From NCBI GenBank assembly GCA_963662175.1, contig OY759215.1, positions 31,746,066-31,810,065 of the forward strand: a stretch of DNA of 64,000 bases, in the 5' to 3' direction. The first letter of the stretch is position 1, and the number at the start of each line of letters is the position of its first letter. The translations under genes were made by a program, and so were the position numbers. The notes beneath the pieces are model-generated. The model ran no database searches, was not told the DNA's origin, and saw nothing but the letters and a program-made list of their open reading frames with translations. Shown piece by piece: positions 1 to 64,000 of this stretch. Source of the DNA: Aradus depressus (lineage: Eukaryota; Arthropoda; Insecta; Hemiptera; Aradidae).

Positions 1-451
1 GTCTGAAGAGAGGCTGACTAAGAACAGCGAGTAATCTGGCAAGAAGTAATCTACCGAGAACAGCCGCCCTGGTCAGGGTCGGCCAGAGTCCATTATGTCC
101 ATAACACGGGAATCAATAGAGAGAACAGTGAAACAGGTAATGAATACAGGTGGCGCAACCTGTCTCATGGTCCCTTTCAGAAAGTGAACTTGGGAAATTT
201 TCTGGAGGAATCCTTCACATGATACGACCTTTAGATCCCAAATGTGAAAAAAAAAATTCTGTCTGTATGTCTGTGAACACGATAACTCCCGATAGAATCG
301 ACATGGAATATTAAGTGTCCAGAACCCTCTAACGACAACACCCACTGTTTTTCAGCCCAACATTGTATAGTTGAGTAGGGGCTTCTGAGTCCTGATACTA
401 ACAAGGAGAGATAGGATACGATGTCGGGGTCACGGATTTTGATCAAACTTT
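1..451. other. No gene; dispersed-repeat fragment at 232-330
   Basis: I see no supportable gene here. Around 270-300 lies GTGAACACGATAACTCCC, a phrase that recurs at about 49974-49992 with similar flanks, so the stretch is a fragment of a dispersed family. Short ORFs on the minus strand are not convincing. Confidence 0.5.
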
Positions 452-460
452 TTCTGCAAG

Positions 461-1276
461 TTTTTTTTTTTATTTTATTTATTGACAACAGCTCAATTAC
501 GAACTATACTGTCTTGTGAAAACAACAAGATATTAACAATAAAATTATAAGTAGAGTAATGAATTATAAAAAAAAAAAAAAAAATTACAGATTCTAAATA
601 AATTAAATTACCTACTATGTCTTTAAGAAAGTCTATTCGTTTTTTATATTTATCTTTGACGGGGTTGTTCAGCCGAACTTGCAGGGTGTCGTCCGGTTGA
701 GATCTGGATACTTTCGTCTAGTCTCCTCGTACTTCAGACACTTCAGTATCACTTGGTCCATATCCTCTGTGCTGCCGCACCGGTCGCACTGAGAACTATT
801 ACTCACCTTGATGACGTGTAGGTTTCTGTTGACACGCCCGTGGTTCGTCCGAAGCCTGCTCAACTGAACTACCTCCCGACGACGCAAGCCCATGTCCTGG
901 AACCATGGTTTTAGATCTACCGTATTTTGTACAGCATAGTGCTCTCTTCCTTTTGACGTAGATTCTTCAACGTATGCTTGTTGCCAGTTCTGCATAACAA
1001 TCTTTCTTAAACAGCGTCTTGCATCTCGTGGAGGTAGCTGTATTTGAGCATGCTCACCGACATCTGTTGCAGCTTCTTTGGCAGCGGAGTCTGCCAGTTC
1101 GTTGCCCTGGAGGCCTACGTGTCCGGGGATCCACTGAAGCACAATCTTATGCGTTGTTTTGTTTGTTTAAATCTATCAACTACTTGGCATAGAATGTGAT
1201 CGGTGAGACCCCTGGCCCGGTGGAAGTTGTTTAAGCTGAGGATGGCGGACTTTGAGTCCGTTAAAATAACAACAAG
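461..1276 (-). mobile_element. 5'-truncated non-LTR retrotransposon with target-site duplication
   Basis: On the minus strand the element begins inside an RNase H domain at 1276 and ends in an AATAAA-rich run followed by a poly(A) tail at about 461-471. It is bounded by a direct repeat, TTCTGCAAG, at 452-460 and 1277-1285. Removing 461-1276 plus one repeat copy rejoins a continuous flank. Tail, 5' truncation and a duplicated target together are what target-primed reverse transcription leaves. The protein content (RNase H, then a terminal zinc-finger-like segment) fits the I/R1/Jockey group. The copy is dead on arrival because it lacks the endonuclease and reverse transcriptase. Confidence 0.85.
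669..1276 (-). pseudogene. RNase H and C-terminal region of a non-LTR ORF2 (fragment)
   Basis: The open part at 669-1142 starts LQWIPGHVGLQGNELADSAA, the C-terminal RNase H signature of I-clade-like non-LTR elements, including the conserved ADxxAK. It continues to a terminal C-x2-C-x7-Q-x4-C segment. In this family the third ligand is normally H, so that residue appears lost. Upstream on the same strand (about 1143-1276) another frame reads LTDSKSAI, the earlier RNase H motif with a catalytic Asp. A one-base frameshift near 1143-1160 therefore breaks the domain. No reverse transcriptase remains. Confident as a retroelement fragment; the exact clade is less certain. Confidence 0.85.
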
Positions 1277-1454
1277 TTCTGCAAGTTCTAGGTCAAAAAT
1301 AAGAAGACATGTGTCTCACCGTTCGTTCATATGGGCCTTGGTTTGGTCGCAAAAAATGTTTAAAAATTTCATTTTGGCCATTTTTTGTAATTTTTTTTTC
1401 TCGGCGTGTGTTTTACCGAATGAAGAGATCTCTTCATCATGTTTTTTGCTTTTT

Positions 1455-1870
1455 TCCCCAGATTTCAGAAAAACCTTCTGATCCCCCCTTCCCTTTGGCC
1501 GATTTCACTGAAAATGATAGCTGTCGATCTTATGGGATTTAGGATTTACATTTGTAATTTCGCGTCAATACATTTATTACAACGGCAGTTATTAGAGTAG
1601 CCCCCCCCCCCCCCCCCCCAAGCCCCGCCCCCTCTTTCCTTTGGCCGATTTGGCTGAAAATGATAGCTGTCGATCTCAAGGAGTTCTGGGCATATATATA
1701 AAACAATGTCGATTTATTCGTTCCATCGGAAGTTATGGTGTAAAAGAAATTTGTTTTCCAATTTTGGAATCATGGTGTTGGAAAACGCAAAAATTCAGTG
1801 AAACCACTACTTCGAATTTCCGATCGATTACGTAACATTCCCTATACTTCGTGTAGCTCTGGCAAAGTGA
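1455..1870. repeat. Fragments of a dispersed repeat family (DR1), two internal copies
   Basis: The phrase TTTGGCCGATTT..TGAAAATGATAGCTGTCGATC occurs twice, at about 1495-1530 and 1638-1676, on either side of a C homopolymer. The end of the stretch carries the DR1 phrase for the element's other side: AATTTC, CGATTACGTAAC, then CCCTATACTTCGT. The same phrases recur across the window, for example near 27.6, 29.5, 30.15, 32.05, 43.4 and 48.8 kb. No coding capacity was recognised, and the class of element is unknown. Confidence 0.6.
1601..1619. repeat. C homopolymer, 19 nt
   Basis: Nineteen consecutive C bases lie within a DR1 fragment. It is one of five long G/C runs in an otherwise AT-rich window. 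Confidence 0.95.
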
Positions 1871-1872
1871 AA

Positions 1873-1983
1873 TTTAACTACGAGGTCATATCGCCTACTA
1901 CCAGAGCGCGCTTTTATCACTGGTGGATTTGATACCGACGAACTAAAGTCCAACATTTTGCCTACCCTAAATTTTTATTCACC
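1873..1983 (-). mobile_element. SINE-A, 3' part only
   Basis: It matches the distal body of SINE-A on the minus strand, including the complement of GTAGTTAAA, GTAGTAGGCGATATGAC and the TTTAGGGTAGGCAAAAT segment, with several differences. The tRNA-like head is absent. Confidence 0.8.
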
Positions 1984-3116
1984 ATCGATCAGCTGTGAAG
2001 ACAGTCAGTGAGTGGTTGTTTTGGTCTGTGATGATGTCAGGCCACTTCAACAGATTCGTTAAATTACCCTGTAATATACCCAGCCCATTACAGTAAATGG
2101 TTTCAAAATACCGTACGTCTACTATACAAATTGAGTGTAGCGAATAGTTCATTGCGGCTGTAAAATTTCTTTTTTCGATAATGTGAATTATACTTCCAAA
2201 TGTGGTAAGATGATGATGACATAGTGCTAATTCTGTGGGGGGGGGGGGGGGGGGGGACTCGAAATCATCATGAAAGAAGGAAACAATTATTTGATAGCTA
2301 ACGGAAATAGTAATGAGTAAGGTCTGGAGCAGGGATGGGCAACCTGGGCAACCTTTACTAGGAGGGCATATTTAAGAAATGCGGGAGTTAATAATTAAAA
2401 GCGGAGAGATATTTAAGGCTGTGTCCCCGCTGCCAGCACCGGCGCATTACGTACTTCTTTACTTTCCTATTATATACATTATATTTTTAAAATATCGTAA
2501 AAAAAAATTAAAAATAATGTTTTATTTCATATGTTTGTTCAGTCTGTAAGTATTATATTTTTTACTTTATATTGAATTATTGAAAACATCATTGATTTAT
2601 GATTTGGAAGGATAATTCCGGTGATTTACCGACGAATTTTTCCTATGATTAATTTGTGGATTCCAATGATCGGAAAAAATAAAATTCCGGTGAAAACTCA
2701 ACTTCGAATTTCTGATCACTTCTTCTCATAGACAACCTATAGGTGGGGAAGGATTAACTCAGATTTAAAGGGATTAAGATAAGTAGGTTCAATGCAGGGG
2801 CGGAGCTACCGCGCTATAGCAGTTGTAGCAATGATACAGGGAACTAGAGGTCCCCAACATTTGTAAGCAAAAAATTACAAAATGTTATCCATAGTCATAT
2901 TGATAAAAGCCAAACCTATATTTCTAAATTAAAACTTATTAAAAATTATCTTAGAATTTTTATAGGACAAGAACGGCTATCGGACTTATCAATACTGTCC
3001 ATAGAAAAAGAAGAACTTGAGAAACTATGGATGATATAATAAATTTTTTTAAATTATATTTGCAACATATGTGCAATATATACATATTTAGCAAACATGT
3101 GGTCAAAAAGAAAAAT
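1984..3116. other. No gene seen; AT-rich with DR1 fragment and G homopolymer
   Basis: No convincing reading frame. Around 2618-2745 there is a DR1 piece (GGTGATTTACCGACGA, then GTGAAAACTCAACTTCGAAT). The remainder is low-complexity AT-rich sequence. Confidence 0.5.
2237..2256. repeat. G homopolymer, 20 nt
   Basis: Twenty consecutive G bases in AT-rich surroundings; a potential slippage or G-quadruplex site. Confidence 0.95.
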
Positions 3117-3806
3117 ATAACGTCACGATTGTCAGAGAGAAGATCGAGAATTGTCAGGATGGGAATGAGAGGAAAGGTCTTGTGCGAGAGGATTTGAATG
3201 GGAAGAAAGGTTTCTGTGGAATGATTTGAATCGGGATTTGATTAATTCATTGACAGTGGGAATATTGAGATCTCTGTGTAGGACTTTATTGGTGACGTAG
3301 AAAGGAGCGTTGACAGTTTGTCGGAGGAGTGGACTGGAATGCTTGGATACGATTGATGTTGGATTGTTTAGCTGTACCCCAAAGTTCGAGTCCGTAAGTC
3401 CACATTGGACGCATAATGGTCTTGTAAATCGTAAGTTTGTTAGTTGTCAGTTTTGATTTTGGTCCAAGTAGTCGACGTAACAGTCGGTATCTTCCATTTA
3501 TTTCTTGTCGTGTATGTGGGTTCCACTGTCTAGGTAAAAACTAAGATAGCGAACTTCATTTGAAGAAGGAATCAGGATGTTGTTAATGATGACAGGATTG
3601 ACGGCGTAGTGTAAATATGATTTGAACACAATTTTGCTTTATTTAATTTAACTCTCCAGAGGTTGCACCACCTCTATTTCAGTGAGGTGCTCCTGAAGGA
3701 TGAGTGATGCTACATCAGGATTGCTATGTCGTCAGCGTAAGAGAACTTGGAAGGACAGCTAGCGCTACAGACGTGATACCATTAATGTCTACCTACTCGA
3801 CATGCT
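3117..3806 (-). pseudogene. Decayed Jockey-type reverse transcriptase (C-terminal half)
   Basis: Reading the minus strand, 3728-3739 encodes YADD in the context FSYADDIAILM. This is the catalytic motif C of reverse transcriptase. About 290 bases further on, at about 3375-3440, the frame reads TIYKTIMRPMWTYGLELWGT followed by AKQSNINRIQAFQS, the thumb-region signature of Jockey-clade ORF2. Between and beyond these are stops (directly after the YADD block, for example) and frameshifts, so no full frame survives. The order of motifs agrees with one ORF2 fragment on the minus strand. The fragment's outer edges are approximate. Confidence 0.85.
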
Positions 3807-3841
3807 CAAGGAGAAATGAACTAGTTTTCATATTTATTTAC

Positions 3842-3861
3842 TTTTTTTTTTTTTTTTTTTT
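3842..3861. repeat. T homopolymer, 20 nt
   Basis: Twenty T bases, possibly the poly(A) tail of a minus-strand retrocopy whose body I could not define. Confidence 0.9.
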
Positions 3862-4149
3862 AAGAGATTACGAGCTACAATTTCTCTTCAAGAAGGTGCT
3901 CTGAAGGCAACAAAACTATGATTTGAATGTATGTCTTTGTTGCGTCAGATTTGTTTTGCTCTCCTGGTTGGAGATCTTTCAACATCACACTGTAAACACG
4001 AACTGGATAAAGGCGGAACCAGTGACTACCATGAGGTATAAACTTCAGGTCCCCGAAGCCAACGGGGTCCAGCTTACGGTGCACAGTCGTTTTACATGCC
4101 TATTTCACTGTATAAAGTTAATTTCTCTCTATTAGTCGAAATAATCAGT

Positions 4150-4672
4150 GAGTCCCTACAAGCCATTTTGATACATATTTTCCCTCTATAACTCGAAAAA
4201 ATAAATTGGACCTCTGTATCTCGAACATAGCAATGTTTTATTTTACAACCTTTACAACTCGATTATTTGAAATTTATTACCTCTATAGCTCGAAGAAAAA
4301 TAAGTTACTGACTTAAAGAATTTGCCGACAATGTACACCATTGTTTCTTAGAAAACAATTTAGGAGTATACAATAAATAGGATTACCAATTATCTAAAGC
4401 AAAAAAAAATTACTGACTTTTTTTAATACCTACATATTCTACGTATTTTTTATTTTAAGGATGTTTTGAAATAATGTTGATTTATAATAAATATAAATAT
4501 GTTTGTTACCTCTGTAACTTGAATTTTTGTTTATTTCACCTCTCTATGTCAAAATTAGTTAGAATGAATCTTAACCTCTACAAGTCTAATCAAAATCCGC
4601 CTAAGTCGAACTCTATAACTCGAATTTTTGGCATCTCCCTTGATGTTCGATTTATAGAGGTTCTACTGTATA
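4150..4672. mobile_element. pogo/Tigger-like DNA transposon remnant
   Basis: The right edge ends TATAGAGGTTCTACTG followed by TA. Its complement CAGTAGAACCTCTATA resembles pogo/Tigger terminal repeats, which start CAGT.GAACCTC and sit at TA targets. Variants of the phrase ACCTCTATAACTCGAA recur within the segment at about 4192, 4211, 4251, 4280, 4508 and 4605. No transposase frame is present, and the left terminus could not be fixed. Confidence 0.5.
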
Positions 4673-4679
4673 AGAATTT

Positions 4680-4800
4680 AGGTGCCCCTATGTAAGTCAA
4701 CTATTGAATATTAGCGGAACTGGTTGACTGGAGGGGGAGCGAAAAGTTAATTATTTCGTTCTGGGGAAGTACATTGCCGGTGATTCATCGATGACTTTTT
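4680..4800 (+). repeat. DR1 fragment, partner of 5295-5415
   Basis: It shares with 5295-5415 the sequence TATGTAAGTCAACTATTGA, then AGCGAAAAG.TAATTATTTCG, then CTGGGG and GGTGATTCA. The two copies flank the SINE-A at 4867-5208. Confidence 0.75.
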
Positions 4801-4866
4801 TATTTTTCTTCTTGTACTTTGTACTATGTCATATAGTCCTTATTTCTTATATATACTGTGTATTGA

Positions 4867-5208
4867 GGGCGCCAGTAGCTCAGTGGTATGCATGCTTGCC
4901 TTCTGAGCTCAAGAAAGCGGTTTCGTACCCCGTCCGAGAGGCCCTTAGTTTATTTTATCTGGGAGGTAAAATAAACTCAAGCACGCCATCCTTCGGATGG
5001 GACGTTAAGCGATGGTCCTGTACGATGTCAGGTACTCGTTAAAGACCCCTGCCCTAGGTGAATAAAAAATTTAGGGTAGGCAAAATTTAGGACTCCCACA
5101 GTAGAGTCGGGCTCATGTCCACCAGAGTGACGAAAGAGCGCTCTGGTAGTAGACGATATGACCTCGTAGTTAAAGCCCGGGCATGAGTCATAAAACCTAA
5201 CCTAACCT
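4867..5208 (+). mobile_element. SINE-A, full-length copy with CCTAA-type tail
   Basis: The head GGGCGCCAGTAGCTCAGTGG contains a pol III A box (TAGCTCAGTGG). About 50 nt later a B-box-like GGTTTCGTACCCC follows; other copies have GGTTCGAAACC. The tRNA-unrelated body runs to GCCCGGGCATGAGTCATAAA and the tail is (ACCTA)n. Imperfect 11-bp flanking repeats TACTGTGTATT (4854-4864) and TACTATGTATT (5210-5220) look like a target-site duplication. Length is about 342 bp. It is presumably mobilised in trans by a LINE. Confidence 0.9.
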
Positions 5209-5294
5209 GTACTATGTATTCTATTATATACTTTTTTTTTATTTTTTAAAATTCTTACTATACTATATTCTTTTTATTTTAGTAGAGACAACTC

Positions 5295-5415
5295 AAGTTG
5301 CCTCTATGTAAGTCAACTATTGAGTATTAGCGCAAATTATCGACTGGAGAGGGAGCGAAAAGGTAATTATTTCGCTCTGGGGCACAGTGGCGGTGATTCA
5401 CCGACAACTTTTTTT
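5295..5415 (+). repeat. DR1 fragment, second copy
   Basis: Near-duplicate of 4680-4800, ending GGTGATTCACCGACAACTTT. See that entry for the shared phrases. Confidence 0.75.
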
Positions 5416-5819
5416 CTTTATTCAACAGAACTGCGACTTGCTTCAACATAGTGATTATATACGTTATTGGTCAGCAGTTAACGTTAGTATCCAATTATGA
5501 ACGTTGTCATCGACGTATACATATGTAGAAACTGATAAGAATGGCCTGATCAATATGTTGAACTGATCTGACCAAAGACTTGCGCCACTCGGATGTTAAT
5601 GAATCGTGTGTTGTGCCCACTCATTCACAGATCAGATACCGCGGGTAGGTCACGAGTCAATTTCATTCACACCTATACTTGTCTGATTTTCATTATAAAT
5701 TAGTATTTTTTTTGTATTATTTGCATACGGATCAAGGGGCTTAACTCGTTATCTGTGACGAGTATGGAATCGAACGGAGGAAATATTTATTATTTTTTTT
5801 TTTTTTTAATAAATTCAGT

Positions 5820-6480
5820 TTTTACTTTCTTATTTCTAATGTAATAAGAAAGTATTGCAATCCTGTGAAAATCCGAGAGCGAGGTTTCAAGATTCCCTGA
5901 ATAGGTTTTAACCATTTTCGCCATGATGTCTCTGTTTGTGTTTGTGTGTGATGAAAAATTGTTAGCGCTCTTACGCAGAAACGATTGCAGCTATGAACTT
6001 AAAATTTGGAGAAGTCAAAAGTGTTAACTTAGACCTGATTAGATTTTAACTGAAATCGGACTATAATTGAAACCACTTTACTTCAGGGCTTAAGTACATC
6101 TTCCAAGATACAACTTATATTTAATAAAATTGACAATAACTAACTAATAGTGCAGAATATTGACAATTCTTTTGCATAAAGTTGCTTAAAATAATAATAA
6201 GTAGAAATACAATTTTTTTTCTACAAAAAAATCCAATGATTACTTGTTATATAAAAATACGATTTTTCGAAAACGGGTTTTGATATACATGCAGAAACCC
6301 GTCCTGAAATGTCGTTTTAAAACATATTTTTAGACAATTTTTCGACTTACCTGAAAATTGTTAGCCCTATCGAAAAATTGATTCATACCAATAATGTTCC
6401 TTACTAAATGTCTAGTCGTTAATGTGTCCTCATATTTGAGATAGGACGAAAGTTCTAGCGCCTCAAAGTAATGTTTAACT
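5820..6480 (+). repeat. RptB dispersed repeat, single arm
   Basis: It starts TTTACTTTCTTATT, passes through CCGAGAGCGAGGTTTCAAG, ACCATTTTCGCCATGATGTC and GCAGCTATGAACTT, and ends with AACGGGTTTTGATATACATG and TCCTGAAATGTCGTTTTAAA. Related sequence occurs at 20.70-20.85, 24.24-24.42, 52.27-54.09 (two inverted arms) and 55.97-56.58 kb. No coding capacity recognised. Confidence 0.75.
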
Positions 6481-6489
6481 TATATCGAG

Positions 6490-6621
6490 TAGGGGTCTTT
6501 AACGTGTACCTGACATCGAACAGGCTCGGAACCATCGCTTAACTTCACATCCGAAGGACGGCATGCTCAAGGTTTTTTCACTTCTTTGATAAAAAATCTA
6601 AGGGCCTTCGGCCGGGTTTAG
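6490..6621 (-). mobile_element. SINE-A, central fragment
   Basis: Minus-strand match to the SINE-A middle: GTACCTGACATCG, ACCATCGCTTAAC, CATCCGAAGGACGGC, then GGGCCTTCGGCCGGGTTT at the B-box end. The tail is missing. Confidence 0.8.
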
Positions 6622-6865
6622 TAAATGGTATAAAAAAACCTTAAAACACCAAGTTTCGAAATGTCAGGCGAGTTTCATTTTTATAGCATTACTTTTTGAA
6701 ATTTCATTTTCTTAAATCATGCCAAACATTATTCAATAAAATGGGGTCATGTTTTACGGTTAATAGAAAATAATGCAATTGCAATGAGTTGACAAAATGT
6801 AGTGCACTCGTAATGAATTTTTTGGAAAGTCATTGTGGGATGGAGATTACAGCCAATTCGATTAT

Positions 6866-7210
6866 AGGTTAGGTTAGGTTTTATGACTCATGCCCGGGCT
6901 TTAACTACGAGGTCATATCGCCTACTACCAGAGCGCTCTTTCGTCACTCTGGTGGACATGAGCCCGACTCTACTGTGGGAGTCCTAAATTTTGCCTACCC
7001 TAAATTTTTATTCATCTAGGGTAGGGGTCTTTAACGAGTACCTGACATCGTACCGGCTCGGGACCATCGCTTAACGTCCCATCCGATGGACGGCGTGCTT
7101 AAGTTTATTTTACCTCTCAGATAAACTAAACTAAGGGCCTCGGTCGGGCTACGAACCCACGTTCTTGAGCTCAGAATGCAAGCACGCATACCACTGAGCT
7201 ACCGGCGCCC
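6866..7210 (-). mobile_element. SINE-A, full-length copy
   Basis: It runs on the minus strand from GGGCGCCGGTAGCTCAGTGG (complement at 7210) to a tail of (ACCTA)n at 6866-6878, about 345 bp. The A box is intact; the B box reads GTTCGTAGCCC. Its head half is included in the tandem duplication at 7019-7706. Confidence 0.9.
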
Positions 7211-7706
7211 TCTAACTCAGGGGAGTGTTGTCACGGGTAGTGAGAGCGTTGATAGGAAACTAGGCTTCACTGTGCTTCTGTGCTATTTTGATTGCCTGAG
7301 CCATTTCATAAGTTTCCTGCAGACTTATGGTGCGGCGTTGCTGGTGCCGGGATCGGATTCGAGGGTAGGGGTCTTTAACGAGTACCTGACATCGTACCGG
7401 CTCGGGACCATCGCTTAACGTCCCATCCGAAGGACGGCGTGCTTAAGTTTATTTTACCTCTCAGATAAACTAAACTAAGGGCCTCGGTCGGGTTTCGAAC
7501 CCACGTTCTTGAGCTCAGAATGCAAGCACGCATACCACTGAGCTACCGGCGCCCTCTAACTCAGGGGAGTGTTGTCACGGGTAGTGAGAGCGTTGATAGG
7601 AAACTAGACTTCACTGTGCTTCTGTGCTATTTTGATTGCCTGAGCCATTTCAAAAGTTTCCTGTAGACTTATGGAGCGGTGTTGCTGGTGCCGGGATCGG
7701 ATTCGA
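7019..7706. repeat. 344-bp tandem duplication (2 copies)
   Basis: Copy 1 is 7019-7362 and copy 2 is 7363-7706, nearly identical. Each contains the 5' two-thirds of a minus-strand SINE-A plus about 150 bp of single-copy-looking flank (AACTCAGGGGAGTGTTGTCA to GGATCGGATTCGAG). The second SINE head (about 7363-7554) therefore arose by local duplication, not insertion. Confidence 0.9.
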
Positions 7707-7784
7707 GGCGATCCAGTTTCAGGAGCTTCTCAATCTCCACTTTTATTTAATGATCAACAATATTTAAAATTATTCAATTTTGTG

Positions 7785-8276
7785 CAGATTCTTGTTGAAT
7801 AAAATGTCAAAGAAGTGGAGAGAAAATACTATAAATAGAAGTCTTTAATCAACAAGAATAAAGTTACAGATTCTTGTTGAATAAAATGTCAAAGAAGTGG
7901 AGAGAAAATACTATAAATAGAAGTCTTTAATCAACAATAATAAAGTTACAGATTCTTGTTGAATAAAATGTCAAAGAAGTGGAGAGAAAATACTATAAAT
8001 AGAAGTCTTTAATCAACAATAATAAAGTTACAGATTCTTGTTGAATAAAATGTCAAAGAAGTGGAGAGAAAATACTATAAATAGAAGTCTTTAATCAACA
8101 AGAATAAAGTTACAGATTCTTGTTGAATAAAATGTCAAAGAAGTGGAGAGAAAATACTATAAATAGAAGTCTTTAATCAACAAGAATAAAGTTACAGATT
8201 CTTGTTGAATAAAATGTCAAAGAAGTGGAGAGAAAATACTATAAATAGAAGTCTTTAATCAACAAGAATAAAGTTA
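7785..8276. repeat. 82-bp minisatellite, 6 units
   Basis: CAGATTCTTGTTGAATAAAA begins at 7785, 7867, 7949, 8031, 8113 and 8195, an exact 82-bp period. Units are almost identical; the main variant is TCAACAAGAA versus TCAACAATAA at the unit end. Each unit starts TTCTTGTTGA and ends TCAACAAGAA, so it can fold on itself. Confidence 0.95.
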
Positions 8277-8319
8277 CAGATCTTTCGGAACATTTGAGGA
8301 CTAAATATTATATGAAAAT

Positions 8320-8341
8320 TATAGTTATATATATATATAAT

Positions 8342-8372
<31 letters not shown>

Positions 8373-8374
8373 AT

Positions 8375-8417
<43 letters not shown>

Positions 8418-8420
8418 TAT
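8320..8420. repeat. (TA)n-rich microsatellite
   Basis: Almost pure alternating TA with two interspersed AATTATATATAATA blocks. Confidence 0.95.
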
Positions 8421-9613
8421 AAGTTAACCTTCTTCCCCTTCTTGAGAGAGTGTGTATGTGTGAATTTAATTAGTAAATAAAAATTAAAAATAGGAAAACT
8501 TATTAAAATCGAAAATTATTAAATCGCGACTTTAAATTAAAAATGCCTGGATAGCTGGGTACACTCCTCACGGGAAGAACGGTTACAAGTTCCTAATGTG
8601 TAGTTGTCACCAGTAATCAATGATAATTAATTACTATTGCCAACTAGAAGAAGCATGAGTGGGGGGGAAATGGAATGAATCAAACTTAGAACTGTAACAT
8701 ATTTATTTTAATAAGAACAATAATATTTACAAAAAAACAAAACAATTTAATATATAATTTGGCCGTATGTTTGAAGGACTTAATTATAATGTAACTACGA
8801 GGTACCTCGATAATGATATCCCTCCTGGCGATGACGGTGTGATCATCCTTATCTGGACAGCCCGCAGAAATATTTTAAAGTCATTGAAGATCTGTCTGGT
8901 TTCGAGGCTACATTAAAAGTTACATTTTTCACTGGCTTTACACCGTCCGAAATACACTATAATTCACTGACTAGTTCGAGTGGCCTGAACGGCCCAAGCA
9001 TGAAGAAGGAGTTGATTTACTCACATATTTAAAACTCAACTGTAATATATAAAAGAAAGATATAACTGACGAGAACTGAGCTCACAGCAGGGTGGCTTCG
9101 TTAGTTTCATCGTGGTGGGGGACGGATCCCGAAATCTCATTGGCTGTTTGTTCCCGCCAAATTTACTTCCAGCCAATCACCTATCACCGGCTCTTCTGAG
9201 AACAGCAGGTGTACTAGCCCGCCCTGCCGTTCATGCAACACCGGATGCAAACAATTATCTTGCTTCCTTCCTTTCCTCTATATCCTTTGTCCCTTGTTTT
9301 CGCTCCTATCGATCGCGATTCACTTGCAGGCATCGATAGTTCCGAGCATTAATCTTCTTAATAAAATCCTCTTTGAATCAGCTCCAAGTGGCCTCGATTC
9401 GCTCGTAGTGTCACTCGTCCTTGCTGTATAATAATAATAATAATAATTGTCTATAGGGTAGACATGCTACAATATATATATAATACATATGAATAAACTG
9501 AGTATATCGACAAACATTCAACAATGAATGATAAGTTTTGTTATCAAGGTTACACAATTGAACTTGTCCCGGGCTATTCTAGTTCAACAATGAAAAATGA
9601 AATTATTACTGAG
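8421..9613. other. No gene recognised; (AAT)n microsatellite at 9427-9449
   Basis: The part at 9100-9420 is less AT-rich and contains AATAAAATCC, a possible poly(A) signal. I considered a solitary LTR but found no matching termini. The plus-strand ORF at 9112-9339 (75 codons) has no recognisable domain. Confidence 0.4.
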
Positions 9614-9897
9614 GTGAGCCGGTAGCTGAAAAAGCAGACTAGCCTACTGAGCTCAAAATTGCTGACTCGAAAGCCGCCCATTCACGCCGACCTTCGGATG
9701 GGACATTAAGCGATGGTCCCGAGTCTGTACGATGTCAGGTACTCCTTAAAGACCCATTCGCTAGGTGACTAATAATTTAGGGTAGGAAAAATTTAGAACT
9801 ATTATAGTAGAGTCCGGCTCATGTGACAAAAGAGCGTTCTGGTAGTAGGCGATATGACAAAATTATATTTTGTTAAAGTCCGGGCATATGTCAAAAT
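9614..9897 (+). mobile_element. SINE-A, diverged copy
   Basis: The head is weak (GAGCCGGTAGCTGAAAAAGC, damaged A box). The body is clear: CCTTCGGATGGGACATTAAG, TGTACGATGTCAGGTACTC, TTCTGGTAGTAGGCGATATG and GTCCGGGCAT. The tail is lost. Confidence 0.8.
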
Positions 9898-10200
9898 TAC
9901 TAATTAGTCAACAATTTGATTTTTTAATTTTGACAAATGTTTTATATTTTAAAATGTAAAATTGTTTGTTCTCTTTCTAAGAGATCCATATCCTAGCAAC
10001 ATACATGATGATTAATTCATTTCTCCAAATTAATTTAATTTAGTCTGATCTCAGCTTTTAGAGAGTTAACATGATTTGTTTTTTTCTTGAAGATGCTCCG
10101 TCTGTGGTAAGTCATATTTTATAAATGATAGTAGTAATATATACAGTATACTTTATTTTAAAAGAAGTGCCCTTTTATGTACAATATGCCTGAATCTTCT

Positions 10201-11030
10201 CAAAATTTTTGCCAAAAGTTAAATTTAATCCCTCCAATAATCTGTTTTCTATTTTCAAATTTGGTTTTGATCCTTCCAAAAATCTGTTTTGCAGTAATGT
10301 AAACTTCGTAATAATGCAAAATTCCTTCCAACCTCTTGAAAAATCTGTTTTTTCTATTACACAAATTTCCTTCTGATCACTCCAAATTTCTATTATGTAA
10401 TAATGCAAAATTCCTTCCAACCTCTCAAAAAATCTGTTTTTCTATTACACAAACTTTCTTCTGATCACTCCAAATTTCTATTATGTAATAATGCAAAATT
10501 CCTTCCAACCTCTCAAAAAATCTGTTTTTCTATTATACAAACTTCCTTCCGACCTCTCGAAAAATCTGTTCTTCTATTATACAAACTTCCTTCTCATCTC
10601 TCCAAAATTATATTTTGTTATAAAGGAAACTTTCTTCTGACCTCTCCAAAAGTCTGTTTTGTTATAGTGCAAAATTTAGGGCGCCGGTAGCTCAGTGGTA
10701 TGCGTGCTTGCCTTCTGAGCTCAAGGTAGTGGGTTCGAAATCCGGCCGAGGCCCTTAGTTTATTTTATCTGGGTGGTACAATAAACTTAAGCACGCCGTC
10801 CTACGGATAGGACGTTAAGCGATGGTCCCGAGCCTGTACAATGTCGGGTACTCGTTAAAGACCCCCTATCCTAGGTGAATAAAAATGTAGGGTGGGCAAA
10901 ATTTAGGAATCCCATATTAGAGTCGGCCTCATGTCCACGAAAGAGCGCTCTGGTATGACCTTGTAGTTAAAGTCCGGGCATGAGTCATAATAACGTAACT
11001 AACTAATGCAAAATTCCTCTGACCTTTAGA
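10201..11030 (+). repeat. Short-period (about 44 bp) tandem array, left arm
   Basis: The monomer is roughly CAAAYTTCCTTCYGAYCTCT followed by CCAAAAATCTGTTTTTCTAT and TATA. It is repeated about ten times to 10667 and resumes after the SINE at 11007. Pairs form 88-89-bp dimers: TAATGCAAAATTCC begins at 10312, 10401 and 10489. The segment GATCCTTCCAAAAATCTG matches the complement of the 78-bp array at 41755-42150, which sits at the equivalent place in the right arm. Confidence 0.85.
10677..11006 (+). mobile_element. SINE-A inserted in the 44-bp array
   Basis: The head GGGCGCCGGTAGCTCAGTGG, the B box GGGTTCGAAATCC and the full body are present. The tail is TAACGTAACTAACTAA, the alternative (TAAC)n type. 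Flanking repeats TGCAAAATT at 10668-10676 and 11007-11015 are the target-site duplication within an array monomer, so the SINE is younger than the array. Confidence 0.9.
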
Positions 11031-11195
11031 TAAAGATGTGTATAAGAAGAAAGAGAAAGGAAAATATTGAGAAGATTAAGAAAGAATCGTTAACTGAAAA
11101 AATAAGAGAAAAAACTAGACCAGAAGACATATAAATATCTGAAAGCCAACATTATAAATGAAATTATTGTAAATATAGTGGCGGGCAGCAAACCG

Positions 11196-11293
11196 GTGAA
11201 TACTAGTAGCTCATTGGTTACAAAAATTATTGTTCCTTATAAATAATATTTTTTTTTTGATCAGAAATAAGTTTTTTTGCATCATTCTTGCAG
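11196..11293 (+). other. Intron-like module L1 (98 bp)
   Basis: Donor CCG|GTGAATAC, acceptor ATTCTTGCAG|ATCAAAA. Same internal order as the other modules: GCTCATTGGTTAC, ATTATTGTTC, TATAAATAATAT, CAGAAATAA. Confidence 0.6.
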
Positions 11294-11477
11294 ATCAAAA
11301 AAATGGAATGGATATCAAAAAGAAGCCAGAAAACTGCATGTAGCCAGCAGAGAATACCCCAGAAGAATGAGAAGAGACACTATTGGAAAGAAGCTCGAAA
11401 ACTACCTAAATTAGTAAGAAGATGAAGAGAGAAAAACTGACCAGAAGACTAATATGTAAGTGCAAATACCTGAAAGC

Positions 11478-11574
11478 CTGAGTGCTTAGCTGATCACTTA
11501 CGATAACTATTGTTCATTTATAAATAATATATTGTTTTTATTCAGAAATAATTTTTGCTGCATTATTTTCAGAG
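11478..11574 (+). other. Intron-like module L2 with damaged donor
   Basis: Homologous to the other modules, but the donor reads CCTGAGTGC instead of GGTGAGTGC, losing the GT. The acceptor side is TTATTTTCAG|AGATCAAT. Confidence 0.55.
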
Positions 11575-12247
11575 ATCAATACATGGAATGGACATCAGAA
11601 AGAAGCCAGAGAATTAGTAAGAAGATGAAGAAAGAAAAACTGTCCAGAAAACAAATAAGTGCAAATGCCTGAAAGCCAAACAAGAATGAAGAAATCAAAC
11701 TGGAGGAAATAGTTCAAAGAAGATTTAGCCAGCATAGAATACCCCAGAAGAATGAGAAAAGACAATATTGGAAAGAAGCCCGAAATCTACCTAAATTAGT
11801 AAGAAGATGAAGAGAGGGAAAAATTCCAGAAGACAAATAATTGCAAATATCAGAATGTCATACAAGAATGAAGAAATGAAATTGGAGGAAACAGTTCAAA
11901 GAAGATTTAGCTCGCAGAAAATACCCCAGAAGAACGAGAAGAGAAAATATTGGAAAGAAGCCCGAAAACTAGATAAATTAGTGAGAATATGAAGAGAGAA
12001 AAAGTGGCCAGAAGACTAATAAGTGGATATATCTGAAAGCCAACCAAGAACGAAGAAATCAACCTGGAGGAAATAGTTCAAAGTAGATTAAGCCAGCAGA
12101 AAATACCCCAGAAGAAAGAAATATTGAAAAGATGTTGGAAGAATCGTTAACTGAAGAATTAAGAGAATAAAATAGGCCAGAAGACATATTAATATAAATC
12201 CTGCAAGCCGAAATATCAAATGAAAGACAGTGGCGTGCAGCGAACTG

Positions 12248-12338
12248 GTGAGTGTATTGCTCGAACTATAATTTTTGTCCATTATAAATAATTTATATTT
12301 TCTAATCAAAAATAATTTTGTCTGCAAAGTTTTTACAG
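12248..12338 (+). other. Intron-like module L3 (91 bp)
   Basis: Donor ACTG|GTGAGTGT, acceptor GTTTTTACAG|ATCAAAAA. The near-identical copy L5 lies 3,389 bp downstream. Confidence 0.65.
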
Positions 12339-12497
12339 ATCAAAAATCAGATTGGACATCTAAAAGAAGCGAGGAACCAACATAATATAGAGAGAAGTTG
12401 AGGACGATAAAATAGGCCAGAAGACATAAAAATCAAATACCTGAAATACAACATATCAAATGAAATTTATGGAAAGATAGTGGCGGGCAACAAATCG

Positions 12498-12594
12498 GTG
12501 AGTGCTTAGCTCATCAGTTACCATAATTATTGTTCATTTTAAAATAATATATTGTTTTTATTCAGAAATAATGTTTGCTGCATTATTTTCACAG
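12498..12594 (+). other. Intron-like module L4 (97 bp)
   Basis: Donor ATCG|GTGAGTGC, acceptor TTATTTTCACAG|ATCAATAC, with a pyrimidine-rich 3' end. The exon-like stretch between L3 and L4 (12339-12497) is 159 nt with stops in all three frames. Confidence 0.65.
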
Positions 12595-15500
12595 ATCAAT
12601 ACATGGAATGGACATCAAAATGAAGCCAGAGAATTAGTAAGAAGATGAAGAAAGAAAAACTGTCCAGAAAACAAATAAGTGCAAATGCCTGAAAGCCAAA
12701 GAAGAATGAAGAAATCAAACTGGAGGAAATAGTTCAAAGAAGATTTAGCCAGCAGAGAATACCCCAGAAGAACGAGAAGAGAAAATATTGGAAAGAAGCC
12801 CGAAAACTCGATAAATGAGTGAGAAGATGAAGAGAGAAAAAGTGGCCAGAAAACATAAAAGTGCAAATACCTGAAAGCAAAACAAGAATGAAGAAATCAA
12901 ACTGGAGGAAATAGTTCAAAGAAGATTTAGCCAGCAGAGAATACCCCAGAAGAATGAGAAGAGACAATATCGGAAAGAATCCCGAAAACTACCTAAATTA
13001 GTAAGAAGATGAAGAGAGATAAACTGACCAGAAGACAAATAAGTGCAAATGCCTGCAAGCGAAACAAGAATGAAGAAATCAAACTGGAGGAAATAGTTCA
13101 AAGAAGATTTAGCCAGCAGAGAATAGCCCAGAAGAATGAGAAGAGACAATATTGGAAAGAAGCCCGAAAACTACCTAAATTAGTAAGAAGATGAAGAGAG
13201 ATAAACTGACCAGAAGACAAATAAGTGCAAATGCCTGCAAGCGAAACAAGAATGAAGAAATCAAACTGGAGGAAATAGTTCAAAGAAGATTTAGCCAGCA
13301 GAGAATAGCCCAGAAGAATGAGAAGAGACAATATCGGAAAGAAGCCCGAAAACTACCTAAATTAGTAAGAAGATGAAGAGAGATAAACTGATCAGAAGAC
13401 AAATAAGTGCAAATACCTGAAGGCCAACCAAGGACGAAGAAATCAAACTGGAGGAAATAGTTCAAAGAAGATTTAGCCAGCAGAGAATAGCCCAGAAGAA
13501 TGAGAAGAGACAATATTGGGAAGAAGCCCGAAAACTACCTAAATTAGTAAGAAGATGAAGAGAGATAAACTGACCAGAAGACAAATAAGTGCAAATGCCT
13601 GCAAGCGAAACAAGAATGAAGAAATCAAACTGGAGGAAATAGTTCAAAGAAGATTTAGCCAGCAGAGAATACCCCAGAAGAACGAGAAGAGAAAATATTG
13701 GAAAGAAGCCCGAAAACTCGATAAATGAGTAAGAAGATGAAGAGAGAAAAAGTGGCCAGAAAACATAAAAGTGCAAATACCTGAAAGCCAAACAAGAATG
13801 AAGAAATCAAACTGGAGGAAATAGTTCAAAGAAGATAAGATTTAGCCAGCAGAGAATAGCCCAGAAGAATGAGAAGAGACAATATTGGAAAGAAGCCCGA
13901 AAACTCGATAAATGAGTAAGAAGATGAAGAGAGAAAAAGTGGCCAGAAAACATAAAAGTGCAAATACCTAAAAGCCAAACAAGAATGAAGAAATCAAACT
14001 GGAGGAAATAGTTCAAAGAAGATTTAGCCAGCAGAGAATAGCCCAGAAGAATGAGAAGAGACAATATCGGAAAGAATCCCGAAAACTACCTAAATTAGTA
14101 AGAAGATGAAGAGAGATAAACTGACCAGAAGACAAATAAGTGCAAATGCCTGCAAGCGAAACAAGAATGAAGAAATCAAACTGGAGGAAATAGTTCAAAG
14201 AAGATTTAGCCAGCAGAGAATAGCCCAGAAGAATGAGAAGAGACAATATTGGAAAGAAGCCCGAAAACTACCTAAATTAGTAAGAAGATGAAGAGAGATA
14301 AACTGACCAGAAGACAAATAAGTGCAAATGCCTGCAAGCGAAACAAGAATGAAGAAATCAAACTGGAGGAAATAGTTCAAAGAAGATTTAGCCAGCAGCG
14401 AATACCCCAGAAGAATGAGAAGAGACAATATCGGAAAGAATCCCGAAAACTACCCAAATTAGTAAGAAGATGAAGAGAGATAAACTGATCAGAAGACAAA
14501 TAAGTGCAAATACCTGAAGGCCAACCAAGGACGAAGAAATCAAACTGGAGGAAATAGTTCAAAGAAGATTTAGCCAGCAGAGAATAGCCCAGAAGAATGA
14601 GAAGAGACAATATTGGGAAGAAGCCCGAAAACTACCTAAATTAGTAAGAAGATGAAGAGAGATAAACTGACCAGAAGACAAATAAGTGCAAATGCCTGCA
14701 AGCGAAACAAGAATGAAGAAATCAAACTGGAGGAAATAGTTCAAAGAAGATTTAGCCAGCAGAGAATAGCCCAGAAGAATGAGAAGAGACAATATTGGAA
14801 AGAAGCCCGAAAACTACCTAAATTAGTAAGAAGATGCAGAGATATAAACTGACCAGAAGACAAATAAGTGCAAATGCCTGCAAGCGAAACAAGAATGAAG
14901 AAATCAAACTGGAGGAAATAGTTCAAAGAAGATTTAGCCAGCAGAGAATAGCCCAGAAGAATGAGAAGAGACAATATTGGAAAGAAGCCCGAAAACTACC
15001 TAAATTAGTAAGAAGATGAAGAGAGATAAACTGATCAGAAGACAAATAAGTGCAAATGTCTGCAAGCGAAACAAGAATGAAGAAATCAAACTGGAGGAAA
15101 TAGTTCAAAGAAGATTTAGCCAGCAGAGAATAGCCCAGAAGAATGAGAAGAGACAATATCGGAAAGAATCCCGAAAACTCTTTAAATTAGTATGAAGATG
15201 AAGAGAGATAAACTGACCAGAAGACTAATAAGTGCGAATATCTGATAGCCAAACACGAATGAAGAAATCAAACTGGAAGAAATAGTTCAAAGAAGATTTA
15301 GCTCGCAGAAAATACCCCAGAAGAACGAGAAGAGAACATATTGGAAAGAAGCCCGAAAACTAGATAAATTAGTGAGAATATGAAGAGAGAAAAAGTGGCC
15401 AGAAGACTAATAAGTGTATATATCTGAAAGCCAACCAAGAACGAAAAAATCAACCTGGAGGAAATAGTTCAAAGAAGATTAAGCCAGCAGAAAATACCCC

Positions 15501-15636
15501 AGAAGAAAGAAATATTGAAAAGATGTTGGAAGAATCGTTAACTGAAGAATTAAGAGAATAAAATAGGCTAGAACATATTAATATAAATCCTGCAAGCCGA
15601 AATATCAAATGAAAGACAGTGGCGTGCAGCGAACTG

Positions 15637-15727
15637 GTGAGTGTATTGCTCGAACTATAATTTTTGTTCATTATAAATAATTTATATTTTCTAATCAACA
15701 ATAATTTTGTCTGCAATGTTTTTACAG
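15637..15727 (+). other. Intron-like module L5 (91 bp)
   Basis: Near-identical to L3: donor ACTG|GTGAGTGT, acceptor GTTTTTACAG|ATCAAAAA. It belongs to the second copy of the about 3.39-kb higher-order repeat. Confidence 0.65.
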
Positions 15728-15886
15728 ATCAAAAATCAGATTGGACATCTAAAAGAAGCTAGGAACCAACATAATATAGAGAGAAGTTGAGGACGATAAA
15801 ATAGGCCAGAAGACATAAAAATCAAATACCTGAAATACAACATATCAAATGAAATTTATGGAAAGATAGTGGCGGGCAACAAATCG

Positions 15887-15983
15887 GTGAGTGCTTAGCT
15901 CATCAGTTACTATAATTATTGTTCATTTTTAAATAATATATTGTTTATATTCAGAAATAATGTTTGCTGCATTATTTTCACAG
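15887..15983 (+). other. Intron-like module L6 (97 bp)
   Basis: Near-identical to L4: donor ATCG|GTGAGTGC, acceptor TTATTTTCACAG|ATCAATAC. The exon-like gap from L5 is again 159 nt (15728-15886). Confidence 0.65.
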
Positions 15984-18286
15984 ATCAATACATGGAATGG
16001 ACATCAAAATGAAGCCAGAGAATTAGTAAGAAGATGAAGAGAGAAAAACTGTCCAGAAGACAAATAAGTGCAAATACCTGAAGGCCAACCAAGGACGAAG
16101 AAATCAAACTGGAGGAAATAGTTCAAAGAAGATTTAGCCAGCAGAGAATAGACCAGAAGAATGAGAAGAGACAATATTGGAAAGAAGCCCGAAAACTCCC
16201 TAAATTAGTAAGAAGATGAAGAGAGATAAACTGACCAGAAGACAAATAAGTGCAAATGCCTGCAAGCGAAACAAGAATGAAGAAATCAAACTGGAGGAAA
16301 TAGTTCAAAGAAGATTTAGCCAGCAGAGAATAGCCCAGAAGAATGAGAAGAGACAATATTGGAAAGAAGCCCGAAAACTACCTAAATTAGTAAGAAGATG
16401 AAGAGAGATAAACTCACCAGAAGACAAATAAGTGCAAATGCCTGCAAGCGAAACAAGAATGAAGAAATCAAACTGGAGGAAATAGTTCAAAGAAGATTTA
16501 GCCAGCAGAGAATAGCCCAGAAGAATGAGAAGAGACAATATCGGAAAGAAGCCCGAAAACTACCTAAATTAGTAAGAAGATGAAGAGAGATAAACTGATC
16601 AGAAGACAAATAAGTGCAAATACCTGAAGGCCAACCAAGGACGAAGAAATCAAACTGGAGGAAATAGTTCAAAGAAGATTTAGCCAGTAGAGAATAGCCC
16701 AGAAGAATGAGAAGAGACAATATTGGGAAGAAGCCCGAAAACTCCCTAAATTAGTAAGAAGATGAAGAGAGATAAACTGACCAGAAGACAAATAAGTGCA
16801 AATGCCTGCAAGCCAAACAAGAATGAATAAATCAAACTGGAGGAAATAGTTCAAAGAAGATTTAGCCAGCAGAGAATACCCCAGAAGAACGAGAAGAGAA
16901 AATATTGGAAAGAAGCCCGAAAACTCGATAAATGAGTAAGAAGATGAAGAGAGAAAAAGTGGCCAGAAAACATAAAAGTGCAAATACCTGAAAGCCAAAC
17001 AAGAATGAAGAAATCAAACTGGAGGAAATAGTTCAAAGAAGATAAGATTTAGCCAGCAGAGAATAGCCCAGAAGAATGAGAAGAGACAATATTGGAAAGA
17101 AGCCCGAAAACTCGATAAATGAGTAAGAAGATGAAGAGAGAAAAAGTGGCCAGAAAACATAAAAGTGCAAATACCTGAAAGCCAAACAAGAATGAAGAAA
17201 TCAAACTGGAGGAAATAGTTCAAAGAAGATTTAGCCAGCAGAGAATAGCCCAGAAGAATGAGAAGAGACAATATTGGAAAGAAGCCCGAAAACTCCCTAA
17301 ATTAGTAAGAAGATGAAGAGAGATAAACTGACCAGAAGACAAATAAGTGCACATATCCGAAAGCCAAACAAGAATGAAGAAATCAAACTGGAGGAAATAG
17401 TTCAAAGAAGATTTAGCCAGCAGAGAATAGCCCAGAAGAATGAGAAGAGACAGTATTGGAAAGAAGCCCGAAAACTCCCTAAATTAGTAAGAAGATGAAG
17501 AGAGATAAACTGACCAGAAGACAAATAAGTGCACATATCCGAAAGCCAAACAAGAATGAAGAAATCAAACTGGAGGAAATAGTTCAATGATGATTTAGCC
17601 CGCAGAGAATACCCCAGAAGAATGAGAAGTGACAATATTGGAAAGAAGCCCGAAAACTCCCTAAATTAGTAAGAAGATAAAGAAAGAAAAACTGGCCATA
17701 AGACAATACCTGAAGGCCAATCAAGAATGAAGAAATCTAACTCGTGGAAGTAGTTCAAAGAAGATTTAGCCATTTTAAAATACCCCAGAAGAATGAGAAG
17801 AGAAAATATTGGAATGAAGCCCGAAAACAACCTCAATTAGTAAGAAGATAAGAGAGACAAACTGACTAGAGGACAGGTAAGTGCAAATACCTGAAAGCCA
17901 ACTAAGAATGAAGAAATCGAACTGGAGGAAATAGTTCAAAGAAGATTTAGCCAGCAGAGAATAGCCCAGAAGAATGAGAAGAGACAATATTGGAAAGAAG
18001 CCCGAAAACTCCCTAAATTAGTAAGAAGATGAAGAGAGATAAACTGACCAGAAGACAAATAAGTGCACATATCCGAAAGCCAAACAAGAATGAAGAAATC
18101 GAACTGGAGGAAATAGTCCAAAGAAGAATTGGAGAGCTGAAAATACCCCTGAAGAGAAGTATTGAGAAGATGTAGAAAGAGTCGTTATTTGATAACGTAA
18201 GAGAAAAAATAGGCTAGAAGGCATTATATATATATAAATCCTGGAAACCAACATATCAAATGAAAGATAGTGGCGGGCGCAAACCG

Positions 18287-18383
18287 GTGAGTGCTTAGCT
18301 CATTAGTTATAATTATTATTGTTCGTTTATTAATATTATATTGTTTTTAATCAGAAGTAATTTCGTCTGCATTAATTTTACAG
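18287..18383 (+). other. Intron-like module L7 (97 bp)
   Basis: Donor ACCG|GTGAGTGC, acceptor ATTAATTTTACAG|AACAAAAG. The exon-like segment to L8 (18384-18539) is 156 nt; its first frame reads NKRWFGHQKEAKKHNIERR and then stops. Confidence 0.65.
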
Positions 18384-18539
18384 AACAAAAGATGGTTTGG
18401 GCATCAAAAAGAAGCCAAGAAACATAATATAGAGAGAAGATGAGGACGAGAAAATAGACCAGAATTCAAATGAGTGTTATTTCCTGAAACCCACCTATCA
18501 AATGGAATTATTAAAAATATAGTGGCTGGTATCGAACAG

Positions 18540-19088
18540 GTGAGTGCTTAGCTCATTAGTTACAATAATTATTGCTCATTTATAAATAACCAGCATCCAT
18601 CGAACACCTTAGCTCTTTATGCCCATATTTTGAGTAATGCCGAACGTTTTTTTTTTCAGCTAATTTTTTTTTATTGTTATTGCATAAGAGAGCTTCATTG
18701 CGATTTGTCAGGAGAATGTCATTGTCAAGTTGATTAATCATCCACTAAGGGAATGTTTAGTTCTTGGTTGGTAGGCCGATGCAGTAGACTTATGGGGTGC
18801 TGGTGGACGCCACCTATCGATGCTACTTTAACTACTCCCCACAAAAAACGCATTCGCGTTAGCTCCGATACACAAAATTCAAGTATTTTCTTTTAAAAAA
18901 ATGTAAAATAGAAATTTTTTCTGGCCTATAGCCTCAACGGAAACGTAAGGAATTCATAGAAAAAGAATATTGAAAATAGGTCCAGTAGTTTCTAAGTATA
19001 GCCCAAACATGAAACAAACGCTGTCTCTTTATATATAATAGATATATTGTTTTTAACAGAAATAATTTTGTCTGCATTATTGTTACAG
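18540..19088 (+). other. Intron-like module L8 split by an insertion
   Basis: It has the best donor of the set (ACAG|GTGAGTGC) and acceptor TTGTTACAG|ATCAAGAG. About 450 bp of foreign sequence (18590-19040) interrupts it after TATAAATAA; the module resumes at ATATATTGTTTTTAACAG. Confidence 0.65.
18590..19040 (+). mobile_element. RTE-like non-LTR 3' end or derived SINE
   Basis: It ends with GGTCCAGTAGTTTCTAAGTA, TAGCCCAAACATGAAACAAA and CTCTTTATATATAATAGAT. This arrangement (an 'AGTAGTTT...' phrase, then a CTCTTTATA..TATTAG-like terminus) is typical of RTE-group 3' ends. No protein-coding part is seen. The assignment rests on the 3' terminus alone. Confidence 0.4.
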
Positions 19089-19449
19089 ATCAAGAGATGG
19101 ATTGGACATCAAAATGAAACCAAGATTTCACATAAAACAGAGAGAAGATGAAGAGAAAGAAATAGGCCAGAAGATAAATATCTGATAGCCAACCAAAAAG
19201 GAAGAAATCAAACTAGAGCAAAAGTTCAAAGAATATCTAGCGTATTTTGACCAGCTGAAAAGACCACTGAGACGAAATGGAAAATAGGGTGATGTTGAAT
19301 AGTTGGTTAACTGAATGATGACGAGAAGAACATAGGCTCGAAAACAAAGTAGTGCAAGTCACTGAATATCAACGAACAAGGGAGAAATTGAAATTTGAGG
19401 AAATATTTCATTGATGTTTATACCATGGCTAACATATTGTCTCAGAAGA

Positions 19450-20670
19450 AGGCTAGTTGGAAGATATTAGCGTCGTTTCTGATTGCTACATGGAGTATAC
19501 GGAGAATTGAAGTTAGAATTTCTTACAATAACATGAGGTAATAAGGTTGAGTGATGGAGGAAGGCCGATCTTGTAGTGATATCCGAGAGGAAGACAAGAG
19601 TCGCCGGAGGAGGTCGGAGACTAGATGAGATGAAAAGTGTCAGGTGCTGAGGCAGATTGGGGCCAAGGGTTTTGGCGGAGGTAGTACCTTTGTTGGGGTA
19701 GACCCAGTACTGGTCCTCCCCGAAATCCAGGGGAGTATCTGAAGAGACGTGATAATATATTTCCAAAGACAGTACTCCCAGGACCGTCCGTGCGCGGTGA
19801 ATAGCCGCACCCTGCCAGAGGTGGCCCTGCTCTCAACAAAACACGGCGGATCTAGACCGGGAGGTCGATAAACATCCTTGGTGGTGTGCAGCAGCAGCCA
19901 CCAGTAATGGCGCGGAGCCGAAAATAGGAGGCCCATGAACTGTGAGGGCGGATGGAGTTCTACACATGCTGTGAAGGCGACTCATTTAATGGAAGACCAC
20001 CCGGAACTGAACGCCACGTTGGGGCGTTGTACTGAGCCACTGCAAGAAACTCGTTTGTCACCAAAAGAAAAATCAGACTGATTTATCAGAAACGACCTGG
20101 AAAGTGCCGGAAATTATTTTGTGAAGGCCAGCATATTAGCCAAGGTAACTTGAAACATAAATAGTAAGAAGTTGTCGCCAGCCCTGGAGAGCCGTCATTA
20201 AAGAGAGTCGCAGAAGGATGAAATAGAACTAAAATGAAGCCGATCAAGTAGAAGTGAAATGAAATACAGATACGTTTAATTAAATATCTCAAAGCCAACC
20301 AAGAAGAAGATAGTATCATATTTGAAAGAAAAGTGCAAAAACGATTGTGTATTTTGGCCAATACATCAGCTCATACGACTGACGATGGACGACGCCTATC
20401 CTGAAGTGTTGCCCAAGGAACAGGAAGAGTAGAGTTAGGCCTAATATGGAGGGAGTGAGATGAAGAACTGAGGAGAGTTTCCGGAGAACACAAGCAAACA
20501 GAAAAAAATGAGCCAGGTCTATCTCAGCACTGTCCGGAAGAAAAATGGACATACCCAACTTTTTTTTTTGGCGCCTAAAGTAAATACAGGACTTTACTAT
20601 GTCAACATTTCTGTGTTTTTTTGTTTTCAATATTTTTTTATTTTTCTTCAATGTACGGGTTGGTTGCGCT
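19450..20670 (+). repeat. 3' segment of the left arm
   Basis: It contains GGAGGTAGTACCTTTGTTGG, TCTAGACCGGGAGGTCGATA and AGGCCCATGAACTGTGAGGG. It closes with GAGATGAAGAACTGAGGAGA, GTTTCCGGAGAACACAAGC, an AACTGTCCGGAAGAAAAA-like segment and a T-rich TATGTCAACATTTCTG run. The part from 19921 on is duplicated at 24531-25350 and the whole is matched in inverse at 32250-32760. An antisense frame at 19640-19936 shares short peptides with the equivalent right-arm frame. Confidence 0.75.
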
Positions 20671-20699
20671 TACAACCCAAAATTGCATATGTTCATCAA

Positions 20700-20855
20700 G
20701 ACGGATTTTGATATACATGCGGAAACTCGTCCTGAAATGTCGTTTTAAAACACATATTTTTAGACTTTTCTTCGATTTACCTGAAAATTGTTAGCCCTAT
20801 AGAAAAATTGTTTCGTACAAATAATATTCCTTATTAAATGTCTAGTCTAGGACCA
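20700..20855 (+). repeat. RptB fragment
   Basis: GGATTTTGATATACATGCGG, CGTCCTGAAATGTCGTTTTA and TGAAAATTGTTAGCCCTATA match the distal part of RptB at 6265-6415. Confidence 0.8.
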
Positions 20856-20999
20856 ATATGCAAGCGTTTGCAACACAAAACGATCGAGTGCCCAAAAAAG
20901 AAGAGAAGGGTAGGGAAAGGGAAAGGGAAAAAGAATTTTCAAATATTTTCACTCTATCTTTAGATTCAATAGCAGAACGGAAAGCTGTAATTCAGATGC

Positions 21000-21760
21000 G
21001 TGGAAAAAGTAAACCTGTAGTATAGAGGCCTGTTCCGTTCGCCCTGAAATCTGCTGTGGAGGCTGAGCTTAGCAGACTGGTAAATGAAGGGGTTATTGAA
21101 CCGGTAGATCCGAGCGCAACACCTATCGAATGGGCTTCACCACTCGTAGTGACGATTAAGCCCAGCGGAGCGGTGCGGACATGTGCATATTTTAAGGTTA
21201 GTATAAATAAGCATAACTACGATGACCCGTCCCCATTACCACTGTTTGAACACCTCAGCTAAATTGAGAGGGGGTAAACAGTTTATCGTGATCAATCTTC
21301 GAGATGCCTACTTGCAAATGGAGGTGGACGAAAAATCACGAAAATTTCTCATAATAGCCACTCATGAAGGCTATTTTAGATATAGACGTTTGCCATTCGG
21401 AATAAATTTTGCCCCAGCTTTATTCCAGCGCACGATGGACGGTATCTTAGCGGGAGGAAGGAGCAACATGCTACCTTGATATCATCACTGGGGAGAATCA
21501 CGATGTTCACCTTAGTGAGGGAAGTACTGGCAAGGTTAAGTAATGAGGGAATCAGAACGCAAACCAGCAAATGTAAATGGTTTCAGGACTCGGTTAGATA
21601 TTTGGGGCATGTGATCGATGAACATGGCTTCCATCCGACCAAGGAGAACATTGAGGTTATACGAAGGATGCTGTCGCCTTCCAATGTTAAGGAGCTCCGC
21701 TTCCTCCTGTGCTCTATCAAATACTACAGCAGATTTGTGCCGAGTCTTCAAGGCGATTTT
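21000..21760 (+). pseudogene. Gypsy reverse transcriptase, broken
   Basis: The first part reads AVEAELSRLVNEGVIEPVDP and GAVRTCAYFKVSIN, typical of gypsy fingers. After a frameshift near 21240 it reads FIVINLRDAYLQMEVDEKSR; the usual motif A has Asp where Asn is found (codon 21294-21296). Motif C at 21472-21483 reads Y-L-D-I, so one of the two catalytic Asp residues of YLDD is gone, and the frame shifts there. The thumb/connection part (GIRTQTSKCKWFQDSVRYLG and after) is open in the next frame. Two catalytic lesions mean no activity. Confidence 0.9.
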
Positions 21761-21869
21761 GCACCCCTTCAGTGCCTGCTCAAGAAGGGGATCCGATGGA
21801 TTTCCATTAGGTCACAGGAGGACGAGAAGCAAGCCCTCACGAGCTCTCCCACCCTAGCCCATTATGATG

Positions 21870-22260
21870 AAAATCTGCCACTTGACACGGACTTGGGAGC
21901 CGTATTGTTCCATAGGTACACAGATAACAGCGAGAAACCAATTGCTTTCGTCTCTAGATCGTTAAAGGCCGCCGAAAAAAGGTACAGCGCTTTAGATAAG
22001 GAAGCCCTAGCTATTATTTTTGCCTTTGAAAATTTTCACCAGTATCTCTTTGGTAGACATTTTCATCTCAGAACAGATCACAAACATGACTATTTGAGGA
22101 GCATCAATAAGTGCCTAAGCTAGCAGCGAACCGTCTTACCCGATGAGCTCTAATACTGGATGCATTTGACTATGAGATAATCTATAACAGTGGATCGAGG
22201 AATGCGCCGGCAGACGCATTATCTAGACTTCCTTTAGCAACAAGTGAATGTTCGAGTGAA
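21870..22260 (+). pseudogene. Gypsy RNase H, damaged
   Basis: LDTDLGAVLFHRYTDNSEKP, RYSALDKEALAIIFAFENFH and FHLRTDHK mark the RT-linked RNase H. The first catalytic region appears to lack about five residues between DTD and GAVL. The frame ends at 22123; homologous sequence continues in another frame to NAPADALSRLP-like coding near 22200-22235. Confidence 0.85.
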
Positions 22261-22298
22261 GAAAACATCGGATCGGGTACGCGGGGTCATCTGTTGCA

Positions 22299-22632
22299 AT
22301 GGACTTGAAAATAAAATAAAACTGGTTTATTTAATATGTTGTCTAATTTCACTAACTATATATACATGGGAGTACTTTCGGTATTTCTACCATCCTCAGC
22401 CAAAAGCATAAGAGATAAGACTAAGTTAATTTTCAGAATGTCCTTGGACATTCTGAAAATTAACTTAGTCTTATCTCTTATGCTTTTGGCTGAGGATGGT
22501 AGAAATACCGAAAGTACTCCCATGTATATATAGTTAGTGAAATTAGACAACATATTAAATAAACCAGTTTTATTTTATTTTCAAGTCCATTTGAATTATT
22601 TCACAATATCTCTGCAATTATGTCAGTTTTCA
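22299..22632. mobile_element. Foldback element: 292-bp near-perfect palindrome plus 42-bp tail
   Basis: Arms 22299-22443 and 22446-22590 are reverse complements around a central TT, 145 bp each, essentially perfect. A 42-bp tail follows to 22632. A 12-bp direct repeat TCATCTGTTGCA lies at 22287-22298 and 22633-22644, so this is an insertion into the gypsy element between RNase H and integrase. Identical ORFs on both strands here are a consequence of the symmetry. An arm-like sequence (TATTGTCTAATTCCAC, TTTCGGT, CCATCAG) occurs at about 42430-42510. Confidence 0.95.
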
Positions 22633-22639
22633 TCATCTG

Positions 22640-23330
22640 TTGCAGTTGAAAATCGATGAACTGCTCATTTCGAAGAAAAGCTTAAGTCTGCATATTATTT
22701 TGCTTTGGATGGGCAGGATTATTGAACCATCCTACTACAGGGAAACCTTACTTAACATGCTTCACAGTGGGCACCCTGGCATCTCTGCTATGCGGGCAAT
22801 GGCAAGATGGCATTTATGGTGGCCTCGCATCGACGTGGATATTGATAAGTTTGTAAAATCGTGTTGTGCCTGCCATGAAGGACGAACGAAAGAACCGGAG
22901 GTACCCCTCTACTCTTGATCAGTCATTGCGGAATCATGGAGTAGGATTCACGTGGATTCTGCGGGACCGTTTCAAGGAAAGTATTGGTTCGTAGTAATTG
23001 ATGCAATGTCCAAATGGATGGAAGTAGTGCCCATGGGATCAACGACATCAAAAACAATAGGCATATTGCTAGAAATATTCGCTCGTTTCGGCCTTCCGAA
23101 AATCATCGTGTCCGACAAAGATCCACAGTTCAGTTCAAATGAATTCCGGAGGTTTTGCAAGGAACAAGGCGTTATTCAAGTGAGATCGACGCCTTATCAT
23201 TCTAAAACTAATTGTCTTTGTGAACGGGCGGTCAGAACTTTTAAAGAGCGCTTTACCGCATCTCGCAAAGCTGGAATGGGTTTACATAATGGCCTGCAGG
23301 ATTACATTGTTTTCGACCTGTAACTCGCCT
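22640..23330 (+). pseudogene. Gypsy integrase (zinc domain and DDE core), broken
   Basis: The H-H-C-C zinc domain is visible as MLHSGHPGISAMRAMARWHL, then CCACHEGRTK. A stop at about 22918 separates it from the core. The core shows KYWFVVIDAMSKWMEVVP with the first Asp, a second Asp in IVSDKDPQFSS and the Glu in CERAVRTFKERF. All three DDE residues can be identified, but the reading frame is interrupted before and after the core, so no complete enzyme is encoded. Confidence 0.9.
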
Positions 23331-23399
23331 CAGAAGACAGCCGGCAAAACGCCGTCTGAGTTACTACGCGTGTCAACGAATGTAGAGGAGGCTCTGGTG

Positions 23400-23619
23400 A
23401 AGCAGAAACTCTACCATGAACGAAAGGCTCATGTTCGAACGTTTGAAAGGAGAGACAGTGTGGGTCTTGAATCCGTCAGGAAAAGAGTACAGACGGGGGA
23501 AGGTGTTGGAGAAGACTGGCGTGTCGTCCTACCTGGTGGAGGTGCAGGAGGCCCGGCTTCGGCTGGATCACGGCACCAGCCTCCAGGCTCAGATAACCGA
23601 GGGGGAACATGTAAATTAG
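23400..23619 (+). pseudogene. Gypsy integrase C-terminal GPY/F-like module
   Basis: FERLKGETVWVLNPSGKEY followed by RRGKVLEKTGVSSYLVEVQE resembles the gypsy integrase tail module (hydrophobic strand, +.G.V, then SY.VEV). It ends just after the purine tract and lies in a different frame from the core. Confidence 0.75.
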
Positions 23620-24015
23620 TTAATATTAAAATAATATGTATTTCTAAATTATATTAAATACATTATAATTAGCATGTGTAGGTTAGGTTTAGGTTTAGGT
23701 TTTATGACTCATGCCCGGGCTTTAACCAGCGCTCTTTCGTCACTCTGGTGGACATGAGCCCGACTCTACTGTGGAAGTCCTAAATTTTGCCTACCCTAAA
23801 TTTTTATTCATCTAGGGTAGGAGTCTTTAACGAGTACCTGACATCGTACAGGCTCGGGACCATCGCTTAACGTCCCATCCGAAGGACGGCGTGCATGTGT
23901 AGGGAAAATATCTTGAAAATAAAGTCAGTTGTCGTCTGGACCTTGTTGCTATGTTATACAGCAACGATAATAAAGAATAACTTTTTGTTTTTAAGTGTTC
24001 ATTATTAATTTTACA
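23610..24015 (+). repeat. Putative 3' LTR of the gypsy remnant
   Basis: It begins TGTAAATTAG directly after the polypurine tract and may end TTTTACA near 24015. It contains AATAAAG and AATAATAAAG signals, with GTCGTCTGGACC between them, and is interrupted by a SINE-A. With no 5' partner the boundaries are a guess. Confidence 0.35.
23683..23892 (-). mobile_element. SINE-A, 5'-truncated, with clear target-site duplication
   Basis: On the minus strand the body runs from GCACGCCGTCC to the (ACCTA)-like tail; the tRNA head is missing. The 11-bp repeat GCATGTGTAGG flanks it at 23672-23682 and 23893-23903, consistent with LINE-mediated, incomplete reverse transcription. Confidence 0.9.
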
Positions 24016-24234
24016 CACAATTTCTCTGCTGCACCACACAGCTCCTTGAACACAGTAGAAAATTCTCTTTCTTGATCATCTGGAATTAATTATATTTTTT
24101 TGTTCCGATAGTTTTTAAATTTTTATCAAATACTTCTATCTACTGTATGTATGTTGTATCTGTACTGCAGAATATTGACAACTCTTTTGCATAAAGTTAT
24201 ATCGGATTAAAATAATAATAATAAGTGGAAAGAA

Positions 24235-24420
24235 AATTGTAGAAAAATCCAATGATAACTTTTTATGTAAAAATACGATATTTCGCAAGACGGGTTTTGA
24301 TATACATGCAGAAACACGTCCTGAAATGTTTTTAAACATATTTTTAGACATTTTTTCAATTTACCTGAAAATTGTTAGCCCTAACGAAAAATTGTTTCGT
24401 ACTGTAGCAAATGTACCCGA
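24235..24420 (+). repeat. RptB fragment
   Basis: GACGGGTTTTGATATACATG, CACGTCCTGAAATG and TGAAAATTGTTAGCCCTAAC match 6265-6415 and 20700-20830. Confidence 0.8.
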
Positions 24421-24530
24421 ACAACGACGGTGTCGCTAAGCGGACAAATATACAAACAACATTGCCAGCCTGCCAACTGATAAGTGCAGACCATATGTTT
24501 GTATATTATAAATCCCATCTTTATAATAAG

Positions 24531-25350
24531 AAAATAGGAGGCCCATGAACTGTGAGGGCGGATGGAGTTCTACGCATGCTGTGAAGGCGACTCATCTATT
24601 GGAAGAGCACCCTGAACTAAACTCCACGTTGGCGCGTTGTGCCAAGCAGACTGCAAAGACACATTTGTCACCAAAAGAAAAATCAGTCTGATTTATCAGA
24701 AACGACCTGGAAAGTGCTGAAAATTATTTTGAGTAATTAGGCCAGCATATTAGCCAAAAGATCTTGAAACGAAAATAGTAAGAAGTTGTCGCCGGCCCTG
24801 GAGAGCCTTCTTTGAAGAGAGTCGCAGAAGGATGAAATAGAACTGAAATGAAGCCGATAAAGTAGAAGTAAAATGAAATACAGATGATGAGAGTCGTAGA
24901 AGGCTTTGCAGAAGACAATCATTAAAAATGAACTGAATAGAAAAACAGTACAGATAAGTTAAATTAATTACCTGAAAGTCGGCCTAGAAGAGCATCCTAT
25001 GGAAGATAGAAAAAAAAATAGTCTATAGAAGATTCTGTGTATGTTGGCCAGCACATCAGCTCATAAAGATAATAAGGTATAAATACACAGCACACATGAT
25101 AGAAGATGGACGAAGCCAGTCCTTATGTGGGATGAAGAACTGACGAGAATTGCGGAGGATACAAGCGAACGGAAGGGGATGAGCCAGGTCTCTCTGTGGC
25201 TCTAGAGTCTAGACCATCAGAACTGTCCAAAAGAAAAAGGACCCATCCATATAGTGAATAAAGTGCTTTTTTTGTCAACATTTTTGAGTTTTTTTTGTTT
25301 TTAAGATTTTTTCTTTTACTTCAACGTTTGGACTGGTTGCTCATTGCAAC
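24531..25350 (+). repeat. Second copy of the left-arm 3' segment
   Basis: It starts at AAAATAGGAGGCCCATGAAC and parallels 19921-20670 through GCTGTGAAGGCGACTCAT, AGAAACGACCTGGAAAGTGC and AAGTTGTCGCC.GCCCTGGA to GGGATGAAGAACTGACGAGA and a terminal T-rich TTTGTCAACATTTTTGAG. One frame reads RRWTKPVLMWDEELTRIAED, reminiscent of a motif near the end of some LINE ORFs. The gypsy remnant lies between the two copies. Confidence 0.8.
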
Positions 25351-25444
25351 ACAAAACAGCATGCCTTCATCTTCCCGCAGTCCAAACTGTTGTTTGTTTA
25401 CTATCTAATGAAGTTATTGGAAAGATAGTGGCTGCCACGAAACA

Positions 25445-25529
25445 GTGAATGCTCAGCTCATTTTCTCTCGTTTATAAATAAATATATTGCTTTTAATCAG
25501 AAATAATCTTAGATGCATTTTCTTTACAG
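25445..25529 (+). other. Intron-like module L9 (85 bp), diverged
   Basis: Donor ACA|GTGAATGCTC, one G shorter than its relatives; acceptor TTTTCTTTACAG|ATCATAAA. Confidence 0.5.
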
Positions 25530-25539
25530 ATCATAAAAA

Positions 25540-26058
25540 TATTGATGTCGGAGGGTAGTATCATGAACCCAAGAATACACCGGAAGGCGTGGGGGGTGTT
25601 GAGGTGACTCCCTTGGCTTCAGCCGGATAGACTGGATATTGGTTTACTTTTACTGGCGTTGTCCTCTGCACTCTGTTTTTGCTTCCTCTTCTTGAATATA
25701 TATATCAACCCCCGAGCGAGTTAGGCAGGGCCACTAGTTGGACCAATTGTATCAAAAGATTCCAACTAGCTGCCCCTTAACCCAGGGCTGCTGAGGGAGC
25801 GGGAGCCGACCAAGGGTATGGTCAGGCGTCAGCTGATCCCAGGGGCCCTCCATCACGGATTCCCGACCGCTCAACAACCCCAGACAGAACCCGCGCTCTC
25901 CAGGAGCCTAAAAAGGTTTGGGGATAGTGGAGGGATGATAGTGCCACCTAGAAAAGTAAAGTTGTACTACCATCACGGAAAATTAAGTTTGACTGGGGAA
26001 GTTTTTATAGTGGTTCTCGACACGTGCGAGAATATCACGGGATGAGAATTGGTATCAA
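25540..26058. mobile_element. Inserted GC-richer block, unclassified
   Basis: It interrupts the exon-like sequence immediately after an acceptor; the exon resumes at GCATTGGACATCAAAAAG. It contains CCCGAGCGAGTTAGGCAGGG and GGGCTGCTGAGGGAGCGGGA. Composition differs sharply from its surroundings. It could be the 5' region of a non-LTR element; no domain was recognised and no clear target duplication was found. Confidence 0.4.
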
Positions 26059-26260
26059 GATGCATTGGACATCAAAAAGAAGCCAAGGAACTTAATAAAA
26101 TAGTGAGAAGTTGAAGAGAAAAAATAGATCAGAAAACATATAAATATTAATATCTGAAATCCAACATATAAAATGAAATTTATGGAAATATAGTGGAGGG
26201 CAGCAAACCGGTGAGTGCTTAGCTCCTAGTTACGATGATAATTGAGAAGACAAATAAGTT

Positions 26261-26463
26261 GAATTACCTGAAGTTCAACCAAGAAGGAAGAATTACCTGA
26301 AGTTCAACCAAGAAGGAAGAATTACCTGAAGTTCAACCAAGAAGGAAGAATTACCTGAAGTTCAACCAAGAAGGAAGAATTACCTGAAGTTCAACCAAGA
26401 AGGAAGAATTACCTGAAGTTCAACCAAGAAGGAAGAATTACCTGAAGTTCAACCAAGAAGGAA
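26261..26463. repeat. 29-bp tandem repeat, 7 units
   Basis: GAATTACCTGAAGTTCAACC plus AAGAAGGAA begins at 26261, 26290, 26319, 26348, 26377, 26406 and 26435. The unit is an amplified piece of the arm's exon-like sequence (AATACCTGAAAGCCAACCAA and GAAGGAAGAA). Confidence 0.95.
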
Positions 26464-26739
26464 GAATTCAAAGAGCAGGAAATAGTTAAAGGAAGATTTT
26501 GCCAGAAGATTGAGAAGGGGAAGTATTTAGATGTCGAATGTATCGATAACTGAAAATTTAAGAGGAAACAATGGGCCAGAAGACAAATAAGTTCAAATAC
26601 TAAATTTTGGGATCCATTCATTACATCGCCAATAATTAAAAGGGAGATTAATAGGTGAACCTTATAGGCTTTGAATTTGAATGTAACATTTCATGTCGAT
26701 GTTTTCATTACATCGGCAGTTATCAAAGTGTTGATACTG

Positions 26740-26867
26740 AGCCTATCCGATGTCAGGTACTCGTTTAAGCCCAAGGTAACGAAACCTATAACTCCCAGAG
26801 TAGAGTTGGCATCATTTTAAACAGAGTGACGAAAGAGCGCTTTGGTAGTAGGTGATATGTCCTCGTA
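26740..26867 (+). mobile_element. SINE-A, 3' fragment
   Basis: GATGTCAGGTACTCGTTTAA, ACTCCCAGAGTAGAGT, GAGTGACGAAAGAGCGCT and GGTAGTAGGTGATATG match the SINE-A body; the head and tail are missing. Confidence 0.75.
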
Positions 26868-27334
26868 AATAAATAACGGTTATTGTTTATTATTGTTATT
26901 TTTCATATATATATACATGATTTGTCTGAAAATCAATGGATGTCGTCCTTAGGGGATTCTGGATTCAAATATTAAAATTCGTGCAGATATATTCGTTTTA
27001 TTGGGAACTATTGTGGTCACAAGCACATATATAGACAAAAATTACGTTTTTATTTTTGGAAAGAAGATTTGGAAAACATGTAATTTCTGACCGATTGCAT
27101 AACTTCTCCTGTAATTCATATAGCTAGGCAAATAAAAGGTACAATTAAGTGAAAGGTAAATTATACTAATCATTAATAATAGATTAGTGTTTTCTGAAAG
27201 GAGTTGTCCTCAACTAGGTATGCAGATTACCTCAGGTCAGAAAAACTGGGCGGACTAGTGAAACATACGTAATTAGTGGGCGCGATAAGTGTACCAATTT
27301 TTTGATTACACACTTATAAAGTTTTGAATCTAGG
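26868..27334. other. No gene; DR1 fragment at about 26925-27135
   Basis: Contains TTTGTCTGAAAATCAATGGA and GTAATTTCTGACCGATTGCA-type DR1 phrases. No gene recognised. Confidence 0.5.
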
Positions 27335-27572
27335 TTAAATGCAGGAGTTCCCCAAGGTTCGATCCTCAGTCCCATCCTCTTTAATCTATTCTCTCACGAT
27401 ATACCTGAGCATCCAGGTCTGTCACTGGCAATTAACAGAAAACGGACAAATGCCTACACCGTGACTCTCCTCACTCTACCCACTTCTCAACAAGAACTAC
27501 TACACTCCTCTACACCGTACTCATACGGCCAATCATCATATACGCCTGCCCTGACCTACCGGTCTGATCGGT
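27335..27572 (+). pseudogene. Jockey-type reverse transcriptase fragment with internal deletion
   Basis: LNAGVPQGSILSPILFNLFS is RT motif B (GVPQGS) with its usual downstream context, followed by DIPEHPGLSLAI. Some 100 nt later a different frame reads YTVLIRPIIIYACP, the thumb-region motif. The YADD block that should separate them is missing, so a deletion plus frameshift is inferred. Confidence 0.8.
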
Positions 27573-27579
27573 TTGGGAC

Positions 27580-28080
27580 GGAATTCGGTGAAAACTCAAC
27601 ATTGAATTTCTGACGATTATCATAACTTTCCCTATATTTTGTATCGCTGGGGAAGTAATAAATATTATTGGAGCAGACGTTGGAGGACAATGATTTACAG
27701 TATTGTTTGTGGACAACTGTCTGTTGAAATATTGATATTTAGGTTCTGACAGGTCACCGTCATTTAGCATACCAATAAATTATGAAAGTTGAAACCGGTT
27801 TTCCTTTTAGAGTAAACGACAAACAAACATCGGTCAATGTGCCTTCTATATAACACGTAGGATGGACCCACGACCAAAGTGGATCAACGCCTTCTGAAAT
27901 CTAACAAGACGTATTATTCGGTGCCAAAACTCCCCCAGTATATATATACTAATAAGACGTAGGCATTACCAGTGAATTTCAAAAGTAAAATAAGAGTTTT
28001 TTTTTTTTTTTTTGTTATGTATAAAAATGAGTTCAGACGAGAAAGGTCAGTCCATCAGTATGTTTTTTTGTAAACGGGGC
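27580..28080. other. No gene; DR1 fragment at 27580-27665
   Basis: GTGAAAACTCAACATTGAAT to ATCGCTGGGGAAGTAATAAA is DR1. The remainder is AT-rich, with a T run at about 27999-28013. Confidence 0.5.
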
Positions 28081-28084
28081 TTAG

Positions 28085-28800
28085 GGGCGGTCAAAATTAC
28101 ATCTCCGCTAGGGTAAATGGACATTTGTTTAAACTATTGATAGATTCGGGAGCATTTATGACTGTGGCAAGTTGCAAGTATGCGAGGAAGGCCGGCATTC
28201 GTCCGACAACAACATACCAGGGTGCTGACGGGAATACTAACGAGACCTTTGGGGCTGTTGAGCTGTCGCTTGACATCCGAGGCTGCAGTTATGAACACTT
28301 CTGCCTTATTGACTTCCGGAAGGCGAAAAGGGTTCAGCTCCTACTGAAGACCTTTTGAGGATGGCAGAGTCAGAATCCCTGGTTTCAGTTCCTGGTTTGG
28401 AGTTCCTAAGAGGGGTCCGAGAGGACTGTAAAGTGGGTATCCTTAGCACGCATGGTGATCTTGCTCAGGATCTCAGGGGAATAGTCCAGGAGATAGCAAA
28501 GAGTACTTGGACCAGTCGGTAGTCGCCCCACCGATGTCTGAGGTCTTGGCAAAGGGGTTGCTGGGGTCGATTCCGGTGGGAGCAGAAAGACTACTCGAGC
28601 CGCAGCCAATGTGGGAGCACGTTATGCTTCTAGGGCTTTAGTTGCAGCTCATGATCTTTAAGTGCCCGCACGGCTGGTGAATACAGCGGAGCAGCCAGTC
28701 ACTATACCCGTGAGAATACATATTGTGGTCATCGAATGGCAGAAACCAAGAGGCTGGAAGGGAAACGAAGAGGCTGCAAGCAGTTGATGCCGAATGTGTG
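28085..28800 (+). pseudogene. Gypsy-type protease and pro-RT linker fragment
   Basis: ARVNGHLFKLLIDSGAFMTV carries the retropepsin active-site D-S-G (at about 28140-28150), followed by 60 plausible residues to 28357. Further on a frame near 28660-28720 reads VPARLVNTAEQPVTIPVRIH, the linker that precedes RT in gypsy polyproteins. A stop at 28356-28358 and frame changes break it. It lies downstream of the RT-integrase remnant in the same orientation, so it is either another copy or a rearranged 5' part. Confidence 0.75.
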
Positions 28801-29281
28801 GCGGTAGTTCAACTGTCAGATCAAGGATTGTCCTGATGAAATAAAAATTCTGATCGAAAGAACATTTTCTCTTCCAAGCATAGCTTCAAACGTTTCACCG
28901 GTGTTAAGCCACTGCCGCCTTAATTTCCCCTTTTGGGTTGTGGAAGCCGCATTCACGCCTTTTTTTGAACTCCCACACCACAAACATGCTAACGTGCCAC
29001 CATTTCAAAATGTAAACTGAAGAGAAAAACTTAGTATTTTTCCCCCATCAAAAGTAGGATGAAAAAGTGAGTTTGTACAGAAATCACAATCAGAATTGAA
29101 CAAATAAATTAACAATAAAAATAATTTCGAAAACCTGACATTACTTATGAAATAGTTGGAGGAATGAGGATGGCCTCATCGCTGTGGCATGTCGGGGGAT
29201 CTCAAGCTCGATTTATATTTTATTTTTTTAAATATTTTTATTTGGATTATTATTATTTTTTATTTATTTTATGTATGTATT

Positions 29282-29314
<33 letters not shown>

Positions 29315-30140
29315 AACCTCATTTTTTATATTCTTTTTCTTCTTATTATTATATTGTTTTATTATTTTTTATAATTATCGTTGTAATTATTTTCTCATTG
29401 TATACATAGTTATTATTTTGTGCATATTCTTCATGACTTCACGGAGACATTTTTATTATTATACCTGATAAAGATTTGGAATGAGGATGTCGGATAACAT
29501 GAAATTCCGATGAAAACTGTACATCGAATTTCTGTCCGATTACGTAATTTCCCCCACACTTTGTACAAATGGGAAATAAAATAAAAAAATTAAAAACTCA
29601 AGAGTTCTTAGTAAATTCCTGCTTTTAATTTCACACCGCAACTTTAAAACCGCATCGGGGTTCTTCAATTACAATTTTTTATCAATGAAAGTCATTTATA
29701 AAATATGTCTACTTACTCCAACTTCGTAAGTACGTTACACATACTTCGTTTTTTAACGATCCTAATAAATCTTATAGAAAAATATTTTCTTCTGGTTTTT
29801 ATCTCTGTTATAAATCATTTTCTCTGTCCATTTTTTCACACGGATGTCAACTCAAATCAAGCTCTTTCATGAGACGTTTTATAACGGCCTAACTTCAGAA
29901 GGCTTTGGTTTCTCAACACCTGTAAACTCTCCCAGTTTTTAAACTTTATTTTTAAATGATTTTCAATGCTGCTCCTCTTTTCATCGGGTTTCCTTTACTT
30001 ATGAAGCCACGTCATAACAAAAAGTTGTCGATAATTAACCGGAAATGCTCTCTCTCTGAAACTAACTTACTGTTTTGATTCGGAATCAATAGAAGTCTTA
30101 CTCAGGAGCTTCTGAATCATAGAAAATTCTTCTTCTCTGA
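28801..30140. other. No gene recognised; AT-rich, DR1 fragment at about 29480-29575
   Basis: A short (TA)n run lies at about 29285-29309. ATTCCGATGAAAACTGTACA and CTGTCCGATTACGTAATTTC near 29500-29550 are DR1. ORFs at 29189-29468 are low-complexity translation of AT-rich DNA. Confidence 0.5.
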
Positions 30141-30144
30141 TCCT

Positions 30145-30385
30145 TCACATGCCTTTGGCCGATTTGGCTGAATAATTATAAGTATCGTCCATATGAGGCT
30201 TTGCATATAGTTATTATATACTTTAGTTATATTTGTGTTAAGCCCCCTATAATTTCCTATCGATATTTGCTTTCTATTAGAAGGTACCGTCTTCACAGAC
30301 ACACGCAAACAAACAAACAAAATTTGAATTTTTTTGATTTTTCGGACCGATTACACAACTTTCCTGACACGTTAAAGCCTGAGCG
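30145..30385. repeat. DR1 fragment
   Basis: TTTGGCCGATTTGGCTGAAT near 30155 and TTTTTCGGACCGATTACACA near 30340 match DR1 phrases at 1638 and 32045. Confidence 0.65.
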
Positions 30386-31170
30386 TGAGTCATAATAACC
30401 AACAGAATGTATGGAAACGAAATTTTTATATATTGTGATGTATAAAAAGAATACACACATTAAATTATTAATAATAAAAAAAATTATTATATTTATTTTT
30501 CTATAAAAAGCAATTTTATTATAAAATAAATGAAAAAAAAAAAAAAAAAACACGACCTTCAGACCATGTGATGAACTAAATAGGAGAGAATTGACAGGGA
30601 AATGATGCGCAAAGAAGGTACTGATGTTTGTTTTTATGTCTTATATGCCCCAAGATAACTCACTCTAAAAAAAGAATGAACAATATTTATTAGTTTATAA
30701 GATTTCTTTGAAAAAAAATTATTTTAATTTTTTTTTTTTATGTTCCAATCTTGAGTTTTTAATTTTAATAATGTAGATTTATAAAAATAAACCCAATATT
30801 TGTTCTCGTAAATTCTATTCTCTTCATTTGCCCTGTTGGCCCAGTAAGATAATTTGAAAACCTATGGATTCGATTTATATTTTTGCAAAATCTAGAAAAC
30901 AAGATGGCATCTTTTAAGAAATCCAAATGAAAAGTTTGTTAATTGACATTTTTTTTTAAATTACTTGCACTTTCTTCAAAATTGCACGTCTTGAATTTTT
31001 GATATTTTTAGGGCCCTTTTACTTTAGAAATCAAAATTAAATAGAAGACCAGTTATAAAATGTCGTAATTCATTGTTTATTTAATTATTATTATTTCATT
31101 ATTATTAATTTTACTTATATTTTTTGATTTATCATAATTTTACACTAACATATCTTTATTTACCACAATA
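30386..31170. other. No feature recognised; AT-rich
   Basis: Long A and T runs only; A homopolymer at about 30533-30550. Confidence 0.5.
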
Positions 31171-32110
31171 TATACATCCAAAATCCCATAAAGACAGCAC
31201 CTATTGATTTTCAGCTAAATCGCCAGAAGGGAAAGAGAGGATTTTAACGCGATTCAGAATGCCCTGATCAACTCTTTATTTTTAGCTAAATTGTTGGATT
31301 GATTTGCGAGGGAGAACGAAAACATAGTAGGTATATTAATTCGTGGTGGGGAAGTATATAGCCAGGGATTCTCTGACTTTTTATATTCCGGATTCCTCTT
31401 CGATTATGAACGCTCCTCGCTCCGTCGACACATGTCAACACCTCATTCTCCATGCGTTTTACTGTCGTTATGACTTAATGCCCCATGCTCTTCTATTCAA
31501 GCTCGAGTTTCTCTTCCCCCAAAAGAGATGTCGTTTTGGTCAATTACCAAGTATTTCAGGGCTTCAGCTGTCATCCATTGATAAATCTGTTTCATATTTA
31601 GCTTATGCTTGTTGTATTAGTTTATTGTACTTTGTGCAGTGTTCACTCAAATTCACTCTTCAATAAAAATGAAAAAAATTCATCGGTGAATGACGGGCAA
31701 CGTACTTCCCCAGAACGATTTAATCAAATATCTTTTTCCTCCCCCAACAAAACCAAGTTATGTCCTCATTGGGTTTTGATTTTAAATATGAAATTTCATA
31801 TCGATACATTCAATAGATCGGCAGTTATTAGAGTTTTTGAGTTAAGCCTAATCCCACATTCCCTCCAACAATTTGTTTGAAAATCGATATGTGTTGTCTT
31901 TATGAGGCTTAGGTCACATACATAAACATTCGTGTTGATGCATTCATTCTATTAAAAGTAATCGTGTTCACAGAGAGACAGACATTTTTTTCCCCTTATT
32001 TGGAATCTAGAAATCGGAAAAAATGTCGTCAAAAACTTCGTATCGAATTGTTGACCGATTACATAACTTCTCCTATATTTCGAATAGTTGGGGAAGTAAA
32101 CATGTGAAAT
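31170..32110. repeat. DR1 fragments in series
   Basis: Phrases include AAGACAGCACCTATTGATTT, GTGGGGAAGTATATAGCC.GG and ATTCAATAGATCGGCAGTTA, then ACAGAGAGACAGACATTTTT, TGACCGATTACATAACTTCT and GTTGGGGAAGTAAA. They follow the order seen in other DR1 pieces. No coding frame is supported. Confidence 0.6.
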
Positions 32111-32194
32111 GGTCATAACAAATGTTTTATACCAACTACGTTTTCCCCTTCTCCATTTCAAGTTAATTTCATAGTGGCATTACTGCGTACAAAA

Positions 32195-32216
32195 AAGGAT
32201 ATATATATATATATAT
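32195..32216. repeat. (AT)n microsatellite
   Basis: Short alternating AT run next to the end of the right arm. Confidence 0.85.
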
Positions 32217-32249
32217 CTCGGGGAAGATGAAGATCTGGTGTATTTTGTT

Positions 32250-32760
32250 GAAATTAGCTACCAGACCAACGTTGAAGTAAAAGAAAATGTCTTGAAATCA
32301 AAAAACGCAAAAAACGTTGACAAAAAAAAATACCTTTATTTCCTTTTTCTTTTTTTTTTTCTATTTTCCATTTTTCTTTCGAACAGTTCTGAGAGTCTAG
32401 AACCAGAGATAGAGAATAGCTCATCTTATAACGTTCGCTCGTACCCACCGCAACTCTCCTCAGTTCTTCATCCCACTTTGTCTCAGGCTTCTCATCCTGT
32501 CTCTTGGACACTCCAGAATGGACTTTGTCCATCATTCTCGAAGTTCATGGAGAACATCATCCGCCCTCGCAGTTCATGGACCTCCCATCTTCAGCTCCAC
32601 GTCAATCTGTTGGCTGCTGATGCCCACCACCAGGGATGTTTATCGAACTCCCGGTCTAGATCCGCCGATTTTGGGGAGGACCAGTGCTGGGTCGACCCCA
32701 ACCCAAAGGTACTACCTTCGCCCAAATCCTTGGCACATTTCTAAGGTTTCTAAGGTTCTA
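32250..32760 (-). repeat. 3' segment of the right arm
   Basis: It matches 19630-20670 and 24531-25350 in inverse. On the minus strand one frame reads KWDEELRRVAVGTSERYKMS; the corresponding left-arm sequence gives DEELRRVSGEHKQTEKNE. The plus-strand frame at 32518-32760 contains DVYRTPGLDPP and GRTSAGSTPT, matching the antisense frame of the left arm. Confidence 0.75.
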
Positions 32761-33690
32761 ATTCATTCTCGGCACATTTCTAAGAATTGTTTCATACTAG
32801 TTTGGTTTCAAAGAGTTACTCTTATATCTTTCTTTATTCCTAACTACTAATTTTCAATTCTTTATTTTAATTAGGTGTTTCACATTATCTGTGCAGAAAT
32901 CGTTAAAGTATTATCTTTTATTATCATTCTGTTTTTCTATCTGCTTTTTTCTCCAGACGCCGCATTCACAGATATCATTTCATTGTTTCACGAACCTGCC
33001 CCGGCTTCTCTTTTGTTTCTTCGGGTACCTCGTTCTTCTTCCGTCACTCAACCTTATTACCATCATGTTATTTATTGTTTAAAATTACAACTTCGATTCT
33101 GCATATTTTTCTTCTGGGGTAATCTGCTGGTTATAATGCGCTAAATCTTCTTGAAACTACTTCCTCCAACTTGATTTCTTATCTTCTTGGTTGGCTTTCA
33201 AGTATTTGCACTTCTTTGTCTTCTGGCATTTGTTTTCAGCTCCTTCTTTCTGTATACATTTCTTCCTTTCATGAGGCCCACTTCCACGAATCCTTTTCCG
33301 GATCTTCTCCATTCTTGTTCCGAAGGAAGGTTCTCCAGGCCTCATCTAACCAGTGTACAATTCTTCCTTTCGTGCGGCCACCTGCCAGTTTTATCTTTCC
33401 CTTCCTATTCTTCTTGGGTAATCTGCTGGCTATAATAGGCTAAATCTTCTTGAAACTGTTTCCTCCAATTTCATTTCAGTCTTATAGGTTCGATTATAGG
33501 TCGTTGCACTTCTTTCTCTTCTGACCTCTTCATTTTCCAGTTCACAATTCTTCCTTTCATAAGGCCCACCACCCCACTTCCAAGATTCATTTTCCTGATC
33601 CTCTTCATTATATCTTATATACTTATATACATAAAGGAAGATCCGTATCTATCATTCGTCACACCGCGTAACTTTCACTAAGTCTTTTCC
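32761..33690 (-). repeat. Diverged right-arm sequence between 3' end and array
   Basis: Contains parts matching left-arm 19480-19600 (complement of GAGGTAATAAGGTTGAGTGA near 33040-33062) and scattered satellite-unit pieces from about 33110. No intact gene. Confidence 0.55.
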
Positions 33691-35599
33691 TGATCTTCTT
33701 CATGATGTCTTCCTTTCTTGCTTCCACGATCGTTTTCCAGATCCTTAATCATCTTCTTTCTCTTCTTCCTTCTTATTCTTCTGGGGTAATCTGTTGGCAA
33801 TATTACGCTGAATATTATTGTAACTATTCCCCCAATTTGATTTCTTCATTTTTGGTTGGCTTCCAGGTATTTGCACTTGTTTGTCTTCTGGCCAGTTGTT
33901 CTCTCTTCATCTTCTTACTAATTTATGTAGTTTTCGGGCTTCTTTCCAATATTTTCTCTTCTCATTCTTCTGGGGTATTTTCTGCTGTACTTGCACTTCT
34001 CCTTTTTTGAACTATTTCCTCCAGTTTGATTTCTTCATTCTGGGTTGGCTTTCAGGTATTAGCACTTGTTTGTCTTCTGAACAGTTTTCCTCTCTTCATT
34101 TTCTTACTAATTTATGTAGTTTTCGGGCTTCTTTCCAATATTTTTTCTTCTCATTCTTCTGTGGTAATTTCTGTTGGCTAAATTTTCTTTGAACTGTTTC
34201 CTCTCTAGTTCGACTTTCTACATTTTTGGTTGGCTTCCAGGTATTCACACTTGTTTGTCTTCTGACCAGATGTTCTCTCATCTTCTTACTAATTTATGTT
34301 GATTTCGGGCTTCTTTCCAATATTTTTTTTTCTCATTCTTCTGGGGTATTTTCTGCTGGCTTCTTCTTTAAACTATTTCCTCCAGTTTGATTTTTTCATT
34401 CTTGGTAGGCTTCCAAGTATTTTCACTTGTTTGTCTTCCGGCCCGTTTTTCTCTCATCTTCTTCCTAATTTATGGACATTTCGGTCTTCTTTCCAATATT
34501 TACTCTTCTCATTCTTCTGGGGTATTTTCTGCTGTCTAAATCTTCTTTGAACTGTTTCCTCTCCAGTTTGATTTTCTTCATTCTAGTTGGCTTCCAGGTA
34601 TTTTCACTTGTTTGTCTTCTGAACACTTTTTCTCTCATCTTCTTCCTAATTGATGTTCATTTCGGGCTTCTTTCCAATATTTTCTCTTCTCATTCTTCTG
34701 GGGTATTTTCTGCTGGCTTCTTCTATGGACTGTTTCCTCTCTAGTTTGATTTTTTCATTCTAGGTTAGCTTTCAGGTATTTTCACTTGTTTGTTTTCCGG
34801 CCCGTTTTTCTCTCATCTTCTTCCCAATTTATGTACATTCGGCCTACATTCCAATATTTTCTCTTCTCATTCTTCCGGGGTATTTTCTCCTGGCTTAATC
34901 TTCTTTGATCTGTTTCTTCTCTAGTTCGATTGTCTTCATTTTTGGTTGGCTTTCAGGTATTTTCACTTGTTTGTCTTCCGGCCCGTTTTTCTCTCATCTT
35001 CTTCCTAATTTATGGACATTTCGGGCTTCTTTCCAATATTTTCCCCTCTCATTCTTCTGGGGTATTTTCTGCTCAGGATTTCAGGTATTTGTATTTATAT
35101 GTCTTCTAGCCTATTTTTTTCTCTTACTTTTTCAGTTAACGATTCTTTCTTCAATATGATCTTTTCTCTTTCTTCTGGGGTATTTTCTGCTGTCTGAATC
35201 TTCTTTGAACTGTTTCCTCTCTAGTTTGATTTTCTTTATTCTTGGTTGGCTTCCAGGTATTCACACTTGTTTGTCTTCTGACCAGATGTTCTCTCATCTT
35301 CTTACTAATTTATGTTGGATTTCGGGCTTCTTTCCAATATTCTTCTTCTCAATCTTCTGGGGTATTTTCTGCTGGCTTCTTCTTTAAACTATTTCCTCCA
35401 GTTTGATTTTTTCTTTCTTGATAGGCTTCCAAGATTTAGCACTAGTTTGTCTTCTGAACAGTTTTTCTCTCATCTTCTTCCTAATTTATGGACATTTCGG
35501 GCTTCTTTCCAATATTTACTCCTCTCATTCTTCTGGGGTATTCTCTGCTCCCTAAATCTTCTTTGAACTATTTCCTCTCTAGTTCGATTTTCTTCATTT

Positions 35600-37830
35600 T
35601 TGGTTGGCTTTCAGGTATTTTCACTTGTTTGTCTTCCGGCCCGTTTTTCTCTCATCTTCTTCCCAATTTATGTACATTCAAGCTACATTCCAATATTTTC
35701 TCTTCTCATTCTTCTGGGGTATTTTCTGCTGGCTTCTTCTTTGAACTATTTCCTCTCCAGTTTGATTTTTTTCATTCTTGGTTGGCTTCCAGGTATTTTC
35801 CCTTGTTTGTCTTTCGGCCAGTTTTTCTCTCATCTTCTTCGTAATTTATGTATATTTCGGGCTTCATTCCAATATTTTCTCTTCTCATTCTTCTGGGGTA
35901 TTTTCTGCTGGCTTCTTCTTTGAACTATTTCCTCTCCAGTTTGATTTTTTTCATTCTTGGTTGGCTTCCAGGTATTTTCCCTTGTTTGTCTTTCGGCCAG
36001 TTTTTCTCTCATCTTCTTCGTAATTTATGTACATTCGGGCTACATTCCAATATTTTCTCTTCTCATTCTTCTGGGGTATTTTCTGCTGGCTTCTTCTTTG
36101 AACTATTTCCTCTCCAGTTTGATTTTTTTCATTCTTGGTTGGCTTCCAGGTATTTTCCCTTGTTTGTCTTTCGGCCAGTTTTTCTCTCATCTTCTTCGTA
36201 ATTTATGTACATTCGGGCTACATTCCAATATCTTCTCTTCTCATTCTTCTGGGGTATTTTCTGCTGGCTTCTTCTTTGAACTATTTCCTCTCCAGTTTGA
36301 TTTTTTTCATTCTTGGTTGGCTTCCAGGTATTTTCCCTTGTTTGTCTTTCGGCCAGTTTTTCTCTCATCTTCTTCGTAATTTATGTACATTCGGGCTACA
36401 TTCCAATATTTTCTCTTCTCATTCTTCTGGGGTAATTTCTGCTGGCTTCTTCTTTGAACTATTTCCTCTCCAGTTTGATTTTTTTCATTCTTGGTTGGCT
36501 TCCAGGTATTTTCCCTTGTTTGTCTTTCGGCCAGTTTTTCTCTCATCTTCTTCGTAATTTATGTACATTCGGGCTACATTCCAATATTTTCTCTTCTCAT
36601 TCTTCTGGGGTAATTTCTGCTGTCTTCTTCTTTGAACTATTTCCTCTCCAGTTTGATTTTTTTCATTCTTGGTTGGCTTCCAGGTATTTTCCCTTGTTTG
36701 TCTTTCGGCCAGTTTTTCTCTCATCTTCTTCGTAATTTATGTACATTCGGGCTACATTCCAATATTTTCTCTTCTCATTCTTCTGGGGTATTTTCTGCTG
36801 GCTTCTTCTTTGAACTATTTCCTCTCCAGTTTGATTTTTTTCATTCTTGGTTGGCTTCCAGGTATTTTCCCTTGTTTGTCTTTCGGCCAGTTTTTCTCTC
36901 ATCTTCTTCGTAATTTATGTACATTCGGGCTACATTCCAATATTTTCTCTTCTCATTCTTCTGGGGTAATTTCTGCTGGCTTCTTCTTTGAACTATTTCC
37001 TCTCCAGTTTGATTTTTTTCATTCTTGGTTGGCTTCCAGGTATTTTCCCTTGTTTGTCTTTCGGCCAGTTTTTCTCTCATCTTCTTCGTAATTTATGTAC
37101 ATTCGGGCTACATTCCAATATTTTCTCTTCTCATTCTTCTGGGGTAATTTCTGCTGGCTTCTTCTTTGAACTATTTCCTCTCCAGTTTGATTTTTTTCAT
37201 TCTTGGTTGGCTTCCAGGTATTTTCCCTTGTTTGTCTTTCGGTCAGTTTTTCTCTCATCTTCTTCGTAATTTATGTACATTCGGGCTACATTCCAATATT
37301 TTCTCTTCTCATTCTTCTGGGGTATTTTCTGCTGGCTTCTTCTTTGAACTATTTCCGCTCCAGTTTGATTTTTTTCATTCTTGGTTGGCTTCCAGGTATT
37401 TTCCCTTGTTTGTCTTTCGGCCAGTTTTTCTCTCATCTTCTTCGTAATTTATGTATATTTCGGGCTTCATTCCAATATTTTCTCTTCTCATTCTTCTGGG
37501 GTATTTTCTGCTGGCTTCTTCTTTGAACTATTTCCTCTCCAGTTTGATTTTTTTCATTCTTGGTTGGCTTCCAGGTATTTTCCCTTGTTTGTCTTTCGGC
37601 CAGTTTTTCTCTCATCTTCTTCGTAATTTATGTACATTCGGGCTACATTCCAATATTTTCTCTTCTCATTCTTCTGGGGTATTTTCTGCTCGCTTCTTCT
37701 TTGAACTATTTCCTCTCCAGTTTGATTTTTTTCATTCTTGGTAGGCTTCCAGGTATTTTCCCTTGTTTGTCTTTCGGCCAGTTTTTCTCTCATCTTCTTC
37801 CTAATTTATGTACATTTGGGGCTTATTTCC
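35600..37830 (-). repeat. Homogenised core of the 178-bp array (about 12 units)
   Basis: GGTTGGCTTCCAGGTATTTT recurs about every 178 bp (plus-strand frame starts at 35778, 35957, 36135, 36669, 37203, 37381, 37560, 37738). Most units differ by only one or a few bases, for example GGTATTTTCTG versus GGTAATTTCTG. This implies recent amplification or gene conversion. Confidence 0.95.
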
Positions 37831-38036
37831 AATATTTACTCTTCTCATTCTTCCGGGGTATTATCTCTTGGCTTAATCTTCTTTGATCTGTTTCCTCTCT
37901 GGTTTGATTTTCTTCATTTTTTGTTGGCTTCCAGGTATTTGCAATTGTTTGTCTTCTGAACAGTTTTTCTCTCTTCATCTTCTTACTAAAGTCTTTAGTA
38001 TTCTGGCTTTTTTTCATGTCCATTCCGTCTTTTAAT

Positions 38037-38133
38037 CTGTAAAAATAATGCAGACAAAATCATTTCTGATTAAAAACAATATATTATTTAAAAATGAACA
38101 ATAATTAACATAACTAATGAGCAAAGCACTCAC
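38037..38133 (-). other. Intron-like module R1 (97 bp)
   Basis: Minus strand: donor ACTG|GTGAGTGC, acceptor ATTTTTACAG|ATTAAAAG. Homologous to L1-L8. Confidence 0.65.
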
Positions 38134-38283
38134 CAGTATGCTGCCAGTCCCTATCTTTCATTTGATATGTTGGATTTCAGGTATTTTTATTTATATGTCT
38201 TCTCGCCAATTTTTTCTTAATCATGTTCTCAATACATTATGTTGAACTCAGGTCTCTTTTTGATGTCTAATCCATTTTTTGAT

Positions 38284-38379
38284 CTGTAAAAAAAAAGGAG
38301 ACAAAATATTTCAGATTAAAAACAATATATTATTTATAAATGAACAATAATTATCGTAACTAATGAGCAAAGCACTCAC
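38284..38379 (-). other. Intron-like module R2 (96 bp)
   Basis: Minus strand: donor ACTG|GTGAGTGC, acceptor TTTTTTTACAG|ATCAAAAA. Confidence 0.65.
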
Positions 38380-39054
38380 CAGTATGCTGCCAGTCCCTAT
38401 CTTTCATTTGATATGTTGGATTTCAGGTATGTGTATTTATATATCTTCTGGCCTATTTTTTTCTCTTACTCTTTCAGTTAACTATCTTTCTTCAATCATA
38501 TTATGATCCTTTCTCTTTCTTCTGGGGTATTTTCTGCTGTCTAAATCTTCTTTGAACTGTTTCCTCTCCAGTTTGATTTTCTTCATTCTAGTTGGCTTCC
38601 AGGTATTTTCACTTGTTTGTCTTCAGGCCAGTTTTTCTCTCATCTTCTTCCTAATTTATGTACATTTGGGGCTTCTTTCCAATATTTTCTCTTCTCATTC
38701 TTCTGGGGTATTTTCTGCTGGCTTCTTCTATGAACTGTTTCCTTTTTTCATTCTCGGTTGGCTTTCAGGTATTAGCACTTGTTCGTCTTCTGGACAGTTT
38801 TTCTCTCTTCGTCTTCTTCCTAATTTATGTACATTTCGGGCTTATTTCCAATATTTACTCTTCTCATTTTCCGGGGTATTTTCTCCTGGCTTAATCTTCT
38901 TTGATCTGTTTCCTCTCTGGTTTGATTTTCTTCATTTTTTGTTGGCTTCCAGGTATTAGCACTTGTTTGTCTTCTGAACAGTTTTTCTCTCTTCATCTCC
39001 TTACTAATGTCTTTAGTATTCTAGCTTTTTTTCATTTCCATTCCATGTTTTAAT

Positions 39055-39151
39055 CTGTGAAAATAATGCAGACAAAATGATTTCTGATTAAAAACAATAT
39101 ATTATTTATAAATGAACAATAATTATCGTAACTAATGAGCTATGCACTCAC
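39055..39151 (-). other. Intron-like module R3 (97 bp)
   Basis: Minus strand: donor ACTG|GTGAGTGC, acceptor ATTTTCACAG|ATTAAAAC. Confidence 0.65.
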
Positions 39152-39966
39152 CAGTATGCTGCCAGTCCCTATCTTTCATTTGATATGTAGGATTTCAGGT
39201 ATTTGTATTTATATGTCTTCTGGCCTAGTTTTTTCTCTTAATTTTTCAGTTAACGATTCTTTCTTCAATATGATCTTTTCTCTTTCTTCTGGGGTATTTT
39301 CTGCTGTCTGAATCTTCTTTGAACTGTTTCCTCTCTAGTTTGATTTTCTTTATTCTTGGTTGGCTTCCAGGTATTCACACTTGTTTGTCTTCTGACCAGA
39401 TGTTCTCTCATCTTCTTACTAATTTATGTTGGATTTCGGGCTTCTTTCCAATATTCTTCTTCTCAATCTTCTGGGGTATTTTCTGCTGGCTTCTTCTTTA
39501 AACTATTTCCTCCAGTTTGATTTTTTCATTCTTGATAGGCTTCCAAGATTTAGCGCTAGTTTGTCTTCTGAACAGTTTTTCTCTCATCTTCTTCCTAATT
39601 TATGGACATTTCGGGCTTCTTTCCAATATTTACTCTTCTCATTCTTCTGGGGTATTCTCTGCTCCCTAAATCTTCTTTGAACTATTTCCTCTCTAGTTCG
39701 ATTTTCTTCATTTTTGGTTGGCTTTCAGGTATTTTCACTTGTTTGTCTTCCGGCCCGTTTTTCTCTCATCTTCTTCCCAATTTATGTACATTCGGGCTAC
39801 ATTCCAATATTTTCTCTTCTCATTCTTCTGGGGTATTTTCTGCTGGCTTCTTCTTTGAACTATTTCCTCTCCAGTTTGATTTTTTTCATTCTTGGTTGGC
39901 TCATCATGTTCCCGGTACATTATATTGAATCTTGGCCTCTTTTTGATGTCTAATCCATTTTTTGAT

Positions 39967-40062
39967 CTGTAAAAAAAATGCAGACAAAATATTTCAGATT
40001 AAAAACAATATATTATTTATGAATGAACAATAATTATCGTAACTAATGAGCAAAGCACTCAC
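39967..40062 (-). other. Intron-like module R4 (96 bp)
   Basis: Minus strand: donor ACTG|GTGAGTGC, acceptor TTTTTTTACAG|ATCAAAAA. Confidence 0.65.
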
Positions 40063-40212
40063 CAGTATGCTGCCAGTCCCTATCTTTCATTTGATATGTT
40101 GTATTTTAGGTAATTGTATTTATATGTCTTCTCGCCTATTTTTTCCTCATCATGTTCCCGGTACATTATATTGAATCTTGGCCTCTTTTTGATGTCTAAT
40201 CCATTTTTTGAT

Positions 40213-40308
40213 CCGTAAAAAAAATGCAGACAAAATATTTCAGATTAAAAACAATATATTATTTATGAATGAACAATAATTATCGTAACTAATGAGCAAA
40301 GCACTCAC
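40213..40308 (-). other. Intron-like module R5 with damaged acceptor
   Basis: Donor ACTG|GTGAGTGC is intact, but the acceptor reads TTTTTTACGG|ATCAAAAA, AG having become GG. Otherwise it is nearly identical to R4. Confidence 0.6.
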
Positions 40309-41386
40309 CAGTATGCAGCCCGCCACTATATTTCCAATAATTTTATGTTGGATTCCAGGTATTTATATATATATGTCTTATGGTTTATTTGTTTCGCTTA
40401 CTTTTTCAGTTAATGATTCTTTCTTCATCGTCTCAATATTTTTCTTCTCATTCTTCTGGGGTGTTCTCTGCTGGACAAACCTATTCGATATATTTCTCTA
40501 GTTTGATTTCTTCATTTTTGGTTGGCTTACAGGTATTTGCACTTGTTTGTCTTCTGGACAGTTTTTCTCCTTCATCTTCTTACTAATTTATGTAGTATTC
40601 GGGCTTCTTTCCAATATCTTCTCTTCTCTTTCTTCTCGGTTATTTTCTGCTGGCTAATTCTTATTTGAACTGTTTTCTCTCGAGTTTGATTTTCTTCATT
40701 CTTGGTTGGCTTCCAGGTATTTGCACTTGTTTGTTTTCTGGTCAGTTTTTCTCTCTTCATCTTCTTACTAATTTATGTAGTTTTCGGGTGTCTTTCTAAT
40801 ATTTTCACTGCTCATTCTTCTGGGGTGTTCTCTGCTGGTTAAACCTATTAGATATATATCTCTAGTTTGATTTCTTCCTTTTTGGTTGGCTTCCATGTAT
40901 TTGCACCTTTTTTTCTTCTGAACAGTTTTGTCTCTCTTCATTTTCTTACTAATTTATGTAGTTTTCGGGCTTCTTTCAAATATTTTCTCTTTTCTTTCTT
41001 CTAGGTTATTTTCTGCTGGCTAAATCTTCTTTGAACTATTTCCTCCAGTTTGATTTTTCCATTCAGTTCGATTGTTATCATTTCCAATCTTCTCTTCCAT
41101 TCGTTTCTTCATAGTAGTAATGGCTACGACTGGTAGTAGTAGTAACTCATAGCCTCTACATCTATATCTATAATTTTTCTCCCTTCTTCTCTTTCTGAAC
41201 TAACCGTCTGCCCAACATGCATAACATTTTTCTGGGAGTTCAGGACTATTGCATTAAATCTGATTTCTTTTCGTGATTGGCGTAAAGTTATTTACACTTC
41301 TCTGTATTTATTTTCTGACCTAGTTAGCTGCAGGTAGAACTGTGGAGTTCCATGGCTTCCATTTGATGTCCAATTCAATTTTTGAT

Positions 41387-41484
41387 CTATATAAATAAAA
41401 CAGTCAAAATTAATTCTGATTAAAGACAATTTAATATTTATAAATGAAGAATCGTTATTATTTATGAGCGAATCGCTCAAGTAC
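41387..41484 (-). other. Intron-like module R6 (98 bp), most diverged
   Basis: Minus strand: donor AACAG|GTACTTGAGC, acceptor TTTATATAG|ATCAAAAA. GT and AG are both kept despite substitutions in between. Confidence 0.6.
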
Positions 41485-41754
41485 CTGTTAGTTGCCCACC
41501 ACTACTTTCCCAATAATATAGTTTGATAATTGTTATTCTCATATAATTCTAATTTGTGATATGGACTATATATTTTAGGAGGATATAGTTTAGATGTTAC
41601 TTCAAATTAAACTGATTTTTGTCCTAGAAATAACACATAAAAAAACAGAGAGGTTAGCTATACAATTTATTCAAAGATACTGTGATGAGGAACTTAAGAA
41701 AAAAATTAGCTATCGAACTCCAATAAAAATTTGACTGTACTACTTTATAGCCCC

Positions 41755-42150
41755 GATGTTTGCAAGGAGCAAAATGCATAACAGGAAAACATATTTTTGG
41801 AAGGATCCAAAGGAAGATTGCATTATAGCCCAGATATTTGCAAGGAGCAAAATGCATAACAGGAAAACACATTTTTGGAAGGATCCAAAGCAAGCTTGCA
41901 TTATAGCCCAGATTTTTGCAAGGAGCAAAATGCATAACAGAAAAACAGACTTTTGGAAGAATCCAAAACAAGCTTGCTTTGTAGCCCAGATTAATGCAAG
42001 GAGCAAAATGCATAACAGGAAAACTGATTTTTGGAAGAATCCAAAGCAAGCTTGCATTATAGCCCAGATTTTTGCAAGGAGCGAAATGCATAACAGGAAA
42101 ACAGATTTTTGGAAGGATCTAAAGCAAGCCTGCTTAATAGAAAACAGATT
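41755..42150 (-). repeat. 78-bp tandem array, 5 units, right arm
   Basis: TGCAAGGAGCAAAATGCATA begins at 41761, 41839, 41917, 41995 and 42073, exactly 78 bp (26 codons) apart. The period is a multiple of three, so frames stay open on both strands (144 codons plus, 178 and 145 codons minus). The plus-strand repeat is ARSKMHNRKT-FWK-PK. On the minus strand it contains GGATCCTTCCAAAAATCTG, linking it to the 44-bp array of the left arm. Confidence 0.9.
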
Positions 42151-42179
42151 TGCGGTGTGGTATTCAAACTGTATATTAT

Positions 42180-42884
42180 ACATCGTATAAATTAAATTAT
42201 CCATTATAAAAATTAACTCACAAAAGCAAGAGCATCTTTGAAAAAAAAAGTAATGAACGTGTTGACGCTTTGTCATTTCAAATCAGACTGAAGAAAATTA
42301 TTTTTGAAAAATAAATGAATAAAAATATATGTTGCTAACGTACAGGAAACGAACAAAAAATTTTACATTTTTAAGTATAAGTCAAAATTCACAATTATTA
42401 AATAAATAAAAACAAAGAATCGGTTTAACTTTTTATATTGTCTAATTCCACAAAAATATATAGTACATAAAGCGTACCGGTTTCGGTTTACGCCATCAGT
42501 GATTACGAGCATATGTAACTCCGATTATATTCGCATCGAGCTGATTCAATCCGCTTCTATCTTATATTTTTATTTTATCTTTAGTTTTATTAATCTTACT
42601 TCGTGTTTTGAATGGAGATGTAGTCTTCTTTTTTGTGGACTACAGTGTTGCTCCTCTGGTCAGGAAACACATGCAAAGAACAGAGAGACCAGAGGAAGCT
42701 GGATAAGAGACCTAATGAAACTGGCTTTGGCATCACTAGGCCTGTGCCTTCTCTTTGAGTTGTGCAATGGATCAAAAATTCTATGATGATTCCAAGTATG
42801 AAAATGATCTGTATTCTATCTCTGTGTGAATTCGAACTCCTGATAGAAATCAGGAACATGATGTTTTATCTGTGGGTCCTGTAA
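42180..42884. other. No gene; sequence like the foldback arm at about 42430-42510
   Basis: TATATTGTCTAATTCCAC, TATATAGTACATAAAGCG, CGGTTTCGGTTTACGCCATC resembles the 22.30-22.44 kb palindrome arm. ORFs at 42499-42859 lack recognisable domains. Confidence 0.45.
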
Positions 42885-43085
42885 GGATGACAACTATTGA
42901 TTTTCAGACAAATTGGCCATAGGGATCAGAGGAGAGGGCCTAACACAAAAACACTAATAACTGTCGATGTAACCAATCTATCAACACGAAATTTAATACG
43001 ATGATTCAAAAGCACATGAGCATAAAGTTAGTTCATTAATTCGCGCTGGGGAAGTACAATGATTCACCGGCGACTTTTTTAAAAC
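42885..43085. repeat. DR1 fragment
   Basis: TATTGATTTTCAGACAAATT, CTAATAACTGTCGATGTAAC and CGCGCTGGGGAAGTACAATG with GATTCACCGGCGACTTTTTT. One of the most complete DR1 pieces. Confidence 0.7.
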
Positions 43086-43087
43086 TA

Positions 43088-43815
43088 TTTTAAGTTAGGT
43101 TGGTGCTAAATATGGCCAGGTACGTTACGATCCTATCGATTTTTTTAAACAATGAATGCTTCTTTCAAATGACTTACTGTACCTTATCTACTTCATCCCA
43201 TTTATTATGCCTCGACACACGAAGTAATTCAGATTTTCCCCGAAACAAACTTCTCCGTAACACCAAAGATGCGGTAAGTCCCCAGATGTACAATTATTAC
43301 GTTTCACTGGAGGAGTGAAAACCCATAAATATTACAATATAAAAAATTGTCGACTCCTACAAAAAGAGACTGAGACTAGATAGAAACAGACTGATTTATT
43401 TTGACATTTTTTATAATTTACTTTCCCAGCTGTGTGAGGTATAGAGAAAGTTATGTGATGTCAAAAATTTGATGTTGAGTTTTCAACGGAATTTCATGTT
43501 TTCTGAGTAGTACATCCCCAGCACGAATTAATCAATTGAATTTTTTCTTTTCATTCACACCCAATCGACCGTTTAGGAATCTATAGTTGATTTACATAGG
43601 GACTTCTGAGTCCTCATATTACGAGAAATTTCGGTGGAAAGTGAACAACCGAAGTTAGGTTGGTGCTAAATATGGCCAGGTACGTTACGATCCTATCGAT
43701 TTTTTTCAAACAATGAATGCTTATTTCAAATGACTTACTGTACCTTATCTACTTCATCCCATTTATTATGGCTCGACACACGAAATAATTCAGATACTTC
43801 CCGAAACATACTTCT
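43088..43815. repeat. Local duplications: 43090-43255 = 43653-43815
   Basis: GAAGTTAGGTTGGTGCTAAA to the AATTCAGAT..TCCCGAAACA segment occurs twice about 563 bp apart. The intervening 43256-43653 is itself duplicated at 48652-49052. Confidence 0.9.
43256..43653. repeat. About 400-bp segment duplicated at 48652-49052
   Basis: Both copies run from CGTAACACCAAAGATGCGGT through TTTCACTGGAGGAGTGAAAA and GAGTTTTCAACGGAATTT to GGTGGAAAGTGAACAACCGA. They include DR1 phrases, so the pair may be two better-preserved DR1 copies or a segmental duplication. Confidence 0.9.
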
Positions 43816-44045
43816 CTGGTTATTCGGCTGGTCGCTGGTCTCCGTTCGTTTAACTTCCCATCCGACCTGCTGTGAGAGACGACTTACTCTATTCTCTTAT
43901 GAATCAAATAAATAATTCAGATACTCCGAGCAGGTTCCCGAAACAAACATCTCTGGTTATTCGGCTGGTCGCCTTACCTCCGTTCGTTTAACTTCCCATC
44001 CGACCTCCTGTGAGAGACGACTTACTCTATTGTCTTATGAATCAC
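43785..44045. repeat. Tandem duplication of about 130 bp
   Basis: AATAATTCAGATACT, then TCTCTGGTTATTCGGCTGGT, ACTTCCCATCCGACCT and GAGAGACGACTTACTCTATT occur twice in succession, with small differences. Confidence 0.85.
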
Positions 44046-44584
44046 ATAACTTAATGAACGATGTTATATTTTTCAAAAGATAACCACAACTGTATATTTA
44101 AAGTTATTTGTAAAACATCTGTTATCTGGATTATTAACACATTTTAAGAAGAGACAGTCCCGATTTTTGAGGTTGGGTCCCAAAATTTTTAGAGCATCAT
44201 TCGGGACGGCCGTTTGTCCCGAATTTAGGTATGGGATTCTCATTTCAACAATGAATTTCAACTATCGAACCAACCTCTCGGCATAATCCAAGCGAGATGC
44301 ATTATGGGATACCATGGGGCAAATAATCAACATTACGAGTGAGAAATAATAATAATAATAACATTGGGCTCAATCCCGAATTAATGTTTATACCTGTTTG
44401 GCCCAATGGTGCCGTCTATGCTCTATGAGCGTCGTGTGTATTCGCAAACTATATCGTGTTTTTTTATAAAATGTTAATTTCAAACAAAACCTTGGTAAAA
44501 AAAATGCATTCATCTGAAAAGTACAATGCCTAATTTATGTAACTATTTAACCAGTTTTATTTATACTTAAACAACATATCATTA
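44046..44584. other. No gene recognised; (AAT)n at about 44347-44362
   Basis: AT-rich sequence; a 62-codon minus ORF has no recognisable domain. Confidence 0.5.
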
Positions 44585-44806
44585 GGGGCCATGGTGGCCG
44601 TGCGGGCTAGAGCGTAGGGCTTTAGTCGCATGGTCTCACCATGGTTTGCGGGTTCGAATCCCGTCCGGGAGTGAGTTTTATTTCGTAGATAGAACTCCCT
44701 CCCGGGGCCATGGATGTTTTAAATAATTATATATTACACATTGACATGGCTAATATGCACCGTACATAAAGCCAAAAAAGAAAAAAAAAAAAAAAAAAAA
44801 AAAAAA
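44585..44806 (+). mobile_element. SINE-B copy 1
   Basis: The head GGGGCCATGGTGGCCGTGCG and GGGCTAGAGCG.AGGGCTTT precede a perfect B box GGGTTCGAATCCC. Then come GTTTTATTTCGTAGATAGAA, CTCCCTCCCGGGGCCATGGA, ACATGGCTAATATGCACCGT and a poly(A)-rich tail. It is unrelated in sequence to SINE-A. It is followed directly by a second copy. Confidence 0.9.
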
Positions 44807-45016
44807 GAAGGCCATGGTGGCCATGCGAGCTAGAGCGAAGGGCTTTGGTCGGCATGTTCTTCCTACCATGGTTTGCGGGTTCGAATCCCCTCCGGGAGTT
44901 AGTTTTATTTCGTAGAGATAGAACTCCCTCCCGGGGCCATGGATGTCGAAAATAACTCTATATAACACATTGACACGGCTAATATGCACCGTACATGAAA
45001 CCAAAAAAAAAAAAAA
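44807..45016 (+). mobile_element. SINE-B copy 2, adjacent
   Basis: Same layout with GGTTTGCGGGTTCGAATCCC and CTCCCTCCCGGGGCCATGGA, ending in a second A run. The arrangement is insertion into the first copy's A tail or a dimer. Confidence 0.9.
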
Positions 45017-45497
45017 ATACATTTTAAAATAAAATGTTAAATAATCGAAATAACAGTTCCCGAAAATATGTATAGTTCGATATCGTGCATCGTCCGGGTT
45101 ATCTCGTTCTTGCTCACAGTAAAGTTTGATTATAAAATTATAGAGTTCAGTTTCCCTTTTGAATTACTTTTATCTGAAAGTAATTTAGCAACACGTATGT
45201 TACAGAATTTACATGTTACAATAGGTATGTAATTTTTTTAGAAGATTAAAATCAATTTTCAAGGAACCATAACCACAATAAATCTGAAAAGTGCCCCTGA
45301 GTGAGGTTAGAGGGTGCGGTGCCTCCAGGCTGTTCTACTTACAACTAACAGGCGGCAAAGTTGAGTTAGTACATGTCTGCATCATGAATATACTCGTAAG
45401 TTACTTTAGGAATAAATCTCAGGCAACAGAATAATACTCTTAAGAACTAAATCAATTGTGTTGGTCAGTAGGTCTTTTCGTGTAGTCATTGTTCATG
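45017..45497. other. No feature recognised; AT-rich
   Basis: No supportable gene or known repeat. Confidence 0.45.
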
Positions 45498-46260
45498 GGC
45501 GATTCTCTGTAAACTCGTAATGGCCCATACAATCTCTGTCCTGGCATATTTTTTAAGAATTTTCATAAAAATATAATAGTATTGCTTAGGAAAGTAACTG
45601 TTACTTTTAGTACACAAGAGGGCCAATTGAATTTATATGTATTTTTAAAGTTATTTTAGATTTTCTGATAAATCGCGACAGGGGACTGTTAGGTGCTAAA
45701 TTCTTAAACTAATTCTAAAAACTAAATTCTTAAACTAATTCAATCTTTTTGTTTTATATTTTGCGCATTTTGTTTAAAATTTAAGTTATATAATTCTGGG
45801 CAGCAATCATCACATATAAACGAGTAAAAGTACCTTCTTTTTGGATCAATAGCACCAACAAATCACTTAAATTCAGTTCACCACTTCTTTAAGCCTAAAA
45901 AATCACCACTGTAATTTTTACACAGCTCGCCGCCATCGCTAGGCCTCGACATCTTCACTACACCATTAATTAATAATTCTATTTTTAGATATGAACTGCA
46001 AAATTTATTTAGTGTTCATAGTTTTTTTAAAAATATTATCCTAAAGTGGGAATCCGTGAAATGGGACAGCCAGGGGACTGTGTTTTTAGGGCTTCAATAT
46101 TTTTTAGCAAAAAAAAGAAAAATTGTTATCGTTATAAATATAATAGAACTATAAACTTCAGCGTTTAATTTAAATTAGGAGGCACAATTATATTTCTATG
46201 CTTTATTATTTTTTTTAAACTCGGTCCGGACAGCCGTTTACGAGTTTACAGAGAATCGCC
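45498..46260. mobile_element. Terminal-inverted-repeat element, 763 bp, noncoding
   Basis: Perfect 23-bp inverted termini: GGCGATTCTCTGTAAACTCG plus TAA at 45498-45520, and the complement at 46238-46260. The interior is AT-rich without a transposase frame, so it is a non-autonomous DNA transposon candidate. A target duplication could not be fixed. Confidence 0.75.
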
Positions 46261-46298
46261 ATCATACAGAATGGACCGGGTCAAATACCCTTTTACGG

Positions 46299-46412
46299 AG
46301 GGAGCCATGGTGGCCGTGCGGGCTAGAGCGTAGAGCTTTGGTCGCATAGTCTCACCGTGGTTTGCGGGTTCGAATCCCGTCCAAAAATGAGTTTCATTTC
46401 CGTAAATACAAC
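46299..46412 (+). mobile_element. SINE-B, head half
   Basis: GGAGCCATGGTGGCCGTGCG, GGTTTGCGGGTTCGAATCCC, then diverges after GAGTTTCATTTCCGTA. Confidence 0.85.
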
Positions 46413-47111
46413 AAAAAGTTTCCTTTTATAATATTAATATTCATAATTCACAAACAATTTGAACACCATAATTTTTTTTTTTTTACTTTTATACTAATTA
46501 TAAAATTTATTAATAGCCCTTCTTGAAGAAGTCATAAATTCCAAAGTCATTAAATAAATCAATTTGTTAGACCGATTTCTTTTTCTTCATCACGTTGTGC
46601 TCATTTTTGATGAATATTAATTGAAATATTGGGCGATTCCCGCCACTGATAAAAGTTCATAAGTCAAACAACCTTCAGAATTGTAAATTAGATTCTCGTT
46701 CCCTTTCAGCTTTCAACTCCTTTCAAAATGTGAGTTCTTCTTATATACTCTCAACACCGTGCAGTGCTTGCTCTTTAGAAAAATAAAAAAAAAACAGTGA
46801 AAAGATGTAAGGTAATAATTAATTTTTTTACTCAAATACTATTTCCTTTACTGGTATTTGTTAATGTATTTATATACATATATTTTTTGTATATTTATAT
46901 CTTTGTGACATAAAGAAGAAAAAATATCGCGCAAAAATATCGTTTTGAAAAAAGATTCATCTTAAATCTATTGTATTAGGAATTTTATATTAATTTATCT
47001 TCTAATCAAAATATCATTCACCTTATATGTGTCTGTATTCTAAGACTTAATACATAGTTACATCTAATAATTAATATCGGTGAATGCATATAATTTATAA
47101 GCTATTTTGAG
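46413..47111. other. No feature recognised; AT-rich
   Basis: Nothing supportable apart from homopolymer A/T runs. Confidence 0.45.
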
Positions 47112-47427
47112 AGGGCGCTGGTAGCTGGTAGATGCTAACTAAACTCAAGATCGGGGGTTCGAAACCCTGTCGAGTTTTTTATCTGTCAAGTAAAAAACCT
47201 TGAGCACGAATTCCTTCCGATGAGACGTTAAATAGTGGTCCCGAGTCTGTGCGATGTCAGGTACTCATTAAAGACCCCATATGTAACAAAGTCTGAGTAC
47301 GCAAAATTTAGTACACCCACAGTGGAGTCGGACTCATGTTCACTAGAGTGACGAAAGAGCGCTCTGGTAGTAGGCGATATGACCTCGTAGTTAAAGCCCG
47401 AATATGAACCACAAAACTAATTAACTA
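47112..47427 (+). mobile_element. SINE-A, old copy
   Basis: GAGGGCGCTGGTAGCTGGTA (damaged A box), GGGGGTTCGAAACCCTGTCG (B box), then the body to GACGAAAGAGCGCTCTGGTA and a TAATTAACTAA tail. Confidence 0.85.
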
Positions 47428-47587
47428 AGCTCTTTTGATGTACAAAAATTGTAATGTCATGTTATGGTTTAGCGAAAATAAATAAGTATTATTATTATTA
47501 AACGTATATAAGTGATAATAAATTAGTATAATTATAGATATTATTATATATATATATATTTACTAATGTATGTGGATAAGAGGGCGG

Positions 47588-47872
47588 TAGGGCCGCCGGT
47601 AGCTCAGTGCATCGCGGGTTCGTAACCGGCCGCGGCCCTTAGACTTTTTATCTGAGAGGTGAAAAATTTTGAGCACGCTGTCCTTCGGATGGGATTTTAA
47701 CTGACTCGTTAAAGACCCCTACTTTAGGTGAATAAAAATTTAGGATGGGGAAGGTTTAGGACTCCCACAGTAGAGACAGACTCACGGAACTCATGAGCGA
47801 CGAAAGAGCGCTCTGATAGTAGGCGATATGACCTTGTAATTAAAACCCGGGCATGAGTCATAATAACTAACT
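47588..47872 (+). mobile_element. SINE-A with deletion in the head
   Basis: GCCGCCGGTAGCTCAGTGCA joins almost directly to CGCGGGTTCGTAACCGGCCG, so about 25 bp between the A and B boxes are missing. The body is recognisable to GCCCGGGCATGAGTCATAAT-like sequence and TAACTAAC. Confidence 0.85.
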
Positions 47873-48280
47873 GTAGGTAGGGGTTGAGAAACGTAACAAT
47901 TGTCTTGGGTATTTAATGAATGAGACCAAGTGGTGAGCCGGACTTGGCTGCGTAAGTAGTCCAATTCATATGCACCCTTGAACTGACGGCACACCCACGT
48001 TATCTGTACTATTACAGCACAGTGTACCATTAGTCACTTATCTAGACCAGATCTATAACGTAGCTGGCTTGTCTTAATACCGACCTCATGTGGCCCAGAA
48101 ACCATGGCCTTATGTGTATATCTACTCGCTACAAACAATATATATATATAACAAATACCTATGTAACTCATATATATCGACATGAAATTTCGTACTTGAA
48201 GTCAAAACTCAATGAGGATAAAACTTGTTGCAACGAAAGATAGCTCTGGTCTACATGACTACTTGACCGTACAGGTTTGC
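47873..48280. other. No gene recognised
   Basis: A 79-codon minus ORF at 47791-48030 overlaps a SINE and has no recognisable domain; a short (TA)n run lies at about 48139-48149. Confidence 0.45.
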
Positions 48281-48418
48281 TTTACGTCTCAGCGTATGAC
48301 GGCGTGCTCAAGGTTTTTTCACCTCTCATATAAAAACCTAAGGGTTTCGGCCGGGTTTTGAACCCTCGATCTTGAGCTCAGTAGGCTAGCACGCTACCTC
48401 TGAGATACCAGCTGTCCT
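48281..48418 (-). mobile_element. SINE-A, head half
   Basis: On the minus strand: an A-box-like GGTATCTCAGAGG, GATCGAGGGTTCAAAACCCG (B box) and the stem-like AAAAACC...GGTTTTT part. It ends before the distal body. Confidence 0.8.
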
Positions 48419-48651
48419 CTTCATAATACATTACGACTTATACTCGAAACATAATAGCAACTTCATAGTTAAATGGAGAATACATAATAGGTGACCCTTG
48501 AAAGTATAGTTACAATAGTCACTGACTACTGAAGGAAGACAAGAGACCAGAAAACACACTTTCTCCCCAGGAAGTGGTGTTAGTTCTGTTACCTGTGATT
48601 CCACCTTACGTTGTCACCCATCACCCGGTAATGAATCTATACCAACTTGAC

Positions 48652-49052
48652 CGTAACACCAAAGATGCGGTAAGCCCCCAGATGTACAATTATTACGTTT
48701 CACTGGAGGAGTGAAAACCCATAAATATTACAATAGAAAAAATTGTCGACTCCCACAAAAAGAGACTGAGACCAGAGAGAAACACAGATATTTTGACATT
48801 TTTTTATAATTTACTTCCCCAGCTATACGAAGTATAGAGAAAGTTATGAAATCAAATTATGAAAAAAATTGATGTTGAGTTTTCAACGGAATTTTATGTT
48901 TTCTGAGTAGGTAGTACATCCCCAGCACGAATTAATCAATTGAATTTTCGCTTTTCCTTCACACCCAATTGACCGTTTGGGAATCTATAGTTGATTTACA
49001 TAGGGACTTCTGAGTCCTCATATTACGAGAAATTTCGGTGGAAAGTGAACAA
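48652..49052. repeat. Second copy of the 43256-43653 segment
   Basis: Same order and nearly the same sequence; small indels (for example GAGTAGGTAGTACATCC here versus GAGTAGTACATCC). Confidence 0.9.
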
Positions 49053-50275
49053 CCGATTTTTGACTAATTACATAACTTTTTTTTTTATTTTTTTTTATTT
49101 GCCGATTTCCGTAGCCCACGATTTGCCGAATCGTCGGGTAAGAGGGACCTATCAAGTTTATTTAATGATGGTCTGTGGCTGTCGTCGGCTAGAAACAAAA
49201 CCCCCAGCCCACCTTAATTTTATTGGCGGCGCTGCTTGGCGCACCGAGAGAGCTTGGGATGGTATGGAAATACATGTGGATGTACCAACATGGGTACCAC
49301 CATCTGTCAACTGCATATCTGTTTAAGAGCATTATATTGTCGAATATATTATTAAATTACAGGTTGTAATATTGATATCATTAAACATTCAGCATCCACA
49401 ATGTTTTAAGCAGCATTTAAGTTATTTCCTGAAGGTTAATCGTGGTGTGTGAATGCACTGGTAAAACAGCGAGAATTCTATTAAATAAATATCGAACTTA
49501 CAGTTGTCATTTAATTATTCTGCGAAGTGTATAAAAAATTTGTAATCTGTGAAGATGAGATGCAATTCTTAAAAAGGGGAGTGAGGAAGAGTAACATTAA
49601 TAGACATTATTTTTAATAATTACCGATATTATGAGTATTATTTCACACATTTTGGTTTTTCTTCAGATGTGACTCCAATTCGAGCTGGATTCTGAAAAAA
49701 ACGTATTGTTGTCTTAGTTATTACATCTTACATTATTTAACTTATTAATTTCATCAATGAATACTTTTCCCAAACGATTTACCACCTGTATTACCATCCA
49801 TGGATGTACATATGGGGCGCTGGCTGGATGCAGTCTGGATGCCTGCGCAGGTTTAAAGTGCTTTCTTTTTTCTCCGCCAGGAGGCGACAAATTTTTTTTT
49901 TTTCTATTTATTTTGACAACAACCTATACTTCGTTATACGGGGATGTAAAATTCCTGTTCGTCTGTCTGTCAGTGAACACGATAACTCCCGAAGGAATGA
50001 ATGTGTGCCCACCCGAAATTTTTATATGTGTATTCAAATCGGCCAAATGGAAGGGCAGGAGGGGACTCAACACAAATACTCTAATAACTGCCGAAGTAAT
50101 AATGTATCGACACTAAATTCAAAACCCAGTAACAAGAAAACCTATCAATTTTCAGCCAAAGGAAGTGAGGGATCTGAGGAGGGGCTTAACTCAAAAACTT
50201 TAACAACTCTCGTTGTTACGAATATTACGAAATTTAGAATGAAGATTCAGAAGTACCGTTGGGAGAGAGTTTTTC
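49053..50275. other. No gene recognised; DR1 pieces at about 49960-50250
   Basis: Three plus-strand ORFs of 111, 119 and 160 codons lack recognisable domains, and the last two overlap DR1 phrases (GTGAACACGATAACTCCCGA, TCAATTTTCAGCCAAA). Confidence 0.45.
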
Positions 50276-50362
50276 TTCGTAAATAGAACTCCCTCCAGGC
50301 GCCATTGATGTAAATAACTAAATAACACCTTTACAGAAACATGGTTAATATGCGTACATAAA
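50276..50362 (+). mobile_element. SINE-B, tail fragment
   Basis: TTCGTAAATAGAACTCCCTC, CAGGCGCCATTGATGTAAAT and ACATGGTTAATATGCGTACA match the distal half of SINE-B. Confidence 0.75.
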
Positions 50363-51394
50363 TTCTCCACTCTGGCGTGCCTCTGTGGATTCCTGATATC
50401 CATTGTCTGTATGGAGAAAGCGTAGCAATACTTCTTTTTTTTAATATTTCAAATCGACTACCTCGATTTTTAGCCCAAATGGTAAATTAATTTTGGAGAG
50501 AGAGCGAAAACTCTCTCATTGATTAACTGGTAATTTACCGATGACTTTTTTTTATTTTTGTGGGAGGGAAAAGGAGTACATTTCCTTGTGAAATAGGCCA
50601 CTTTATTTTTTTCTTTTGGTGAAAACAAAAACAAAGAAAAAAACAGGCCGAGAGGATTCCACAATTCCAATTTTGGTAATACGAGTACATTATAAATTAT
50701 TATATCTTAATTAAGACAGATTCAGAGCAATAATCCCAAATATATACAGTAAAATTTGAAATGAGGTTATTTTGTTGAAAGTTGTATCTTGTGGAACAAG
50801 ATCATTTGGAGTATTTTATCTAGTCCACATAGAGAGAAAATGTGAGGCTATGGAGGACAGTAAACTGGGGAAAGAATTACATTAATTTACTTTCTATTAT
50901 GTATTTAATGTTTTATAATTATTATTTTCATATGTGTTTGTATATTAAAGTTTAGTATCGGTTGATGTATATAATTTATAAGATATTTTGATGTATCTAA
51001 TTGTATGACGTATCCAATTACCATGTTATGGTTTAACGGAAATTAATATTATTATCATTTTTACACATACGGATTTACAACCTAACGGGTTGGTTGCTTT
51101 CAAAGGGAGAGAGAAAACTTGAATAATTCGCTTTGGGGAAGTACAATGCTGGTGATTTTTTGACGATGTTTTTTAATTTTTTAATGGGGGGGGGGGGGGT
51201 GTAAAAGATGAAATTTACAGAATACGTAAAATCTGAAAGTCGGATTTTCGGTCGATTGCATAACTGTCTATACGTAGTGTAACTGGAGAAAAATAATTCT
51301 ATATATTATGCAGGAGGCATATTATGTTACACAAGCGGGGGCGTGTGTATGGAGTGCAACAATAACAATTTCCTGGGTCAGATAACAGGAACGG
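50363..51394. other. No gene; DR1 pieces and a 14-nt G run (51186-51199)
   Basis: DR1 phrases occur near 50455-50560 (GGTAATTTACCGATGACTTT) and 51110-51300 (CTTTGGGGAAGTACAATGCT, TTTTCGGTCGATTGCATAAC). Confidence 0.5.
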
Positions 51395-51545
51395 TCGTGA
51401 TGCTTAGTTCTTTTTATCTGCAAGGTAAATAACCTTGAGTTCACCGCCCATTGGATGAGATCTTAAATGACGGTGGCAAGCTTTTGCGATGTCGGTTGGC
51501 GTTAAAGATTCCGGTAGTAGGCGATATGACCTCATAGTGAATTGG
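51395..51545 (+). mobile_element. SINE-A, internally deleted fragment
   Basis: TTTTTATCTGCAAGGTAAAT, ACCTTGAG, then CGATGTCGG and TAGTAGGCGATATGACCTCA; head and tail are gone. Confidence 0.65.
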
Positions 51546-51731
51546 CATGTGACACAAAAAGAAATAAACAAACAAAAATTGGGTTAACTAAAGAAATTTT
51601 AGAGATCTAAAGTCTTTTGAACTATTCTGTAATAAACATGCCAGAAGAATGCGTAGGTCTGAGCAATGGCGCGGCCGGGCTCGTTCATTGTACTTGTGTT
51701 ATGAAATTTACTGAAAGTATTGTTGTTGTTT

Positions 51732-52001
51732 TTATGACTCATGCCCGGGATTTAACTACGAGATCGTATCGCCTACATCCAGGGCGCTCTTTCGTATCTC
51801 TGCTAGACATGCGCCTGACTCTACAATGGGAGTTTAAATTGTTGCCTACCCAGGTTCACCTATCTAGAGTAGGCATCTTTAACAAGTATTAAACATCGAA
51901 CAGGCTTGGTACCATCTATTAACGTCGCAACCGGACGACGGTGTGGTCAGGTTTTTTAACATCCCAGATAAAAAACCTGTGGTTTCGAACCCTTGATCTT
52001 G
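51732..52001 (-). mobile_element. SINE-A, nearly full body
   Basis: Minus strand, from a B-box-like GGGTTCGAAACC to GGGCATGAGTCATAAA. The A box is absent and the sequence is well diverged. Confidence 0.8.
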
Positions 52002-52032
52002 GAACTACACACGGACGTTAAACTATACAAAC

Positions 52033-52262
52033 ATATGTGTTGTGGTGGTCATTACAGGACTTTCTTATACCAACCACGCTTACAGATCACTCTCCCCCCC
52101 CCCCCCCCCCCACATGAAAGTAATGAGTTGGCGTCAGAGGTTTCATTATAAGTAATTTTGAGAGTGGCTTTCTTATACCCAGTAATTCCAGGGTGAAATG
52201 ATTTTGAGAAGGAGACTGATTTGGTTGGTATAAGAAAGTCCTGTAACGGCCACATCACATAT
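52033..52262. mobile_element. MITE family M2, about 230 bp
   Basis: The left end carries ATTACAGGACTTTCTTATAC then CAACCA; the right end carries its inverse with TTACAGGACTTTCTTATACC. Imperfect similarity extends outwards to about 45 bp. Relatives lie at 57025-57236 and, decayed, at 63715-63885. It contains an 18-nt C run (52094-52111). Confidence 0.75.
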
Positions 52263-52269
52263 ATTTTAC

Positions 52270-54094
52270 TTTTTACTCTCTTATACCTATAGTATAAGGA
52301 TGTATTGTAATCGTGCGAAAATACAAGATCGAGATTTCAACGGATTTTCATGTTTCAAGGTCCCCTGAATAGGTTTTGACCATTTTCGCGATGTCTATCT
52401 CTGTGTGTGTATGTGATTGGAAAGTTGTGAGCTTTCTACCACATTAAGAATTGCAGCTATGAACTTGAAATTTGGAATGAAGGGGTTACATGTTCTTCGT
52501 TAGGTCTGATTAGATTTTGGCCAAAATCAAACAAAAATTGAGACCACTTTGCTAAGGACCTAACTACATTTTAAAATACAGCTTATGTTTATGACCTAAT
52601 CAAACTCTTGTCAAGTAAATGTTATAAAGAAAATTAGAATACATATTTTACATGAAATATGGTTTTATACCCAAAAACGGTTACTCCTATCGAAAATTTG
52701 GTTGCTACCAAAAATGTACCTCAGTCCTCAGATTTGAGATAGGATGAATACGACCAAATTTATATCCCTCAGAAAATGAAAAATAAATATATGTAGGAAA
52801 TATATTTTCAAAATAATGTTTAAATATTATCGTATACGTAAGCAGTATCTTGTAAAATGTACTTAGGCCCGAAGTAAAGTGGTCTCGCCAAAATCTAATC
52901 AAACCTAAGTTAGCAGTGACGTTTTCATCTCAAATTTCAAGTTTAAAGCTTTCAATAACAATCGTTTCGGGTAAAGCCCTCACAAACTTTCCAATCACAT
53001 ACACACGCACTGTCACAAACACACATAAAAACTTAATCGCTAAAGTGCTCAAAAAAAAATTAAGGCGTAATCAAGGTCCACGCCGTAGATTTTCTGTGAA
53101 AACGTCTTTGCGCCGTTTTTTCATTTTCTTTTCGATGCTGCCGCACCTTTTAAATTTCTTTTGATGACATCTTTCCTCTGATTTGCGTTTTCTATAATTC
53201 CGCGCATATTTACGATTCATATGAGACGACGTCTTTAATTTTTTTTGCCATTTTCAATTTAATACCGATTTTTACATATATTTCGGTGAATATTTTTATT
53301 GTTTCACTTTGAGTCCTAGTAGTGCTCCTCAAGCTCTTTACAATGACACCCGAATCAACGTCCTATCTAAACGCGTTATCACGCTATACTAATGTCTAAT
53401 TTTACACAACGCTAATTCCCAATAATCATCCGCCGGCTCCCAGACTAGCCCGATAAAGTCACAGGCAAAACAAACACTGCACAACAAACACGTACAGACA
53501 TGCTCTATCCATTGTGACCTCAACCGTTTTTATCGCATCGATATTAGCGATTGAAATCTGACGGTATTTTGTAACACAAGAAAGTTTGACCGGCTATCAC
53601 TGTGCTTAACGAGCGAATAGACGTTTTCACGTCAAAATATTCAGAGGACTCTGAAACGTGGAAATCAGTTGAAACCTCGAACTCAGATGTTCACACAATT
53701 ACAACGAGTGCGCCGGTAGCTCAGTGGTATGCGTGCTTGACTTCTGAGCTCAAGGTCGTGGGTTCGTAACCCGACCGAAGCCCTTAGTTTATTTTATCTG
53801 GGAGGTAAAATAAACTTAAGCACGCCGTCCTTCGGATGGGACGTTAAGCGATGGTCCCGAGCCTGTACGATGTCAGGTACTCGTTAAAGACCCCTATCCC
53901 AGATGAATAAAAATTTAGGGTAGGCAAAATTTAGGACTCCCACAGTAGAGTCGGGCTCATATCCACCAGAGTGACGAAAAAGCGCTCTGGTAGTAGGCGA
54001 TATGACCACGTAGTTAAAGCCCGGGCATGAGTCATAAAACCTAACCTAACCTAACACAATTACAACACTTCCTATAGGTATGAGAAAGTAAAAA
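52270..54094. mobile_element. RptB element with two long inverted arms
   Basis: It starts TTTTTACTCTCTTATACCTA (52270) and ends with the near-complement TAGGTATGAGAAAGTAAAAA (to 54094). The similarity continues inwards: GATCGAGATTTCAACGGATT on the left against the complement of CAGTTGAAACCTCGAACTC on the right, and GATTAGATTTTGGCCAAAAT against TTTTGGCGAGACCACTTTA-type sequence read in reverse from about 52850. The SINE-A at 53706-54053 splits the right arm. No transposase frame found. Confidence 0.7.
53706..54053 (+). mobile_element. SINE-A, full-length, 13-bp target-site duplication
   Basis: GTGCGCCGGTAGCTCAGTGG, GGGTTCGTAACCCGACCGAA and the complete body end in CATAAAACCTAACCTAACCT. ACACAATTACAAC flanks it at 53693-53705 and 54054-54066. 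The perfect duplication and intact promoter boxes make it one of the youngest copies here. Confidence 0.95.
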
Positions 54095-54639
54095 TATGTA
54101 TGATATCATAAATTAAAACATATGTTCGAATGATATTGTATATTTTTATTTTTTTATTTTTCCCGTTTTGGCCTTATGATCAATGCATATCAGCCAAGGC
54201 ACAATATTGTATATAATGTACAAGTTATCTATCAATGTACGTACGTTAATAATGTTTAATTGCATTGTACAGCAAGTTTCTACGCAAGGGATCATATAGA
54301 AGGTCTGAAGAGTATAAAAAAATTGAAAAATGATGTACTGCTGTGTCTGTGCAGTTATTTGATCAAGGACAGTAACATTATCAGGTATTTACACATAGAT
54401 GTAGCATAGAATAGGCCTACTCTGGCCGCAGTGACACAATCAGCCCTCGGAAAAAAAAAAAAAAAAAAAAAAAAACACTTAGATGTACGCAGCTACCCAT
54501 TCAAAAGTACCTATTTAAAATTGGGTATTGGCTTTTCTAGAATTTACCCACTACTTATTTTTTAATTTTTTTTTTTTTTAACTTTTCCGTTTCTTTGGGC
54601 AGAAGGGATTGATTTGTGCGAAAGAATTCTGAGCTCGGG
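54095..54639. other. No gene; A homopolymer at about 54451-54475
   Basis: AT-rich; no supportable gene. Confidence 0.5.
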
Positions 54640-55317
54640 ATCAGATTTTTTTTTTGCAAGGGTTGGGGCGACCACCGACCGGACAACCTGTGGCTATCGG
54701 TCGTCACACCGCTTTTTTGTGCTCCCGCCAGGAGCCGACAAACCGGCTGAACACTGGGTAGCTGGTCTCTGTCCCCATTTGCTGCAGAACCAGTCCAAAA
54801 TCAACATATTCGGTATAGCAAATCAACTCTACACTGGCCTGGTAGTAGACAATTCTGCTGTCTCGATGCCCCCACATGAACAGTTTGGGTTGTTCTTCTT
54901 CCTATGAGAAGAAGAGTTTGGAGTTAAAATCTCCATAGAATAATATCTGGAACGCCCAGTGATCAGGCTGTACCGATGTTGTAGTAGCGTACCCGGACGT
55001 CCGAAAAGTTTGCGTACGTCGTTAGGCGATCCGTACTTCGAGACAAGGTTTTTGCCATTTGCCCCCTACCCATTCCTAGGCAATGTCCTAGCAACTATTT
55101 GGTCTGGACTGTCTGCATCAATATCTAACCTAGCGTCCAAGTTGAAGTCGATGGAGGGGGGGCTTTCGCTAGTACTTGTAGCGTAGCCTTTGAGGCAGTT
55201 ATTGATCTTAAAAGGCCATATTAAACTTTTCCGAATTTCAATTTCGCTTGTTCTATGAATAAGACATATCAAAAAAACATATATGAGTATAAAAAAAATT
55301 AAAAATTGCGTTAAAAA
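54640..55317. other. Higher-GC block, unclassified; possible non-LTR endonuclease scrap
   Basis: Base composition rises from about 54650 to 55200. On the minus strand 54918-54935 reads GDFNSK in the context ILFYGDFNSKLFF, the Asp/Asn-containing motif of APE-type endonucleases. The neighbouring motifs of that family were not found. A Jockey RT fragment follows on the same strand upstream, which is compatible with one degraded ORF2 but out of its normal order. Confidence 0.3.
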
Positions 55318-55485
55318 GTTTACAAAAACTAAGTGGCTGGTAGATTTTGTAAATTGACTTAAAATTGTCCTTAGGACTTTGAATTGGATGGAGTGGATAT
55401 TGTTGATGTTTGATAGCTTAGCACAACCCCATAATTAAAATCAATATGTCTACATAGGACTCACATGGTCTTCTATAGTTAATTT
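55318..55485 (-). pseudogene. Jockey-type RT thumb-region fragment
   Basis: The minus strand reads M-stop-TY-stop-F-stop-LWGCAKLSNINNIHSIQFKV followed by LRTI. It is homologous to WTYGLELWGTAKQSNIN at 3.38-3.44 kb. Three stops in ten codons show advanced decay. Confidence 0.75.
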
Positions 55486-55492
55486 TTTTTTT

Positions 55493-55511
55493 GGGGGGGG
55501 GGGGGGGGGGG
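55493..55511. repeat. G homopolymer, 19 nt
   Basis: Directly follows a T run (about 55483-55492). Confidence 0.95.
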
Positions 55512-55969
55512 CGCTCAACTACGAGGGTTATCTATGTAGTATACTATGTAGCCCTTTACACTTATATGAAATTATTACAAATGAACCGTATATACTAACT
55601 TCTAATTTTAATTGATAAATAAAAGAGCATAGGATGACAATATACACAACCTTTCAAGAAATTTAAAATTATAATAGAACTCTAGTTAATAATATGTACT
55701 TATCATGTCGAAGAGTGGAGAGAGGGGTGGTAAGTGGATGTTAGCGTGAATTGGTGACCTTTCCAAAAATATATCTGGTTGACAGCTCATTGAACTTTGA
55801 AATTTGCCAACATGGATGTAACAATCTAAAGCGAATTCTAGCATTATTTAATATATTCATTCTTAGGCTGTACTATGGTACCAAATTTTTTTTTTTTTTT
55901 TTTGCGGCTGGAGTTGCTGGAGCAATTTTCGTCTGCTTATAGGCTTTTTTTTTTTTTTTTTAATTTTTA
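55512..55969. other. No gene recognised
   Basis: AT-rich, with T homopolymers at about 55888-55903 and 55946-55960. Confidence 0.5.
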
Positions 55970-56580
55970 TATTTATAGTTTAATAAGACTGTAATTTAAT
56001 CGTGTGAAAGTCCGAGATCGAATTTTTAATAGCTTTTACGTTTCAGGGTCCCTTTGAACAAGTTTTGACCATTTTCGCTATGATATATGTATATGTGTGT
56101 GATTGGAACATTTTGAACGCTCTAACTCAGATACGACTGTAGCTATGAACTTGAAACATGAAATGAAGATGTCAAATGTCCTAACTTAGATCTGATTAAA
56201 TTTTGGCTGAAATCGGGCGAAGTTTTACTTCGGAACCAAAGTACATTTTACAAAATACCGCTTATACTTATGATCTAAACAAAAATTTTTTCAAATAAAA
56301 GTTGTATATAAAATTGAAAGGCACATTTTATATGAAATACGATTTTTGACAAGCCTTCCTGTTTGCGAACACTTGCCGAAAACCGCTCTGAAATGTCGTT
56401 TTGAAACCTTTTTTTTCTTTTCGAAAAATTGGTTTTTATTAAAATAATCCCTTATTAAATTTACAATCGCTAAATTGTCCTAAAAATTTAAATAGGACCA
56501 ATACGACTAATGTTATAACGCCCGAAAGAATTGAAAATGAATTTGTATAGGAAATATTTAGAAGCAATGTTTACATTCTA
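55970..56580 (+). repeat. RptB, single arm
   Basis: GTGTGAAAGTCCGAGATCGA, TTTTGACCATTTTCGCTATG, TGTAGCTATGAACTTGAAAC and CTCTGAAATGTCGTTTTGAA follow the order at 5820-6480. Confidence 0.75.
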
Positions 56581-56686
56581 ACGCAAAACAACGAATTTCA
56601 TATTTGGTGGTGTTTTTTTAAAAAAATAATAAAAAAAAATTGAAGAAAAATAATATATATATATATATATATATATTATATTCCAG

Positions 56687-57019
56687 AGGGCGCCGGTAGC
56701 TCAGTGGTATACGTGCTTGTCTTCTGAGCTCAAGATCGTGGGTTCGAAACCCGACCAAGGCCCTTTAATTTATTTTATCTGGGAAGTAAAAAAAACTTAA
56801 GCACGCCGTCCTTGGAATGGGACGTTAAGCGATGGTCCCGAGCCTGTACGATGTCAGGTACTTGTTAAAGACCCCTACCCTAGATGAATAAAAAATTTAG
56901 GGTAGGCAAAATTTTAGGACTTCCACGGTAGATTCGGGCTCATGTTCACCAGAGTGACGAAAGAGCGCTCTGGTAGTAGGCGATATGACGGGCATGTGTC
57001 ATAAAACCTAAACCTAACC
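56687..57019 (+). mobile_element. SINE-A, full-length with CCTAA tail
   Basis: GGGCGCCGGTAGCTCAGTGG, GGGTTCGAAACCC, complete body except a short deletion near GATATGACGGGCATG, tail AAAACCTAAACCTAACCTA. Flanking TATTATAT on both sides is a likely target duplication. Confidence 0.9.
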
Positions 57020-57024
57020 TATTA

Positions 57025-57236
57025 TATAGACTTTCTTATACCAACCTTTCTTGTAGTCTCTCTCTCTCCCTCCCTCCTTTCAAATTCATTTTATATTGAC
57101 ATAGGGTATAAGAAATTCACTCAGAATTACGCTGTACAATATAATGATGTACATATTATGTAATGCTAGTACCAAATGAATTTGAGAAGTGAGAATTTTG
57201 TTCAAAAGTGGTTGATATAAGAAAGTCCTGCCATAT
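57025..57236. mobile_element. MITE family M2, second copy (about 210 bp)
   Basis: Left GACTTTCTTATACCAACCTT; right GGTTGATATAAGAAAGTCCT. It shares termini and general layout with 52033-52262 and lies directly after the SINE-A. Confidence 0.7.
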
Positions 57237-57597
57237 CCCATATATATTTTTATCTTGTCATCAAAAAGGTAGAAGAAAACTGTCCGATTTTGGGAAGCTA
57301 AAATGTATCTAACAAAACGTGTAGTTTTGCAGTTTTTGGTCTCGTAAATATTTTTATTTTCTCTGAGTTCATGGAGAGTGGAAATTTCGATATTTTTCGT
57401 GAAGATACGAAGGTATTATATTTCACATTCTCAGAGAATTGATAAAACATCTAGGACACGAAGAGGTTTTTCTGGAGGCGCATTATGGGGAGAGGAATTA
57501 ATCTATTATTCTATTATTTTTATGTCATGCTAGTCCACTGATAATGACCAAGATTAATACTCAATAATAATTTCTAATGATATTTAAATTTTTCCAG

Positions 57598-58695
57598 GAT
57601 CTTGTCGAGGAAGATAAGAAGCCAACTGATATTTATACAAACTGTTTATCAAAAATGTCGAACGAAAACAGGGAAATCAGTTTCCGACCAACAGTAAAAC
57701 AAGAAACAACATTGAAACTACTGGAAGAGTACGGGGTACCTTTCATCAGGAAGAAAAAAATAATAAAAGAACCTGGATATGAAGAAACAGTAACTAAGAT
57801 TGGTGGAAGAGCTATCAGATTGATACCTCAAGAAGAACCTCTGGAGCCGGATCACGTTCTGGTAAGGAAGGAACGGATAGAAGAAGACGTTGATGAAGAA
57901 GAATCACCAGAGGAAAAAGAAAAAGAGAAAGAGGCCCCAACGCAACAACTCATAACTCGCAAGTGGAAGAGGCCTTTGAAATTGACAGGAACTATAAGAC
58001 CTCCACCACTATCTGTTAAATTTCAAAGAGCCAGCCGCCCAATGAAGGTAACAAACATCGGAAAGGGCATGTTTAGAATACTCCAGGACAAGGAACCATT
58101 TCTGACAGAGCAGAAGGAGTTGAAGAAAAAGAAATTTTCTCCTACACATCTCCATAGAGGCAAGACTCCAAGCAGTATGTTACCAGTAATTGGAAAATCA
58201 GTGATGGAACTTCGTAAAGAGCTGAGGCCACTCAGACGAACTCGAATAGATGGTAAAGATCGAAATACAAGACTTAAACAGATCTTGAAAAGGATTCATG
58301 AACTGACGGATGTCACTCAGGAGAAATTACCCAACGTTCAGGAGCTGTACGAACCACCAAGATATGTTCAAATTGGAGAACAATATTTCAAATTAAAGCC
58401 AAAACTGAAACTAATAAAACGAAGTCCTGGTAAGAAGATAAGCCCCATCTGGAGACCCGGGAAGAAAGAAACATTTCGGGAAATATACATTGACGGTAAG
58501 GTGTACAGAATAACACCAAAAGTTGGAGGTAAATCAGAGGCGAAAGTTAAAGAAAGCATTCAGGCGAGCATTCCATATCCAAAAGTATACAAAATAAAGA
58601 GACCAGGAAGGAAAGAGGAGGAGAAAAAGAGGAAAGATCTAGAAGCAGAAAAGAAGAAGGATTCTATGGAGTCGTTTTATGATCGTAACCAAATG
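57598..58695 (+). CDS. Host gene, large internal exon, product unknown
   Basis: The exon is bounded by acceptor AAATTTTTCCAG|GAT and donor CAAATG|GTAAGT, both near-perfect. It is 1,098 nt, 366 codons, open throughout, with phase 0 at both ends. If translation started at the upstream ATG 57577, the acceptor would be bypassed; I prefer the spliced reading. The product is highly charged: an acidic stretch (ERIEEDVDEEESPEEKEKEK, about residues 100-120) and Lys/Arg-rich parts throughout. Four short related segments recur: TKIGGRAIRLIPQ, TNIGKGMFRILQD, VQIGEQYFKLKPK and IYIDGKVYRITPK, a pattern of hydrophobic-x-I-G-(x)3-4-aromatic/aliphatic-basic-hydrophobic. No transmembrane segment or known domain was recognised. 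It is not retroelement-like, and its codon use and openness contrast with the surrounding decay. Confidence 0.8.
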
Positions 58696-58922
58696 GTAAG
58701 TTAATACTAGAACCAAATATATACTTATTTACATATTTATTTCTGGAAGTAGTAGCTTTAATATAATTTTGGTTCACTATTACATAAATGAATAACAAGT
58801 GATTGCTGGACAGTGGCGTGAGTAGCCGGAGGGCATAACCATAACAAATATTTTCGTTAGAACTAGAAGAGCGGTCTTGTTCTTATAATGAAATTCAGGT
58901 GAACTACATAACACCAAAGTAA

Positions 58923-59300
58923 TAATTTACGGGGTTAGAATCAAAATGGTCCAAGTGACAATTTTTCGTTATGTGCATAATCGGGTACAAAAATGATAGC
59001 TCTGTTCAGGAAAAAAGTTGTACAAGTGAAATCCTAGCCAGTGCTGAGATCTAGTGGTACTTATACCATTTTGGTGAGGTATACAAATAACTTAAACATA
59101 TCAATAGTGACCTTGAAATTAAGATTTTTATTCAATTTTACGGTTTGCTAACAGCAACTTTCATCAAAAAAGCAGAAGACAAAATATTTCCGGTTTCGAT
59201 AAATTATCGATTTTTTAAATCAGTTAAGCACTTAATGCACACTTTCTTCAAAGTTTTAAGAATGTCACTTAGGCCATTTTGATTCTAACCCCGTCAATTA
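58923..59300. mobile_element. MITE family M3, 378 bp
   Basis: Inverted termini of about 28 bp with two or three mismatches: ACGGGGTTAGAATCAAAATG on the left (from 58929) and its complement on the right. Noncoding interior. Confidence 0.75.
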
Positions 59301-59318
59301 CAACTATTATTATAAAAA

Positions 59319-59468
59319 TCGCGGGTTTGAAACTCGGCCGAGGCCCTTAGGTGTTTTATCAGGGAAGTAGATAGAACTTTGAGCATGCTGTACTTCGGAT
59401 GGGACGTTATGCGATGGTCCCGACCCTGTGCAATGTCAGAAATTCGTTAAAGAACCGTTCGTTAAAGA
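59319..59468 (+). mobile_element. SINE-A fragment (B box to mid body)
   Basis: CGCGGGTTTGAAACTCGGCC, GAGGCCCTTAGG, TACTTCGGATGGGACGTTAT and GCGATGGTCCCGACCCTGTG. The A box is missing. Confidence 0.8.
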
Positions 59469-59920
59469 TTATACATTTAGTATGAGCCTCTATTAGGCTA
59501 TTACTAAGTCAAATAGTGAGTATTACCCCAAATAATTAATTAGTTTTTGAGTGAAAGTGAAAACGGATTCACCGACTTATTGTTATTTTTGGAAACAGGG
59601 TGATGGAAAATTCAAGGTAGATTATATAACTTTCCCTATACCTCGTAAATCTGTTAAATTAAAAAAAAAAAAAAAAGTAGTGTAAACCTCTCAGCCTTGA
59701 TCATTGGATGATTTCATGTGAACTGATCCGCCTGACATCTGACTATAGACGAATTCAGACAGAAGAAGACAGGTTGAATTGACAGAGAAGAAGAACCAGA
59801 AATATGTGAAAAAACTTCAACATTTTCCTGGCCTTTTCCGGAGAATTTGCAGCCACAAGGGAGTTTATGGAGTCACCATTATCTGCAATAACTGTAAGTA
59901 CTGATCTCAGTTGATATTGG

Positions 59921-60115
59921 GGGCCATGGTGGCCATGCTGGATAAGAGCACAGGGATTTGGTCGCATGGTCTCATCATGATTCGCGGGTTCGAATCCCGT
60001 TTGGGAGTGAGTTTTATTTCGTAGATAGAACTCCCTCCCGGGGCTATGGATGTTGTAAATTACTTGAAAACACAGTGACATGGCTAATATGCATTGTAAA
60101 TAAGGCCAAAAGAAA
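59921..60115 (+). mobile_element. SINE-B copy
   Basis: GGGGGCCATGGTGGCCATGC, GGGTTCGAATCCC, CTCCCTCCCGGGGCTATGGA, ACATGGCTAATATGCATTGT. Diverged in the A-box region. Confidence 0.85.
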
Positions 60116-60285
60116 GAAAATATAAATAAATAATTAATCCTCTAAAAATAATATGTAATCAACTAATCAAGCAAATTTATCGAGTATAAAATAGTACTGT
60201 CAAATTTTTATTGGAGTTCGATAGCTATTTTTTTTCGTTTTTCCTTAATTTCTTCATCACAGTACATTTTAATAAATTGTACAGC

Positions 60286-60464
60286 TAACCATGGTTACCG
60301 TGCGGGATAGAGCATAGGGCTTTGGTCGGCATGGTCTCACCATGGTTTGCGGGTTCGAATCCCGTCCGGGAGTGAGTTTTATTTCGTAGATAGAACTCCC
60401 TCCCGAGGCCATGGATGTCGTGAATAACTAATAAGTTTATAAGAGACATGGCTAATATACATCG
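60286..60464 (+). mobile_element. SINE-B copy
   Basis: AACCATGGTTACCGTGCGGG, GGTTTGCGGGTTCGAATCCC, CTCCCTCCCGAGGCCATGGA, ACATGGCTAATATACATCG. Confidence 0.85.
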
Positions 60465-60587
60465 GGTGCCTCTAGATACGTATACATTTTATTGTAATAT
60501 ATTAATCGTAATAAACATAATTATTAAAAATAAATTTTAAAAAAACGGAAAATGTTACAAAACACTCCAACAAAAAAACCTTAAAAG

Positions 60588-60825
60588 AGGACCTGAGCTC
60601 GACTCTATTGTTGCCTACCTTGGTTTATACTCCTAGGGTATGGGGTCTTTAAGGAGTACCTGACATATACAGACTCGGGACCATCGCTTAACGTCCCTTC
60701 CGAAGGACGGCGAGCTCAAGGTCTTCTTATCCCCCAGATAATTAACCTAAGGGCCTCGGCCGGGTTTCGAATCCGGGACCTTAAGCTCAGTAGGCAAGCA
60801 CGCTTCCTCTGAGCTATATGAAAAC
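60588..60825 (-). mobile_element. SINE-A, body and head
   Basis: Minus strand: GAGGAAGCGTGCTTGCCTAC, TCCCGGATTCGAAACCCGGC, then the body to GAGTCGAGCTCAGGTCC. The distal third is missing. Confidence 0.8.
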
Positions 60826-61992
60826 TAAAATAAATAAAAAAGAATTCGAAGAATGACATCGTGGTTTGGATTGAAAATCAAAAACTGACTTCTGAATTCT
60901 CGTACTGAATTTCGGGTGTCTACAATGATTACATTGGTAGTTATTTTGGGTTGAGCTTCTCTAATCCCCGATTTTTTTCAGATGACAATTTAGTTAAAAA
61001 CCAGTTATGGTCGAAAATAAAACAGTGGGAAAACGTATTTTGTTTCTATGAGAAAGTTGTTCAGTATCAGTATTTCCTTGGCATTTAATGCGGCATGAGA
61101 TTATAACGCAAAATATTATTTTTCAAAGGTTACCTCATTGAAAATGTGGAGATTTCAAAAAATGTCGCTCGATAAAATTTCTTCGCTGAAAAATTATTCC
61201 CTTCTGTTTTTGGGAATACATTTGTAAAGTGAACCCTCTACGTTCATGGAATAAGAAAGTGTGTAATATATTTCTACTGCATTTGACTTTTTATGTGGTA
61301 CTTTTAATGTTGTGATCATCGAAGAAAGTGTAATATATTTCGACTGCATTACCGTGTAATATATTTCGTCACTTATGAATGAATGTAAAAGTAAATATAT
61401 AATAAAACCAATAACAATAAAACAACTCTAAAAACCATGATTAGATTAAACATTGTATTTTTACATCATATTTACCAATGTAGTGAATTTAACAAAAAAT
61501 ATCGATATTACGAACGTTAACAAGATCTTTGGGTAACAAACTTTTAGGTTAAAGATGCTTCGATAGCTTAATTTGTCACAATAAATAAAATTTGGGGTAA
61601 AAGAAAATAATATAGCGGTGTAAACCTAAAAAAAATATTATTATTTTAGCTATCACAACCCTATAATTTCATGTATAAAAGAAATTAAAGAACAATAAAT
61701 TTCAAAGTTTAATTCCTCACACTACCTTTCTTATTGTAACATTATATAACAAATTTTAATCAAAATCAGTGCACGACAGCAAATTACTGAAACTAAAGCA
61801 GATGTTTACACATCAATTCTCGTGAGTACCGCGTCACACACACATGTTTTTTTTTAATCCCCATTTGCAGTTAGACGGCCAAAAACCTGGTATATGAATA
61901 AGAAAACATACAATGATTCAACTATGAATAATTGATAATGGGAATATATTTATTCTAACGTGTTTCTATAAATACTGTTTTATTATTCTCAG

Positions 61993-62157
61993 GTCTGGTC
62001 AAGTCAACGTTGGACCGTGACAGCGCCACAGCCCTTGGCTTTCATTGGACTAATATTTTCGACAAAATAAATACTGAATTGCGAAATATCAATATTGAGG
62101 ATGAGATTATATCGTTTCGAATGTCAACTAAATTTTACGAAGAAGTCATTGTGCCAG
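61993..62157 (+). CDS. Candidate downstream host exon, product unknown
   Basis: The acceptor is TTATTATTCTCAG|GT and the donor GTGCCAG|GTAAAT. One frame is open across the 165 nt (a multiple of 3), reading LVKSTLDRDSATALGFHWTN, continuing through an acidic/aliphatic stretch, and ending SFRMSTKFYEEVIVPG. That frame needs a phase-1 intron upstream, whereas exon 57598-58695 ends in phase 0. The phases agree if an intervening exon exists or if the second AG (CAAG|TCA, exon start 62004) is used. If the latter, the two exons join in frame. I do not recognise the protein. Confidence 0.55.
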
Positions 62158-62193
62158 GTAAATTCTAATATAAGGTACTTTAAACAAGACTTT

Positions 62194-62249
<56 letters not shown>
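62194..62249. repeat. (CT)n(AT)n microsatellite
   Basis: CT repeats pass directly into AT repeats, just downstream of the exon. Confidence 0.95.
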
Positions 62250-62250
<1 letters not shown>

Positions 62251-62257
<7 letters not shown>

Positions 62258-62576
62258 TTATGACTCATGCCCGGGCTTTAGCGACGAGGTCATATCGCTT
62301 ACTACCAGCGCGCTCTTTCGTCACTCTGGTGGACATGAGCCCGACTCTACTGTGGGAGTCCTAAATTTTGCCTGCCCTAAATTTTTATTCACCTAGGGCA
62401 GGGGTCTTTAACGAGTTCCTGACATCGTACAGGCTCGGGACCATCGCTTAATGTCCCATCCGAAGGACGGCGTGCTTAAGTTTATTTCCCAGATAAAATA
62501 AACTAAGGGCCTCGGTCGGGTTTCGAACCCACGATCTTGAGAAGGCAAGCACGCATACCAATAAGCTACCGGCGCC
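62251..62576 (-). mobile_element. SINE-A, near full-length
   Basis: Minus strand from GGCGCCGGTAGCTTATTGGT to GGGCATGAGTCATAATAACT, with a (TAAC)n-type tail that abuts the microsatellite. There is a short deletion around GAGCTCAAG. Confidence 0.9.
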
Positions 62577-62644
62577 GCTAATAACTTAAATATTGTGATC
62601 CATTTCTACTAAGGTAGGTAACACAGTGACACTCCGGATTGACT

Positions 62645-62797
62645 AGGCCGTGCGGGCTAGAGCGTAGGGCATTGGTCGCATGGTTTTACCATGGTTTGCG
62701 GGTTCGAATCTCGTCCGGGGGTGAGTTTTATTTCGTAGATAGAACTCCCTCCCGGGGCCATGGATGTAGTAAATAACTAGATAACAAAGTGACATGG
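62645..62797 (+). mobile_element. SINE-B copy lacking the first bases
   Basis: GGCCGTGCGGGCTAGAGCGT, GGTTTGCGGGTTCGAATCTC, CTCCCTCCCGGGGCCATGGA, ending at GTGACATGGCTTTGTG, where it abuts a non-LTR fragment. Confidence 0.85.
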
Positions 62798-62799
62798 CT

Positions 62800-63225
62800 T
62801 TGTGAAGTAGGGCACCCTCTCCATCATGCAGCACCAGACACTAACAGAATGGCAAACCAACTATACCGAGATATCTCAAACCAAGGCACAATACCACTAG
62901 AAGACAGTAATGGTTCCACCCTCAGAGTAAGACATTGGCGACAAAACAAATCACATACTTGATACGACCAAGAACCAGACACGCCAGAACAAACAAATAC
63001 TTACACTTAATGAAGCTAAAACCACAAACTAACTGTGAACATTGCGATGAGGCTGAAGACATAAAACATATGTTCTCTAACTGTAAAAAATACAATGAAA
63101 GACGAAATGAGACTCAACTGTCCAACTAAAACATATTCTTAGAAACCATAGCACACTTCAAAAACATAGATAACATAAACAACATTTATAAATATATTAC
63201 AATTTCAAAAATTGAACTTTAATAA
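62800..63225 (+). pseudogene. Non-LTR ORF2 C-terminal fragment with zinc-finger-like motif
   Basis: QITYLIRPRTRHARTNKYLH is the region just before the terminal finger of I/R1/Jockey-group ORF2. It is followed by C-E-H-C, seven residues, H, four residues, C, a complete C-x2-C-x7-H-x4-C. The frame at 62935-63129 ends in a stop. Upstream sequence (MANQLYRDIS-like) is in other frames, so RNase H is missing or broken. It ends near AATAAAACGAAG. Confidence 0.8.
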
Positions 63226-63234
63226 AACGAAGAA

Positions 63235-63590
63235 CATAAATCTATTGAGGGTGCAGAGGTGGGGGGCCTGGTGGGGGCTTTCGGGGTTCCAGGGCCAGTG
63301 TGCCTGGCCGGGGGTTGGGGTGACATCACCGGGGCCTCTGGGCTGATACAGTCCCGGGCTTAGAGGGTGTGGTCGGTGCCACCATACAAGCACACCCTCG
63401 CTGATGTATATAGTACTGCCCATATTAAGTGGCTGATAAAGAGAGAGTGGTCCGGTGGTGTCGTCCCAGATCCCTTGGTGGGGTTGGCTCTGCAGGTTGG
63501 GTGCCCCGGTCCCTGTCAGGTCCCCCGGCTATATAGGACTACAGTTAGTCTTAAGGCCAGGAAGAAAGAAAGAAAGAAAAAAAAAACGGG
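63235..63590 (+). mobile_element. GC-rich retroelement 3' fragment with (GAAA)n tail
   Basis: Markedly GC-rich (GGCCAGTGTGCCTGGCCGGG, GACATCACCGGGGCCTCTGG) and closed by AAGGCCAGGAAGAAAGAAAG, a simple-repeat tail like those of several arthropod non-LTR elements. It could be the 3' UTR of a LINE or a SINE; no coding region was identified. Confidence 0.5.
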
Positions 63591-63714
63591 ATACTAAAGA
63601 AGACTCATACCCCTTATAAAATGGATGAATAGGCTTATAAATTAAACTTTACAGGAAACTCCATAGTCAAAACAATTCCTAGATATTAAAAAAATATATG
63701 TGATGAGGCATTAA

Positions 63715-63885
63715 CAAAAGTTTTTTTTGTACCAACCACGTTCTTACGTTCACTATTTCTCCCCGTTCTCAAAATCATTTCATACTGATATTATTGGGAC
63801 AATGAAACTAATGTGTTGGCGTCAACGACCTTCTTTGTTTCATTGTACCTTGTACTTCTGTGACTTTTATAAACCCAGTAACGCC
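63715..63885. mobile_element. MITE family M2, decayed copy
   Basis: TTTTGTACCAACCACGTT and GTGTTGGCGTCAACGACCTT parallel TATACCAACCACGCTT and GAGTTGGCGTCAGAGGTTTC of the 52.03-kb copy. The right terminus is not intact. Confidence 0.5.
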
Positions 63886-64000
63886 AGTACGCATTTTTTT
63901 TCTTTATTTTAATCCTTTTTATTAACCCCCGACGCAAAAGGAGACCTTTGCCTTTTATTAGAGGCTTTGTCTGTGTGTGTGTCTGTGGCATCGTAGCTTC

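Follow-up and report, generated by a model that had tools for sequence, protein, structure and literature searches.

Ordered repeat units with predicted introns in Aradus depressus that look like non-coding RNA genes of one local family

Satellite DNA in a 64,000-nucleotide stretch of the Aradus depressus genome (GenBank assembly GCA_963662175.1, contig OY759215.1, positions 31,746,066 to 31,810,065; hereafter the window) looks like part of genes rather than junk adjacent to them. The paralogous units that contain it share homology, part order, strand, a switch of composition at intron borders, conserved ends and a lack of coding capacity, and this architecture is well supported. On balance we favour the reading that they are non-coding RNA genes of one local family, spliced and polyadenylated, whose exons were amplified as repeats and whose RNA probably serves as a repeat scaffold for RNA-binding proteins, much as hsr-omega, HSATIII or Firre would; their transcription, splicing and function we infer from sequence.

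Two units form the convergent arms of the window and are colinear by local alignment (Table 1), each with a promoter-like stretch, a predicted exon 1 with its 5′ splice site, modules of 91-98 bp that mostly end like canonical introns, a repeat of about 180 bp rich in purines, and a poly(A)-like 3′ end. Because repeated parts match many-to-many, colinearity here refers to the order of part classes and not to a one-to-one map of repeats. The initial annotation had recognised the two blocks but placed their borders at 10.2 and 42.17 kb, too far in, the actual ones lying at about 9,916 and 42,406. Among the landmarks it listed, the short-period array, the satellite, the modules and the 3′ end hold, but the GTAGTACC and TCTAGACCGGGAG segments come, in both arms, from a dispersed LINE of which a 5′-part fragment is present; named relatives of the LINE protein include ones in Cacopsylla, Rhodnius, Diaphorina and aphids, and also in moths, beetles and flies. 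More than the satellite is shared – the 5′ flank and 3′ parts also align between the arms – and an assembly artefact is unlikely, given a difference of about 20-40% between the arms and a further copy at a distance of about 0.67 Mb.

Table 1. Alignments and features of the units in window coordinates (exons, introns and starts are predicted)
Feature	Position	Strand	Details
Left arm	9,916-20,718	+	
Right arm	42,406-32,205	-	
5′ flank + short-period array, left/right	9916-10539 / 42406-41775		61%, E 6e-42
Intron modules + satellite, example, left/right	11479-15598 / 39150-35076		81%, bit score 3686
3′ part, left/right	19497-19640 / 33106-32968		68%
3′ part, left/right	19662-19727 / 32734-32667		88%
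3′ part, left/right	19824-19964 / 32687-32548		83%
3′ end, left/right	20384-20718 / 32533-32205		62%, E 5e-20
Left: TAGCAACAT motif	9994-10002	+	-48 to -40 from putative start
Left: exon 1 (65 nt)	10042-10106	+	initiator-like AGTCTGAT to 5′ splice site ATGCTCCGTCTGTG/GTAAGT
Left: intron 1	10107-11029	+	pyrimidine-rich short-period array (10308-10676, TRF); tRNA-like SINE (about 10678-11002)
Left: exon 2, purine-rich	11030-11195	+	after 3′ splice site CTGACCTTTAG
Left: intron module, 98 bp	11196-11293	+	GTGAAT...GCAG
Left: intron module without its GT	11478-11573	+	
Left: 182-bp purine-rich repeat array	11612-12116	+	2.8 copies (TRF)
Left: intron module, 91 bp	12248-12338	+	
Left: intron module, 97 bp	12498-12594	+	
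Left: 182-bp purine-rich array	12632-15507	+	15.8 copies, within exon 12595-15636
Left: intron module, 91 bp	15637-15727	+	
Left: intron module, 97 bp	15887-15983	+	
Left: 182-bp array	16021-18155	+	11.8 copies, within exon 15984-18286
Left: intron module, 97 bp	18287-18383	+	
Left: split intron module	18519-19121	+	halves 18519-18590 and 19022-19121, ~430 bp of other DNA between
Left: LINE 5′-part fragment	19659-20015	+	not original to unit
Left: 3′ end	20384-20718	+	AAGTAAATAC (20578), TATGTCAACATTT (20598), T/G-rich stretch
Third copy: 3′ end of a unit	24530-25376	+	AATAAA (25257), TTTGTCAAC (25271)
Third copy: module remnants, purine-rich exon, 29-bp array	25402-26600	+	intron module remnants 25424-25538, 26190-26245; array 26261-26468 (TRF)
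Right: TAGCAACAT motif	42337-42329	-	
Right: exon 1 (68 nt)	42222-42289	-	initiator-like TCAGTCTGAT to ATGCTCTTGCTTTT/GTGAGT
Right: intron 1	41624-42221	-	short-period array 41745-42140 (TRF)
Right: exon 2	41485-41623	-	after 3′ splice site TTATTTCTAG
Right: six intron modules alternating with purine-rich exons	38037-41484	-	
Right: intron module	41484-41387	-	starts GTACTTG
Right: intron module without AG	40308-40213	-	
Right: intron modules	40062-39967, 39151-39055, 38379-38284, 38133-38037	-	
Right: repeat arrays in exons between modules	40435-41024, 39278-39901, 38578-39008	-	
Right: main 178-181-bp purine-rich repeat array	33832-37982	-	TRF
Right: fragment of same LINE 5′ part	32579-32734	-	
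Right: 3′ end	32205-32533	-	AATAAA (32340), TTTGTCAAC (32324), T/G-rich stretch

A third, broken copy on the plus strand, missed by the initial annotation, lies in the centre of the window (24,530-26,600), and a fourth, G4, is the further copy outside it on the same chromosome. In G4 the parts recur in this order – a promoter-like stretch, then exon 1 and a long intron 1, next purine-rich exons separated by short introns, a repeat of about 183 bp and a poly(A)-like 3′ end – and it has the same ends and the same intron module, with exon and intron jointly forming about 33 tandem units. This separate locus gives good support to the earlier proposals that the arms are copies of one ancestral transcription-unit-like locus and belong to an undescribed satellite or RNA gene family, presumably a transcribed one. 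The alternative proposal of an inverted duplication with a centre filled by mobile elements needs amendment, in that the centre also holds a copy and the members of the family found elsewhere make a simple inverted duplication superfluous.

Searches of the same genome with two probes, repeat or module, placed the family in units on one chromosome and in a relic on another (C4), match counts being lower bounds, and thereby rejected a genome-wide satellite; additional members with nothing in common but the 5′ end or the sequence of the centre copy may exist. Classical satellite DNA forms long arrays in many places without a fixed flanking order; here there are a fixed part order, shared flanks, and two places plus a relic. 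The 200 kb of flanks, searched in 20 pieces, held no further unit and three short matches (69-120 nt), of which the right 5′ probe accounts for two and the right 3′ probe for the third.

The putative promoters are alike in the left, right and G4 units, where TAGCAACAT sits at -48 to -40 of the putative start and the stretch from -60 to +40 aligns ungapped, with 82 of 100 positions identical between left and G4, 62 between left and right, and 63 between right and G4. The left start is placed by resemblance to the initiator consensus, and predicted exon 1 spans 63-68 nt across units. At the other end, four copies share AATAAA (AAGTAAATAC in the left unit) and TGTCAAC. Three to four loci retain a promoter stretch, a 5′ splice site of exon 1 and a poly(A) region that can be recognised; elsewhere their flanks are 60-70% identical.

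By sequence comparison the introns are the most strongly conserved part among units; short exons of G4 are 72-78% identical to those of the left and right units, and shuffled ones 75.5%. Short introns measure 78-98 bp family-wide (91-98 bp for complete modules in the window) and number, besides intron 1, six complete ones plus one without GT and one split on the left, six on the right (one without AG), and 32 in G4. Purine fraction switches at their borders, from 0.39-0.45 in introns to 0.66-0.72 in the exons between them in both arms, and from 0.40 to 0.62 in G4, the exceptions being right exon 2 and the left 3′ tail with its insertions, each 57% purine. In an alignment of 15 modules, which leaves aside one known GT-less left module and partial modules, 14 of 15 retain GT and 13 of 14 retain AG, compared with 0.80 on average for 96 intron dinucleotides. 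G4 keeps GT in 34/34 5′ sites and AG in 32/32 3′ sites findable by a loose pattern, although this pattern fixes neighbouring letters and G4 units differ by only about 2%. In a test for a hairpin spanning the 5′ splice site, pairing held in 94.4% of cells, with no two-sided changes, and was no better than in shuffles.

The exon repeat is 178-184 bp long across units (left 182, right 178-181 by TRF), and purine skew exceeds 0.15 in 27 of 526 1-kb windows across 264 kb, 25 of which start in units. AGAAGA occurs 144 times in 6.6 kb of left exons and 141 times in 7.1 kb of right exons, where a Markov-1 model predicts 50 and 43; per single repeat unit the enrichment is marginal (P about 0.05 in each arm, and 0.33 and 0.11 for GAAGAA), and counts in the G4 tail exon did not exceed the highest simulated for either hexamer. 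A mutation-direction test on 27 left and 30 right repeat units gave no consistent sign of selection on purines, with changes per site, R>Y versus Y>R, of 0.31 versus 0.31 on the left and 0.35 versus 0.50 on the right, and singletons of 0.23 versus 0.16 and 0.14 versus 0.30. It weighs against the favoured reading, too, that a 112-nt exon-exon junction probe for an intronless retrocopy gave separate halves and no continuous match, the largest overrun being a 64-nt match at 80% identity that extends 8 nt beyond the junction.

Purines without a mutational signature of selection would suit dead relics of a once-active spliced gene, coding or not, that was duplicated, grew its repeats by unequal exchange and is now untranscribed with fossil splice sites. 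The lack of an open reading frame, the loss of GT or AG from some modules and the insertions within units (SINE, LINE fragment, split intron module) point the same way. However, the still recognisable promoter stretches, poly(A) regions and 5′ splice sites of exon 1, the intact splice sites of G4's recent array and, weakly, GT and AG above the intron mean argue for more than fossils, and we consider such relics rather unlikely. The units might also be small-RNA precursors – a piRNA-type cluster, or a source of repeat-derived small RNAs from pyrimidine and purine strands – being repeat-rich, non-coding and strand-asymmetric, with left and right units convergent and able to yield antisense overlap; this is improbable, as a conserved multi-intron architecture is not expected of a typical piRNA cluster.

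Several copies in both orientations, and the LINE 5′ fragment that the window units carry, could suggest that the units are non-autonomous mobile elements of one family that carry tandem repeats inside. This we hold to be very improbable, and a transposable element was rejected: apart from a weak direct match of 55 nt between the ends of the left unit, neither terminal inverted repeats nor long terminal repeats are present, the two genome probes led to two places on one chromosome and one relic (lower bounds) rather than to dispersed copies, and introns are kept, so the copies did not arise by retroposition of spliced RNA.

Protein-coding genes with repeated exons are the least credible reading and were rejected, for despite intron ends that are mostly canonical, short ORFs noted by eye near exon 1 and ORFs of 135-178 aa in the unspliced right arm, the length of most 178-183-bp repeat units is not divisible by 3, every frame of the G4 exon consensus contains stops (longest sense ORF in array exons 20 aa), two spliced models have longest sense ORFs at shuffle level (67 and 93 aa, with medians of 70 and 73 in shuffles), and the right-arm ORFs have no counterpart of equal length (left 95/98 aa, G4 35/45 aa). 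A known structured RNA family was likewise rejected for the 64-kb window, where Rfam gave no match at gathering score. A homologue search with a 375-aa ORF at 57.6 kb found none, and exact-pattern scans of viral contigs gave 0 matches each.

If the units are non-coding RNA genes, each would be transcribed by RNA polymerase II from an initiator-type promoter into a leader exon of 63-68 nt, a long intron 1 and mostly purine-rich exons with closely similar 78-98-bp introns, ending at a poly(A) site. Amplification would have multiplied the ~182-bp unit inside exons on the left and right, and the exon together with its intron in G4 (~33 units). Splicing of left and right transcripts would give an RNA of about 9 kb, probably retained in the nucleus, where more than 100 AGAAGA sites per RNA would most likely bind SR-type or Tra2-type proteins as a multivalent scaffold or sponge, an architectural RNA; naming these proteins is a guess based on the similarity of motifs. 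More tentatively, this may be a rapidly evolving spliced non-coding RNA gene family whose satellite grows only within exons or as exon-plus-intron units, limited by splicing and exon identity and not by the centromere; its product would be a repeat RNA that serves SR/Tra2-type splicing proteins as a scaffold or sponge. Paralogues with two amplification modes (within the exon; exon plus intron) are a natural experiment on the origin of satellite arrays, and could show whether splicing constrains arrays and which RNA part is conserved. They also caution that exons may hide among arrays that are masked as satellite and, if the reading is true, an SR/Tra2 scaffold or sponge could link the family to stress response or sex-specific splicing.

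Repeat-bearing architectural RNAs are, to our knowledge, mostly single genes. A satellite-exon gene family of this form had no precedent among the titles found, in a search mostly outside the subscription literature, Firre being nearest. Firre is one X-linked mammalian gene with copies of its RRD repeat in separate exons. Its local repeats are described as mainly confined to one locus, with the RRD in lncRNA exons, 7 of 13 in human and 11 of 23 in mouse (PMC4820808). Repeat and module here are likewise locus-confined (units plus the C4 relic, as lower bounds from searches of the same genome). From splice signals and composition the repeat is predicted to lie in exons of a putative spliced transcript; unlike in Firre, a single predicted exon holds up to about 16 copies, and the paralogous units are several. 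Firre further features hnRNPU binding and nuclear retention.

The Drosophila non-coding gene hsr-omega comprises a leader exon, an intron and a long tandem-repeat stretch (PMC9865238). The units here also have a predicted leader exon, an intron and long tandem repeats. The hsr-omega intron is reportedly, by the title of Garbe and Pardue in 1986, its most strongly conserved sequence, and introns are conserved here too. However, hsr-omega is one gene with one ~700-nt intron, a second exon and 280-bp repeats, whereas here the members of a predicted gene family have numerous short introns and repeats of ~182 bp, those of G4 including the intron; the hsr-omega exon 1 holds an ORF of 23-27 codons, for which predicted exon 1 here is too short; and its heat-inducible nuclear transcript forms speckles. 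In a sequence comparison confined to Rfam and the hsr-omega nonamer ATAGGTAGG, the window had no Rfam match and the nonamer was absent from arm exons. HSATIII and other short-tandem-repeat architectural RNAs have in common with the putative RNA here purine-rich repeats that could bind SR proteins in many copies (PMC7151548), but HSATIII is a GGAAU repeat, whereas the repeat here is of ~182 bp with AGAAGA/GAAGAA and lies in predicted intron-bearing genes.

Local alignment of the left and right arms – two convergent copies of one predicted gene unit on the plus and minus strands respectively – recovers their shared parts in one constant order, from 9916/42406 through 20718/32205, in agreement with the initial annotation of colinear paralogous blocks. 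Identity is ~61% in the 5′ flank, ~81% over one long match in the purine-rich satellite, and higher or lower along the 3′ side, where the original parts reach 62-68% and a LINE-derived piece 83-88%; satellite units and the short intron modules match many-to-many. The contrary case, with only the satellite shared and the flanks similar by chance, is ruled out on these alignments, as E-values for the single-copy matches range from 1e-13 to 6e-42.

Further copies, which the initial annotation had proposed to look for, are present in the same genome (698 Mb, 74 contigs), in which the window occupies C2:31746066-31810065. A probe of window positions 12120-12640 matched the window copies, a minus-strand cluster on the same chromosome (C2:31078601-31087698), and a relic on another (C4:5888936-5889316). 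The cluster was read out as a fourth unit, G4 (~31.077-31.089 Mb), with ~33 tandem units between exon 2 and the tail; TRF reports 275 bp x 5.1 copies and 287 bp x 27.6 copies, and a pattern search picks out 32 introns (78-87 bp) along with 31 exons, of which 29 measure 188 or 200 nt and the remaining two 199 and 401 nt. In the G4 tail exon a 183-184-bp repeat starts five times and shows 66-67% identity with the left satellite. The 3′ end of G4 is alignable with those of the other copies, and a second probe from the G4 tail (1421 nt) found no additional place in the same genome. The exon-plus-intron tandem units of G4 and the in-exon repeats of the left and right units indicate two modes of exon amplification. 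The C4 relic lies directly next to an unrelated 91-bp satellite (C4:5889460-5892500; at least 33 copies, 99%), which may have been seeded by the relic or may be adjacent by chance.

Segment 19660-19931 matches at least 38 dispersed places at 76-89% (40 of 77 candidates scored); six of these are 97-99% alike when compared, and three that were followed have the endonuclease-reverse transcriptase frame of a LINE. A piece of the LINE 5′ part is present in the left, right, and broken centre copies (just 80 nt at ~73% in the centre) and is not matched by the G4 tail probe, which suggests that these three are closer to each other than any is to G4.

The predicted architecture is shared at both ends. 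A promoter-like stretch from -60 to +40 aligns without gaps among left, right, and G4, with 82/100 (left-G4), 62/100 (left-right), and 63/100 (right-G4) identical positions as summed counts, and carries TAGCAACAT at -48 and AGTCYGAT at +1; the right-arm TCAGTC fits the arthropod initiator consensus. Predicted exon 1 (65, 68, and 63 nt in left, right, and G4) ends in ATGCTC(N8)|GTRAGT in 3/3, predicted intron 1 carries the short-period array (and a SINE in the left arm), and predicted exon 2 follows a pyrimidine-rich AG and is 71%, 57%, and 70% purine, respectively. Overall, the G4 5′ end is 71% identical to left over 428 nt and 64% to right over 444 nt. The 3′ end, common to four copies, has AATAAA (left unit: AAGTAAATAC), then TTTGTCAAC or ATGTCAAC, then a T/G-rich stretch. 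There are 17 intron-module matches in the window, including two halves of one split module; the 12 complete modules measured are 91-98 bp, and nine start with GTGAGTG and end with ACAG. The 182/178-bp arrays sit between modules in purine-rich exons (66-72% purine, versus 39-45% in introns, in both arms).

Evidence for splicing is indirect. Base composition switches at intron borders, and in a 15-row alignment (12 arm modules, one centre, and two G4, omitting partial modules and a GT-less left module at 11478) GT is kept in 14/15 and AG in 13/14, with mean intron-dinucleotide retention of 0.80; this is weak support on its own, because retention is as high at 17 and 19 of the 96 dinucleotides of the intron. 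The G4 array has GT at 34/34 and AG at 32/32 of sites found by a loose pattern, but the units differ from one another by only ~2%. The intron is better conserved than the short exons: identity of G4 to left/right is 80-93% for introns (shuffled 74%) and 72-78% for short exons (shuffled 75.5%). A search for an intronless copy found none. A hairpin that masks the 5′ splice site, GUGAGU pairing with GCUCAU/C, could form within the first 17-18 nt of the modules (e.g. 12498-12594); it occurs in most of the 15 aligned modules, among which there is no covariation.

In the spliced models the longest sense ORF reaches 67 aa for the left unit and 93 aa for the right, compared with shuffled medians of 70 and 73 and maxima of 124 and 116; that of the G4 array exons is 20 aa. 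Unspliced ORFs of 135-178 aa from the right-arm repeat array, intron 1, and 3′ end have no counterparts of comparable length in left or G4.

Other features of the window
Feature	Position	Details
82-bp tandem array	7785-8281	6.1 copies, 99% identity; unrelated to units
tRNA-derived SINE-like family (GGCGCCGGTAGCTCAGTGGTA...GGTTCGAA)	4862-5206, 6868-7211, 10678-11002, 53707-54059, 56687-57018, 62185-62581, others; spread across the window	
Second tRNA-like repeat	44587-45017	tandem
Gypsy-type retroelement remains	20900-23650	between left unit and centre copy
ORF in gypsy-type remains	21476-22123	RNase H match, weak RT domain match
Large near-perfect palindrome around CAGAATGTCCTTGGACATTCTG	~22310-22590	seen by eye
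375-aa ORF	57577-58704	lysine-rich

The 82-bp array does not recur within 200 kb of flanking DNA that was searched, and for the 375-aa ORF neither a Pfam match nor a homologue (E 0.001) was found.

AGAAGA and GAAGAA, which resemble sites of SR and Tra2-type proteins, are enriched in unit exons, marginally so per repeat unit (AGAAGA, P ~0.05; GAAGAA, P 0.33 and 0.11), and a mutation-direction test on repeat units saw no selection for purines. We infer from this enrichment, and by analogy with HSATIII and hsr-omega, that the units most likely act through an RNA scaffold or sponge, in which the predicted RNA would bind through SR/Tra2-like sites. No paralogous family combining satellites confined to exons with arrays of exon plus intron is among the papers that the literature searches listed; repeat-bearing non-coding RNAs with local repeats are a known kind, and the units resemble hsr-omega in that the intron is better conserved than the rest, which the title of a 1986 paper reportedly states for that gene.
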